Positions 1 through 64,000 of a DNA stretch of 64,000 bases are shown here, piece after piece. The notes under the pieces are model-generated. The model was given only the letters and a program-made list of their open reading frames with translations, did not search any database and had not been told where the DNA came from. Within the stretch, counting starts at the first letter, position 1; every line of letters begins with the position of its first letter. A program made the position numbers and the translations under genes. Origin of the DNA: Panorpa germanica (lineage: Eukaryota > Arthropoda > Insecta > Mecoptera > Panorpidae); the NCBI GenBank assembly GCA_963678705.1, contig OY783207.1:24836001-24900000 (forward strand), written 5' to 3'.

Positions 1-300
1 AATAGATTAATTACTAAAAAATATACTTAAAAAACATTTGTTAAAATTTGAGACTGATCGGTTCAGCCGTTTCTGAGAAATCTTGGTCACCGATTTTAAA
101 AATAAAGTTGTCAGAAAAACGCATTTAAAGTTTGAAAAGCACTCATAAAATATATTTTTTTTCAACTTACATAACTCCGAAAATAATCGCTGGATTTACT
201 TAAAATATTCTGTATGTGTACTTAAATATACGTTACGAAAATGAAATTAAAAAAAATTATTTTTGAAAATATTAACTGTACAGGAATAACCACTTAATAA
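1..300. repeat. Dispersed repeat fragment
   Basis: This stretch closely resembles 52,200-52,360. Both contain the phrase 'actgatcggtt' followed by a 'tttc.gagaaat.ttggtcaccga' motif, then 'gcgtttaaagttt' or a near copy, then a T-run and 'ttcaacttaca'. The copy here ends differently, so the two are different derivatives of one family. The copy at 52 kb lies inside an element with terminal inverted repeats. No coding potential is seen here. Confidence 0.6.
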
Positions 301-1785
301 TACTTTTTTTCTTATATAATCGTTTTTTCATGTTAAATTAGTATATATGAGTAAGCGAGAAGCACGATGTATTAGTAGTATGAGAATAAACGAAACAGGT
401 ATATCATTTTTAATTATTTGAGTTTTTACTAATTTCCTGATTAAAGCGTGAATATTTAATTTGGAAAGGTTTTAATTCTTTAATTCGGAATTGGAGTAGC
501 ATTGATCGTTTTCCAAAAATTATTTGTTATGTTCAATTTTCTTCCACTATTGTAGATCGATGTCGAGATCACTACTTTGTGAGATGCAAGTCATTCCAAC
601 AGAGAACTTACTAAACACAGTTTTCTGCATCTGAGGATCATTTAATGTAAAATATAATACCTAATACAATAATACATACTTAATATATTAAGTATGGTAC
701 ATACGTGCGACTTACACATGTGACATCCAACATTTGTTGTAAGAAATTGTACAACACGTCCACACTAATGCGACATGCAACTTAATACGTCGAAAGCTTT
801 CATATTTCAAAAGAATTCCTTCAACCTACTTTAAAAAAAATATATAAAAAAAAGTAATAAAACTCAGTTATAAAACAAGGCATTTGCTAACTCTTCATTA
901 CTCTTGTCAAACATGGTATGACAAGGGTCTATTGTTTAGGTCTATTTCATTTGTCCATTTAAACACCATTTTCAATTATTACTATTTATTTATTAAACAC
1001 AACTAAAAAGAACGTCAACGAACACTGAGATTATACTTGGGACTGAGTAGGTACTCGACCCTTTTGTTCTGTACGTTAAAAGTACAACACATTTAGTACA
1101 CTCATGTCTAAATAATGTTAACTTATGAATGAAAATATATAAATGTTGGATGTCGCATGTTTATGTTGCACCAATCTGTATCATACATTATAAAATAATC
1201 TTTTATGACATTAATAAAATGCACAAAGAAACGCAACAAAAACTATAGCTAAGCCACTACTGAATTCAAATGTTGTAGTTCTTATTTTTGTTAAATGTGC
1301 AAAATTAAAATTTCGATACACACCCCAAATTTCAACTTTCTATCTTTTCTAGTTTAAGAGACAATATATTTTAGCGTACAGTTTATAGTGGTGCAATGGC
1401 AAAATAACAGCTAGCGCTCAGCCAGGTGTTCAATTCCCTATTCTACTAGTACAAAGGAACATTCATTTTCTCATTTTCTTTTCCATACCGTAGTGATTGC
1501 CAACGTAGTAGGAGGTCGTCGATTATAGAATTCAGCTTCGACAACAGGCCGACGTTAAATAAATTAAAAATAAAAATTCATTTAGAGAAAAGTGAATAAC
1601 AAATTGAAAGTTGAAAATATCACGTATGTAACTTTGTATCGAGAACCAAAAGATTACATTTTATTTAATTAGTGATATTTATCAGTTGTTCCTCTGATTA
1701 GCTGTGCTGGTTTAGTTTAGGTAATAATTAATTAGGAGATTCTATCTCTCTTATCTGTGATCCCAGAACGTGTACTATTTTACTG
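301..1785. other. Intergenic, no gene seen; weak SINE-like patch
   Basis: No supportable gene was found. At about 1388-1600 there is a patch with a loose tRNA-like A-box (tggtgcaatgg), a B-box-like gttcaattccc about 45 bases further on, and an A-rich end. This may be an old tRNA-derived SINE, but the match is weak. The rest is AT-rich spacer upstream of NPC2-1. Confidence 0.35.
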
Positions 1786-1789
1786 GGAG

Positions 1790-1796
1790 TATATAA
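1790..1796 (+). promoter_or_regulatory. TATA box of NPC2-1
   Basis: TATATAA lies about 70 bases before the NPC2-1 start codon at 1866. A transcription start near 1820-1840 would leave a short leader of about 30-45 bases. No other core promoter candidate is as good in the 200 bases upstream. Confidence 0.6.
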
Positions 1797-1865
1797 ACCT
1801 GTACAGAATTGGAAGGAGGACATTATTTTTGTGACTTCAACAAACTGTTGCTAAGGAACATCATC

Positions 1866-3740
1866 ATGATTGCTTTATTCCTCGTTGCTGCTCTCCTGCC
1901 ATTCGGAGTACTATCCACTACCGTCCAGAAATGTAAGAATTTTTACTTAATATTATATTTAATCATTTTAATATAAAGTCACATTTTTTAATTTTTCTTT
2001 ATTAAGTGTTTTTATTTGTATTTTTTTTTTAAATATTGAAAAAGTGACAGAGATATAGCTATTTAGGTTTTCAATTTTTACGGTATAATTTTTAACTATC
2101 GTCGTGAGATGTTTAACCACGATCTAACGGCGTGTGCCGTAGTATTTATGTTTCGTAGTTCACAATGTTTACAATATCAAAACTTGCTGTATGTACTAAC
2201 GTAACGTTAGTGACCTATCACTTACAGTTTTATGCATCTCTTTTACACTCTGTTGTATAAAAGAGATGTCAATTCATAGAAGAAATCAGGGTAGGAATCG
2301 GATCTGACCAGGGCTTGTGAAAACCCGAAGTGTTAATACTCGTTGGACCCGGGATCATTATTTTATAAACCTGACGGATCCGGGTCCGAAATCAGAAAAA
2401 TATAATAAACATCTAAAGTATCAAGTAATTTATTTAAATTTATTTATTATTTAAGTAATTACATATTATTTTACAACTTATTTAAATTTGCTTGCTCTAA
2501 TATAGTGATATTTTAGGAAAGCCAAAGCATTTAGAGACCCCCAATGACAATGTTGATTATTAGACATTTTCTGCCATAATGCAGAAATCATTAGAAATTT
2601 CTTGACTTCATAATGTTTGTGAATCAGATTCATAACGTCACTCTTATTTTTGGGCAACTTATATCCGCGGTTTGCAATAGACTCTTGGATAAACTCAGAT
2701 CTAGTGATTGCTCTTATGCATATGCCATCTACAGTGGCCAATTTAGTCACATCTAGGCCAGAAGCCCTAGATGTGACGTCAAAAGGCAACTTATTCTTTA
2801 ATTTGTTTGATCTCTTTCATAACTAAAGGGTTATTTTAATTCTTAATACCCCTTAAAACCCCATTGATAGTAATTAGTTCAAAAAATGTGACGTTCCAGA
2901 CCAGAGCAACATCAATACCATATGTGGCATGTTTTATGTTTCACTCACACTCATTTCATTACAGTGAGTGAAAGGGAAATATAAAACATGATACATGTTG
3001 ATGTTTCACTGATCTGAGGCCCTATTTCTGCCTTTCGGTCACTAGTAATTTGACGGAAAGATCTGCACTTTTTTTCAAACACATTGGATTATTAGGATTA
3101 GTATAGCGCTAGTCCAAAACACAACAGTCCGTAAAAGGCTGAAAAAGCTAAAGTATAAATAAGTAATAAAAAAAACACATCAATCGCTTTCATTTACCAC
3201 GCTTGTGGTATATATCAAGTAAAAGAAAATGTAGTATTAAATTTTCCTATTTAATAAAACAATGCATTTCAATTTGTCTAGGTTCTTCTGGACCCGAGGC
3301 TCTAGCGGTCCGTATTAAAGGATGTGACGAGCCCCCATGCAATTTAGTTCGTGGAGAAGATGCTAATCTTCAGGTCGACTTCGAAGTTCCTAGAGATACC
3401 GAAACAGTGACTCCTCTTGTCACTGCCTACGTCGTAGGGATTCCTGTAAAGTACCCCCTACCTGCAGATCAAGCTGTTGGTTGTGACAACCTCATCGGAG
3501 CCTACTGTCCTCTTGAAGCAGAAGAAGAAGTTACTTATCAGCTATTGATGCCAGTGACCGATGTCTACCCCAAGGTGAGCAACAAATTTAGCTGACGGGT
3601 GGAGATTTTCTAATAACAACCTACTAATGTGTGTCCTTTCTATTTTGCAGATTTCTTTGGACATTCAATTGGAATTGACTGACGACACCGGAAGTGTAAT
3701 TGCTTGTTTCAAAGTTGCCTGTAAAGTAGTTGATCCATAA
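1866..3740 (+). CDS. NPC2: NPC2-like secreted lipid-binding protein (NPC2-1)
   Basis: Three coding exons: 1866-1932, 3282-3574 and 3651-3740. Introns are GT/AG and fall after codon phase 1 and phase 0. The product is 149 aa. Residues 1-17 form a signal peptide (MIALFLVAALLPFGVLS). The mature part shows the ML/NPC2 pattern: an early Cys, then VRIKGCDEPPC, then a basic RG and acidic stretch, then the GC...AYCPLEA segment, the TYQLLMP strand, and late Cys residues in IAC and VAC. Family knowledge: NPC2 proteins bind sterols or other lipids in lysosomes or outside the cell. In insects they are often expanded and some act in chemosensation or immunity. The ligand here is unknown. AATAAA at 3780-3785 is the likely poly(A) signal. 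It faces NPC2-2 tail to tail. Intron 1 carries a decayed transposase fragment. Confidence 0.93.
2236..2268. repeat. Short hairpin of a recurring family
   Basis: An inverted repeat with arms atctctttta / taaaagagat and a loop of about 12 bases. Near copies occur at about 16818-16850, 38708-38745, 45257-45287 and 45403-45437. It lies in intron 1 of NPC2-1, next to other pieces of the same dispersed element. Confidence 0.55.
2478..2789 (-). mobile_element. Transposase-like fragment (hAT-like), 103 codons
   Basis: An open frame on the minus strand reads with the pattern 'SEFIQESIANRGYKLPKNKS', followed by a Lys-rich helix. This resembles the region before the catalytic domain in insect hAT-type or BED-finger transposases, where a 'GY.LP.s...v..l' motif is typical. 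No catalytic residues are visible and the frame is short, so this is a dead fragment. It sits in intron 1 of NPC2-1, opposite to the gene. The family assignment is from memory of the motif and is uncertain. Confidence 0.45.
2902..3010. repeat. Imperfect inverted repeat in NPC2-1 intron 1
   Basis: The segment around 2909-2952 (aacatcaa ... catgttttatgtttcactcac) pairs with 2964-3008 (gtgagtgaaa ... aaaacatg ... ttgatgtt). Arms are about 42 bases with a short centre and a few mismatches. It probably is a small foldback MITE. Confidence 0.55.
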
Positions 3741-3799
3741 GACTAAGCCACATGTACCTATATCTGTATCCCTATTTCAAATAAATATATTTAAGTTAT

Positions 3800-4980
3800 A
3801 AGCAGCAACAATTGTTTTTATTTTTCTTCATATGAATTTTAAAAGCAGAGTATCACCAAAAAGTTGTTACGAATAATGCAAAGGTTTGCAAACTGAATGT
3901 GTTTGCACAACCAATGGAATTTCTACTCAACCAGGATTTCAACAAAATTCAATTGAACTCAATTTGACCAAAATTCAAGGTTAAGATTTTTGAGCACATA
4001 TCACTCTCGTACATACTGTCAAGTAGAGGGTGTCGGGAGGGATTTCCATAGATATTCCATCAACGGCCGTACCATACTGAATGCACCAGATTTGGTCAAT
4101 CTTTCCTTTTCAATTTATTTTCAAAATAGAATTGAAGAGATAATCTACATTTTCTATGGGCAATACAACTCCCAGTCACAGGCTAGAAATGAGTTTCAGT
4201 TAGTGAAGTTTGGGAGGTTGGAACTTTTTATTAATATTCTGACTTCCTTTAAATTTTATTTTCTTCTATTAGTAATAATGTCTTTAAGCTCTAAGTTTAA
4301 TTTCATTATTGTATTAGGTTATGCTTGAGAGATAATCAACATTTTTTATGTGTAGTACAAACCTTTATTCACTGTATACGTTGATTTGCAAATTATAACT
4401 TATTTACTTAAAATATTAGCCTAGGGCGCTAATAAACACTAAATTCAACAAGTTTGAAGTCATTTGCACGGCTGTCAGTTTTATACCACTAGCAGTAAAT
4501 CATTTTTAGCGAACTTTTCGCTAGCTTCAGCGGCGTACAAAATTCTGATATGGCTTTAGCATTACCAACTGTACTGAACCATTTACTTATTTACTGAAGT
4601 CGTTGACTACTCTGTGGTGTCGGCAGCTCACTCTCGTCGAGTCATTTGTCAAAATGTTTGTCGATATGCCGATACCTCGATTGGACAAGTTCACTCTCGA
4701 CTTTGGCTCGCTCAATATCTCTCGGGCGATACATTGGCCGAGAGAGCAAGTAACGGAGTGGTACGAAGAACACTCTTGCGTCTAGTCTCTTGGCGAATCT
4801 ATTTCCTTAGACTTGTTGCAAAATATCTCTAATGAACTGATAAGCCAACGCGAGGCGAGAGCACTCGAGACAGACGAGAGCTACAGTACACACTTGATAT
4901 CGGCGAGCCAAAACTATATTTTATTTTTACATGCGATAACCTACCTCATAGGTGGCGTGGAAATGTGTGAATATCATGTA
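3800..4980. other. Spacer downstream of NPC2-1
   Basis: No gene is supported. Open frames at 3990-4328 and 4603-4832 have no recognisable domain, overlap each other in different frames and lack splice or composition support. The stretch is otherwise AT-rich spacer. Confidence 0.5.
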
Positions 4981-4983
4981 TAA

Positions 4984-5295
4984 TGTGACTCTTAGAATCG
5001 CGGTATCTCAGGAATGGTAACTCTTAGGAAAAAAACAATTAGAACAATTTTTGTAGAGAATTTTAAGATCTACAACTTTGGTTTGAAGTTTTTTTTGATA
5101 AAACTTTCCGTTTTCGAGAAAAATCCAAAAAACCTCAAATTTTGACCTTTGACTCCGAATAACTTTTGAAGCACACATAGAATCGATGGGGATTTTTAAA
5201 ACTTTATTTGTAATAGTAAACCCCAGCTCTCTACCAATATTTGGCTCTCCGGCAATTTTTGTTATTTGACCACTATTTTTATGTTTAAATTAACC
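4984..5295. repeat. Single arm of a foldback repeat family
   Basis: The order of phrases (gactcttagaatcgcg, ggtaactcttagg, tttgtagagaatttt, aagatctacaactttgg, aagcacacatagaatcgatgg, ccggcaatttttgttatttgac) is the same as in the right arm of the large inverted repeat at 42.9-43.5 kb. A shorter copy of the other arm is at 56503-56640. Confidence 0.7.
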
Positions 5296-5299
5296 GGAT

Positions 5300-6000
5300 T
5301 ATAACTACTAGATTGTAATAGTTGAAAAATAAAAAAATTTAAAAAAAATTATATTCAGGTACTATTTCATATAGTATATTTTACTGTGTATTCTCACAAT
5401 GTAGGCGAAGTTTTAGTCACCACATGAAGAATCTTGTAGTTCGTATCAAGTTTTTAGTTTTACAGACATTTCATATGAACGACTGAATTGTGAGCAAACT
5501 CTTTTATGGCAAATGTCGTAATCATTAAACGAATCAAAAGTTATTAAAAAATCAGTATTCTCTCTTCGTCATGTCCTTCCCATACATTTATACACATGCA
5601 ACAACGTGCAAAATAGATGCGTAAAAGTGCCAGTTATACGTTAGATGTATCGATCTACTACAGCTGTCGAAAACACACTTAACATTTACATATTATGAAC
5701 GTTGTGAATAGGAAAAAATAAAATCAATTACTTATTATTCTATAGGTTTAATTACAAATGAAATTATGTTTGTGGTAAAACAAACTTTATTCGAATCCAC
5801 ATTACAGATTTACAGTTAAGTGTATTTATTTTATTATTATAATTTGACTGGCTTGTCTTTAATCTACAATATCTGCATCTACATAATTGACATTACATTG
5901 CTACATTAAAACTTATCAATATAAAATAAAGTCTATGTTAATTTGATGTGATCAATAATCTCCTCTTGGTCGTGTGATTTTTAAGATCAGTTTGGACCCC
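5300..6000. other. Intergenic between convergent NPC2 genes
   Basis: AT-rich spacer with a dispersed fragment around 5460-5540 (acatttcatatgaacga) that recurs at about 21640 and 26320. TTTATT motifs near 5786 and 5825 could serve as poly(A) signals for NPC2-2 on the minus strand. No gene seen. Confidence 0.4.
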
Positions 6001-6025
6001 GAGACACATGAGCATAAGGACAGCG

Positions 6026-9000
6026 TTAACGGACCCTGCACTTGACTATAAAACAAGCTGCGGGTTTCTTGGTGTCGTCCAGAAGTTTAAAGGTCAAAGT
6101 AAGTGGAATCTGAAACAAATTTTACAAACTTATTACGTCAGTTCAAATAATTTGAAGTCACGAAGTGCGTTCAAAAAGTAACTATTGAAGTGAACTATTG
6201 GGTTGACTTATTTTGCTTATACTTTGCATAGTAATTGAGTGTAAAGCTACCGGGTTAGAAATGAAATAATTCATAAATGTGTAATCTTTATTTACTATTG
6301 TTAGTTTAAGATGAATTATTGACATTATGAATGTTATTGTTATTTTTAAGATTTCATGAATATTATTGTTAGTCATAAGATATTAATTACTAATACAAAC
6401 ATCGTTTCAAATAATATTATTGCATAAGGCATGTCGCAGTATGGTACCGCATTTAAGCGACGGCGAATTCGGATGCAAATCGGCGGGTTGAATGAGCGGC
6501 TACTATTCTCAAAGAAACCGACTGTGTGTGTCACAATACATACATACCCCTTACCGATACGACAGTACTCCAAGCAACTTTAGCATAGTTTAACATGAGA
6601 GCAAACTTTAACTTTAATTTTTATCGATACACTACTGGTATTAAAGGGACTTTTGCATTTATTATATATCTGAGTTCTTGTTGGTGCGAATTTTAATTTA
6701 GTTCTATCGTATTTGTTTGGTGGTTTTTATAAACTGAAGCATGCTGAACATACTCGTTCACGCTCTATGACCGTCATTTCGGACGGTGTAATATAAAGTC
6801 AATTATAATATTTTAAATTAGGGAACACATAGCAGCGAAAGGTACGTAATTAAATAAGTTCGTTAATTAATAAATATATTTAAGTGAAATCAACAAGTGT
6901 TATTATTGCAAAGTTACTACCCTACAAACAATTTGTCGTATCTTAGCAATCTCGTATCAAACAGCGTTCGGGAGAACATATGTTAGTACTGTGGTAGTAC
7001 TGAGTAACAGCACGACTTGCTCCTCGGCAAACGTCGTTTGGAAAGTATTAGGAAGGCCGTCAGAGGGGGTACGGAGTGTTCCGGCCGGTTGAGACATGCT
7101 GTTCAAAGCTTCATGTAATGTCACACTAATGTCTAATAGGATTCCAATCACCATTCAGAGTGATACGATCGCATCTAATTGGATTCAGATCAAAATTGTT
7201 TGTAGGGTAGCCTCAATAGAAGAACTCTAAGCACATCGAAAACTCTATGTGCCTCTATACGTGCAGTGATTATTAGTCTACTAGGAGCAAGTTCTAGCTA
7301 GACACTTTAAGCATAAAGAGTCTGATTTTACAATTCAGACTAGATATAGTTGCACACCACTACCAACTTATGGAAAATTGTTTTATACAAAATAACAACC
7401 AGTCTACAAATTTCTTACTTAGTTAAATTACTTTTTTCTCCTGCAGACACAGTGCGGCACTAAATCGCATGGAAAACACCATAAATCCGTCATTTTTTAA
7501 TAATTTGTTGAAGCAAATATATTCACATATGTTTACAGTATTTAATGATAACAGAAGAAAAGAAGTATACTTCAAGGTTGCGTCAAAAAGACAAGCTTCT
7601 TTATGCTACTTTTTACGAGGGTCACGGTGATCTAACCCGTTAAAAAGAAAACGTTATAATAATTAAAATGAAATAAATCGTTTTGATTTTCTCTTTACTA
7701 ACCGTGGGATATTCCCGGAGAATTGGCATAGTTAGTTGGTAGGTAATTTCTTCTTGGGCTTCCAGAGGGCAGTAACCGTTAAGAAGATGTTTGCAGCCAT
7801 CTTGTTGTTCTTCAGGAAGAGGATAGTCTATGTTGACTCCTATAGCTTTAGCTCGGACATTGGGAGTGAGAACTTCCGTGTCTCTGGGCACCTCTAAGTC
7901 TACCTGAAGGACGACGTCTGTTCCACGCACTAAGTCACATGGTTGCTTATCGCAGCCGGAAATTCGAACAGCAATAGGATTTGCTCCTTCAGGGCCTAGT
8001 GGACAAATGACAAATGATCAATATGTATTTTCTCTTTTAAAACATTAACCAATTTCGATACCGACTAAATTAAATACTAAGACAATTACGGAGTGTGTAC
8101 AAGATAAGGAAAAAATGTATATAGAAAGATATAAGTTGAAATTCAAATACAAATTACTCTAAATTTGGACTCTATTAAAAACAGGAAAACTAAGTAAAGG
8201 CCGCATCACCCTACTTTATTTTCTGAAATCTGATTCAGATTATATTCTATCTAGTGAAAATTTTTCTTAGTATATATTTAGAGAAGAATTACAGAGAAGA
8301 AGCGGGATTTAGCAATAAGAAGGATGTGGAGAGTAGGAGAAAATGTGTTTGGTGCGAATATGCAAAAGAGGCTATGGATGTTCGATAGACTATTAACGAG
8401 TATGATGATGTACGAAGCCGAGATATGGGGTTGGAAGGAGCAAGAGAAATTGGAAAGAATCCAGGAGAGATACATTAAGTGGGTACTATGACTGGACAGG
8501 TGCACGCCGGGATATATGGTAATGAAGGAGGTAAAAAGAGACAAGATAAGAATAGAAGCAGGAAGGAGGGCAATCAAGGTTGAAGAGAAAATGAGTAAAA
8601 CTGAAGGCGAAATCATAAGCAAAATTAGGTAGGAGAATAGAAAGGAGGGTGGAGGAGGCACGAAAAAGAGAAAGGAATCTTTTGAAAGAAATGGAATGGC
8701 GACAGAAGAGGCAGAGAGAAGAAGGCACAAGTGTGGAAATGGAGCTAAGGAGCAGATAAAGGGAGATACAGTAACAGAAAAGAATTGAAATAATTGAGAA
8801 GAGCAATTATATTGAAAGATACAAGAGGATTTGGAAGAGAGAGATACCACAATACTTAAGAGAAAAAGACACAAGAAACATGAGTCGCAAGATTTAGATT
8901 GTAAAACGAAGAGAAAGGAAACAGATACTGGGCAAATAGCGAGGAAAGGATGTGCAGGGTGTGCGGGACGGAGATTTCTATCTCCGGTAAAAAGTGAAAA

Positions 9001-9809
9001 GAATATTGTGCAGTTATTAAAGGGGGCTGTGAATGGAAGCGGTGGATGGCGCCGATAGAGAAAAGGAGTGAGGAAAGAGAAGGAATGGCAGAGTAGAAAC
9101 AGGAAGAAGAGTAGCAGGAAGAGGGAAGCAGCAGGGGTTTAAATTTACATGTTTTGTTTTTATTTTTATTTTTTTTTGGAAGGACTGAGAATAGGTATAA
9201 TAAGGATCACAAAATTTAATGTCGTGCCCAATGGCAAAAACATTAAAATAATAAATAATAATAACTAAATAAGATAACTAGTTATCCAGTATAAATTTGT
9301 TAAAATTTGAATGGGGATCCTCCCATTGATCTCATCTGGAATAGACGAATTGCGACTCTAACTATTTTCAAAATGTATTGGAGTTGCTCCGTAGTACCAC
9401 ACTTTATAAGGAAAGCAAACTTCTATTTTAATGTTTATCAAGTTTACGTAATTCATACGTGTGTGCGTTCATACGTAGATAGATCAAAACATCGCTCTAC
9501 TTCCTGATTGTACGGAGTCGTATATATACCAACGTTTCGGGATACTATACACACAACGAGGCGTACATACACGAGGGAAAACATTATAGATGTATAGGGT
9601 TTTCCAATATGGGTGGGTCGCTTTAGTATCATCTCATATAAAACACTTCGATACAACTTATATGAATATGCAGGTTCTTTGTTTTATATGAGATGATACT
9701 CAGACGCCGTAGTACTATATAAAATAATGAATATGTACTCACATGGGGTGACATCTGTAGACAAAACTCCGGCGGGTACCAGCAGGGCGAAGACGAGTAG
9801 AGCAATCAT
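6026..9809 (-). CDS. NPC2: NPC2-like secreted lipid-binding protein (NPC2-2)
   Basis: Minus-strand gene with exons 9743-9809, 7703-7995 and 6026-6109. Exon 1 (67 nt) and exon 2 (293 nt) have exactly the lengths of those in NPC2-1, and the intron phases (1, then 0) are the same. The product is 147 aa. It has a signal peptide (MIALLVFALLVPAGVLS), the ML-domain hallmark VRISGCDKQPC, then DLVRGTD, the GC...GYCPLEA segment, TYQLTMP, and a last exon with late Cys in AAC and VKC. Family role: extracellular or lysosomal lipid carriage; the actual ligand is not known. It is a clear paralogue of NPC2-1 in inverted, tail-to-tail orientation. Its two long introns have collected a Harbinger-like copy, a 294-bp MITE and a non-LTR fragment, which explains the 3.8 kb span. 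Confidence 0.93.
6428..6850 (+). mobile_element. Harbinger-like MITE, 3' truncated copy
   Basis: It starts with a diverged left end (GGCATGTCGCAGTATGG) and the internal phrases 'taagcgacggcgaattcgga' and 'tcgatacactactggtatta' shared with the complete element at 30068-30755. The right terminal repeat is missing. It lies in intron 2 of NPC2-2. Confidence 0.65.
6917..7210. mobile_element. 294-bp MITE with 18-bp perfect TIRs
   Basis: The left end CTACCCTACAAACAATTT at 6917-6934 is exactly repeated in inverted form at 7193-7210. No coding capacity beyond short chance frames. I could not identify a clean target-site duplication. It sits in intron 2 of NPC2-2. Confidence 0.75.
8275..9260 (+). mobile_element. 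5'-truncated non-LTR retrotransposon remnant
   Basis: Broken frames on the + strand read as the end of a reverse transcriptase and its C-terminal region: 'YEAEIWGWKEQEKLERIQER', then 'PGYMVMKEVKRDK' and 'AGRRAIKVEEKM'. A retro tail follows with 'gtcgtgcccaatggcaaaa' and TAA-type repeats near 9250. Stops and frameshifts show it is dead. The same family recurs at about 12.6, 20.7, 54.7 and 62.3 kb. The copy is antisense within intron 1 of NPC2-2. Confidence 0.8.
9626..9699. repeat. Perfect 20-bp inverted repeat
   Basis: Bases 9626-9645 are the exact reverse complement of 9680-9699, with a 34-base spacer. It lies in intron 1 of NPC2-2 about 45 bases from its first exon, in a place that could form a hairpin in the pre-mRNA. 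Confidence 0.7.
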
Positions 9810-9898
9810 GTTGAATTTAATTTAAGCTGTGTTCCTGTGTTCACTTACTCTCTAAGCTTTGCTGATTCTTCAACTGATTCTGCAAATACTTATAAGGT

Positions 9899-9908
9899 GA
9901 TATATATA
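9899..9908 (-). promoter_or_regulatory. TATA box of NPC2-2
   Basis: On the minus strand a TATATATA run here lies about 33 bases before an arthropod-type initiator TCAGTT at 9872-9877. The leader from there to the ATG at 9809 would be about 65 bases. A second TATAAG at 9888-9894 is closer to the initiator and less likely. Confidence 0.55.
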
Positions 9909-9959
9909 CCTCATAAGTGCATTATCTATTATTTGGTGAAAAAATGAATTCTGAAGTAT

Positions 9960-12030
9960 TTTCAAGATGGTGCAGGTGCTGTGTTCTATTCGAACAGGTG
10001 TTCCCTTAAGTGTTTAGTGATAAAGCTGAATGAGGTAATTCCCTCTTCTCAAAAACTGCACGCAGTTATGAAATATTTGTTTTTAATGGATTAGTGAACT
10101 CATTTTTTAAAGTTCTTTTTTATTTTTTTAAATATCCAAAAGTTTATTTTGCAGAAGAAATAAGTAATCCAGATTATTTTGCTTTTTCACAACCTTCGTA
10201 CTATAATACTCAATTGGATACACTATAGCTGTTAGTAGTAATTACGTGTCACATACACACACACTCGTATGCGTGTTCCTTGTATAAAAAAATGGTATAT
10301 CATCGGGTGGCAATCAACGTTGAATTCCTTTAATAATTAAAGAGACAAAATGACTTTTTTAATTGATAATATCTCCTAAAATATTAGGAGTTACTAAAAA
10401 ATAATTGCACATTAGAGGTTCTGGTAACCAACTTTATCAATATACATTACAGTTTTATAGAAATTAAGTCATGATTCACAAGCCCGTTATTGAAAGCTTC
10501 AAACAGTTATAAACAGTTTTCCCCGTCATATTCGATTCCTTCTTTGAATTGCCATCCCTGTTATAAAACAAAGTGTAAGATAAAAACGATTACTTATTAT
10601 TCTAGAGCGTTTAATATAAATTTTGTAACATCAAAAATATGACTAGAAATGAAACGGTAAAAAGACATTCCAATTATAAAAATCTTCTTTTGGATAAAAA
10701 AAAAGGCTTATATATCTATATATATATAAAATCTATAGATATATATTACATACATGCATATATATACAGGTTTATAGCAAGGTGCAAAACTTAAGGGGAT
10801 GATAGTTTTAGAACATTTATAACATTTTGAGCCATACATGTCGTACCCGAAGTCTGATTATTTATTTTTTACTGCTATTTTTATAAAAACACAATTTCTG
10901 ACTGTTAAACAGTGGCCCAATTTCAGTTGGTATGTTAATTGTTTTATTTTTCTGCGTTTGTCAGATGTGTACCTAATCTAATAAACCAAGCTTCATGCAT
11001 CTGTGTTATTTATAAAAAACACTTTTAAACAGCGCAGTTTGTCATTTAGAAAAATAAATAAAATAGCCTTGATTGTTCAAACCTTTTTAAAAACATGCTC
11101 GGTTATTGGTCTTTTTTTCAAGGTGTCACTTAAGTTGATATCTTACCAATTCTCAGAATTTGAGCTAGAACTTGAGAATTAGATAATTTTTTGAATTTTG
11201 ACAACGCTTTAAAATCACAGTACTTAAGATTTAAAAAAAAAACACTCTTAAGAATTGTGTTTCCACAGCCAGTTTTAAAATCAGCAACTTCTGAAAATTG
11301 AATTAATGTTAGCATAGCAACACCCAATACGAGTGACGTTGCTCTACTTGAAACGTTACCTTATCTTGAAGATAAAAACATTGTATGTGGGAGTACTTTA
11401 ATTACAGAACAAAATTAATTAAGATGCGTTCAATTACGCACTCGATTGATTGTTGTACTTTCATTGCTGGAAAAGCCAAACAAAAATAGTTAGAAAAGAG
11501 TGTTCTAGAATACGATGAATTAGTTGTGATGCATCAGCTGGATATGCATAAGTGTCAAAAAAATTAACGCTCAGTATGTACAGCATAATTAGAGGAGTAT
11601 TAAATGGTAAAAGAAAGGCAAGGGTAGTGCAAAGGAAGAGGGATAGAAGTGGAGGAGATAGAAAGACTAAAAGTGGATGAAAGGAACCCTACTCTATACC
11701 TATATTTGCGTATTGTAGTAGTGGTGAATATGTCTGATTAGCCTTTGCGTAAGGTTTTTCGAAGGTCGCTCTAGGTCACAGTCCGAAAATATATTTGATT
11801 AATATTTGGTCACGTTCAAGAAAAGAAATTTCGTATTCTAACTTCATAAATGGGGTGGATTCTTTACACAATTTGAATTATCTTCGAGAAAGAAGTTCGA
11901 ACATTTCCGACTTGAAATTGGCGCTAGTTGTAAGAGGATTTTAGAGGATGTCATGCTATTGGTTGAAGTCTAAGTAGGAATGGAGTAATGCATTTGGCTT
12001 CTGAAATTTTCGCCTAGTTCGTAAAGTTAG
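9960..12030. other. Repeat-rich spacer, no gene
   Basis: It contains one end of the 640-bp TIR element family at about 10245-10490 (phrases 'aattaaagagacaaaatgac' and 'tttatagaaattaag' shared with 46090-46230), and an AT-rich patch of TATATA at 10705-10770. I see no supported coding region. Confidence 0.5.
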
Positions 12031-12035
12031 TCCAG

Positions 12036-12240
12036 GCTGCGAGTGAAGATAGATGCAGATGTGGTGAAAGGGATGCATATATATTGAAAGAATGCCCAGA
12101 CTATGAAGCGAGAGTAAAATTTCAACACAGAATAAAAATCAGAAATTGGAAGTCTGGAGTATTTAGTAAATGCAGAGAAATTAGAAAAATGCTATTACTT
12201 ACTAGAAGAATGATGAAGTAAGAAGAAGAGATGTAGAAAC
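12036..12240 (+). mobile_element. Non-LTR retrotransposon C-terminal fragment
   Basis: A + strand frame reads 'CRCGERDAYILKECPDYEAR' and then a basic helix, ending in a stop. The pattern C.C...D..H/Y.L..C is the Cys/His motif common at the C-terminus of insect non-LTR elements. The fragment is isolated and dead. Confidence 0.65.
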
Positions 12241-12589
12241 AGTAATAGGAAGTGAAGGAGTAGAATTAGAGCAAGAGATTTGAGATTGAACAGTAAATTA
12301 GATAAATTTAGTTATAATAACTTCTTTTGTATATCTTTTATTTGTTTTTATATAATTATATATGAATGTAATTGAAATGTAAAAGTTAAGGAGGGGTAGA
12401 ATAAGTGGACAAAGTAGCCCATATGGGCGGAAGCCTGGGAGGTGCTATTAAATTTAATAAATAAAAAAAAATGAAACTTCCGCCTTAGTTTTCGATCAGA
12501 AAAACCGTTGAAATGATCAAGTTTCTTTTTGTAGTTCATAAGTCAGTCGTCCTATATCGTCCAAATGTCGATTCAGATAATACGTCATG

Positions 12590-13020
12590 TCTGAGAATAT
12601 CGTAATCGAATTTTATAAGCTTCTGATCCATATTGTTTGTAGGAGAGGTTCAAGGTCATATACAGTAACAAAAAGGATAAAAAAGATTGATGAAGCGAAG
12701 TACAATGCAAAACACAGACAGTTGTGGACGTGCAGGATGGCAGAATCACTGGAAAAACAGGGAAGTAGGGAACGAGAATTATCGTAATGTTTGGATTTGG
12801 TAACAAAGAAAGAGAAAGCAGATTTTGGAGAAATGAGGACGAGCAAACGTACTGGGTGTGTGGGAAGGACGAGTAGAAATTCTACACATTAAGAGCAGTC
12901 GTCAGGAGAAAATGAAAACTGGATTAGGCCTAGGATATTGATAGAGAAGAGTGATGAAAGAGGATGAATGTTTGAAGTAAGAAAAAGAAGAAATAAGGAT
13001 ATAGGAACTATAGGAAAATA
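12590..13020 (+). mobile_element. Non-LTR retrotransposon remnant
   Basis: Frames with shifts read 'KIDEAKYNAKHRQLWTCRMA', then 'ESLEKQGSRERELS', and after a shift 'YWVCGKDE'. These match in order the end of the copies at 20.7 and 8.8 kb (short acidic/basic helices, then RFW and a C..C motif). It is a decayed copy. Confidence 0.65.
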
Positions 13021-13377
13021 TATTTTAAGTGTAAATTAGGTACCATAGGATCTTTCAATAAGAGCATTCGTTTTAAATTTCATTTATTTTGTCACTTTGA
13101 CATCATATTGAAGATGCGTATGATTTCTTTGTCGTAAAATAGTTCATTTACATTTCAGTTTCTAACAGTCTTTCATATGAAATATCTATTTTATCGGCTA
13201 CAAATAGCGAAATCACTATTTCTTATTTAATATTATATTAATTTTTATTAATATTTCTAAACAATTTACAAAAATAGAATTTATTACTATATTTTATATT
13301 ATACATGAGATGGCGCTGCCGTCTTAAATGCCCCACATGCCCAATGGTTAAAATTTTACTTAATTACTTAAAAACTT

Positions 13378-13722
13378 CTTCTTCTTCTTCAGTGGCTCGA
13401 CAGCCCTGGGTGGGCCCTGGCCTTCTCAAGAATTATTTCGAATGATTTAATTACTTGAGATTTTGTAACAAGGTTTTTCACGGGGTGGAGTTGTTAGCAC
13501 CACGCCCAACCCCCAGCCTGGAGGACAAGGCTATACCCCCCGGCACTGGGTACCCATTTTAGTCGCCTCTTACGACATGCATGAGCAACATTGGGACTAT
13601 TCTTTCACACCCGGTCACCACTCGGGAATTATAACCAAAACCCAGATAATATCTGGCCCAGGGATCGAACCCGAGGACATAGTAGTCAGAGACAAGCATC
13701 AATGCTCTCGCCTACTGTGCCG
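13378..13722 (-). mobile_element. tRNA-derived SINE with target-site duplication
   Basis: Read on the minus strand it begins with a tRNA-like head having an A-box-like GTAGGCGAGAGCA and a B-box GGGTTCGATCCC. A body containing 'AAGAGGCGACTAAAA' follows, and it ends in a GAA-type tail (cttcttcttc on the + strand, 13378-13391). It is flanked by a perfect 14-bp duplication, TTACTTAAAAACTT, at 13364-13377 and 13723-13736. This is an intact, LINE-mobilised SINE insertion. Confidence 0.88.
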
Positions 13723-13739
13723 TTACTTAAAAACTTACT

Positions 13740-14630
13740 TAATTTTAAAATAAAAATTTGAGCCTTCAGATGAACAATACAGTATCAGAAGAATACCAGC
13801 AATCTGTATTACAAAAATTTGACAGGCAATAGTCCAAAACAATCTCAATCCAATTCAGACGACAATGATGAAGTTTTTTTGCCAAATATTTAGTAATTTT
13901 AATTTTTAAATATACAAGTATTTGTAAAGCGCTACCAATTTATATTCATACCAATAAATATTTTAAAATATGAGTATTGTATTCGTTACTTAAAAAAAAG
14001 ATATATATGTATTGTATTTAATTATTATTTAATAATTATGTTAAAACTAACCTCTTTAATAAAGATAACAACTAATATGATCTCACTTAAATTAAAGAAA
14101 ATACATCCAATCCTACTTCTATTTTAATCAAATTTGAATTTGGCGCTATGAAGCATCGACATATATGTATTCATTTAATCTACCATATTTTTTGCAAATG
14201 TACCATAATTTTACGGTTTTGGTACCATAACTTTTTTTTTCAGACCTGCCAACCTGCTGCTGGGGTGACATTTGGCAGATATTGTATTCCACTACTATCC
14301 GCAGAGTTTGTACTTTGAATTAAAATAAAAAATGGTTGAAAAAACTTCAAAATGACAGTTCTTGTTAAAAGACACTAAACTTACAACTATCTGCAAGAAC
14401 ACAATATTTTCTTATTATATGGCAGAGAGTGATAGAAGTTGAATGAGGGAAATAAGGAGTAGGCGAAATGAAGGAAGTTGAGTGGAGGAAATGGAGAACG
14501 TAGAGCAAAGTACGCCAAGAGAAAAGGACTCTTTCCTTGTGAGGACAGCAATGAAGAGAAATGTTTTGGTTTTTTTTGTAACTTTAGGATTAGTAAGTAA
14601 GAAATAAACGAAATCTAATGCCTAATGGCA
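13740..14630. other. Spacer with decayed retroelement end
   Basis: AT-rich DNA. At 14410-14640 a purine-rich stretch ends in 'gcctaatggcaaggaacctg' plus ATT repeats, resembling the 3' end of the non-LTR family seen at 9.2 kb. No gene seen. Confidence 0.45.
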
Positions 14631-14639
14631 AGGAACCTG

Positions 14640-15240
14640 ATTATTATTATTCTTTTTAAATTTAAATTGACCTTCCTATAATTCGAAATGATCATCATCA
14701 TAATTAAAAATTACAACTTAACATTTTTAAAATATAATAATTTTACATGTAATTTATAAATCTATTTTAGTATTATTTAAATAATTCACTAATTAATTTT
14801 GAATCACTTAACAAAAATGTAGAATTAATAGGGAAAATTTTAATCACATCTAAAATTTCATTACTGAATTTTGATCTTTCTAAACTACAATTTATGCATT
14901 TAAATATAAAATGATTTAAAGTTCCTAATACGTTACATTGGCATCTATCGTCATATTTAAGATTAACTTTATATAGGTGAGTTGGAATTTTTCAATGATT
15001 ACTTTTGATTCTGATTGACCTTGATAAGATTGTGGGATTCGTTTCTGAACCGCTTTTTCTTACCTAAATTTGGATGCAACAAATAATAATCGTTTCCTTT
15101 TAGTTGACTTTTGTTAATGGAATCTTTTTATATATAGGTAATTTTACAATTATTTCAATTTCCAAATTTATAGACTCCTCCGCCAGTTTATCTGCAATTT
15201 CCTCTGATTCCACAATGTCCTTGTATCCACATAAATTTTA
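14640..15240 (-). mobile_element. Non-LTR element remnant, RNase H region
   Basis: On the minus strand, broken frames read as an RNase H end (G-H/D-...N-E-IADKLAEESI), then a stretch 'TNPTILSRSIRIKSNH', then a Cys-rich C-terminus 'CQCNVLGTLNHFIFKC'. Stops interrupt it. The structure fits the I/Jockey-type non-LTR clades that carry RNase H. Confidence 0.6.
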
Positions 15241-15244
15241 TGTT

Positions 15245-16130
15245 ATTATTAATAAGTTATGATTTAATATTATTGTTGGTAATTAAATTGAAGTAAAGTA
15301 AATTAAAAATAAAATTTGTTGCAAAAACCATAAAATAAATACAATACATACATGGAATAATTAATAATAAACAATTTATTAAAATAGTAATATCACAAAT
15401 TATAAAATACAATAACAAAACAGAAAAAAAACAATAATATAAAAAACATAAAAGATCTTTTTTCTAATACTTTTTGATTAATTTAATTCAGAAAATATTT
15501 TAATTATAAATTTTATTTACAGTTTCTGTTTGATTTACAAACAAAAAGTAAAATTATTATAATTATGGTATTTAAGTAAATGACGTCATCATGGAATTGT
15601 AGATGTCTACAAAATTGATGACGCAGTTACATAGATTTGCTGGATTTTGTTAATGTGTCGAAAATAGAATTACATTTCTAAGTTCCATTTACATCAAGCT
15701 TACGTAACACTTTATATAACACTTAGGTAGCAGATATTTTTTGTGTTTACGGGGTTATAATAATTAGCATTATTTCATGATTTACGGTTTCAAAATATTA
15801 AACAACGGTAATTCAAAACAAATTTCTTTTTTATATAATTTGTTTTGTCTAAATTAAAAAAGAAAAAAAAACTAAAATATATAAGATCATAATTTTGATT
15901 TAAAAATAATATTCATAAATTTTTTGTTACTAAAAATCATTCGAAATATTTGTATTGATTATTTCATTAAAATTATGAACTACGAAAAAATAATCGAATT
16001 TATTCATTACATGTTTTCTTAAATTAATTATTATAAGTAATTGAAATTTTGAAAAAAAAAAACACTTAGTGAAAAAAAGCCAAAATTTCAATTGCCTAAA
16101 ATATTTCATGGTCTATTAATTAAAATTATC
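15245..16130. other. Very AT-rich spacer
   Basis: Long runs of A/T with no open frame of note and no recognised element. Confidence 0.5.
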
Positions 16131-16233
16131 AATATTTATTATTTCTAACATTCTTATATTTTGTAGCAAAGTCGATGTCTGAACCTATCCGAGTCTCAAA
16201 CCATTTAGTTCTTCACACTACGAATGGTTAGGT

Positions 16234-17451
16234 TTAGTACCGGAGGGTTACTGGAACCTTGTAGCACATAACCATCCTGTCATCTTCGTCGGAGTATAGC
16301 TGCCAAATCAGAGAAGCCTTAAACTGAAACAATTCATCTGTGTTAATTAATGTGTGATAATATAATGTAATTGTGTACCATTCTTTAGTCGATTTTTCAA
16401 TTGTTGATATAAATTGATGTTAATAAATGTGTATTGGCGTGTCTATTTTATTAAATATATAAATGTTGACGGAGATATAGCAATTAAAAGTTTGAATTGC
16501 AGTTTTATCGCTACAGATGTACGCCATTTGTATGACGTGAAATGCATTTTATACGTCAGTTATTTGTTGAGTAGGTCAGTGCTGTGGTAATGTTTTGTAG
16601 CTGTTGGTAGTCGAAATAATCAAGTCAAATCAAAGAATAATAAGTTTTTATTTTATTTAACCCTGTAACGGCAAACATAATATTGTGAAATTTTATTGTT
16701 CCTCGAAATAGCTGTAAATAATATTTGATATTTTGATATATAAGTACATATATAGCAGAGATGTATGAGCGTAAGGTTGGTAACCTGTAAACTTGTCAGA
16801 GTTCTGTCAAGAATATATCTCTTTTATGCCCAGTTGTATAAAAGAGAAAGCTAGATAGCGGTTGTGAGGTCATATACCTTGGAATGTTAGTAAAAAAGAT
16901 ATAAAGGTTAAAAGTAGATATTTTTCTAAAACAGCATACGCGAGTTGTAAGCTTTGCGTGTGTACCCCTGCTTTACTATACACAATACGTACCTTACTGT
17001 ACCTACGACTTAACTTCCTAACAGTGCGATTGTGTTTAGTCTTTATACGTATGTAAAAGCACACATTGAGTAGATTCTTCCGAGAAAGCTAAAATGCTAT
17101 TCTATATGGAGTGTACGTAAAGTTTGTACTGAATATCTGACTATACTTTCGCGTACGTTTCTCACTGTTGCACTACCTTAAGTTCTACTGTATTTAATAA
17201 TTACCGGTGGTAAGTCATCATCAACCGTTAGGGAAGCAGTATACGTGGCAGTATTGTCCCAGGGATTTCTCTGCGGGCATTCTTCGGCCATGCAGACATC
17301 TGGAGAAACGTTGGCTCTGTGGATGAAAAAGTCATGTTACAACTAATACTAACATTTATACACCGGTGTAGATTGTTGTCTTACCGCGTTGCTATAAGGT
17401 TGATTTCCCAGTACGCGCAATGGACCAACATTTGGGAGTTGTCATTTCCAT
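16234..17451 (-). CDS. Diverged NPC2-like gene, 3' exons only (NPC2-3)
   Basis: Three consecutive minus-strand exons join in frame: 17385-17451, 17205-17316 and 16234-16323. The introns are 68 and 881 nt, with GT/AG ends and matching phases (2, then 0). Joined residues include 'LIATRANVSPDVCMAEECPQ', then 'NTATYTASLTVDDDLPP', and a last exon 'FKASLIWQLYSDEDDRMVMC' that runs on to a stop. The last intron falls where it does in NPC2-1 and NPC2-2, and the C...CP, TYTASL and late Cys pattern fit the ML domain. The exons with the signal peptide and the usual GC...PC loop were not found, so the gene is partial in this reading, or its 5' end is lost or far upstream beyond the retroelement at 19-20 kb. 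It is more distant from NPC2-1 and NPC2-2 than they are from each other. Confidence 0.68.
16386..16850. mobile_element. Copy of the 640-bp TIR element family
   Basis: It shares long stretches with 44803-45290 and 45641-46040, including 'gtcgatttttcaattgttga', 'gtcagttatttgttgag' and 'taatgttttgtagctgttgg'. It ends near the hairpin 'atctcttttatgcccagttg' at 16818. It lies in the last intron of NPC2-3. Confidence 0.75.
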
Positions 17452-17459
17452 CTGTAATT

Positions 17460-19430
17460 AAGAAAACGTATAATTATTGGCTAAGAAATGATTACAGTTT
17501 AAGGATACTGGAATTTTCCACGAAATTGACTTTATATGTAATACTTTGTATTGTATTTCAGGTTTACCAGGTTTGTATTTGCATTATACTGCATTTATCT
17601 TCTGGGGATCAGATGGGCAGAAGATATCTTAATTCTGACAGTATAGCTCTTTTCTAACTACTTTATAAATAAATTTACAAACTGATAAACATCATAACCT
17701 CACTTTCCTATATATCGATCGTCCACTTCATTAGTGAGAAAATTTCGAAAAATCTAAATTTGAATTGAGTGCAGTTATATGTAAAATTATAACCTCCAAA
17801 TAATATACCAATCAAACAAAATTATAAAGCAGATAAATTTGTTGAATATCTCAGGACTGCATATAATTCGAACATTGTTTTAGCCGTTGCGAACCGTTTT
17901 TCCCGCTAACTAACTGGACGATCTATATGTACAAACTAACTTTTTTCAATAATACAGTTTTACAAAATCCATCAAGACTATAACAAATGTAAAATAATTT
18001 AAAATACTTACATTAGTTTTCAGCTACTAAAGTAAACACTCTTAACGTGTTAAGTATTTTATAAAAATAAAGATGAGAAGTTACTTATTCTAATGTTTGC
18101 ATATTTGTTAAAATAGTTATTTTTTTGTATAGACGTTTATCATTGCTTAGTGCTAATATATGATTGCAAATGTTTATTTTCTATTATTACATTTTGTATT
18201 TAAGTCAATAGAACTGTATAATAGCAATTTCGAATATTCTCTATGAGACGGTTGACAGCTATGTTAAGCACTGCTACGTTGACCACTAGTTTCCATCTCG
18301 CTGCTATCTTCACCGACGTCTGTAAATGTACTCTTTCATTACAAAGAAATCACACGCATAATCAATATGGCGGCAAAGTGACTCCAAAATGTTTGCTGGG
18401 TAATGTGCGTTCGTATGTATATCAAAGTACCGCACTATGTTCTACATGTAATAATATATTTCTGGACTTATTGGGAAACATGCAATTTCGAAGAAAGACC
18501 GAGGTAATCTGTTTTATACACAGTGGATCGTTGAAAGGGGAACACGGTCAATATAGTATAGTATAGCAGTGGTATATTGATAAATATTAAAAGAGAAACT
18601 GCAACTCATGATAAAGTGCGCTAATGCGAAAGAACTCCTGAAAATAGTCGGGGTCCCCCGACTTGGTTCCAGTGACACAGATCCTAGTTGTAGTCGGATA
18701 GCGTTCAATGCGTCATTCCCCTGTCCTTTCTTGGAATTCTTTAACTGCACCTGATCTTTGTAAATACGTTAGAAATTCGGCGACAGACTCTTATCTAATC
18801 TGCGCTGGATTAGAATCTGATTGACTTTAATTACTTACGGGTATTTCTTTACTACGTTCGTAGTTCTTGTTTATGCTTTTGATAATAATCACCTGATAAT
18901 TAATTACTTTTAATTAAATCTGGAAATATTTACAAAATAAGTTGCGAAATCTGAAGTGCATTATCATATTTTTCAACAATCTGATACGAGAACATGAATC
19001 TAGATAAGGATAATTTTCTGGAAAAATGCGGTAGCTAAGATCTTAAGTAATACTGTGATATTCTTATTTGCTTTGATATCGAATTCATTGGGTAGCTGCC
19101 TTTGTTTGAAATTTTAATAAAGTAGGCTATCTATTATACTAAAGTAGGGATTTGCGGCGAATATTTTTATGCAACGCGATTCTCGGGCTTAATATGCAAG
19201 TATATACGTGAATCGAATGTCTAGGATTTGTTGTTGGAGGCCCTGATTTAACCGGAATGATTGTGACTAGTACAATGGATTTAGCGTAGGAGCTAAAAGA
19301 AAAGGTCGTTTGAGATAGATTGGAAGCCAATTCTGTCTAGAATCCAATTGGACAATTGATATATTATATTGATTGGAGACAAAAATACTGAAATCATGGT
19401 TTATATATTTGTTGTTTATGAACCCTTCCT
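17460..19430. other. No gene recognised; repeats
   Basis: A dispersed fragment at about 18300-18420 (cgcataatcaatatggcggc, then gtgactccaaaatgtt) recurs at about 21700 and 26400. The stretch 18600-18760 resembles a piece at 43590-43640. I looked here for the missing 5' exons of NPC2-3 and found none I could support. Confidence 0.4.
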
Positions 19431-19435
19431 TGACA

Positions 19436-20470
19436 GATATCTTTCTAGTATTTCTATGTTTGAAACACTAGATGTTTCCAAGAGTTCAATGCCGTAATTC
19501 CAGACTGGTTTCAGTATCGTTTTATATATCATTAGTTTGCTACTCTTGTATAAATGCGATTTGCGTCCAATAAATCCAGTGTAAATTTCTGCACTTAAGA
19601 TGTAGCAGCTTACGTTTTTCCGTGAAGTGCTTTTTCCTAGGTTAGGCGCCGATCTAAGTACATGCCTAGATATTTAACCTCTTCACATTGTGGTATAAAA
19701 TGTAACATGAGTTGACTTTGTCTAGGATCTAAGCCTTGAATCTCGTCTAGGATAGCTTGTACTTTTATGATGTAACATATGAAGCTATATCAAGAATGAT
19801 ACCGAGAGATAAATTCATTTCTCATGAATCTCCAATCTTTCCTAATGACTTGCATGCACAGCCAAAATAGTTGTGTGTCAGAAAAAATTGCTGTTGTTTT
19901 CTGGCCATAAGTGGGTATGTCTGCAGCATACAATATATACAATGTTGGGCCAAGAACACTGTCTTGTGGAACTCCATTTACTATTGGGTAAAGACGAGTA
20001 GCTTCGTCTTGAAACTATAATGCTTCGGTGTTTTAACATTTTCCGTTGAGTACTGCTGTCCTTACTATTCATATTGAGTATGTACTGCATCAACGACTCG
20101 GAAACATCTGTCTTGGAGGTACGAATAAAGTGTCCTATAGAATGAATGTGACAGTGTCATCTTTATTTTATTAAAGAGTCCCGCGTGCCATACTTGTCAA
20201 ACGCTTGACTAATGTCTTTTTGTCAAAAGCCTCATTTATTACATTTACTACTTTGTGGACTTGTTCTATTGTAGCGTGCTATTTCCGAAAACCAAACTGG
20301 TGGTTTGGTTTCACGTCAGTCAGAAAAGGTTTTATTCCTTTTAGTAAAAAGCCTTTTAAACAACTTGGAAAGGATGTGTAGAAGGCTAATAGGTCTGCAT
20401 GATTTAACTTCATTAAGAGGTTTACCCGGTTTCGTACAACACATATTAACCGTGTTATGGTAATCAATTA
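19436..20470 (-). mobile_element. Jockey-like reverse transcriptase remnant
   Basis: Minus-strand pieces in shifting frames follow the order of a non-LTR reverse transcriptase. They read 'RPISLL' and 'KRIKPFLTDVKPNHQFGFR' near 20300-20440, then a 'QAFDKVWHAGLFNKIK'-like piece near 20170-20220, then 'GVPQDSVLGPTLY' near 19960 with the catalytic Asp box damaged. 'EEVKYLGMYLDRRLT' and a 'SKLMIYKTILKPVWNYG' thumb segment follow towards 19500. Many stops and frameshifts. A dead copy lying antisense to the A-H array. Confidence 0.8.
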
Positions 20471-20641
20471 ATCAATGGTAGCAGCTATTCATAAATTAAA
20501 TAACAATAATTAATATATTTGGTAAATTAAAATAAGTAATGCAGAAAGCTAAGCGTGCTATCAAATATTTATTAAGTCGATAGTAATCAAACAATACGGA
20601 GAATCTTTAACACCACGAATCACTTATTGTTAGCAATTATT

Positions 20642-21335
20642 TTTTATTATTATTATTATTATTAATTGATTAAAAACAGAAAGGAGTATTTTGAAAGGAA
20701 TGGAATGGCAATCGAGGAGGCAGAGAGGAGAAGAGAAGGAGGCGCAAGTGTGGAAGAGGAGCTAAGGAGAAGGGATAAGGCGATACAACAACAGGAGAGA
20801 ATGAGAAAAATCGAAAAAAGCAACTACAATACAAGATATAAAAGGTTTTGGGAAAATAATGTACCTCAGTACCTTATAGAAAAAGATATAAAACACATAA
20901 GAAGGACAGCAAGGTTTAGATTGGGAAATGAGGAAAAAGGAAACAGATACTGAGAAAGTAGTGAGGAAAGAAAGTGTAGAGTGTGCGGAAGAGAGGACGA
21001 AACACTGGAGCACATTAAGTTTGAGTGTAAGGAAAAAGTAGTGAGCGAAAGGAATATTGGCCAGCTATTAAAGGGAGGCAGTGAAGGAAAGAGGTGGATG
21101 GCGGAAATAGTAAAAAGGAAAGGAAAAACAGGACAATAAATAAGCTGGTAGCTGAAACGGTGAGAATGAAGGAAGACTAGGGAAAATGAAGGAAGAGGGT
21201 CAAGAGAAGAAGAAGCAGAAAGTACTTTTGGAAATAAAAAGGTCTAGAACAGTTTAAGTTTAATTTTAGTTGAAGTTCTATGAAATGTATTAAGATTGTA
21301 AAGCCGAAAGGCGAACAATTAATTAATAATAATAA
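20642..21335 (+). mobile_element. Non-LTR retrotransposon 3' remnant
   Basis: After an ATT microsatellite, a + strand frame reads 'RKEYFERNGMAIEEAERRRE', later 'RTARFRLGNEEKGNRYW', and then a C-terminal Cys motif 'CRVCGREDETLEHIKFECKE'. It ends with 'tgtaaagccgaaaggcgaac' and TAA repeats near 21330. This is the best-preserved 3' end of the purine-rich family found six or more times in the window. Confidence 0.82.
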
Positions 21336-21439
21336 TATTAGCAATTATTTTACTCATTTCTAGTAGATATAAGTAGGTATGTAAGTAATATGTAAATATA
21401 TATTAAATAAAATTCTCACGCACACTGAAAACAAGAGGT

Positions 21440-22650
21440 AGTGTTGACACCGAGAAGACATATGGTGTTGTCTTCTTCTGTCTGCGTTAAAGACAAAATT
21501 GTCTTAAGATAGTCCGTCTATTGTATATATATGTATTGTATTGTATATTTGTGACGTTTCTATCACTATTGCACTTCATTTATAACTCGAATCAACTGCA
21601 TCTTCATTTGTCTTCCGAGTAGTGGTGTGGTTTTGCCATTTTGCGATATGAACGACTGTGAGAAACTCAACTGTAAACTCTTTCATGGCAACAAAATCAT
21701 ACGCAACTTCAATATGCTGCCAAAGTGACTCCAAAATGTTTACTAGGTAATGTGTTTTCGCATCGCTGCTACTAGTAAAACTGTTAATCAAGAATCGTAC
21801 AGAAAAGAGCATAAGGGATAAATGCACACGCGGAAAACTGCCCCCTAGATGACCATGCTAACGCAGGCAAATTACTTTGTGAAAAATGTAAATAAAAGAT
21901 ATTCAATTGAAATCTTTATGAATTTTCATTGGGTAACACGAAAACGTCATTTTAATGAAGTACAAGATGCGCAAGGTTTTTTGGAAACTTTTGATTTGGA
22001 CGGAATAATTCTTATATAGAGTCCCACCTTGGTTAATGTTTAGAAATAAAAGCGAAGATAGTTTGTACAGTAGGAACTTCTTTATCCGGATATATTTCGC
22101 GAGAACCAAGTTTAAACAGAGTTGTCCACGACCTTATGCTTCGGTGTTTTAACATTTCCCGTTAAGTATTGCTGTCCTTACTGTCCATATTGATTATGTA
22201 TTGCATCAACGACTCGGAATGCTTCTTCAAATCTCAGATTGTAAAGGTTCTACGTCATACTGATCAGCAAAAAAGTAACTGAATTCACCGTCTTTTAAGC
22301 ATAACTGCGATATTCGCTCTGTGAAACCATTGGTGGTCATGAGGATGAGGACTAGCACCGACTGACATCTATCTAAAGGTCTACACACCGTAGAAATACT
22401 AGATTAAATCAAGGCACCTATTATTAAATTTAAATATGTTTTAATAATATTGAAATTGCAGTGTAAATAGCCAAATAAGTTTTAATATAATCCAATAATA
22501 TGTCCGGATATGGAAGCATATGAATAAGGAGTTTTTAAGTATAGATTTATGCATCTTTTGTAAAATATTTAAAGCCAAAAGAGGTCTTCATATTTTGAAT
22601 CAGATTTTTGTTATTTTATTTTTAGAAAACCGCATTCCACTTCTTTTTCA
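21440..22650. other. Spacer with dispersed repeats before gene A
   Basis: It contains a dispersed fragment (gatatgaacgactgtgagaa and gtgactccaaaatgttta, about 21640-21750) shared with 18.3 and 26.3 kb. At 22130-22215 there is a near copy of a piece of the reverse transcriptase remnant at 20030-20100. No gene seen. Confidence 0.45.
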
Positions 22651-22670
22651 TAAAGTAATAACAACCTCAA

Positions 22671-22988
22671 GTTCGATCCTGCTTCAGTTGATTGTCTGTA
22701 TATACTGAAGAAAATTAGAAACTGTGTTATATTGTATTATTATTTCTTTCATTGTCTTCATTCAGCTCTTCTGTCAGCAAATATTTTTATTCAAAGTAAA
22801 CTGTTTTTAGTTTTGTTGTTTTTAACAAAACAATAAAAGGAATTTGCTTGTACTTTTTCTATAGATGAACTAAACCTTTAGATTCAATTATCATTCTTTA
22901 CTTCGAAATAATATTGCCGTTGCTGTAACAGCAGTAGCTATAGTTTAGTGATTTTCTTGAAGTGATTAATACTCGTCAAAGCTTCTTC
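22671..22988 (+). promoter_or_regulatory. Shared leader/promoter region, gene A
   Basis: It holds the three blocks common to genes A-G. Block 1 is at 22671-22700 (gttcgatcctgcttcagttg). Block 2 is at 22761-22804 (a 'cagctcttctgtcagcaaat' core ending in 'aaactg'). Block 3 is at 22941-22980 (gtttagtgatt ... actcgtcaa). Transcription probably starts within or before block 2. The blocks keep their order and spacing in the other genes. Confidence 0.6.
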
Positions 22989-25469
22989 ATGTTTCGAGGA
23001 CTTTTTCTTGGATTATGGAACAGAGGAATAAAAGGCCAAGAGCCAGCTACGCATGATGAAATCCTTAAATCGTATACATATAATTTCTTAAGAATGCAAA
23101 CCGAAGATTTTCCTGAAAATCGCTGGACAAGTGCGCCAGAAGTTTTAGAGCACATACGCTACGTATTGCCGGTGAGCGTGAAAAGTTTTATTTAATAAAA
23201 AAAAATCTTCTTCTTTTGTTTATTCCTCCTTTTTCAAAGTATTGTATTGTATTTATTAATTTAATAAATATGCGCATGACTTCTTCTTCTCCTCGTGTAT
23301 TCGTCCTTTATTCCTACTTTCTTGCTTTTTCTTCATCTTTCATTTCTTCTTCTCTCCACTCTCTGTACCTGCTTTCTTCAGTGCTTCCGTTTAACAATCA
23401 CTCGATCTCCGTTTCACTAATCACTTTCCATTAGCATTCCTCGTCTATATGTTCTAACACTCCTCTATCCCTTACACACTCTGCAGACTGTTCCCTCTCT
23501 TTCTTTGGTGCCTGTACTCAGAGCCGGAGTTAGAGGTGTAAAGGCCATGGGCCAACGAAAGGTCGGAGGCCCCTAAGTATTTTCCGAGAAAAAGGAACAA
23601 TTTTTTTCCGTCAAATCTTTCAAAAATTTAGTGCTTTGATCTCTATTGTGGAGGCCCCGGGGCCGTAGCCTCGCCTGCCCTCTCTGAAATACGGCCCTGC
23701 CTGTAGTGGTTTACAACAAGAGCGGTCATTTAAATATAATGTTATATAAATATAATATACATTCAATAGAAAAAAGCAATACATCCGTGAAAAGTAATGA
23801 AATTTTTATTTTAATCTAAAGTACGAACTCTGATATGAGTAATGAAATATAATATCTACCAAATGTCACCGAAATATTGCGTTTTTCTATTAATTTAAGA
23901 TGTCAGCTCTTGTTGAAACATTTATAAAATAACCACTCTTGTTGAAAGATCCTATATTTTCTTCTTCTCATTGCCCATTCTCAATCTCGCTATTCTCCTG
24001 TGCCTCTTTTGTCCTCTTCCTTTATGTACCACTATATTATATTTCACTTGTTCGATTTTCCTCATACTTTGATACTGCTGTACCTCCATATTCAACCCAG
24101 TCCCGCCTCCACACTCCTCTCTTTCAAAGTAATAGTCTTTTTAAGTAAGTGAACTGGTACTAAGTAAGATTTATTCGTATAACAAATCCTTTTTCATTCA
24201 ATATTACTCAATTTGATGAAGCAGGAGGAGATGTGAAATATTCGGTGTGTGTGTTTGAAATATTTCTTCAACTAGACATTACAGTTGATTGCACATGCCC
24301 CTCCCATTACCCCTCGGTACATCACTATGAGTATGTGTACTAGGTTTAGTAGCTTCATGCGTTTTGTTCTCACCCGTTTAATTTTTTATATCGGTTTTCC
24401 AATAAGATGAATCGATGTTGAAGTGAAATAAAACAAGCCGTGTGAGATATTAAAGAAATTCTTTTTTTATTTGAAAAGCACATGTATACCATTATGAATG
24501 GAATGTGATAATGTTCAAATGTCCGCCGCGGATTTGCATGGTGGCACGAATACGATAAGTCAAATTTTCAATAACTTTGCTCCTTAGATTTTGCTGAATT
24601 TGAGCAATGTATTGCCACTTGGTGAACCTCGTGTGGATGTGTACGCCAATTAACATAGCCATTCATCCAAAATGTTATCTGCTGTAAATTGGGCGCTACG
24701 TATACACTAACGAACACTAATTTTGATAGCAAAGTTTTATCATTTGGACGTGCTGCACAATTGTGTAACTTGTCATGGTGATTTGGCATCAGTGACTATA
24801 ATAAAAATCAAATTTGACAGATACCGTAAAAACAACATATCCACCACAGCCTGACAACATCGACCGGCCCGATATTGTACAACCCTATATTATTAAACAA
24901 ATGGGATTGAAAGCTATAAAGATTTATTAAAATTCTATTAAATATTGTGTTGGTTGAATGTATGTCTCTATTACCTTACGATCTTCTTACAAATATTTCA
25001 CATTTCATTTCTAACTGAGCATCAAAGCATTTTAAATCATAATATTACTATAAAACTTAATTAACAAGTAGACTTAACACTACATATCAAGCTTCATCTT
25101 CTTTGAGGTTAATTTCCCTTAGTTTATTTCTAACATCGTTCATTCATTTTAATTCTTACTTCTTCTTCCTGTGCAAGATTTCCATCAGGTCTACTTCACT
25201 TAACACCTACTCTTAATATACTCTAATGTTATGACTTGTTTCTTTGATCAAGTTGCTTCTCGTTGTCGCGCAACTCACGGCCAAATAAAACAAATCCACT
25301 GTCGGTAGAATAAGGAGATCACTGATGTGATAAATTTATTTTTTAGAGTTTCAATCCGCGGGAATCGACCTTGCACAACATTATAAAGATCCTGAGATTA
25401 CTGATGGAGGATTTTGTGGTTGAGACACAAACAAATGAAGCTGGCGTGGTACTATATGCGACCGTCTAG
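22989..25469 (+). CDS. Array gene A: small split winged-helix-like protein
   Basis: Two coding exons, 22989-23171 and 25347-25469, joined at a phase-0 GT/AG intron; 101 aa. An in-frame ATG at 22962 lies inside leader block 3, so I prefer the ATG at 22989. Exon 1 encodes a hydrophobic start, then 'ILKSYTYNFLRM', an 'NRW' and a second helix 'APEVLEHIRYVLP'. Exon 2 encodes 'STLHNIIKILRLLMEDFVVE', a short turn and 'EAGVVLYATV' before the stop. Helix, helix, helix and beta-hairpin is the order of a winged helix. Family not recognised; a DNA- or RNA-binding role is only inferred. The N-terminal 'MFRGLFLGLWNRG' is peculiar to this copy. The 2.2 kb intron holds retroelement and DDE transposase fragments. 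Confidence 0.72.
23270..23700 (-). mobile_element. Non-LTR fragment and GC-rich repeat in gene A intron
   Basis: 23270-23510 is pyrimidine-rich on the + strand and reads on the minus strand like the Lys/Arg/Glu-rich C-terminal part of the purine-rich non-LTR family. 23520-23700 has 'gaggccccggggccgtagcc' and neighbouring GC-rich phrases, like the element at 61.1 kb. A further short pyrimidine-rich piece is at 23940-24150. Confidence 0.5.
24440..24840 (-). mobile_element. DDE (mariner-related) transposase C-terminal fragment
   Basis: On the minus strand, broken frames read 'ILDEWLC' and later 'RIRATMQIRGGHLNI', resembling the end of insect DDE transposases, where 'R...C....G.H' closes the protein. 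Stops interrupt the frame. It sits in the intron of gene A in antisense. Confidence 0.5.
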
Positions 25470-25514
25470 TAGCTACCTTCCGATTCTAAACCCGTGAATA
25501 CGAGTCCATGGTTT

Positions 25515-25582
25515 ATCGATCCATCGATGTCGAATTTGTTATTGTAAAATAAAATATTTATTTATATTAAAATATTATATTC
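25515..25582 (+). promoter_or_regulatory. 3' UTR conserved block and poly(A) signal, gene A
   Basis: It contains 'atcgatgtcgaatttgttat', then AATAAA, then 'tttatattaaaatattatat'. Near copies follow genes B, C and G in the same order, and E and F keep parts of it. It likely marks the transcript end of each array unit. Confidence 0.6.
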
Positions 25583-26007
25583 TTTATACTTTACTCATTT
25601 ATTTTGTTATTAATTGCTTCCTTTTAATAATCCAGTTAAATAAGGATTTAACCTCGTAATAAGAGGTAATACATTTTTGTTTTGATATTTTATAGGTCCT
25701 ATTAGGTCTAAAATTATAATAAGTAAGCACTTTGCATGCGTAAAGCATGGCACTGGCTATTCCCACTATGCGTATTCTTATTTCAAAAGAAAACAGTCAA
25801 AACTTTTTTAATATATTTCCTTACCTATGTATTAGTTTATTTTTATAAATCAGTAAATTCGTTCTCGAGATATACGTTACAATGATGACGTTTTTACTTT
25901 CTCAATGTTAAGTATCCGCTCTTTAATTATTAATATCTCGTTTTGTAGCTAGTCAAAACATTTGAAATTTTGTAATTAAATTAAACGCACTGCTATTATA
26001 ATAATTA

Positions 26008-26607
26008 GGTCTGTCTCAGTATGGAACCGTATTAAAGCGACGGCGAATTCAGACGTAAATCGGCGGCTTGGTTGGCGGCTATTACTCTCAAAGCAAGCCG
26101 ACTCCTGTGTTCCTTGCAGGTGTTGTGTCACCATACATACACATAACGTACCAATATGACAATACGAGAAGTCAAGCTTGTGTATTGTAGGATGTATTGG
26201 AGTTGTCTTGCACTAACGTTGTGATGTTTCTATCACTATTTCACTTCAATTATAGTTCGCATTAACTTTATCTTCATTTGTATTCCGACAGGTGGAGTGG
26301 TTCCGTCATCTGTAGCCGATAAAACAGACATTTCATATGAACGATTGTGAGAAACTGAACTATAAATGAAGTCTTTCATGACAAAAAAATCATACGCATC
26401 TCCAATATTATGAAAGTGACTCCAAAATGTTTACTGGGATGTATCCGTCTGGTTAAAATTCGCTTAAATACGGTAGCAGTGTGAGAACTAGGTAACGCTT
26501 GGTTGCTTGCAGTATGTGAGGTTCATTACATTTACAGGGTTCGGATAGGTAAAGCGTAGTAGCGCGTATACGTTCGACCAAAATATGCTTCCATAGTGAG
26601 ACAAGCC
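26008..26607. mobile_element. 600-bp Harbinger-like MITE flanked by TTA
   Basis: The left end GGTCTGTCTCAGTATGG and the right end (ccatagtgagacaagcc) are inverted repeats with a few mismatches. Both sides are flanked by TTA (26005-26007 and 26608-26610), which fits the 3-bp TWA duplications of PIF/Harbinger elements. The inside shares 'gcgacggcgaattcagacgt' with the copy at 30 kb. No transposase is visible. Confidence 0.8.
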
Positions 26608-26766
26608 TTAGTGGCTAAAGTTTTTATAGAAAAGTAGTTTTAAGTAAACCACTTTTGCTTCACATCTTTAAGTGAAAGAACCAATTCATTGGGGAACCGG
26701 TGTCCAGCCGTAGCTGCTGCGATAGATATTTTATAAATGTTCCAGTTTAATTTTTACTTCTAAATA

Positions 26767-27090
26767 CGGTCCTGTATTAACCGGTTGTCATGATTTTGTT
26801 GCGTTGGCATTATGTTCAGCTCTTTGTAGACAAATTGTTTAATTCAAGGCAAACTGTGGGTCGAGTTAAATTATGCAGTTAACTGAACAATAAAACAATT
26901 ATTGTTATTTTACTGAAGCAGAATTTTCATTGCTCAATGATTTATAGCTTCGTTTTAAACGTCGATTTAACACGAAATAGTTGGTTTAGTGATTCTGCTT
27001 GGTGGTGAAACTCGTCAAGTATAGGTGTAAGGGATCCCTGATCATCATCCTGGGGTCACTGATGTTGTTGGCTTACTCATACAAACGAAA
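26767..27090 (+). promoter_or_regulatory. Shared leader/promoter region, gene B
   Basis: Block 1 is weak at 26767-26788. Block 2 is strong at 26813-26860 (ttcagctctttgtagacaaa ... gcaaactgtg). Block 3 is strong at 26981-27034 (ttggtttagtgattctgctt ... actcgtcaag ... ggtgtaagg). The ATG of gene B follows block 3 by about 57 bases. Confidence 0.65.
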
Positions 27091-28548
27091 ATGAATCCAC
27101 GAAATGTATTAATTCTCAAATCGTCTATATATAATTTTTTAAGAAAGAGAACCAACACCTCGCCCGAGTGTCGGTGGTGTACGGCTGTAGAAATACGAAT
27201 CAACGTGCTACACGAGATACCGGTAAGCATGGGACCAGTAAGCATCATTGTTAGGGCCCGATCAGATCAGATCTTCAATCTCACTTCAATCAGTTCACAC
27301 TGAACAGACTGGTTTTGTTTTTAGTGTTTTTCTGTGTGTCTCATAAAAATTATAAATATGATAAACAACAACTGAAAAGCGCAAATGTTCACAAAAAACA
27401 AAACGGTTTTCCTTTGATCTTATCGACTCCAGATGGGAATGTGTTTTGTTTACTAAAACAGTTTTTAAAGACAAAAGTGTTTTAACAACTGTCTGTTTGT
27501 TGTAAACTTTGGTGTTTTTGTTCAGAAAAACAAGTTTTTATTCGGGTTTTATTGAACTGTCTCTCTGGTGTGAAACCGGCATAAACAAACGCTCTTGAAA
27601 GTCTACTTTAGTGTACATGTACAACTGTCAATTTAAAGCTACTGCAATGGGACAGTCTTAGGTCTTCTAAAATGATCTTATTACAAATTGGTCGATATTA
27701 AATATTCTTTAAAACCTAATTAATTCCACATTTTGCCTACTCATGAACTACCAATCTTATTTTAATCGGTGTTGTGTAGACATTGATATATTCAGTTTTT
27801 ATCTGATTCAAGTAAACGTATGAATTTTGTTGATTTTGTGTGCGATTGTTCATTAGCTGCTTCCTATTTGATATGAACACAATATGTACCAGTATTAGTG
27901 GTGCCTAATGCCGCATGCACACATACTTGTCACATATATGTGACACAAATGAGACCATTCAGGTATAAGAATTAAGTGCGCAAAAGGCTAAATAATGCGA
28001 TGAAGGCAAAGAGAGAGATAGTTGCCGAAAGTTCTCTGTATCTCTTTCTAACCGAGAACTGCGACTGCTAGCCAGCAGCTATCTCTCTCTCTTTCCCTTT
28101 ATCGCTTCCTCTTACACGGCCGTACTCTTCGCGCACTCTATGCTTCGTATAATCGAGTTATGTGTGTACGGTACCTCGAACATGGTCGAAGCAAATATTT
28201 GAGCGATTTGATCTATTCTATTTTACTGAGACTAAACCGAAAATGTTTGTCGTTGTGTACGTATTCCAAATGTTTGCCAAATGAGCACGAACTATGTGTA
28301 CGCACCCAAATGTTTGGACCCGAACACGCAAGTGTTAACGCGGCCTATAACGTCGTTGAAATATTCTAGGCAACACTGACATGGTAATATATTTTTTTCA
28401 GTTATTAGATGCGAGCTATAAGACCATGGAATCCATCATGACCATCCTGCAATTGTTATTAGATACAAAAGCAATTCTAGCAAGTACAACTGAAGACGGA
28501 TTAGTGCTATACACGAATCTGCCAATGTCCCAAGTGCACCATGTGTGA
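27091..28548 (+). CDS. Array gene B: small split winged-helix-like protein
   Basis: Exons 27091-27222 and 28402-28548, phase-0 intron; 92 aa. Exon 1 encodes 'LILKSSIYNFLRKR', then 'CRW' and 'TAVEIRINVLHEIP'. This is closest to gene A in the array (LKS.xYNFLR and RW are shared). Exon 2 encodes 'YKTMESIMTILQLLLDTKAI', then a short hairpin ending 'DGLVLYTNL' and an eight-residue tail. The exon 2 acceptor follows a clear T-run (tttttttcag). The turn residues and 'G.VLY' match the wing pattern of genes A and D. Function unknown; a nucleic-acid-binding role is inferred only. Confidence 0.75.
28000..28350. repeat. Inverted repeat and dispersed fragment in gene B intron
   Basis: 'aaagagagagatagttgc' at about 28006-28024 pairs with 'gcagctatctctctctcttt' at about 28075-28094. 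The following 28145-28330 segment (cgaagcaaatatttgagcg, ccaaatgtttgccaaatgag) recurs at 61865-61995. Confidence 0.6.
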
Positions 28549-28560
28549 ATACTGTGTTTA

Positions 28561-28622
28561 TATCTATCTAGAAATTGTTTTTTTTAAATAAAATTATTAT
28601 TTATATTAAAATGTTGCATTCA
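28561..28622 (+). promoter_or_regulatory. 3' UTR block and poly(A) signal, gene B
   Basis: 'tctatctagaaattgttttt', AATAAA and 'tttatattaaaatgttgcat' follow the stop of gene B, in the same order as after gene A and gene C. Confidence 0.6.
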
Positions 28623-28649
28623 CTTTACTTTTATATTTCGTTATTCATA

Positions 28650-29820
28650 ATTTAATTAAATAAAACGTCTACCCCAGTATCACGATAGCTGTTTACGATG
28701 CAGGGCTGCATTTCATAAAATTAAAGATCATAAAATTCTCTACAAATTTGATCTTATGTATTTTTTCGAATGATTAGCCCTTCCCGAGATATAGCGCGGA
28801 GAGTGGAGGCCGCGCATCTGTATAATAGTATAATATCAAGGGATCCCGGTGATCTAGAATCAATAACAAAATCAATTTTTTTCGTTGATATTTTGAAAGT
28901 ATAGTCTTTTAAGAATATATTCTTAAACTTTTGTAAGGATATTGCCAATAGCTTCGTTTTCACAGCCGTTTTAGCATACTTCAATAGCCATAGCATATTT
29001 AAAACTTTAATCTTATTTATTTCAAAACTACTTTTTTCGGTATGGTGTTGTAGAAAAAAAAATGTTCAAACGAATCGCGTAAATTTTATTAACAACATCA
29101 ATAGCTATCGTTGGAACCACAATCATTTTTTTATTTCAATAATGTCGTATTTTTTTTTATTAAACAACTGGTAAAAAGAACCCAATTTTTGGAATTTCAA
29201 TTTCAAAAGCACGCCATTTTGTCAATTTTTATTATTTTTTTTCTTAGTTCCGACGACAACTGTACTAATACTCATACTAATTAATAACTTTTTTGGTTTT
29301 TATTATTCAGATAAATAGAAGAGTCAAAATAGGCAACACCGTCCAGGTCCAATTTTTTGACAGGGTCAGCGTCATTTTTAACATATTTAACAATATTTAC
29401 AAATTAAAAAATAAAAATTTGTATGTAGAATGAGTGAGTAGAGATGAGTAGTAGTAGCAGTAGTATGTAGATGAGTAGAGTGAGTTAAAATATCGTTTTC
29501 CATTATTTTTATAAGAAAACAATCCTCAAAATACCTTAAATTTCGAGCTCTAAACCACCGTCCCCCTTAACACGAGATTTATTAGTCGAGAGAGATTGCC
29601 GGTCAACACTGCACTTTGTGATAGAAATGTGAAATTTGGTACAGTGAGTTTAATAAGCAGATATTTTTTAGATGTGGAGCCACTTAAACTTTCACCCCTT
29701 CCCTGTTTGGGGAGCATAAAGTAACCAGACACAAACCCCAATGGAATAAGTACACCGAGCTAAAATGAAAGTATGTTGAAAAAGGAGACAGGTGTCAAAG
29801 CAAACATTTTTCAGTAGTGT
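28650..29820. other. Spacer, no gene seen
   Basis: AT-rich sequence with a GAGTA-rich low-complexity patch at about 29430-29485. Short minus-strand frames (28754-28996, 29550-29741) show no recognisable domain. Confidence 0.45.
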
Positions 29821-30067
29821 AAGTAGGGGAAGATGGGGAAATGGCGGTCTGTGGGTAATGCCGGACACATTGCAATCTAAAACTTCAAAAACATTTCGCT
29901 AACGCTACTAGTACCACCGTCTAGTATACGCCTGAATATATTTATTCACTCATAAAAAATGAAAATGCGATGAAGGTAAGGTTAAAGTGGCAAGGCAGTC
30001 ATTCTTAGCGGGTAATAGCGGTCACTGGATCTATGCTATTATTGTGAGAGCAAAGGGAGAGTTCTTA

Positions 30068-30755
30068 GGCCTGTCTCAGTATGGGACCGTATTTAAGCGA
30101 CGGCGTATTCGGACGTAAATCGGCGGATTGGATGAGCTACAAAGCAAACCGCCTATGTGTGTCACAGATGTCTGTAGTCGTGTATTAGGGGGTGTATTGG
30201 AGTTCTTTAGCACATATATAATTTATCATGAGAGCAAACTTCAACTTTAATTTTTATCGATACACTACTGGTATTAAAGGGACTTTAGCATTTATTATAT
30301 ATCTGAGTTCTGGTGGGCGTGAATTTAAATTTAGTTCTATCGTATCGGTATCGGTATCGGTGTCCATGATTTACTGAAATACAAACATAAACTGCATGCA
30401 GAACATACTCGTCATACGCGATGTCGTCGATAGACCCGAAAAGATCCGTATTGCAGCGAAAGAACAAGCGATCTTAGGTATCCCCTCCAGTCTGAGGCGG
30501 CTGTTTGCATTTACAAAGGTTCTGATAGGATATCGTTGTAGTAGTGGTAACGCTTGGATAAAATTCGCCTTTATACGGTTCTAATGTGCGAGGTAGTGCC
30601 GCCCGTATTCGGCCGGATTCGGTAGGCTTTGTAGTGCAGTCTGAGAGCTCCAGAGCGATCTCATTACATTTACATGGTTCGGATAGGTAAAGCGTAGTAG
30701 CCCGTATACGTCCGGCAGAAATTCGCTTAAATACGGTGCCATACTGAGACAGGCC
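30068..30755. mobile_element. 688-bp Harbinger-like MITE flanked by TTA
   Basis: The ends GGCCTGTCTCAGTATGG and CCATACTGAGACAGGCC are inverted repeats that continue into 'accgtatttaagcg', about 31 bases with one mismatch. Both sides are flanked by TTA (30065-30067 and 30756-30758). This is the best-preserved copy of the family. No transposase is seen. Confidence 0.88.
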
Positions 30756-31049
30756 TTAGGCGTCTTGATCTGTAGGTAATTTTCATAAAACAAATATAAA
30801 AATAATAATAATACGTTTGGTTTATTATAAAAGAAAATGTTTTGGTCAATTTTGGTTACAATATAAAAATTAAAGAACATGTATTGTTAAAATAAAAAAA
30901 AACGTTATCCTATTTTATTAATTACTTTATTTTAGAAGTAAAGCTGTGTTAATTTACTACCTAATATATCTTAACACCATTTGTAACATTATGAAATACA
31001 ATGAAGTATTAAGGATTGAGTAATTTCGAATGAACAGTAATATCCATAG

Positions 31050-31508
<459 letters not shown>

Positions 31509-31679
31509 CAGTATTCAGCCTCTTGCGCACTCTAGTCTTATATCTCTATGGTAATACCCCAATATTTGACCGCCATTACCCGCAGGTTGGGGATAAGGAC
31601 GATCAACGAAGGGTTTTAAAAAACGATAGAAAAATAACAAACGCTTAATAGATTGATAATGTGTATCGTTTTTTTTTAA

Positions 31680-32095
31680 ATATAGTTTCTCGGGCTTTCT
31701 AGGCTCGTAGCTTTTTATCGCCCCTAATATATTCTGCTTCTTCTTATACTTTGTATCCCGATAACAAGAATGATCTATTCATGGCTACTGCTGTTACAAA
31801 TTTCGGTTTCTCAATCAAAAAGGCGGTGTTAACAGGAAGCGTCTGCGAAGTCTGTAGCACCGCCCGTTGGAGTCCATTTCTTGCCATTGCTGTATTTTTA
31901 CATTGCCACAGAATGTGGTCAGGGTCTGCCTCTTCTTCACCACATTCGCATTTAGAGTTTAGAATGATTTTGTTTCTTGTTAGATGTTTCGGAGCTCCAG
32001 TATGATTCATTCTTAGTCTTGAGGTCATTGTTATTAATCTTCTTGGCCATTTTAGTTTGGCAAACCATGGCTTACGTCTCAGTATTGGTTGTATT
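31680..32095 (-). mobile_element. Non-LTR element 3' fragment (after RNase H)
   Basis: A minus-strand frame of 94 codons reads 'TSRLRMNHTGAPKHLTRNKI', then the Cys motif 'CECGEEEADPDHILWQC'. It ends with a 3' UTR (cgataaaaagctacgagcct) and a poly(A) seen as a T-run at 31669-31677. 37697-38600 is a longer copy of the same family. Confidence 0.78.
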
Positions 32096-32500
32096 GAATG
32101 TGTATCGTATTTATCTAAAGTCCACTAAATTAGCTATGTAAAAAGTCAGTTACTTTTTCCCTAAGTCCTTAAAATAAGAAAATATTTCGATTACTGCTGA
32201 AGTGACCGCCATTCCCCATCTTTCCCTACATTCAATAGTTTGTTGATGCATTTTTTTTTATTCTGCATACTGATTACTGCCCTCTTGTTCCTTACAAAGG
32301 AGTACGCGGTACCGTGTCGGGTGACCGATGCAATGTGAGAATCTCTTAACACATAACACTGATGATCTGATGCACATCTAATAAAGGAAAAGGATCATTC
32401 AAAAGCTAACATTTATAATTTACAAATTATTGATGGCTCCAATAAGTATTTTTCTTGCTTTCAAAGAGAATTTTACACTTTGAGTTAAATGATGTTTTGA

Positions 32501-32800
32501 TTTCGGTCCTGGTTCGCCTGAATGTTATTATTTGCTGAAGGTCACCAAAACAGTTCTAAACGTTTCTCCTATTATTTGTTGCATTGTCCTTAGACCTTTG
32601 TGTTGTGAGTTGATTGTTCTTACAAAATTAAAACAATGTGCTCCAAACAATAAAATAATTTGGTTGTAATGTAATGTAGCATCTTTCTAAAAGAAGTAAA
32701 ATCGACGTTGAATTAACGAGGAATAATTGTGTTAGTGTTAGTAGCGTCTGAATGGAAATACTCGTCAGTAAGGAAAAACGTAGCACTCTATTTTACGAAA
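32501..32800 (+). promoter_or_regulatory. Shared leader/promoter region, gene C
   Basis: Block 1 at 32501-32523 (tttcggtcctggttcgcctg). Block 2 is degraded near 32590-32620. Block 3 at 32731-32775 (gttagtgtt ... aaatactcgtcagtaaggaa). A frame with an ATG at 32729 runs into the gene, but block 3 is untranslated leader in the sister genes. Confidence 0.5.
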
Positions 32801-33467
32801 ATGAGTACGCTAAAGATAAAACAAAGATGGGCAGCTCAAGCCCATGAGGATTTAAGGGTTGAAATGGAAGCAAGAATGCAGATGGCTTATGTATACCAAA
32901 ACGTCATGAAATCGTTAGTTTGGCAGTATTTAACCGGGCGAACCGATACTTCTTTACTTGCGAGGTATTGTCATGCTATAGATGTACAGCAACATATAAT
33001 GTCAATTTGGCACCCGGTAAGCATTGCAAATTTATTGTTTCATCATCATTTCAATTTTTGAACTCCTTTTGTACATTTTCTTTAAATAACAGTAACACTA
33101 ACAATTTCAAATAAAGTAAACCCCTACAAATCAGAGGAACACAACTGACCAGACTAACCCTCCGCAGACTGCAGATTGCAGGTCATGCACTTTGCATTCC
33201 TCTGGTTATTCTAGCTAATTCACATAGAGTATATCTGCTTTGATTTGTCGTATTTCATTGATGTCGTCTAGCATTAAAGATAACACTGATAGGATAACAT
33301 ATATTCTTTTCTAGAATGAAGATCAGTTTTATGCGTCCTTGGAGTTCGTGACACTAGTCCTCGAAGCCATGGTTCAGGAAGGACTTGTTTGTAAAGCTTC
33401 TATTCCTGGCAGAACTTGGTATACGAACCAAGATACAAGAATATATTTTAAAGGGATGAGGAATTAG
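32801..33467 (+). CDS. Array gene C: winged-helix-like protein with N-terminal helix
   Basis: Exons 32801-33016 and 33315-33467, phase-0 intron of 298 nt; 122 aa. I start at the ATG at 32801 (MSTLKIKQRW). An upstream in-frame ATG at 32729 would translate the conserved leader. Exon 1 has an extra charged N-terminal helix (EDLRVEMEARMQMAYVYQ) also hinted at in gene H, then 'MKSLVWQYL' and 'VQQHIMSIWHP'. The usual Trp before helix 2 is absent. Exon 2 has 'SLEFVTLVLEAMVQEGLV', a short turn, 'TWYTNQ', and a 14-residue tail. It is the most compact unit (0.7 kb). Function unknown; winged-helix-like by pattern. Confidence 0.75.
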
Positions 33468-33506
33468 ATAAATAAAATGTTCAAATGTTATGCACTTACA
33501 AATCCA

Positions 33507-33553
33507 TGTTTTTTTAAATCGAAAATATTTATTTATATTAAAATGTTATATTC
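33507..33553 (+). promoter_or_regulatory. 3' UTR block, gene C
   Basis: 'atatttatttatattaaaat' then 'gttatattc', nearly identical to the block after gene A. A poly(A) signal AATAAA is just after the stop at about 33472. Confidence 0.55.
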
Positions 33554-33559
33554 AATATA

Positions 33560-34500
33560 TTTTTGTGTTTTATTAGAATAATTGAAACCTCCTCTCAACG
33601 AAGACGAACGTAACATATATACCTGCTTGCCTAAGTAGCATTAAATATGATTCAATTTTAATGTAATTAATGATTTGATATTAAGATGGTCTGGGAATTT
33701 ATGAGCATTTTCCAACATGGAAAAATATTTGAAGCAATAACTTGATTCAGAGGAGGATCAAGGGCATCGATCGTAAGTCAAAAATTAAATCAAGACTAGC
33801 TTGTTGGAATTTATGTTTCACAGTGCTTTAACACAGGATTCTATTTGGCCCAGCTTAATTTTCAATGGAATTTGGTTTTCTTTTTCATAACAAACTGAGC
33901 GATAAAATAAAAACACTAAAAAGAAAATGAACTTAATCAACAGAAGGTCTCAGCATGAATTAGTCGCATTAGTACATTTTATCATGAGACAAAGCTTTTG
34001 CTTTAATGTTTATCAACGCACCTCCATACCATACCATATGCAATCTATTAGAGATGTAATATTTTGGGCGTGGATGTTCGCGCATAGATTGTCTGTGCAG
34101 ATGTAATATTTAGGCGGGTGCATTACTAGTACTATGAATATTTTACTCTCGACAAACCCTCTATTATCTTTTCACTATCCTTCCTGCCTTCTCTCTTCGT
34201 TTTCACTTCTCCACTTATGTCTATTACAGGTATAGACGCTCTATCTTTACTATTTCCTCTTGACTCTCTTACTTTACTCTTTCTTCTTGACTCTCTACCT
34301 TTACTATTTTTACTCAACTATGGTTGCGTCTGAGTTCGATTCCCAGAAATGGAAAAAGTTTATTCCATGACTAGTAAAAGAAATAACTTACTAAATAATA
34401 AACAAATCATACACCTATGATAAACAACTCTACAAAACACAAAATTATTATATTACAGCTAAATGTTTAAATCCTTGTAATAAAATAAAAAAGTAAACAA
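33560..34500. other. Spacer between genes C and D
   Basis: AT-rich DNA with a pyrimidine-rich patch at 34140-34320 that reads on the minus strand as a Lys/Arg/Ser-rich frame, like parts of the purine-rich non-LTR family. No gene seen. Confidence 0.4.
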
Positions 34501-34514
34501 AAAATAAAACTGCA

Positions 34515-34873
34515 AGTTCGCTCCTGCTTCGCCTGATTGTTGTGATTTGCAGTGATTTGCAGTGTCCAAACACAGTGTAATACTTGTAGAACTATTTCTT
34601 TTATTGTGTTGAGTTCTTTGTCAACAAATATTTTAATTGAAAGCAAACTGTGAGTTGATTTATTTAAAAAATGAAATCAAATGTTCTAAACAATAAAACT
34701 ATTTGGCTGTAATTTTACTGAAGCTAGTACTCGGGACGTTTAATGTTTTTGTAAATTCGTTGTGAATATAATTGATTCTGTTTGTAGTGGACACTCGTCA
34801 AGCACAGGTGCAAGGAAGACATCATCATCACCAACAACTCACTGACTTCGTAGAATTGTCTGCGTAAGCAAAA
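34515..34873 (+). promoter_or_regulatory. Shared leader/promoter region, gene D
   Basis: Block 1 at 34515-34540 (gttcgctcctgcttcgcctg). Block 2 at 34611-34654 (gagttctttgtcaacaaata ... gcaaactgtg). Block 3 at 34771-34819 (attgattctgtttgtagtgg ... cactcgtcaagcacaggtg). All three blocks are well kept. Confidence 0.65.
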
Positions 34874-36412
34874 ATGGCAATCGAAGCAACTCCCGACGAA
34901 AGCACAGAAGTGTACCGGTCATACGCATGGAATCATTTAAAGACCAAAGCAAAATTTAATCCAGAAGATAGTTGGCAAACGCTTGCGGAAGTAAAGGCTG
35001 CCGTAAACCACATTATGACGGTAAGAATAGAACAATCATGACGTCATATCCTAGTCCGGGGAACCGTTGTTGAACCGATCTCAGCCGCCTCTTGAAAACA
35101 AGGTTGTAATCAGTACTTTTTGTTTATCATGAAAACTATAAATGTAAAAAAAAATTCGTAACATGGCTTTTTGTCATGGTCTTCTACAACTTTCATTAAC
35201 ATTGTTTTGTTGCATTACGTGATGTCATAAAGAGTGCATTTTGCTCTTTTTTATAAGAGTTGCAACAAAAAGTTTGGTTAAAACGTGTAGATAACAATAT
35301 TATCAATAGCTCTTTGGAACTTATACTTTTCAAGGTAAATAAAAACTAGATTACACTCCAATAAGTAAGATGGCGGTGAAATAGCGGCCACCCTGAAAAT
35401 TCAAATTTAAATTCAGCTTTTAAAATGACGAAGCTTTCTTTTAACAATGGATCTCCCCGACTATAAGTGCAATTTGATAAGTCAATGACTTATTGAATTT
35501 CTCGCGCAGTAATTTTAAATGTAACACTGCTCTCGTCAACTTACATCTATTAATAGTCTTCAGTCAAATTTTGAGCAAACTGCGTCATTTAGTTTGTGAT
35601 TGACAGCCATTGAAAACAGATAACCTCGTGAGTTTTAACGCAAATGAAAAAAATGAATGTCGTGAGCTGATTAGGTATTATTTTTTACGTAAAAAAACCA
35701 TCACCAAAACCATGAAAGGCAGGATAAATCGTATCCACTATACAATATATTTTTTAAACAAGGGTGACCCAAATTTTCAAATATGTCGATATGTTTTCGA
35801 GGGTTTAATGATGAACCGCTTCGAATGATGGTTTTAATGAATCATACCTTTAAAATCACTCATAAATCATGATACTTCCCTAACTAGTTAACTATGTTTT
35901 GTTTAATCTGCCTGTCTTGTTTAAGGTGGATCGTCTTCCATACTGAGAAATTGTACCGATTAGTTTCTTATGTAATGTATAAATATTCATTAGAACAGTT
36001 GCAACGTAACTAGCAGGTGTTGACTTGTTCAATATAGTCGTCATTAGGCAAACAAAGGCAATAACGGGTGGAACAGTACTTTCAAAACCACGTGTCCTTT
36101 ATTTTCCAGCTTCCAATACCTCAAATGGACACCGAATTGACTCTCACAGTCCTGCAAATGTTAATAACAGAAGGGCTAGTTAAACAGAAGATTCCCGAGG
36201 GAGCAGGTCCAGTATTGTACAGCATAGTTCCGGATATAGATTCACTCGACCAGCCAGTCCCGACAGAACCAGGCCCTTCAACATCAGGGCCGTCATTAGC
36301 GGCAGTTCAGGGGTTACCAGCGCTGGCCCACATTACGGCTGGCGTATCTCTCATGCATCAAATCAACCCACTCTTTCCGATAAAGAATTTAATGGATTAT
36401 AAGCTGGACTAA
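34874..36412 (+). CDS. Array gene D: winged-helix-like protein with Pro/Ser tail
   Basis: Exons 34874-35020 and 36110-36412, phase-0 intron; 149 aa. The ATG at 34874 is preceded by AAAA. Exon 1: 'STEVYRSYAWNHLKTK', an acidic-aromatic 'EDSW', and helix 2 'LAEVKAAVNHIMT'. Exon 2: helix 3 'TELTLTVLQMLITEGLVKQK', a turn, and 'AGPVLYSIV'. This is the cleanest winged-helix pattern of the array. A 57-residue tail follows, rich in Pro, Ser and Thr (EPGPSTSGPS) and then a more hydrophobic end. The tail is not found in the sister proteins. Function not known; nucleic-acid binding is inferred from the pattern. Confidence 0.8.
35040..35900. repeat. Unclassified sequence in gene D intron
   Basis: It contains 'ggccaccctgaaaattcaaa' near 35390 and 'ggtgacccaaattttcaaat' near 35763. 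These look like opposite ends of one element, but I could not fix its borders. A 72-codon frame at 35610 is not a recognised protein. Confidence 0.3.
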
Positions 36413-36419
36413 ATCTCAT

Positions 36420-37000
36420 AATCTTGGTATAACCTTAAACTCTAAACTATTGAAAATTTATGTAATGTTTTCTCATGTTGAAATTTGTTGTAAAAATAAA
36501 ATAATTACTTTTGTTAATTTGTAAAAGTATAATTGTTAAATTAAATATATCTTTGAATTAAACTGTTATATTCATTGAAATCATTTAAAATATTTGAAAT
36601 GCAATCGAAGTAACTTATAAAAGTAGCATTTACGTAACTGTTATCACATACCACATAAGTCGTCGTCAGCTATTGGTCTTGAATTGAGCCATTTAACTAA
36701 GAGGAGGCTAATGCCTTATCAACAGATTTATTTCTGAATTTAAATGATCCCATTCTTTGCTCTCATATCAAATGCAATCCTATCTAGTCCTAAATGTTAC
36801 TATTTGTTCGACGACATCGGTCCATTTTAGCACACGTTGCGAGCTAAATCACGGACGGAAGAATCATAACTTTAAATCTTCAACATTGATAATGTACCAA
36901 CATTAACTTTTCGGTTCCGCTCCGTTTTGGTTTTTTAATTTGATTTGCTAAAGGAATCAACAACAGTGGTACCCCTGTTATGTTATTTGTTACTTTGTCG
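36420..37000. other. 3' end of gene D and spacer
   Basis: Poly(A) signal candidates (aaaataaaataa at about 36495) follow the stop. The degraded 3' block 'ttaaactgttatattcattg' is at about 36560. The rest shows nothing. Confidence 0.4.
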
Positions 37001-37254
37001 GCAGTTCTTTGTTTAGGGCAATACTTCAATGTGTAGCAAACTGTGAATCGATATCTATTATAATATTATCAGATTTCTTAAATCAATAAACAAATTTAAT
37101 TGTACTTTTTCCTGGGGCTGGAATTCTATCGTTTAATGCACTTGTACGGTAGGAAATTGGTCCAGTGATTTGGCTTGCAGTGCTGATTCTGCTCAAGGTA
37201 TAGTGGTGATACCACGAACTCACTGATTACGTTGATTTACTTAGACCATTGGAA
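37001..37254 (+). promoter_or_regulatory. Shared leader/promoter region, gene E
   Basis: Block 2 at 37001-37048 (gcagttctttgtttagggca ... agcaaactgtga). A diverged block 3 at 37161-37212 (tccagtgatttggcttgcag). Block 1 is not clear. Confidence 0.5.
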
Positions 37255-39697
37255 ATGGATTGGGATTTCCTAAAAGAAGAGGCAATCACAGAAGAAGAAA
37301 ATGGTGTGTACCGATCATTTGTAATCGATAAGTTGCGACCAAATCAATGCCATTATGCTAATGTTAATCACTGGATCACCTTTGGGGAACTTGTAGAAAA
37401 GAGTGACTGTCATTGGGTAAGCGCTTCATCTATTTCTGAATAATTTATATAAAAGCAAAGTATTGCCATCATTGGGGTTGTTAGTGGGTTAAAATATTTG
37501 CTAACATTTGTGTCTTTTTATATTTTCTAAGTACCCAAAAGTTGACGAAGGTATTATCTGTTTAAAAGTTCAAATTCTGTCCTACTGCTTAATTTTGGAA
37601 TGAGCTTGTGATAGTTCAGTTATATGTTGTGTGTTTCAATGGATATAGGAAAACGTCCCTAAGTAATCGATTTCATTTATCTTTGTTAACAACCTTTTTT
37701 TATATATAGTTTCTCGGGCTTCCTAGGCACGTAGCCTTTTATCGCCCCTAATATTGTTCTGCTTCTTCTTATACGTTATATCCAGACAACAAGAATGATC
37801 TATTCATGGCTACTGCAGTTATAAATTTCGGTTTCTCAATGAAAAAGGCAGGAAGCGTCTGCGAAGTATGTAGCACCGCCCTTTGGAGTCCATTTCTTGC
37901 CATTGCTGTATTTTTACATTGCCACAGAATGTGGTCAGGGTCTGCCTCCTTTTCACCACATTCGCATTTTGTTTCTTGCTAGATATTTCAGAGCTCCAGT
38001 ATGATTCATTCTTAGTCTTGAGGTCATTGTTATTAATCTTCTTGGCCATTGTAGTTTGGCACACCATGGCTTACGTCTCAGTATTGGTTGTATTTTATAA
38101 AATTCTCTACCTTTATCAGAATTATCTCACTTGTGTTGCCAATTTTTCATTTCATTTTTTTGTAACTCTGCTTTCATATCTGATTTTATAAAATATGAAA
38201 TATATTTATCACATGAAGCAACTACCTTGGCCATTTGATCAGCTTTTTCATTTCCCTTAATTCCCTTATGTGACGGTATCCAAATTAGGTTAATATTTTG
38301 GCACTTATCTATTTCCCTATTTATTTTTTCTTTGACATAATAAATTTTGTTGTCTAATTTTGTATTGATTAACGACTGTATGACTGATAACGAGTCGGAT
38401 AATATTAAAGTGTTGTCTCTGTCATCAGTAATGATTAGATCCACAACTAGATCTATGGCACATAACTCAGCTGTATATATGGATGCTTGATTATGAAGGT
38501 TGTAAATTCTGCTATTGTTAATATCTACTACTGCTGCACCCACTCCATCTGCTTCTTTTGAGCCGTCAGTATATAATTTGTTTACAACCTTTATAAGTTA
38601 AAAATTGCGTTGTAAAAGAACATTTAATTGAAATATAGGTTAATATATTTATATTGGCAGTTTTTTTTACTGGTGAATTTTCAAGTCCCATTTCGTAGTC
38701 ACTGCTGTTATCTCTTTTCCTCTCTGTTGTATAACAGAGAGGAAAATTATTTGGAAAATAAACGGTAGGAAACGGACAACGTCAAAGACTAAAGAAATTT
38801 TAATTTTTATTTATACTTTTAATGGTTTAAGGACAAAAATGATTACTTTAATAATGTATTAATTGAAATGGTAGCCATGTTACCCACTAAACAGAGTTAC
38901 GCGTGTTTGTGATGAATTTTTGTAATATACATCTGCTTTTCCCCGTTTACATAAAACTTCTTTAGTAGACCGTTAGAATCTTAAGGGTCGTTCCAAGGAT
39001 TAATTGCTTTTCGATGAAATATTGCTTGAATTGAAACATGAATTAATATTAGATAGGAAAACATCCATGTTTTGTGTTTAGCGGGTATGACAATCCATTT
39101 ATGTGTGTTTCTTGAGACAGGTGTAAATGGTATTTCAGTTATCTGTTTTGAATTCTACTATAAGTAGGTAGAATTATATTTTTTAATAAATTTTGATCTA
39201 CTGGATGATTAAAAAGACAAAAATGACTATTTTATTGGTTATTAAAAGTCCTTTTAGACAGTTTTATCTATATATTGTAAAGTTTTATAGAAATTAAGAC
39301 ATGGTTCATAAACCAATTTATTAAAATTCATTTTATTTTCTACATGCTTAGCTATTTCCAAGTAGATATGTGACTTAGACTTCGAATTAGTGTCTTGCAC
39401 ATATACATACAAAATTTCTTATATTTTGTTAGATTTATTTTTTTGTCAGGTTGTTGCAGCGGACATTGAATGCTATAAATTGAGTGTTGATGTTTCCTAC
39501 CAAATTCAAAATAAATGTTATTATTCTAGCTCTTCGTAAGACCGTTAACCGCGACTAAACTGAATGATATCATAAATGGGTTACTAGAAGACCACCTAAT
39601 TGAAGAACGGACGCGGCCGTCAGATGGCAGAAGAGTGTATGCGCTGTCACCTTTGCTTCGAGGGTATTCGCTTCGACGTGAGCCTGCGAATGAGTAA
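37255..39697 (+). CDS. Array gene E: small split winged-helix-like protein
   Basis: Exons 37255-37416 and 39530-39697, phase-0 intron; 109 aa. The ATG is at 37255; the TTG two codons earlier is not a plausible start in an animal. Exon 1: acidic 'EEAITEEENGVYRSFVIDKL', a loop with 'HW', then 'TFGELVEKSDCHW'. Exon 2: 'ATKLNDIINGLLEDHLIEER', a turn, 'DGRRVYALS', and a basic tail (LLRGYSLRREPANE). The 'VYRS' and 'L..L.E' patterns tie it to genes D and F. The 2.1 kb intron carries an antisense non-LTR copy at 37697-38600. Function unknown. Confidence 0.75.
37697..38600 (-). mobile_element. Non-LTR element 3' fragment with RNase H
   Basis: The minus-strand frame at 38127-38543 reads as RNase HI: 'ASIYTAELCAIDLVVDLI', 'LILSDSLSVIQSL' and 'IWIPSHKGIKGNEKADQMAK'. 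Catalytic-type E, D and the late N/D positions are visible. It is followed by the C-terminal Cys region and a 3' UTR shared with 31680-32095. It is 5'-truncated and the frame is broken after the RNase H. Inserted in the intron of gene E in antisense. Confidence 0.87.
38700..39330. repeat. Diverged copy of the 640-bp TIR family
   Basis: A hairpin 'ctcttttcctctctgttgta' at about 38710, and at 39210-39310 phrases 'aaaaagacaaaaatgactat' and 'gttttatagaaattaagaca', match the 45.6-46.2 kb element in the same order. It is old and eroded, and lies in the intron of gene E. Confidence 0.5.
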
Positions 39698-39889
39698 CCT
39701 GTCAAATTCCCTAACTGTAATGCTAAACGATAACGTTAAGTTAACAATACAGAGCCAGATAGTAATTGATGGTATACAAAATATTGTAATCCTTATATCT
39801 GGCAATACTTTAGGTCGTTAACTGTTAAATGTTAGGGAATGCAACTACGAGTATAGGGATATGAACGCAAAACTTTTGAATATGGAATT

Positions 39890-39995
39890 TGTTTATATCG
39901 ATTTACAGTTTGTTATTGTTACAATCAACTATTTATTATTGTAAATTTTGAAATGTATTTTTGTAAAAGTATTAATAGAATAAAATGTTATCTTA
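39890..39995 (+). promoter_or_regulatory. 3' UTR block and poly(A) signal, gene E
   Basis: 'tttatatcgatttacagttt', 'attgtaaattttgaaatgta' and AATAAAATGTTAT. The same phrases follow gene F at about 44050-44155, which makes E and F a close pair by their 3' ends. Confidence 0.6.
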
Positions 39996-39999
39996 GCCC

Positions 40000-41290
40000 A
40001 ACCTTTTTATATATTTTCAAAATCTACCCTTAACATTTACGTAACATAATTTCCACACAAATGTTTATGGAGTTCTTTATCTTAGAAGAATTGGAATGTG
40101 AGCCAGACACTACATTCTATAAAAGCCAATGGCTTTGCCAGGGTGCGCGTGCCCAAGAACACACCACGTGTGGAGTCCCTTGAACAAGTCCCTGAATAAC
40201 AACACAATCTAGATAGGTAAGATTACTTCTACAACAATATGCTTACTTGTACTGGTTAAAATATTGTTGCTGACGTTGTTGGAAGCAAAGGTCGAAGATT
40301 ATAGGTACCTCTCTTAAGCTGGTTGGACCAACTGGGCAGAATCGTTCAGATCGACTTAGGCGACGGTACAAAATCTTAAAATTTCTATTTTAAGGAGGTA
40401 CAAGACTTTTATGTAAATGATGAAAATGTCGTGAAATTTGGAGGATCAATAAGGTCTCAAAATTCTAGTGACCTAAGGTTCATAGTTTTCTTTTTACAAT
40501 TGATTTAAAATAGCCAATTTCGATACATATCATAACTTTTAAGTCAATTTCACCACATAAAATAACTTTTAACTATGAAAAAATGTTGACACAGTTTTCA
40601 AAAAACTACGTGTACATAAAAAAATCTGTTTTGAAGCTATTGGAATAAGAAAATTATCACAAGGATGCCTATTTATAAATATAAATAAATAAAAGCAGTC
40701 AAAAACAGTAAATGTGGGTTATGAACCGGCATTTACTTAATTAAATTTTTAATATTAATTCGTTTAATTAATTAATTCGAATTAATATTATTTCGTCATT
40801 CGTATTACCGAGAGATAATATTTTTGCATTGGCGGTACGTTCTGTACCTTCTTAACGGTACAAATTATGTTACTTCTAATACATATGAGTAAGAATTAAT
40901 TCTGCTCGTGCAAAAAGACACTTTACTCTTGAGTAAAACAGATTTGAATTCAATTAGAGGTTGTTTTAAACAGTTTGATTTTGGTTGAACAGTTTGGAAG
41001 AATTTCGGCTGAAAATATTATTCTACTTGTCTTTTCGATATATTAATTTTTATGTTCACTATTACGTCCCTAATGTGTGTGCAAAGATTCGTTTCGAAAA
41101 ACATGGGTCAAATTTACTTTTTTTGCAAATGATGAATATCATATAAGCGATATACTCGTATATCATATCATGCGAGATTCACTGAAGACATAACTTTGAA
41201 TGTTAAACAAATGCACTAATTTATCAATCAACTTGCAATGAACAAAACTGCATGACGTTTTAATACAAACTTTTGGTTTTATATTTAAAA
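40000..41290. other. Spacer with repeats; isolated TATA-like site
   Basis: At 40118-40124 a TATAAAA is followed by a locally GC-rich stretch and a donor-like 'taggtaagat' near 40216. I cannot connect it to a downstream exon. 40385-40745 is a dispersed repeat listed separately. No gene supported. Confidence 0.35.
40385..40745 (+). repeat. Dispersed repeat, + orientation
   Basis: It opens with 'ttaaggaggtacaagac' and contains 'gatgaaaatgtcgtgaaatt', 'tttcaccacat' and 'tgtgggttatgaaccggc'. A + copy is at 63325-63680 and an inverted copy at 44480-44800. Confidence 0.75.
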
Positions 41291-41300
41291 TCACTTTCCA

Positions 41301-41616
41301 GTTCAGTCCTGCCTGGTTTTATTGTATTGTTTTGATGCTTAGAAAATTAAAAACAGTGTTACTAGTGTTATAGTATTATTGGTTGCATTGTCTTTAGTTC
41401 TTTGTAGTCAATTATTTGAATTCAAAGCAAACTGTGTGTTCCTTTTGATCATAAAGTTAACCACTGAAGAATTTGAACGAATCTGTTGCAAGTACTAAAT
41501 AAATTAAATTGGTTTAGTGATTCTGCTGTCAGTAGTGATACCCGTCAACACAGGTGTAAGGAAACCCTGAGCTCACTTTGTGTTTGTGATCACTTGATTT
41601 ACTTATTCAAGAGATA
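41301..41616 (+). promoter_or_regulatory. Shared leader/promoter region, gene F
   Basis: Block 1 at 41301-41330 (gttcagtcctgcctggtttt). Block 2 at 41391-41436 (tttagttctttgtagtcaat ... agcaaactgtg). Block 3 at 41511-41566 (ggtttagtgattctgctgtc ... cccgtcaacacaggtgtaag). All three are well kept. Confidence 0.65.
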
Positions 41617-44002
41617 ATGGATAAAATAGATTGGACAACAAGAGCAAATAACGTGTACAAATCCCTGGTGTTGGAATATTTGTCAACAGGGAGAACACAT
41701 TATCTCGCTCAAAGATTGGATCCCTGGCGTTCAGTTGATCAAATTCAGGCCGTCTGCAATGACCGCGTGGTAGTGAGTATTAAATCATTATCCCATATGA
41801 TCCATTCCATATTTTACTTCCAACTGAATGAATTCTTCTTATTTGATCTGTATCTTGTTGCGCGATGTATAGACTATACGATGTTTTGGATTTCTTTGGT
41901 TTCTTTTATTATTTTGTTGTTTGCTGCAGCTGTTTTGTTTCTATAAATGTCCCATTTTTACATCGCGTCATTAAATTGCAACTAATTTAAATAAAACAAT
42001 TGTTCGCAAAGGCAGTTCACTAGTAAACCACTGAATTTGATCAATTTTAATAAAGATGTAGATAAGTTTTTTCAATTTTATTATAAAATTTCAAATGTTT
42101 TGGGCAGCTATATAAAAAGGCATAATTTTATCGTATATATCGTATAACGGTTTTACGGAGCTAAAATTTTGGCTTTTATTTAAATTGTTAGACGAATTAG
42201 TAAAAAATATATAAAGATTTAAAGTTGATATCCCATGCATAGGAACTCCTTAATGTGTTGTCATGTTTAGCGTTCGTTAGCATGCCCAACACTACAACGT
42301 TGTAGTGGACAGCGTTGTCCCATTTCTCAACAACGTGAATATGTACATAAAGGCTAACATGTACTAAGTACAGTGTCCGAAAGAAATAAAACACTTGTAG
42401 AATATATGGAGTATACTGTTTGCACCTAAAATCTGACTATACTTTTGCCAACGGTTGTAACTAGTGAACCACCTTAAGCATATAATATTTTACGTAGAAT
42501 TTCATTGTTTTTCACACGTAGTCAGAATTATGTTTAGTATTTCAGTAAAATAATTTTTCATTCAATATTGCCAGCTATGTCGTTGCTTATCTGTAGTACA
42601 GAACACATTTCTGCTTTATTTCATACAGTGAGATCTCGCATAACGCTGTCCCCAAACTTTACCAAGTGTATCAAGAAATTTGTGCTAAAAAAACGCTGGA
42701 CCCGTTGCGCACTTTTTTTCCTATCTTTAAATTAGTAAAGTTATTTTTGTCTTCCATTGAAAACTAATATGAATGTTATCTTGTTTTCCAGATAAGAATA
42801 ACGTTATAGGCTGATCAAAAAGAAGTGCAAAACAAGTGTAACATTTTTAAGAATCAAAAACCACACGAAAACTAATAAGTACAGTACAGTACATTGTATA
42901 CGTCCGTCAAGATAGACATTTGAAATAACAAAAATTGCCGGAGAGCCAAATATTGGTGGAGAGCAGGGGTTTATCATTACAAATAAAGTTTTAAAAATCC
43001 TCATCGATTCTATGTGTGCTTCAAAAGTTATTCGGGGTCAAAGGTCAAAATTTGAGGTTTTTTGGATTTTTCTCGAAAACGGTAAGTTTTATCAAAGAAA
43101 AAACCTCAAACCAAAGTTGTAGATCTTAAAATTCTCTACTAAAATGGTCCTAATGAATGTGACTCTTAGAATCGCGATATCTCAGAAATGGTAACTCTTA
43201 GGGAAAAAACATAACGACCATTTTTGTAGAGAATTTTAAGATCTACAACTTTGGTTTGAGGTTTTTTTTTGGATAAAGCTTACCGTTTTTGAGAAAAATC
43301 CAAAAAAGCTCAAATTTTGACCTTTTCCCCGAATAACCTTTGAAGCACACATAGAATCGAAGGGGATTTTTAAAACTTTATTTGTAATGGTAAACCCCTG
43401 CTCTCCACCAATATTTCGCTCTCCGGGAATTTTTGTTATTTGACTACTATTTTTATGTTTAAATTGACCGGATTGATAGCTTAGCTGCGCAACAGACAAT
43501 AAAGGGTCGGCGTCAATGTAATCAACATACGCATGAACCATAAAATTAACCCGGACGTATGAATTGAAGATAACCTCACAACAATAATGTAGAGGCTTCA
43601 TCTCATGATAAAGTGTGATAATGCGTGGCCTTAGTCTTCGCGAAATAAACGAATAAATAAACAGCCACCTGTATCTTTCTAGTTTGTTTGCTGTTTTAGT
43701 TTGCTAATGCATAGATTAATCTTGTTGTCGGAATATAAAGTTAAAAAAACAAAACCAGAATATTATTATGCGATAAAAGGCTACGTGCATAGGAAGCCCA
43801 AAATCATAAATAAAATTAAGAAAACAATATTTGATAAGCGAATTATATTGTACTGAGGAGTGTTATTATTTTCCAGGATGTAGTTGATCCTATGGACGAA
43901 GCCAAGACCATTGAGATTCTGGAGTATATGGTGGATCAGAAGATATTTAAAAAGCGCGTACGAGAAGAAGATGGCGCAGTACAGTATGCGTGTCTACCAT
44001 GA
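41617..44002 (+). CDS. Array gene F: small split winged-helix-like protein
   Basis: Exons 41617-41772 and 43877-44002, phase-0 intron; 93 aa. Exon 1: 'TTRANNVYKSLVLEYLSTGR', then 'DPWRSVDQIQAVCNDRVV'. Exon 2: 'DEAKTIEILEYMVDQKIFKK', a turn, then 'EDGAVQYACLP' and the stop. The Y.S...L.YL helix resembles gene C and the 'W.sv.Q' segment resembles gene H. It ends right after the wing, so it is close to a minimal domain. The intron contains a long inverted repeat (42.9-43.5 kb). Function unknown. Confidence 0.77.
42900..43490. mobile_element. Foldback element with ~250-base arms, in gene F intron
   Basis: The left arm (about 42900-43150) and right arm (about 43225-43480) are inverted copies. 'ttgccggagagccaaatatt' pairs with the segment ending '...gctctccgggaatttttg', and 'caaagttgtagatcttaaaa' with 'ttttaagatctacaactttg'. 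The centre is about 75 bases. The pre-mRNA of gene F would carry a very long hairpin. Single-arm relatives are at 4984-5295 and 56503-56640. A small piece at 43765-43800 matches the 3' UTR of the 37.7-kb non-LTR copy. Confidence 0.85.
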
Positions 44003-44044
44003 AACCCGGCCTCGTTAAGAAGACTAAAAACATTTAATATGTAA

Positions 44045-44160
44045 TTTAGTTATATCGATCTGTATGGATTATTATGGGAAAAATCAACTACCTGTTTATA
44101 GTAAATTTTGAAATGTATTATTGTAAAAGTAACAATTTATATAAAATAAAATGTTAAATT
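44045..44160 (+). promoter_or_regulatory. 3' UTR block and poly(A) signal, gene F
   Basis: 'gttatatcgatctgtatgga', 'gtaaattttgaaatgtatta' and AATAAAATGTTAAAT, in the same order as after gene E. Confidence 0.6.
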
Positions 44161-44479
44161 TCATCTAATTCTTTAATACATTTGCAATACCCTTTTAATG
44201 AACACGAAAGTAACATATGAACATAACATTTACGTATCTATTAACTTTAAACATTCTACTACTTAAGGAGGTACAGGACGAACCGCCAATGCAAGAAGTA
44301 AATATCTCGGTAATGCGAAATGTTACATACGAAATAAATGAGGGACGAACAAATATCGAGACTATAGCTTTACGAATAAATTGTTCAATTTCCAATTAAA
44401 TGGTTTGTTGTCAAATTTAATATTTAAAAAAAGTCATAATAAATTTGACAACATTAACTGTGTTTTACTGCTTTTATTT

Positions 44480-44800
44480 AAGTTATTCGAAAATAGACAT
44501 CCTTGAGATAATTTTCTTTTTTAAAAATAGTTTCGAAAAAGATTTTTTTTATATACACGCAGTTTTTGAAACCTGTGTCAACATTTTTTCATAGCTAAAA
44601 GTTATAATTAATAAATGGTGAAATTGAGTTCAAATTTATGATATAGTATATGAAAATTAACTGTTTTAAATCATTTCTAAAAATAAAACTGTGAATCCTA
44701 GGTTACTGAAATTTTGAGACAGTATGTATTTTAACTATTTTTATCGACCCTCCAAGTTTGACGACATTTTCATTACGTAAAGGTCTATCTTGTGTACTCA
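44480..44800 (-). repeat. Dispersed repeat, inverted copy
   Basis: This is the reverse complement of the 40385-40745 family (for example 'gtgtcaacattttttcatag' and 'ccctccaagtttgacgac'). With the + copy at 40.4 kb it brackets gene F in inverted orientation. Confidence 0.7.
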
Positions 44801-44802
44801 TT

Positions 44803-45300
44803 TTTAAAGGTCGATTTTTCAATTGTTGATTATGAGCTTGATGTTAATAAATGTGTGTAGGCGTTTCTATTTTATTAAATATCTAAATGTAACGGAGATA
44901 TAGCAATTAAAAATTTGAATTGTAGTTTTAGCGCTACAGATGTCGGCCATATTTATGACGTTTCTATGTAATCCGATAGGTCAGTTATTTGTTGATTCGG
45001 TCAGTGCTGTGGTAATGTTTCCTAACTGTTGGTATTCCTGTGTACCTAGTACGCATGCGTTAGTTAGCAAAGAATAATAAGTTTTTATTTTATTTAACCC
45101 TGCTAAGGCAGACATAATATTGAAATTTTATTGTTTTTTTGAAACAGCTTTAACTAATATTTGATATTTTGATATATAAATACATATAGCACAGATTTAT
45201 GATCTGTAAGGTTGGCAACCTGAAAACTTGTCAGACTTTTGTCATGAATATACTATCTCTTTTACGCTCTGTTTTATAAAGGAGATAGCAACAGAGCGGA
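44803..45300. mobile_element. Truncated copy of the 640-bp TIR family
   Basis: It begins 'aaggtcgatttttcaattgt' and follows the 45.6-kb copy through 'taacggagatatagcaatta' and 'gaataataagtttttatttt' to a hairpin at 45257-45287. The right terminal repeat is missing; another hairpin of the type is at 45403-45437. Confidence 0.75.
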
Positions 45301-45610
45301 CATGGGGTCACATGTCTTGGATGCTAAATCCTGTAACATATCGCACTATTAAAGGCTAGGCTAGTTATTTGTTATATGTATAAGAGTTCTATGTTAAGTA
45401 TGCTATCTCTTTTACGTTCTGTTGTATAATAGAGATGACAACTAAACATAACTGACAAAAGTGACTTAGCTGTATTAGTAAACCGTTAAGTATTTAAAAC
45501 ATGAAACATATTGTAATACTTCTAAAATATATAATTTAAGCAATGTATAAAAAACCTTTTTATTCTATTCATAAGAGAACAGTTTCCCTGAAACAGAATA
45601 AGAACTTGGG

Positions 45611-46249
45611 AATGGGCTTGTGTCCTCATTCTTTAGTGGTCGATTTTTCAATTGTTGATTGAAATTGATGTTAATAAATGTGTATTGGCGTGTCTATTTT
45701 ATTAAATATCTAAATATTGACGAAGATATAGCAATTAAAAATTTGATTTGTAGTTTTAGCGCTAGAAATGGTCGGCCATATTTTTATGACGTGAAATGTA
45801 TTTTAACGTCAGTTATTTGTTGAGTAGGTCAGTGCAGTGGTAATGTTTTGTAGCTGTTGGTAGTCAAATAATCAAATCAAGTCAAAGAATAATAAGTTTT
45901 TATTTTATTTAACCCTGCTAAGGCAGACATAATATTGAAATTTTATTGTTCCTTGAAATAGCTGTAAATAATATTTGATATTTTGATATATAAATACATA
46001 TAGCAGAGATTTATGAGCTGAAAGGTTGGTAACCTTACACAAGCATTGTGATGTCACATGCATTTGGAGTTTGTACAACGTTGAATCCCTTTAATAATTA
46101 AAGAGACAAAATGACTTTTTTAATTGTTAATATCTCCCACCATATAATGAGTTATTAAAAAATAATTGAACATATGAGGTTCTAGTAACCCACTTTATCA
46201 ATATATAGTACAGTTTTATAAAAATTAAGACATAGGACACAAGCCCATT
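45611..46249. mobile_element. 639-bp nonautonomous DNA element with 16-bp TIRs
   Basis: AATGGGCTTGTGTCCT at 45611-45626 is exactly inverted at 46234-46249. This is the full-length reference copy; others are at 16.4, 44.8, 10.2, 38.7 and 52.7-53.1 kb. No transposase frame. I could not assign a superfamily from the ends. Confidence 0.85.
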
Positions 46250-46400
46250 AAACTCGCAAATATAAATTTGTTAATTACTTTCGGCTCCCAGAAAGTACAC
46301 ATTAACTGCGAAACTAAAATAAAGATGGAGAAGGGGTGAAACTTTTAAGTCTTCGCCTTGAATAAATCTTAGATCCGGATCTGTTTGTTGCATTTTCATT

Positions 46401-46693
46401 GTTCTCAGTTCTTTGTAAGCAAATATTTGAATTCAAAGCGATCACTGATTTCATTTTTATTATAAAATTAAATAAAATTATAAATGAAACAACAAAACGA
46501 TTTCATTTAGTGTTACTTTTCCATAAGGTAAGTTAGGACTTTGTTTTAAATGAAATAAAATGAACGTTGGATTAACGAACAATTTGTTGCAATGTCCTGT
46601 AATTGCCACAATAATTGAGTTGATTTCGTGATTCTGCTTTTAGTCGTGACACACGTTTAAGAAAGACCGGGAACTTGTTGCTTTACCTAAAAG
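46401..46693 (+). promoter_or_regulatory. Shared leader/promoter region, gene G
   Basis: Block 2 at 46401-46445 (gttctcagttctttgtaagc ... ttgaattcaaagc). Block 3 at 46616-46665 (tgagttgatttcgtgattct ... gacacacgt). Block 1 is degraded. Confidence 0.6.
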
Positions 46694-47947
46694 ATGGACG
46701 CCCCAGAAGTTACCTTTAGAACGGCTATTCTACATTACTTGGGACAGGTTAAACGAAATACACCGCATCACCCATGGGCCGACGCTGCGACGCTCGTATT
46801 TTTCCTAAATGTTATGCATTCAGTAAGTATGGAAAATGTGAATATATATTGCTGTATTTAAAATTAGATTCATAAAATCCGCTGCCTTGGTAGAAATTTA
46901 CCAGCTTACCACAAGCTAGTAGTTCTAAGGTTCATTTTCTACTTCTTAAATATAAATTGTCTTGGAATACAAGTTTCACACTTGCTTTCTTACTACAAAC
47001 TAATTAAGGCGTTACATTTTCTACCTGGATTATTATCACACTGTCTTAAAAACTTAAAAAGAAATTTTATCAAATCAGTTTAGTTTCGTTCGTGCCGTAT
47101 GTCTTCTCTCACTCGTACACACGTGCGTTCTCTCACTAACAACACAGTTGCATTCTCATTCGGTTCGGGCAGATTCGGGGCTAAGGTTTGCAATCAGTCG
47201 ACTCATGTGCGGACGGCCTAAGTCCTCACATAATTATAAAACCCACAATATAAGTCCGCATATGATAGTCCGCATATGATAACTCGCAAAATTTCTTAAG
47301 TGAAATTGTCATAGAGTTCTATTTCAACGCAGTAGGAATGGTTTCGATCATCCTTGGTGAATAAGTAATTTCATAAGAATTAATAAGTTAGACCGAAGAA
47401 ACACCACAAGAATCAAATTAAAACGGCCGTTAAGGTAGTTCACTACTTACAATCGTAGGCAAAAGCATAGTCGGGTATTAAGTACAAATGTTACTACATA
47501 CTAAGTACACTCCATAGAGAATAGTATTATATTTATATGAGAATACAATCCTTATTTTTTTTAACGATCAAAACCACTCAAAACTCTTCATAAGCCATTC
47601 CATTTGAGTCTATGCTTGCAAAGCTCGCAAGCAAGTGGAACGGGAAAAACTGCGGTCGGGAGTGTGATTGTTGTGAACGCTTGGTGGAACGCACCCTCTG
47701 GAGTGGAACACCTAAACGCCAGTATCCAATACATTGCTTTGAAGCGCATTCGGAGTCGCCTTCAGTCCAATTGCACGTGAAATTTTTTGAGCTAACTTTG
47801 AAACTGATTTTTTAATAATGTTATGTTTTCCAGGGAGCAGTTGCTACCGTTGCAAACGTTGAAGCAGCCATTCAGCCATTGCTGGCCGAGGGGTTAGTGC
47901 TACAGTACACCCCTGGGAACGACCCTACACTATATACGTTAAAGTAA
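46694..47947 (+). CDS. Array gene G: minimal winged-helix-like protein
   Basis: Exons 46694-46822 and 47834-47947, phase-0 intron with a consensus gtaagtat donor; 80 aa, the shortest of the array. Exon 1: 'VTFRTAILHYLGQVKRN', then 'HHPWADAATLVFFLNVMHS'. Exon 2: 'ATVANVEAAIQPLLAEGLVL', a short turn, 'DPTLYTLK' and the stop. It has essentially only the predicted helices and wing, with little added at either end. The helix-3 end 'EGLV' is shared with genes C and D. Function unknown. Confidence 0.77.
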
Positions 47948-47987
47948 CCTCGTCTGCTGTACTCTGAACACTCAATTTTTAATTACT

Positions 47988-48063
47988 TTATTTATATTGA
48001 TCTAGAATTCGTTATTGTTAAATTATGTCATATTTATATTATTTAAATTAAAATGTTATAATT
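47988..48063 (+). promoter_or_regulatory. 3' UTR block, gene G
   Basis: 'tatattgatctagaattcgt' followed by 'atttaaattaaaatgttata', matching the 3' blocks after genes A, B and C. Confidence 0.55.
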
Positions 48064-48565
48064 CCTTCAACAACATTGGAAATTTTGCATTATTTATTAT
48101 TTATTTTGCGTTTAAATATTAGCTTCATTAGCGTTAGAGAAAATGAACTGAATGAAGTATCCTTTTTTTGTTATTGGTCTTCCATAAATTACAAATCTGT
48201 AGTTTTTTATCTCTCCTCCCAATTCTTTTTTCCATTTTCTTGTTTCCCCCCTCTTGTTTCCATTTTTTTTGGAAATGGAATTTTAAATTAGATGACGACA
48301 TATCTAATGCGAAATTTATTACTGTTCCGTCTGCACAATTGTCACAACTTCTCTCGGGGGATCTCGTTTCGCTTCGCGTGTGACCTCTTAAATAAACCTT
48401 GGGTACATGAAATTGTGTTTAGCGGGATATTGATGAAACGCTTTTAATATCCTTTGCATCTATTTGACAAAATTTTGCTAAACTTTCGTAGATAACGGAA
48501 GATTACATTAGATAAAAATATTACGTTTAATAATACAGAGTGGAGATAAGTTTTTAATGGTTAGT

Positions 48566-48745
48566 AGGAAGAATGGACAGAAACAGAACCGCTAAGAAAT
48601 TTATGGAAGGAATCCAATGGGTGCAAGAGTGTGAGGAAAACACACCGAAAGAGAAGGACGTAAAGGGGATAGGTGTGATGAATTGGAAGAGCAAGGCCGC
48701 CAATAGGAAGGAATGGGCTCTAGCGCCAAGATGATGATGATGATA
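48566..48745 (+). mobile_element. RTE-like retrotransposon C-terminal remnant
   Basis: The + frame reads 'RTAKKFMEGIQWVQECEENT' and then 'GVMNWKSKAANRKEWALA', ending in a (GAT)n tail at 48732-48745. The 'G..NW...A.nR..W' motif and GAT tail are typical of RTE-clade elements. Only the end is present. Confidence 0.7.
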
Positions 48746-50209
48746 TAATTAGGCAAGAAAAAATAGTTCCATGATGTTCCCTTATTCCATGAGTGGCCCT
48801 TATTTACTCTTGGTGAAAATTATTTTTGAGATTTTTTATTGCGGCACCCCTCAGTTTGGTTCCATTGCATGAAAAAATAATAGGTGTAAAATTTCAGATC
48901 AATTGGATAATGGGAAAGGGTGCCCCAAGAGCCCGGAAAATTATAAAATCCCATACATTTTTTAAAAAATTTATTTATTTTGCGAAATAATAATTAAATA
49001 CATTATAGTATATCATTTAATTATATTATTTTATTATACACTTTTCTGTGTATAATAAATATTTTGTAAAATAAATATATAAAATCGTGATTTTGTAATT
49101 TTTCGATTCTCGTGGATTTATAGTAAAGGAACTGATTTTCACGTATTTCTCGAAAATTGTTAGTTATACGAGAAAAAGTAATAGATGATTAAATATGTAT
49201 TTTTATTAGATCTACAACTTTTGCGTAATAAGTTTTTGCATAAAATTAATATTTTTCAAGATATAAGAATTTTAAAAGAAAAGTCTGCAATTTTTCATTT
49301 TTCGAGGCTCTTGGGGCACGTTTTCCCGTTATCCGGTTGACCTAAAATTTTACACAGATCATTTTTTTTGGCATTGGCACCAAATGGGAGGGTGCCGCAA
49401 AAAAAATTTTAACTTTGAAAATAAGTGCCACTCTAATGTTCATAGTAATTAAATAATATTCAGAATATTAAATAATGAATATTTAAATTGATTTATGTAA
49501 AGTAGTTGTAAACAATTGTATAACCTTGATCATTGCTAGAATGAAATACCAAGTCATTATAAAAATAAATTGAAGAACAATAACATTTGTTGTTGGTTCT
49601 TTGGTCAAATTCGAAATATTCGTTCACTGCTTGTTTACATTCGTGTTTTAGAAAACTGACTTCTTTATATTTATAAAAGCACGTATCTAAACTACGAGTA
49701 TAATCAGACAGTTTCATTTGATTTAAATTTCATTACCTTGTTCATTATTTATTAAGTCCTTCATCAGAACATATCTATACCATTATTTTTCAACTATTTA
49801 CTTCCTGCTGTATTAAGCTTAGTTTACCTACTATAACAAAACTTACCTGTTACGTAACCATTGTTATTTAAAATACAGGATTATATGACCTATTTCACTG
49901 CTTTTTGGAAAAATAGACTACCTTTTTGTCTATTAATATAATCCTAAAACTTCTTTAGAAAATCTATTTAAACATTATGGAATCCTAAGCAGTTCTTTTA
50001 AGCATTACATGTTTAGACTTATACATGTTTAGACCCCTTCAGATGAAATATTTCAATGTGTCTCTTAAGTAAAATATTACAAGAATGTAAGATGGCATTC
50101 ATGCCCTTTAAACACAAAAAGTAAATTCACGTATTATTTAACATAATGCATTTTACCGAAAGCTACGTTTTTTTGTTTACATAAGTTGCTCGGCTAAACC
50201 AGCTATTTG

Positions 50210-50800
50210 CAACGAGCGGATACGAATGTCAATGTCGAAGCAATTTTCGTTATGGTTTTTGCGTCAAGTTGCACTGTTGGTGAAACCTAAATATATCGAC
50301 AGTCAAAACAATGGATTTTTCCGGGTGATTTTACCCAGAAGAAGGCAAAGACGGCCAGGAAAGGTCATGGTCACGATTTTTTGAGATACGAAAAGAATAA
50401 TCATTATGGAGTTTTAGCAGAAACGAATAAAGACCAGAAGCAAAAATTACAGTGAATTATTGAATAGATTGGCTAAGAAATTAAAAAGGAGAAAATAGTG
50501 CGGTTTCATCATGATAACGCATCAACATATTCATCACGAATTGTCGCGACCAAAATTCACTACGGATTGCTGCTGCATCCACCGTAATCGTCTGACCTGA
50601 CTTTTTGCGACTTCTTTTTATTCCTCAACATGACTTAGGGGAAATTTATTGCCGAGATAAAATGTAGGGGTTCCAATATGCAGCATCCAGCTCATTAGAA
50701 CCAAATGAAGAGAACTAGAATCGTAGAAGAAAATGGTGGCATTAGGTTTACAATAAAAGTGAATAGTGGTACGTTTGAAATTGTGATACAATATGTTTTA
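50210..50800 (+). mobile_element. Mariner-like transposase remnant
   Basis: In broken + strand frames, 'VRFHHDNASTYSSRIVATKI' contains the catalytic HDNA motif. 'LLLHPP' and 'SDLTFCDFFLFLNM' follow, matching the HPPYSPDLAP.DYFLF region of mariner transposases. Stops and shifts show it is inactive. Confidence 0.85.
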
Positions 50801-51466
50801 AGTTGTAATTTATTTCATAAAGGTACACTTTGCGGACGTAAATCTGAAACGGATAATACAACTAAATGTTAAAACTTAATGTTAATTAATGCCTTTGAAA
50901 TGTCTTTGTAGCTATACTCGTATATATTTCGGAAAATGTTAAATAATATTTGTTATTGCACTGAAATACGTGTTGCTTCGGTCAATGTTTATAAAATGCT
51001 CCAGGGCTAGTGCTCCATTTCAATTAAGTGTTTGATTCACGCTGAAATTTTGCACGGTGATACCTTAAGGATAGATAAATAGGGAATCGCATGATTGCCT
51101 GACCTTTCTTGGTACAAAAGGTACTGCGCATAGATCAAAGTTAAGAAAAATGTGAAAAAGGCACATAGTTTTGGTAGTGTGAACATAGAACAAAAGTAGC
51201 CAAAGTTATTTTTTTAAAGATCGAAAATGATTGTTTGGTTCACGCTGAAATTTTAATTTGTTTTATTTTATTTGAAATGCAATTTCTATTATCTATCATT
51301 TTATTATTCATATCTTTCTCTCTCTTTCTATTCCACGATAATAACTTTCTGTAGGACGTTGCTGTCCTTAAAGCCTGTCTGTTGTTCAACCGTTTGAAAG
51401 AAATATACGTATTTCAATTAGTAAATTTATTAATTAAATTTGTTTCGCCAACTAAAATCTGTGTCG

Positions 51467-54400
51467 ATGGCGGCTCCACGTAAACGTGAGTTATCAAAGA
51501 TTACTTATTTAAGTATTTTTGAAAAAGAATTGTAAATTAACAAAAATTGTTGATAAACATTTGCATCAGTCCACATCTAGTCGGTGAACTTTGTCATCCA
51601 ACTGTGCATTTTGATTAGATGGGAATTTTCTTTTGCCATTATATAAAAAACTCAAACCTGGATTTAAATTTGAATTTTCGGAGTCACTGACGGATGGTAC
51701 ATTCGTTCCAGGTTCCATATACTCGAACATACGTTGGAAAAATTATCACTTAAGGGGTTATATCCACTTGCGAGGCAGAAAAAACGCGTTTTTTTGTGAA
51801 TTTTTTCCAAAGAGGCATTTTATTTTATACATTAATGGAAAAAATGTTCTTAAACAGAATTTAATGTACTTTAACAATCAGCGGTTTATTTAAAAAAATA
51901 TTGAATCCCCTAGCTCCTGTAGATGATCTGCGGAGAGACCTCCAAAAAAAAGTGCTTGGCGGTGACCAAGATATCTCTGGTCCAAATTATCTGAAAACCA
52001 AAAACCAAAAATATTTAGTTTTGTAATAAATAAATACAGGTAATGATCGAAGGTCTAGTCAAAATTTTGATTTTTGACAAAATGGCGGCTGTTCAAAAAA
52101 AAAATTTAGTTTTTCATGAAAATTTTTCACTTCAAAGTGGCTTAAAAAATCGAAATTATTGTCCAAAACCTTATTCCTTCGATCATTACCTGAAAAATAT
52201 ATCTGAGTAAGTCGTGTGAAAATTTCAAACTGATCGGTTTAGCGGTTTCGGAGAAATTTTGGTCACCGACTCTGAAAACACGGTTTTAAAATAAACGCGT
52301 TTAAAGTTTCGGGAACGATTTACACTAAATTAAAAAAAAATTTTTTCAACTTACATCGTGTCATCTATTCCAGCACCATAAGAGGAACCCTCTGCTTCAT
52401 CGTTTGCCTCCAAAATGTTTAGTTGTTGTTGTCTACGAGCCATTATCCCCTCGCGCGTCGACCCTTGCGCTCTTGCGTCCGAAATTGAGATGCGCTCTGC
52501 GTCCTCTTTACTCACGTAGGAATGAGCATTGGGTCCCTTTCTAACGCTCGGAGACGTTCTTACTAAAACGCTCATATCTCCGAAACTAATTGTCGGATCG
52601 ATTTGAAATTTTTAGAGAATATTCTTGAATATATGTACATTCAAAAAATGAAATAAAAAAAAATCGATTTTTTGAGAATCACAAGTGGATATAACCCCTT
52701 AACTATGGGTTTGTAAACTAATTTTTTAAGAGTCCTTTTTTTAATTTTTGATTGAAATAAATGTTCGTATATACGGGGTTATAGCTATACATAGTTCGTG
52801 TTCCCGTGGTATAGCTATATCAAATTTGATTTTCAGTTTTGCATTTTGTTTTAAAAGAAATAAATAGTAATAAGTAATTGAAATTGTGTTTCTTTGTTTG
52901 CAACCTTCGTTACATGCACTTCATTGGATCTGTTAGTAGTAAACGACGTATGACACACATTATGCGTCTCTATTGTATAAAAATTGTATGAATTTTCTAT
53001 AACATTGGATCACTATATCAATTAAAAAGAAAAAATGTTTTTTTTAATTGTTAATATCTCCTAAATTATAAGGAATTACAGCAAACTTTATTAACATATA
53101 GTGTAGTTTTACAGAAATTAAGACATGCTTGACAAGGCTGTTAGTGCAGATTTCTCGTCATAAAATATTAAAAATGTAAATGTCAAAGTCCAATTTTATT
53201 AAAAATATATACAATGCCCCTATTGGGAAAAACCAGCAATACTTTATTTTATTGATAAATGATAAATTATAAATTTTACATGATGAAACCAAAAAAATAC
53301 TGCCAACTCGAAATGCACGGTTGGCCTCTTTTTAACGACGGATTTTCAGGTTGTTTTTATGTGATTTAGTAACTGCCTACACAATAAAGTATTGGCCTCA
53401 GTACACCATTCATCATTTACATATATAACAAATATTTTGCATTTAGTGGTTATTTGTAAAATTATTAGAAATAAATTTTAAGCAGTGTTGCTTACAATTT
53501 ATGCCAAAAATAAATTTATAATTTTAGAGAAAACGTACTAAATAATTTCAATTATTGTTTAATTTTTTTTTGTTATAATATTTAATTACTATCAAGCTGT
53601 AATTTACTAGGTAAACATTAGTCTGACTATAAAAGACTAAAAGGACATAGTGTATTAAAGCTACCACAACGTTTTTAATTGTCATTCATAGATATAGCCG
53701 TCACTGGACGACTATTTCTTATCTAGGTTAATTTTCATTTTTAGCATAGGTACTTATTGTAACAGATTGCAACGTGGCATATTATTACAAAATAAAAAAA
53801 AATTAAAATATTTTAAATGGCTTCCAGCATGAACTGAACTGCAATAATTTCAATTATTTGATTTTAAAAAATTATAAAAAATATTGGCTTTGGGTAACGA
53901 AACAAATAGTTTTTGTTTGTTCAATAAATAGTTTTTGTAAGCATCAGTGTTGATCCGATTTTTGTCTGCGTTGAGTTTTCTGTGGAGACATAGTTTATGC
54001 ATACAATGTTCGCAAAGTGACTGTTATTAATAAACATTTATTAACAATGTTTTAATGGTGGATACCTGGCTTTAGGCAGTAAAGACACAAACATGCGTGC
54101 AAATGATGTGAGTAACACACAGGAAGATTATAAAAAGATTTGATTTTTAGTTGACCCATGGGAAGTGAAAATGCAGCAGAGACTAGAAAATAGAATGCAG
54201 GCATGGAGTGTCACCACCTTTTTAAGACAGGTGTACTGGAAGGAACTGGATAAGTCGAAGACATGGCGAACAGTGGATCAAGTGGCTCATGATAAAGAAA
54301 TCATAAAAGAAAAGGTAATTTTAGTAATGTGTTAGTAAAACATAAAGAAACCTATTTCTCTTTCGTTTACAAGGATTGTTTTAAAAGTTGTGAGTCTAGA

Positions 54401-56306
54401 GGTTTATTCTTTTTCTTAGTTCCTTAGTCTGAAAGAGAAAGAAAGAGGTGTCTAAAGCATTTTTTACTGAGTACAAAGAATAGTTCTATGACTTCGCACG
54501 AGAATGCGCATCTTTATGCGCGTAAATTTTAAACAATTTATTTTTTGCTATACGGGTATAATGAAAAACGTTTAGCTTGGGAATTTGTTTAATATGTAAC
54601 TTCACATAATCTTGCATAAAAGTTTTATTTATATCAGAAGGCTTAAATTTATACATAACCTTATATTAACATAACTTTTGGGATGGGGTAGGGGAAAAAA
54701 GAACTTGGAAATATAAGGGTGAGACTATAGAAGAAGTACATGAGTTCAAATACCTAGGTTACACATTTAAGAAAAATAATAGTGAAGAGGCGCAGATAAG
54801 CAGAAAAGGCAGAGCTGGCAATGCGACGGGTGTGGGGAAGGAGAGAAGGTTTTTGGAGCGAACATTGGTAAAAGTATATGGTTGTTTGACAAACTAATAG
54901 AAGCGTGCTTCTATACGGGGTACAGACATGGGGGTACAGAGAGCAAAAGAAAATAGAAAGGTACATAAAATGTGTACTGGGACTTGACAGATGCACGCCT
55001 GGGTGCATGGTTCTGGAAGAGCTGAAGAGGGGCAGCCTTAGCGTTGAAGCAGGTAGAAGAGCAGTGACATTTGAGGAAAAAATAGAATGGGCTGAAAGTG
55101 CAGTTCTGAGAAAAATAAGAGTAGGGGATATGTAAGAAGAGCAAGGTGGAGGTATGAAAGGAAGAAAATAATACTTGGAAAGAAATGGAATGCGCGACAG
55201 AGGAGGTGGAGAGAAAGTGGGTTGCTGGAAGAAGGGTAGAAGAGGAACTAGGAATCAGAGATAGATAGGTAAATTATGTAAAAGTGGGATGCCAGACTGT
55301 ATGAGGGAAAAAGACAGTGACCTAAAGAATATTAGGAGAACAGCGAGATTTAGATTGGGGAAGGAAGAAAATGGAAGTAGATACTGGATGGACGGAGGAG
55401 AAAGGAAATGCAGAGTTTGCAAAGCAGAGGTGGAGACAGCGTGGGCAGCAGTAGGAAGGTGGAGCAGCTATTAAAAGAGGGCAAGGAAGGGAACAGATGG
55501 ATAGCTGAAATAATCAGAAGGTGCTAAATGTGCAAAACCAGACGGTTTATGTCTGAAAATAACGCCAGAAGAAAGGAAGGATAGCGGGATAAGTGGGAGA
55601 CGGAGGTACAGACAAGAAGAAAGGAGTAGCAGGAAACGTTGAGAAGGAATGAGGTGTAGGGAACATGAAGAGAGAGGGTCGGAAGTAGTTTTAGAAGGAT
55701 AAACATTAAGAATATTGTATTTTTAATTTTAAGTTTAAAGTTCTATGACGGAGTATGTATGTATGTACGGATGTATTAAGAAATATATTATTGTAGATTG
55801 TATAGCCGAAAATAAATATGATAATAATAATATTAACATAATATTTTTTACGTAAAAGGTAACTTTTGCCAAACGAATCTTAAATGCATGTATAGCTGGA
55901 TATTTTTTAATAGATAAATATAACGTATTTATTTCAGATTCAGCGTGACCGTATTAAAAGGATCTTGATGAAATTGGTAGCTAGAAAGAAGGTAAACGAA
56001 AGATTGCGTCGTGGCTTTGCAATTACCGAGTACCAATTTAACCCAGAAGAGGATACAGGATCCCCATCGGATACGGATGATGGTGAATCAAGTTCCGAAG
56101 AACAAACTTCGTCGTCGCCCACAAAGACAAGCAAACGCACGAAGGAAATGGATTCTGATTCGGATGACCCGAATATGGATAAAGTCTGCAGACTGCGTAA
56201 TAAGAGTCAAAGGGCATATGGAACCAGGTCTCCCAGAAAGAGAAGAGTAGTGGCCAGTTCGTCTGATGAAGATTGCTTTGATGAGGAATGGCAGTTCCAC
56301 AAATAA
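51467..56306 (+). CDS. Array gene H: divergent member with nuclear-type acidic tail
   Basis: Proposed exons are 51467-51485, 54151-54314 and 55938-56306; 183 aa. The tiny first exon (MAAPRK plus one base, donor CGTGAGT) is inferred. It is phase-compatible with the acceptor at 54150, which leads into 'DPWEVKMQQRLENRMQAW'. If it is wrong, the ATG at 54171 starts a 170 aa protein. The middle exon gives 'WSVTTFLRQVYWKELDKSKT', 'W' and helix 2. The phase-0 intron is placed as in A-G. Exon 3: 'IKRILMKLVARKKVNERLR', 'ITEYQF', then about 85 residues rich in Ser, Asp and Glu with the basic motif 'RSPRKRRVV'. The tail suggests a nuclear protein. It lacks the shared leader. Introns hold a TTAA element and a non-LTR copy. 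Confidence 0.65.
51750..52702. mobile_element. ~950-bp element with TIRs flanked by TTAA
   Basis: 'GGGGTTATATCCACTTG' after TTAA at 51750 is matched by its inverse before TTAA at 52702. TTAA flanks would fit a piggyBac-type target duplication, though the ends do not start with the usual C run. It contains a minus-strand frame (52351-52575) and sequence shared with bases 1-300. It sits in the first intron of gene H. Confidence 0.75.
52351..52575 (-). CDS. Orphan frame inside the TTAA element (possible exon)
   Basis: A 74-codon minus-strand frame is richer in CpG than its surroundings. It reads 'SVLVRTSPSVRKG', then 'EDAERISISDARAQGSTREG', then 'NILEANDEAEGSSYGAGIDD'. The last codons overlap a good donor (ACGAT|GTAAGTT). 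That suggests an exon of a larger transposon or captured gene rather than a chance frame. I do not recognise it and see no partner exon within the element. Confidence 0.4.
   Translation of the reverse strand: MSVLVRTSPSVRKGPNAHSYVSKEDAERISISDARAQGSTREGIMARRQQQLNILEANDEAEGSSYGAGIDDTM
52720..53950. other. Repeat-rich part of gene H first intron
   Basis: 53000-53125 shows the right-hand part of the 640-bp family (ttaattgttaatatctccta, ttttacagaaattaagacat) with an eroded end. The rest is AT-rich. No coding region seen. Confidence 0.5.
54690..55836 (+). mobile_element. Non-LTR remnant in gene H second intron
   Basis: The + frame reads 'ETIEEVHEFKYLGYTFKKNN' (reverse transcriptase end), later 'YIKCVLGLDRCTPGCMVLEE', then 'RTARFRLGKEENGSRYW' and the Cys motif 'CRVCKAEVET'. 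It ends near 'tagccgaaaataaatatgat' and TAA repeats. Same family as 8.3, 12.6, 20.7 and 62.3 kb, and the longest copy here. Same orientation as gene H. Confidence 0.85.
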
Positions 56307-56502
56307 TGCTGCTCTCGTATCCGCACAGACAAACTCCAAATTTAAATTGATTGGTTATTTATTTGTAAAGTATTTTCATATTTAATATGTCATTTCTAAT
56401 TATATATTTTTTGAATAATGTTTACTGTATATTAATATTTATTTATTATAATAAACTAGCAACATTTTGATTTGGGTATTTATTTACTAGTGAACTGTCA
56501 TT

Positions 56503-56640
56503 ATAGCCCGGTCAAGATAGACATTTATTATAACAAAAATTGCCGGAGAGCCAAATATTGGTGGAGAGCTGGGGTTTACCATAACAAATAAAGTTTTAAG
56601 AATCCCCATCGATTCTATGTGTGCTTCAAAAGTTATTTAG
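56503..56640. repeat. Single-arm copy of the foldback family
   Basis: 'ggtcaagatagacatttatt', 'ttgccggagagccaaatatt' and 'ttctatgtgtgcttcaaaag' match the left arm of 42.9-43.5 kb in order. Confidence 0.75.
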
Positions 56641-56649
56641 CAAATTACA

Positions 56650-57300
56650 ATTGTGAAATTTTTTTCTTAATAACATATTTCATTATTAAATAATTCAAAA
56701 TTTGAGTGTTCTCCATAGTTTCCTACCAGGCCTCCTAATATTCTCAACGCCCCCTTTTCCAATTTTTCAATTTCTAATTTTCAAAAAATTTTAGCTTTGA
56801 AGACCGTAATACACATGCCAAATTTCTACTTTATATTTTTTACGAATTAAAAGTTATAGAGCAATAAGTAAAAAAAAAATTTTCTTTACGAAATAGGCAA
56901 TTTTCAAAAACATTGACGGAGCCGTTTTCGAGCTACCATACAAAATTCACTACCGCACTAAGCAATTTTAAATTTGAATATGATAATCGGTTAAATATGA
57001 CCTTGAAACTACAATTTGAATAGCTTTAGAAACATTTGACAGCATTCCAATATATAAGTCGAACCAGCTGCTGCCGCAGCTGCAGCTGTTCATCACGCAG
57101 ACGCAGTAGTTAGGTTATTTCACACAATCATTTTGTCTCATTCAGATTGATAACAATTCTAAAAACAATGTAGAAACGAGTTGTTATTAAGTTTTATTTA
57201 AAATATTGCTTTGTTTATTATTAAAGATAAAATTGATCATCGATTCGAGCAGTGAATACCATTGAATACATTGACCGTTTTGTGGACTAGTTGTAATATT
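56650..57300. other. Spacer and probable 5' region of the last gene
   Basis: Mostly AT-rich, with a denser patch 'agctgctgccgcagctgcag' at 57066. A good donor (TT|GTAAGTATG) at 57302/57303 could close a noncoding first exon of the gene at 58763-60722, whose coding exon begins right after an acceptor. Confidence 0.4.
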
Positions 57301-57309
57301 TTGTAAGTA

Positions 57310-58745
57310 TGTTGTTTGAGATATTTCTATTTGCTTAATAATAAATGTTTGCTTATAGAATACAAATCTAACAGTTTCTCTAATTAATTGGTTAACTAAT
57401 GGTAAACAATGTACATTATTTGGGAACCGATCAATGCTACTACCATTCCGATGATATTTTCTAAATGTTGATAACTTAAAATATTAAATCCTACTTGAGT
57501 TAAACATATACACTCTAATCAGATAGTGAGTAAAAACTTTTAAAAAAATTAAAAATATATATCTCCTTCGTTTGTTCTCATATTGTGTACACATAAGTGC
57601 CTCTCGCTTATTCATTGATAGATGTTAACCAATTACATTAAAATTATAAGAAAAAGAATAGTTTTTTTTTTATTATAATGAAAATATTTAAAAAACAATT
57701 TGGATGTTACGTTGTATACATTAATAATGATGTATTTCACGGATGCCACACCGAATGTGTGTCTCACAGATTCATATCTTAAAATGTTCTGTTTATGACA
57801 AGTGATAAGTGTTTTGCAACTTTGAATTGACTGCCATCCATAAGTAATACACAGCTACAGAATTAACTTCTGCTAAACACTTAACAAGAGTTTAATAACA
57901 TGGTCAGTTAAAGAGAAATAACAGTACTTCGTCCTGTTGGTCAAGTACTGGATACTGCTGGCCCGTACGATTTATTGTTATTTCTGTTTTGTAACTGGCC
58001 ATGTTAACGAACTTTTGCGAAAACTATGAATACAACAACCGGTCCTAGATTTTTACCTAAGTATGTTTTGTCTTTAGCGGGATAATATAGTTTGACATAT
58101 GGCAAATTATCAGCAATTTATAAAATGAATGAAAAATTGTTTGTACCATTTGTTGCATAATTTTCTTTTATTGCTAGTTTTCCTGGAGCATTATACTATT
58201 TTGGAATCCTGAAGAGTTGCGCCAATTTTTAAAAAAATTTGCCATAGTAGTGTTCATACTTTTTTTTTACACCACGATGAGTTAAAGCGGATTGAAAGTA
58301 AAAATCTTTAAAAATTTTAGAGAAAAAAGTAATTTTGATTGATTTTTGTGTAAAAACTACTAGCATTCTGGGAGTTTTAATGGTTGTGGTGGATAGCAGT
58401 GCTATTTAGGTTGCCAATACAAAAAAAAAATCAGAAATGTTTGAAAAATTGTGGTCATGGTAGTTAAAAACATCTTAAAGTGTTTCAATCAGTTTCAATT
58501 TTCGAAAAAATTTAATTTTTTTTCTAATTCCTAAACAAATGAAATAATTTAGGAATCGTTGAATCGTAGGAGTCGCTTATCGTTGAATATTGGGACACCC
58601 TGTATAAGGATAGTTTTATCTTTACAACATTCTTTAAAATATACCCGGTGAATGAATGTCAATGATTATTCCGATAGTTATCAACTTCGTCTTTGTAAAT
58701 TGTTTAACAAAATGTCTAAGATAATGTCAATTTATTTCTTTTAAT
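57310..58745. other. Probable intron of the 398 aa gene
   Basis: AT-rich. At 57900-58010 two near inverse phrases ('taacatggtcagttaaagag' and 'ctggccatgttaacg') enclose about 90 bases and look like a small foldback element. No coding signal. Confidence 0.4.
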
Positions 58746-58762
58746 TTTAACTTGCAGATAAA

Positions 58763-60722
58763 ATGACTAGAAAAGGGAAATTAAATAAAAATGGAGGCCA
58801 GGTGGGTTACAAATGTAATGGTATCGCTTTCTCTTAATCTACCAAAAATTGTGCTTAATTGTGTGGTAGTTCGCTAGTATCAACAGTAGACAAAAGTATA
58901 GTCAGATATTAAGTACAAATATTTTTATTTTACATTAATATTTTATTTTCTTCGGAAACTGTATTCAATACAAACTTAAGGTTTATATATATAGTAAATA
59001 TAACCACTTTCTTGAGATGTATGACAACGCTGCCCAATGCAACGTAACCACTTTAGTATACTTCGGATTCCAACGTTAAACATCTTACATAGTATGTTGC
59101 CAAGTCGCAATAGATATCTCAACAACGCTATGCTGTTTTAAATATATATCAACTTTAAACTTTTATATTCTTTTTACTAACTGATCAAACAATCAAAAAA
59201 ACAGTCAAAACTTTCCTAATTTAATGCTCTACAGTATATTAGTTTTAAAAAAGGAATAGGCCACATGCAAATAGGCGTTTTTATTGTCATTCAACCTTAC
59301 GAGGATGAGGATTAAGGACACTTATATTAATATTTAGCATCATATTTTAATTTTTAAATAATCTTTAGCAAAATGATTTTATTAGTGAACTTACTTAATG
59401 AAAGTAATACACTTATAGCCCAATTTCCAGAACCATGAAAGGCACTTACCTTACATGAGGGCCGGTAGTTCTAATTTTTGGATATGTTTTAAAGTTAGGG
59501 CTGTTAATGAAAACTCCAACTAAGGAAATGCATTGCAATATGATCATGTACACGTATTTTTCAGTGCAAGTCGATAGAAGATAAAAAGAATCTTGAGATT
59601 AAAAAATCTGACCAAGCGGAGAAACCAAATTCAAATCTAGAGGAAAGACAAACTAAGGATATGAGACAGAAACAAAGCCAAAGCCTTTCTAACATCGAAC
59701 CCTGCAGCGAAATCCTTGATGAAAATGGTAAAGGGAAAGTTCTAGATCAAAATGCTTACTGCAGCCTCGTAGAAGATTACAGTCAATTGCAAATCTGTTC
59801 TACAAATAATAATTTAGATCAAAACCCGGAAAATAAAATTCTAGATGAGAATTTGAATCAAAATGATCAGAACTTTGTTACTCCTAATAAGAATTCAACG
59901 GATTGGACCGTTGTAAACAGACGCAGTCGAGACAAAGGAGATGAACGAAAGCAAAATCTTACTAAAAGAAGCAAATCAAACCAGAGATGTACTCTCAAAA
60001 GATTTGAATTTGGCATAAATGATTCCTATAAAAATTACTACGTTAATAGTAGAAAAAATATCAAAACGCCCCCCAAAATGCAGAGTAGAAATGCCAATAT
60101 GAAATCAAATCACCTTAATAATAATAATGATGGTTATGGCTCGTCGATGGGTGTAGGAAAAAGTACCAAACAAGAAGAAATCTGGAAACTACAAAATCAC
60201 AATTCATACAAGTATTCAGATCAAGTTTTAAGCCAATATCAAGAACCCTGGATCCCATGGGAAGAAAATAGACTAAATCCTGGATTTAATCCCATTGTTA
60301 TGCCAGTTCATGTGTTTGATGATCATGTAAACAAACGAAGACGAATTCCACCTCCAGTTAACAATTCAAATCAAGGATTTCCTAAAAGAGCAAGAGGTAA
60401 CAGAAACCAAAAAGATTATATATATCAACAGGTGATTCCTGTGACCAACAATAACATAAACAGGGAAGACGGAAGTGGTACCAGTGATAATGTGGAGTCT
60501 GTGATTCGGGAAAAGCGCCTTACTCCAGAAGACTTGGCCGACGGGAATAGGTATGAAAATATAATTCATAGGAGTCCTTCAGGCAAGCATTTTATCACAC
60601 TTAAGAACAGGGCAGCCCCGGATGCACTGGTTCAGTATCACGTCGGATACCTGACCATTCTAGGTCGGGTGAGAAAGTGGTTGAACAATATCGCACATGA
60701 CTCCAGCAGCAATAAGGGATAA
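58763..60722 (+). CDS. Orphan 398 aa disordered Asn/Lys-rich protein
   Basis: Two coding exons, 58763-58801 and 59565-60722, joined in phase 0. Exon 1 starts eight bases... after an acceptor (cttgcag at 58751-58757), so a noncoding exon precedes it. The long frame has its first ATG at 59661, but the 32 codons before it are open back to an acceptor (tttttcag). The protein starts 'MTRKGKLNKNGG' and runs through low-complexity Asn/Gln/Lys sequence with repeated 'LDEN/LDQN' near residues 60-110. Then come 'DWTVVNRRSRDKG', a basic cluster 'NKRRRIPPP' (a nuclear-localisation-like motif) and 'KRARGNRNQK'. The C-terminus is more ordered: 'KRLTPEDLADGNRYENII', 'GKHFITLKN' and 'GYLTILGRVRKWLNN'. No known domain recognised; probably nuclear. 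It follows the array on the same strand but shares no motif with it. Confidence 0.75.
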
Positions 60723-61106
60723 TTCATTGATTTATGCGATGACTTGCGATGAAGAGTGATTGTACTTTGAGTAACATCGTGTGACTAAGTAGAAGTTTTA
60801 GCCATGTTTTTTAGTAAATAAAACTGACGCAGTTGCTGGATCATGGAGCTATAAGTAACTGAAATTTTAACAAAATTTAATATTGACTTCTGTGATTTTT
60901 TTAATATTAAGTATAATTGTACATCAGAATTTGACAAATAAAAAATAAATTTTTATTAGAAAAAAATAATTTCAGTTTATGCTGTTTATAAAAAGTTACT
61001 TAATTTAATGTATGCGAGTATACCGCTAAATGTTTTGGCGGGTTCACACGTGCGTGTCCAATTATTTGTGCTTTTTGACAATTATTTGAGGTCAAGTAGA
61101 AATGCA
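60723..61106. other. 3' UTR and spacer
   Basis: AATAAA at about 60818 and again near 60936-60950 follow the stop and are likely poly(A) signals of the 398 aa gene. Nothing else seen. Confidence 0.45.
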
Positions 61107-61560
61107 CGATCAGGGGCGGCCTTAGCCATTGCGAGACCCCGGGCAGCAGATCTTTACGAGGCCCCGAGGTGGCAGATCTTTGCGAGGCCTCGGGGTGGCA
61201 GATCTTTGCGAGACCCCGGGCGGCAGATCTTTGCGACGCACTTGTTCTTTGTATAATTTATGTAAATTGTAAGTAAGTATTTATGATGATAATTGACGAG
61301 AAATAAAATTTTATATTGGAAGATTTATAAAAGTTAACAAGCGCAAAGACGACAAATATTAATGATGATAAACTAAGACACATAAATGCCTTAAACGATA
61401 TTCGCAGTGATTCTAGTGGGATTTCTAAATAGCGAGACGCGAGATTCAAATACATATATAGTAATAAATTTTTCTACGTGGGTTGTTGCGCGAAAATGCG
61501 AGGCCCCTACAAGAGCGACGCCCCGAGCGGTTGCCCTGCTTGCCCCCCCCCCCCCCCAAG
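61107..61560. mobile_element. GC-rich MITE with 25-bp tandem repeats
   Basis: It starts near 'caggggcggccttagccatt'. From 61132 to 61233 there are four units of 25-26 bases of the form 'cgag.ccccgggtggcagat' plus 'cttt'. The right end has 'gcgacgccccgagcggttgc' and a run of 15 C at 61543-61557. A relative is at 23520-23700. The GC content is far above the surroundings. The superfamily is uncertain, possibly hAT. Confidence 0.6.
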
Positions 61561-61864
61561 GTTTTATACGAGTATTTTCCGAATCACCTGTCTACATTTA
61601 TTTCTAAAATATGACAAATATTCAAATCCCAAACATTCATCCAAACTTTCGCTTGTTTGTTTGATAATTGTCAAACTTCGGTGACATATTAATTAATACT
61701 TTCATATTAAAGAATGAATAATAATTTTTTTTACAAATTTAAAATAATAAACAATATAGAATAATACATATTTTGATGTTACATTATTAATAATATTTTG
61801 ATATATATTATGTATAAATATTTTTATTTTAAGTTATGTTTTGTTTTTGTGCATTGTTGTGTTT

Positions 61865-61995
61865 GGTACCTAAAACATGCTCGAAGCAAATACTTGGGCG
61901 CTTTGTGTACGAATTCCAAATGTTTGCCAACTGAGCACGAACTACGTGTCCACATATATGTGCCTTTGTAAACCAACACCAAATGTCTGAACCCG
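61865..61995. repeat. Dispersed repeat shared with gene B intron
   Basis: 'tgctcgaagcaaatacttgg', 'ttccaaatgtttgccaactg' and 'agcacgaactacgtgt' match 28170-28320 in order. Confidence 0.65.
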
Positions 61996-62089
61996 CCATA
62001 AAATGCTTCCCACAATAATTTGTACAATTACGTCAGTCTGTCAAATTACATTTAAAACTATTCTAACGTTCTAATACTCATTTAATCTA

Positions 62090-62740
62090 ACTCTTCTCCT
62101 CGTGTAACTTTTATCTATCTCCCATTTCTACTTTGAACGCTCGATCTTGTTCTCTTTCTCCTCTTCTATCCTGTACGTCCCCAATCCACGTCCTTTATGC
62201 TTTACTCCTTTCAACAACTTCTGTATCTCCATTTCACTGTCTACTTTTCATTCGCATTCTCTCTTGGTATGTTCCAACGTCTACTCTGTTCCTTATCTCT
62301 TTCATCTATTTTGGGATTGGGAAATGAGGAGAAAGGAAACAGATACTGGGCAAATAGAAAGGATAGAATGTGTAGAGTGTGCGAAACGGAGATTGAAACA
62401 CTGGAGCACATTAAGTTTGATTGTCAGGAAAAAGTAGTGAGCAAGATGAATATTGGGCAGCTATTAAAGGGAGGCAGTGAAGGAAAGAGGTGGATGACGG
62501 ATATAGAAAAAAGAACTAAAAACAGGACAAAAAATAATCTCGATATCTGATTTGCATGGGGAACATGAAAAGAGAGGAAGTACTAAAAGTATGGAATATT
62601 TTTTTTTTAGTTTTTAATAAATAAATAAAGTTTAGTTTTAAGGTTAATTGTTAAGATAAGAATGAAATGTAATAAGAAATAGAATACGGTAGATTGTAAA
62701 GCCGAAAGGCAAACACAATTAATAATAAATGAAATAAAAG
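62090..62740. mobile_element. Two non-LTR fragments in opposite orientation
   Basis: 62090-62310 is pyrimidine-rich and fits the minus strand of the purine-rich non-LTR family. From 62311 a + copy begins abruptly with 'LGNEEKGNRYW', the Cys motif 'CRVCETEIETLEHIKFDCQE', 'IGQLLKGGSEGKRW' and a tail 'gtaaagccgaaaggcaaaca' near 62697. The junction suggests inversion during insertion (twin priming). Confidence 0.75.
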
Positions 62741-62749
62741 AATAATTAT

Positions 62750-64000
62750 TAAGCAGTTAATTATTTATGTTCTATACAAGAGATGTTACTATCAATTTTT
62801 ACTGAAACATCATTGCTATAACGATCTTGACTACAGCTCCGACCGAATCCACAACAAAGGCAAACTCCTGCTTGTTCCTATTCAACGTAATTTGCTGCTG
62901 AAATCTTAATTTAAAATATTTCACAAGTAAGTACTAAATATTTATTGTACATTGTTTAATCATAAATTAATTTTAATAAGTTTAAGTGACATTGATATAA
63001 GCAAGCCATGTCTCAAGGTACAATTATAGGTCAAACCTATAGTAGGATTAACTACACGCTGTCACACCATATAGGACAGTACTCCCAAACCTCAATTTAC
63101 ACGGTAGATACGTTCGAATTATATTAGCGTAAAAAGAAATCGTGTAAAAAAATACATGCTGCATATGGTAAAATTGAGGATGTGTTCCACAACTTTAAAA
63201 ATAACCATGCAACATTAAAAAAGAATATTATAATCTAAAGCCGTGTTGTTACAAAATTATAAAAACCTATAATTTATAAATTCTACACAGTATGTTTACA
63301 CATTTCTACCATATTTGTATTAAGGAGGTACAGGACGTAAACGTAAATGATGAAAACGTCGTGAAATTTGGAGGGTCGATACAAATAGTTAAAATACATG
63401 CTGTCTCAAAATTTTAGAGACTTAGGGTTCATAGTTTTCTTTTTATACATGATTAAAAATAGTCATTTTCCATACAAAACATAATGTTTAGCTCAATTTC
63501 ACCACATAATATAACTTTTAACTATAAAAAAATGGTGACACGGCTTTCAAAAACTAGATGTATATAAAATAATATTTTCGGTAACTTTCGTAAAAAGAAT
63601 ATTATCAAAAGGATACCTATATACGAAAATATTTAAATAAAACCAGTAAGAAACAGTAATTGTGGGTTATGAGCCGGCAACGTTGCAAATGCCAACTTGA
63701 GCAGGAAATTTAAAATCGGAATAAATATTATATAAAATATAACAATTTATTTGTCACGTAAATTTACAGTGTTGCCAAATTTATTATTCCTTTTTCAAAA
63801 TATTTAATTTGAATTTAAATTGAATTAATTAAAGAAGAAATACACATTTTAGTCTATAAGCGCATACATAAAAAACATAAATAATTATTGTTTCAATTAG
63901 AAATAAAGTTCATTTTAACGAGCTTATATGCGCGCACGTTTATTACCTATTACATTACTGCATTACATTCATTAAAGGAGCTACATTACTTTCAGTAATA
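62750..64000. other. Terminal stretch with one dispersed repeat
   Basis: 63325-63680 is a + copy of the 40.4-kb family (aaggaggtacaggacgtaaa, tgatgaaaacgtcgtgaaat, tgtgggttatgagccggc). No gene seen in the rest. Confidence 0.6.

Follow-up and report, generated by a model that had tools for sequence, protein, structure and literature searches.

A tandem array of small two-exon genes in Panorpa germanica with conserved flanks and diverged, predicted winged-helix proteins

Introduction

Are the small, split genes that follow one another in a 64-kb stretch of the Panorpa germanica genome members of one family, and, if so, what do they encode and where did their domain come from? An earlier note on this DNA, made from the letters alone, described eight same-strand exon pairs, each joined by a phase-0 intron at a common structural place. 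It proposed that they encode proteins of 80–183 aa with a winged-helix fold split by the intron, that the family is an unrecognised one, and that its members probably bind nucleic acid. Here, we analyze the whole stretch (the window, 64 kb; C4:24836001-24900000, from a 464-Mb genome in 249 contigs). Positions are those of the window unless a contig is named.

Results

Eight two-exon genes, all on the + strand, were modelled between 22989 and 56306 (ATG to stop), bearing out the eight exon pairs. In each of these units (U1–U8), the intron is bounded by GT..AG, lies in phase 0 and occupies the same structural place, and all frames are open. Introns measure 298–2175 nt. The modelled proteins measure 80–170 aa, so the lower size given earlier stands while the upper one, 183 aa, does not. 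Exon borders were picked by us; consensus sites, together with open frames, served to infer splicing. The proteins are only distantly alike: identity to U2 is 18–35% in the protein alignment, and two columns are invariant, a Leu of helix 1 and a Tyr of the wing strand.

Membership was assessed by leave-one-out analysis. A profile built from the other seven units was run against the six-frame window, and an exon was scored as recovered when it ranked directly behind the seven training exons with E < 0.05. The first exon, which encodes helices H1–H2 of the winged helix, was recovered for four of eight units: U1 (22989..23171, donor GTGAGC; E 1.2e-4), U2 (27091..27222; 2.9e-7), U4 (34874..35020; 0.014) and U6 (41617..41772; 4.6e-4). 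The second exon, running from H3 through the wing to the stop, was recovered for six of eight: U1 (25347..25469; 4.5e-4), U2 (28402..28548; 2.5e-6), U4 (36110..36412, with a long Pro/Ser-containing tail; 1.3e-5), U5 (39530..39697; 0.0061), U6 (43877..44002; 7.8e-6) and, only just, U7 (47834..47947; 0.028, the next chance frame having 0.033). U3 was marginal, with both exons ranked ninth (32801..33016, E 0.46; 33315..33467, E 0.2). Exon 1 of U5 (37255..37416) and of U7 (46694..46822) was not recovered from the six-frame window. For U8, the same search ranked exon 1 (54171..54314) 32nd, with E 9.4, and did not find exon 2 (55938..56306).

Flanking DNA places U3, U5 and U7 in the family. A block of 141 nt that precedes U6 has matches upstream of U7 (46394..46471; E 3e-13), U4 (4e-12), U1 (1e-11), U2 (7e-9), U3 (4e-6) and U5 (36955..37045; 1.3e-5). 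Likewise, a block directly after U2 (28549..28650) has matches after U1 (25523..25614), U3 (33509..33570; E 2.8e-12) and U7 (47984..48057), and the 3′ blocks of U4 (36514..36583) and U6 (44102..44171) are 63% and 64% identical to the U1 copy. We consider it unlikely that the flank is simply a dispersed repeat, as all three places scored for the U6 block genome-wide fall in the array. Within 214 kb (the window with 50 kb of preceding and 100 kb of following sequence), that block gave seven matches at E up to 1e-3, namely itself and units 1–5 and 7. As judged from sequence, units 1–7 are thus demonstrated paralogues, making an array of at least seven. U8 has similar anatomy (same strand, two exons) and lies 6.2 kb downstream. 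It shares neither the U6-type 5′ block nor the U2-type 3′ block, and in shuffle comparisons of the kind described below its shared flank is limited to one upstream pair, U7–U8. U8 may be a distant array member or a neighbour with similar architecture; its homology is unproven.

Exon profiles detected no further unit in the same 214 kb (E < 0.04). In the genome at large, no match outside the array scored below E 0.36 when U2, U4 and the U6 block were used as queries, although such queries are weak for a family so divergent, those with U2 and U4 each finding one other unit. A locus on contig C18 resembling exon 1 (E 0.365) was set aside; by eye it is a leucine-rich-repeat-like frame, and its 3.1 kb yielded no second exon.

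Other elements are present in and around the array. A dispersed repeat of ~90–190 nt, perhaps a small mobile element, has copies 67–87% alike at 10304-10495, 39234-39325, 46065-46256 and 52989-53149; these lie inside the U5 intron, upstream of U7 and U8, and also outside the array. The U5 intron holds an RNase H frame as well (38127-38597, – strand; PF00075, 4e-12), probably a retroelement remnant. Upstream of the array are two ML-domain (NPC2/MD-2-like) exons in opposite orientations, 3170-3595 (+) and 7640-8017 (–), which match PF02221 with E 5e-16 and 7e-17. Downstream is a 392-residue open frame (59544-60722, +), Asn/Lys-rich by eye, with no Pfam match at E up to 0.01. Elsewhere in the genome, no telomere repeat was seen at the one contig end inspected.

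To compare flanks with coding DNA, we made local DNA alignments for the 21 pairs of units 1–7, ran 100 shuffles for each, and counted the pairs that scored above all shuffles. Upstream DNA gave 15/21 such pairs for –420 to –160 and 14/21 for –160 to 0, and the 260 nt after the stop gave 18/21. By contrast, exon 1 gave 1/21 and exon 2 gave 0/21, with 0/21 for the start of the intron and 1/21 for its end. Pieces of 150 nt, nearer to exon length, still gave 13–15/21 upstream and 8/21 downstream. As controls, the whole joined coding sequence gave 1/21, and eight draws of random 260-nt segments of the region gave 0–2/21. A promoter/leader and 3′ cassette, whose leader and UTR limits are inferred rather than mapped, is alike among units 1–7, whereas similarity of the coding DNA has been lost. 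What is new here is that the regulatory and message ends are kept while exons and introns diverge, the reverse of the usual gene pattern.

The promoter/leader blocks, all on the + strand, carry recurring motifs. T[TA]C[GA]NTCCTG lies at the start of those of U1 (22672..22804; motif 22672, block 22709-22804), U2 (26765..26861; motif 26765, block 26807-26861), U3 (32502..32601; motif 32502, block 32570-32601), U4 (34517..34656; motif 34517, block 34568-34656) and U6 (41302..41480; motif 41302, query block 41340-41480). Matches to TTCGGTCCTG with at most one mismatch number five on both strands of the 64 kb, all of them 299–357 nt before a unit ATG; with up to two mismatches there are 21 matches versus 22 expected, no more than chance. 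A leader motif resembling ACTCGTCAA occurs five times on the + strand, in each case inside a unit leader, and for three other flank motifs 4/8, 3/4 and 3/3 matches are near units. Because the motifs were taken from the flank alignment, their placement is descriptive only.

The coding frames, for their part, appear to be maintained. In 21/21 pairs of units 1–7, similarity is greater at second than at third codon positions; with the reservation that the codon alignment follows the protein, the frames are constrained on this evidence. When dN and dS were estimated for 5 of the 21 pairs, dS was undefined in two, and dN was below dS in all three others (dN/dS pairs 0.59/1.20, 0.86/1.81 and 0.88/2.01).

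AlphaFold2, given all eight rows as input, modelled U2, the sole unit so treated, as a winged helix (pLDDT 88.3, pTM 0.78). Helices span residues 3-19, 25-28, 32-42 and 53-65 and strands span 69-73 and 79-83, an H1–H2–H3 arrangement with a two-stranded wing behind it. The exons join at residue 44/45, after the second helix and before the recognition helix. For U2, then, the model supports the notion of a winged helix split by the intron.

The family also still goes unrecognised, as first described. None of the eight proteins matched above a curated Pfam cut-off, NCBIfam and PHROGs gave isolated weak matches to single members (best E 0.0068 and 0.035, respectively), and PADLOC gave no match. 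Two Pfam candidates were rejected as under the curated cut-off: MgtE_N for U6 (E 1.9e-4; 22.3 of 25.9 bits) and DNA_pol_phi for U8 (E 2.4e-4; 19.9 of 27.6 bits), the latter match extending into the acidic tail. Profile matches to the cilia protein FAM183 and to MYB cover fragments and were rejected too; both belong to other folds.

Winged helices often bind nucleic acid. Charge was examined with recognition helices delimited by hand (over 18 residues for U8 and 16 for the others). In units 1–7, this helix has 0–2 K/R versus 2–5 D/E, with a balance in U1 and an acidic excess in U2–U7, and the winged-helix part encoded by exon 2 has a net charge of –4 to 0. U8 differs, its recognition helix having 8 K/R and 1 D/E ahead of an acidic/serine-rich tail. 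The earlier suggestion of nucleic-acid binding therefore finds no basic excess to support it in units 1–7, although the U8 helix is basic. Since that excess is missing, units 1–7 probably bind protein partners rather than DNA.

As for the source of the domain, the third winged helix (WH3) of RPC34/RPC6/POLR3F, part of PF05158, ranked top in each of the two fold comparisons, with the match running over the whole U2 model. Identity in these fold alignments is 15–17%, and rival folds are close. P. germanica carries its POLR3F gene on the contig of the array (C4:21532354-21534276, minus strand; 256 bits to PF05158). The WH3 of this gene is interrupted by a phase-0 intron that falls, like those of the array, between helices 2 and 3, and by eye the helix-3 'IL' pair begins at residue 11 after the intron, compared with 9–15 in the array. 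Like the recognition helices of units 1–7, that of POLR3F WH3 has few basic residues (1 K/R, 5 D/E). The array genes differ from RPC34/POLR3F in having no WH1, WH2 or Fe-S tail: by eye, their proteins have one winged helix each and no cysteine cluster, versus three winged helices plus a C-terminal four-cysteine Fe-S part in PF05158.

We scored 13 winged helices of the genome with profiles of all eight units and of units 1–7 (bits given in that order), using 2000 shuffles. POLR3F WH3 was the highest, with 15.2/9.6 bits, and 0/0 shuffles reached its score; POLR3F WH1 and WH2 had at most 2.4/2.3. MCM5 (PF21933) had 8.8/2.4 bits (1/45 shuffles), the two best cullins had 8.7/8.1 (2/3) and 8.7/5.2 (3/13), and six other cullins had at most 3.9/4.1. 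With the units 1–7 profile, POLR3F WH3 (9.6) and the best cullin (8.1) are near a tie. In hhalign comparisons, POLR3F WH3 had E 9e-4 (probability 23%), or 6e-3 (6%) when U8 was omitted, versus 0.12–0.42 for cullin and MCM5 (cullin 0.14 over 16 columns, MCM5 0.12 over 26 columns). Against PDB, the full-length array profile gave RPC6 at E 0.2, the trimmed profiles did not find RPC6, and array profile A5 gave MCM5 at E 0.17. Pairwise alignments were near background. No match to PF05158 was listed for any of the eight proteins at E up to 10, a search in which HMMER filters drop most weak matches, and none to PF10557, the cullin WHB domain, at the same limit. WH1 of RPC3 was rejected as a source: despite one PDB profile match (E 0.14), the insect's own RPC3 had –1.4/–0.1 bits, for a stretch with a single in-frame stop letter ahead of the domain, and no intron interrupts that domain.

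The cullin WHB has the same fold as the array proteins and likewise ends its protein after the wing. One of three intron-bearing cullins (C1:30274359) shares the phase-0 intron between H2 and H3, so this intron weighs less for RPC34; RPC3 WH1 and MCM5 have no intron within the domain. By eye, the IVRIMK-like stretch of cullin domains, which holds the NEDD8-acceptor lysine, is missing from the array. PF10557 has 26 matches in the genome, of which 24 pass the cut-off and 16 each lie within a single open frame (543–805 aa). Several of these frames cluster on C2 (5.14-5.68 Mb) and C4 (13160694-13442799), and others are on C19, C20, C109 and C14, which makes a large cullin expansion whose genes are apparently intronless.

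Discussion

The array is best explained as a whole, with a probability of roughly 0.45, as a set of tandem paralogues that share a regulatory cassette and encode co-expressed, fast-changing, protein-binding adaptors derived from RPC34. The single-locus array has at least seven paralogues, each encoding little beyond one predicted winged-helix domain. On the favored account, the shared promoter, leader and 3′ cassette would keep the genes expressed together, and the protein surface would change under weak constraint or diversifying pressure, with the fold alone kept. A safer statement is narrower: units 1–7 look like single-domain adaptors, apparently intracellular, whose surfaces change fast and which would be co-regulated, judging only by their common flanks.

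Could the units be chance open frames beside splice-like sites? The leave-one-out failures of U8 and of exon 1 in U5 and U7, together with the marginal rank of both U3 exons, point that way. Yet flanks common to units at similar distances, profile recovery of the other exons and a confident fold make such an artefact highly improbable. A stronger competitor is that these are old duplicates under relaxed constraint, whose proteins drift while their flanks change more slowly or are gene-converted, and no arms race is involved. That dN exceeds dS in none of the three pairs with defined dS is in keeping with this, and there is a precedent in the Hessian fly, for which one report invokes short conversion tracts to account for a comparable pattern (PMC2955719). 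However, all eight frames and their splice sites are open, which argues that the proteins are not free to decay. We consider relaxed drift quite possible, if on balance doubtful. For function, a role as DNA- or RNA-binding regulators would suit the fold, the basic helix of U8 and the presence of Fur-type DNA-binding regulators among the nearest folds in the fold comparison. The charge of units 1–7, in recognition helix and exon-2 part alike, speaks against it, and we judge it improbable.

Descent is a separate matter. In several units the stop follows the wing directly, which would be explained by copying of the last exons of another protein that ends in a winged helix, with the cullin WHB and the MCM5 C-terminal domain as candidates. 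Yet the array profile gives –0.6 to 8.7 bits on the eight cullins and 8.8 on MCM5, compared with 15.2 on POLR3F WH3; the lowest score, –0.6, belongs to the very cullin whose intron resembles those of the array. In that cullin the intron is, by eye, closer to helix 3, the 'IL' place beginning at residue 7 after it, outside the range of the array. No intron interrupts the MCM5 domain here, and the hhalign matches span 16 columns for the cullin and 26 for MCM5. A cullin or MCM5 source thus seems unlikely, though it deserves to be kept in mind. We tentatively favor WH3 of RPC34/POLR3F, duplicated minus the Fe-S tail, as the source, at a little under even odds, the similarity being too weak as proof. 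Because the rivals are close, a comparable intron occurs in a cullin and RPC34 drops out with trimmed profiles, descent from RPC34 is only a lead.

If the array did derive from RPC34, its products could be small adaptors or competitors on the surface of RPC34 partners. In Pol III, a truncated form of RPC39/RPC34 that retains WH3 and the Fe-S domain supports RPC62 pairing (PMC4495717, citing Lefevre 2011), and in an archaeal relative the Fe-S part, not the winged helix, is required for pairing (PMC4495717). Since the array proteins have no Fe-S part, direct competition for RPC62 is only a hypothesis. A bolder idea is that WH3 was freed and multiplied into co-expressed miniature decoys or adaptors that compete for the RPC34 partner surface, for example shielding or retuning Pol III against genetic parasites, or in one tissue; we offer this as speculation with long odds.

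The array offers a clear natural example of inverse conservation, in which regulatory ends and fold are kept and protein sequence is lost, in apparently non-secreted proteins. Its paralogues form a useful set for asking what a winged helix must keep. Should the descent from RPC34 prove true, they would also mark a route from a core polymerase domain to a fast-evolving gene family. Our searches of open-access literature turned up no account of such an array. The nearest published pattern found is the SSSGP-1 cluster of the Hessian fly, also a small family in tandem, whose promoter and UTRs are conserved and whose coding regions have diversified strongly (PMC2955719). Unlike the array proteins, in which we noticed no signal peptide by eye, SSSGPs are secreted and have a conserved signal peptide region; their intron is conserved too, whereas those of the array are not (PMC2955719). 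Strong positive selection is reported there for SSSGPs (PMC2955719), while dN is below dS in the three array pairs with a defined dS.
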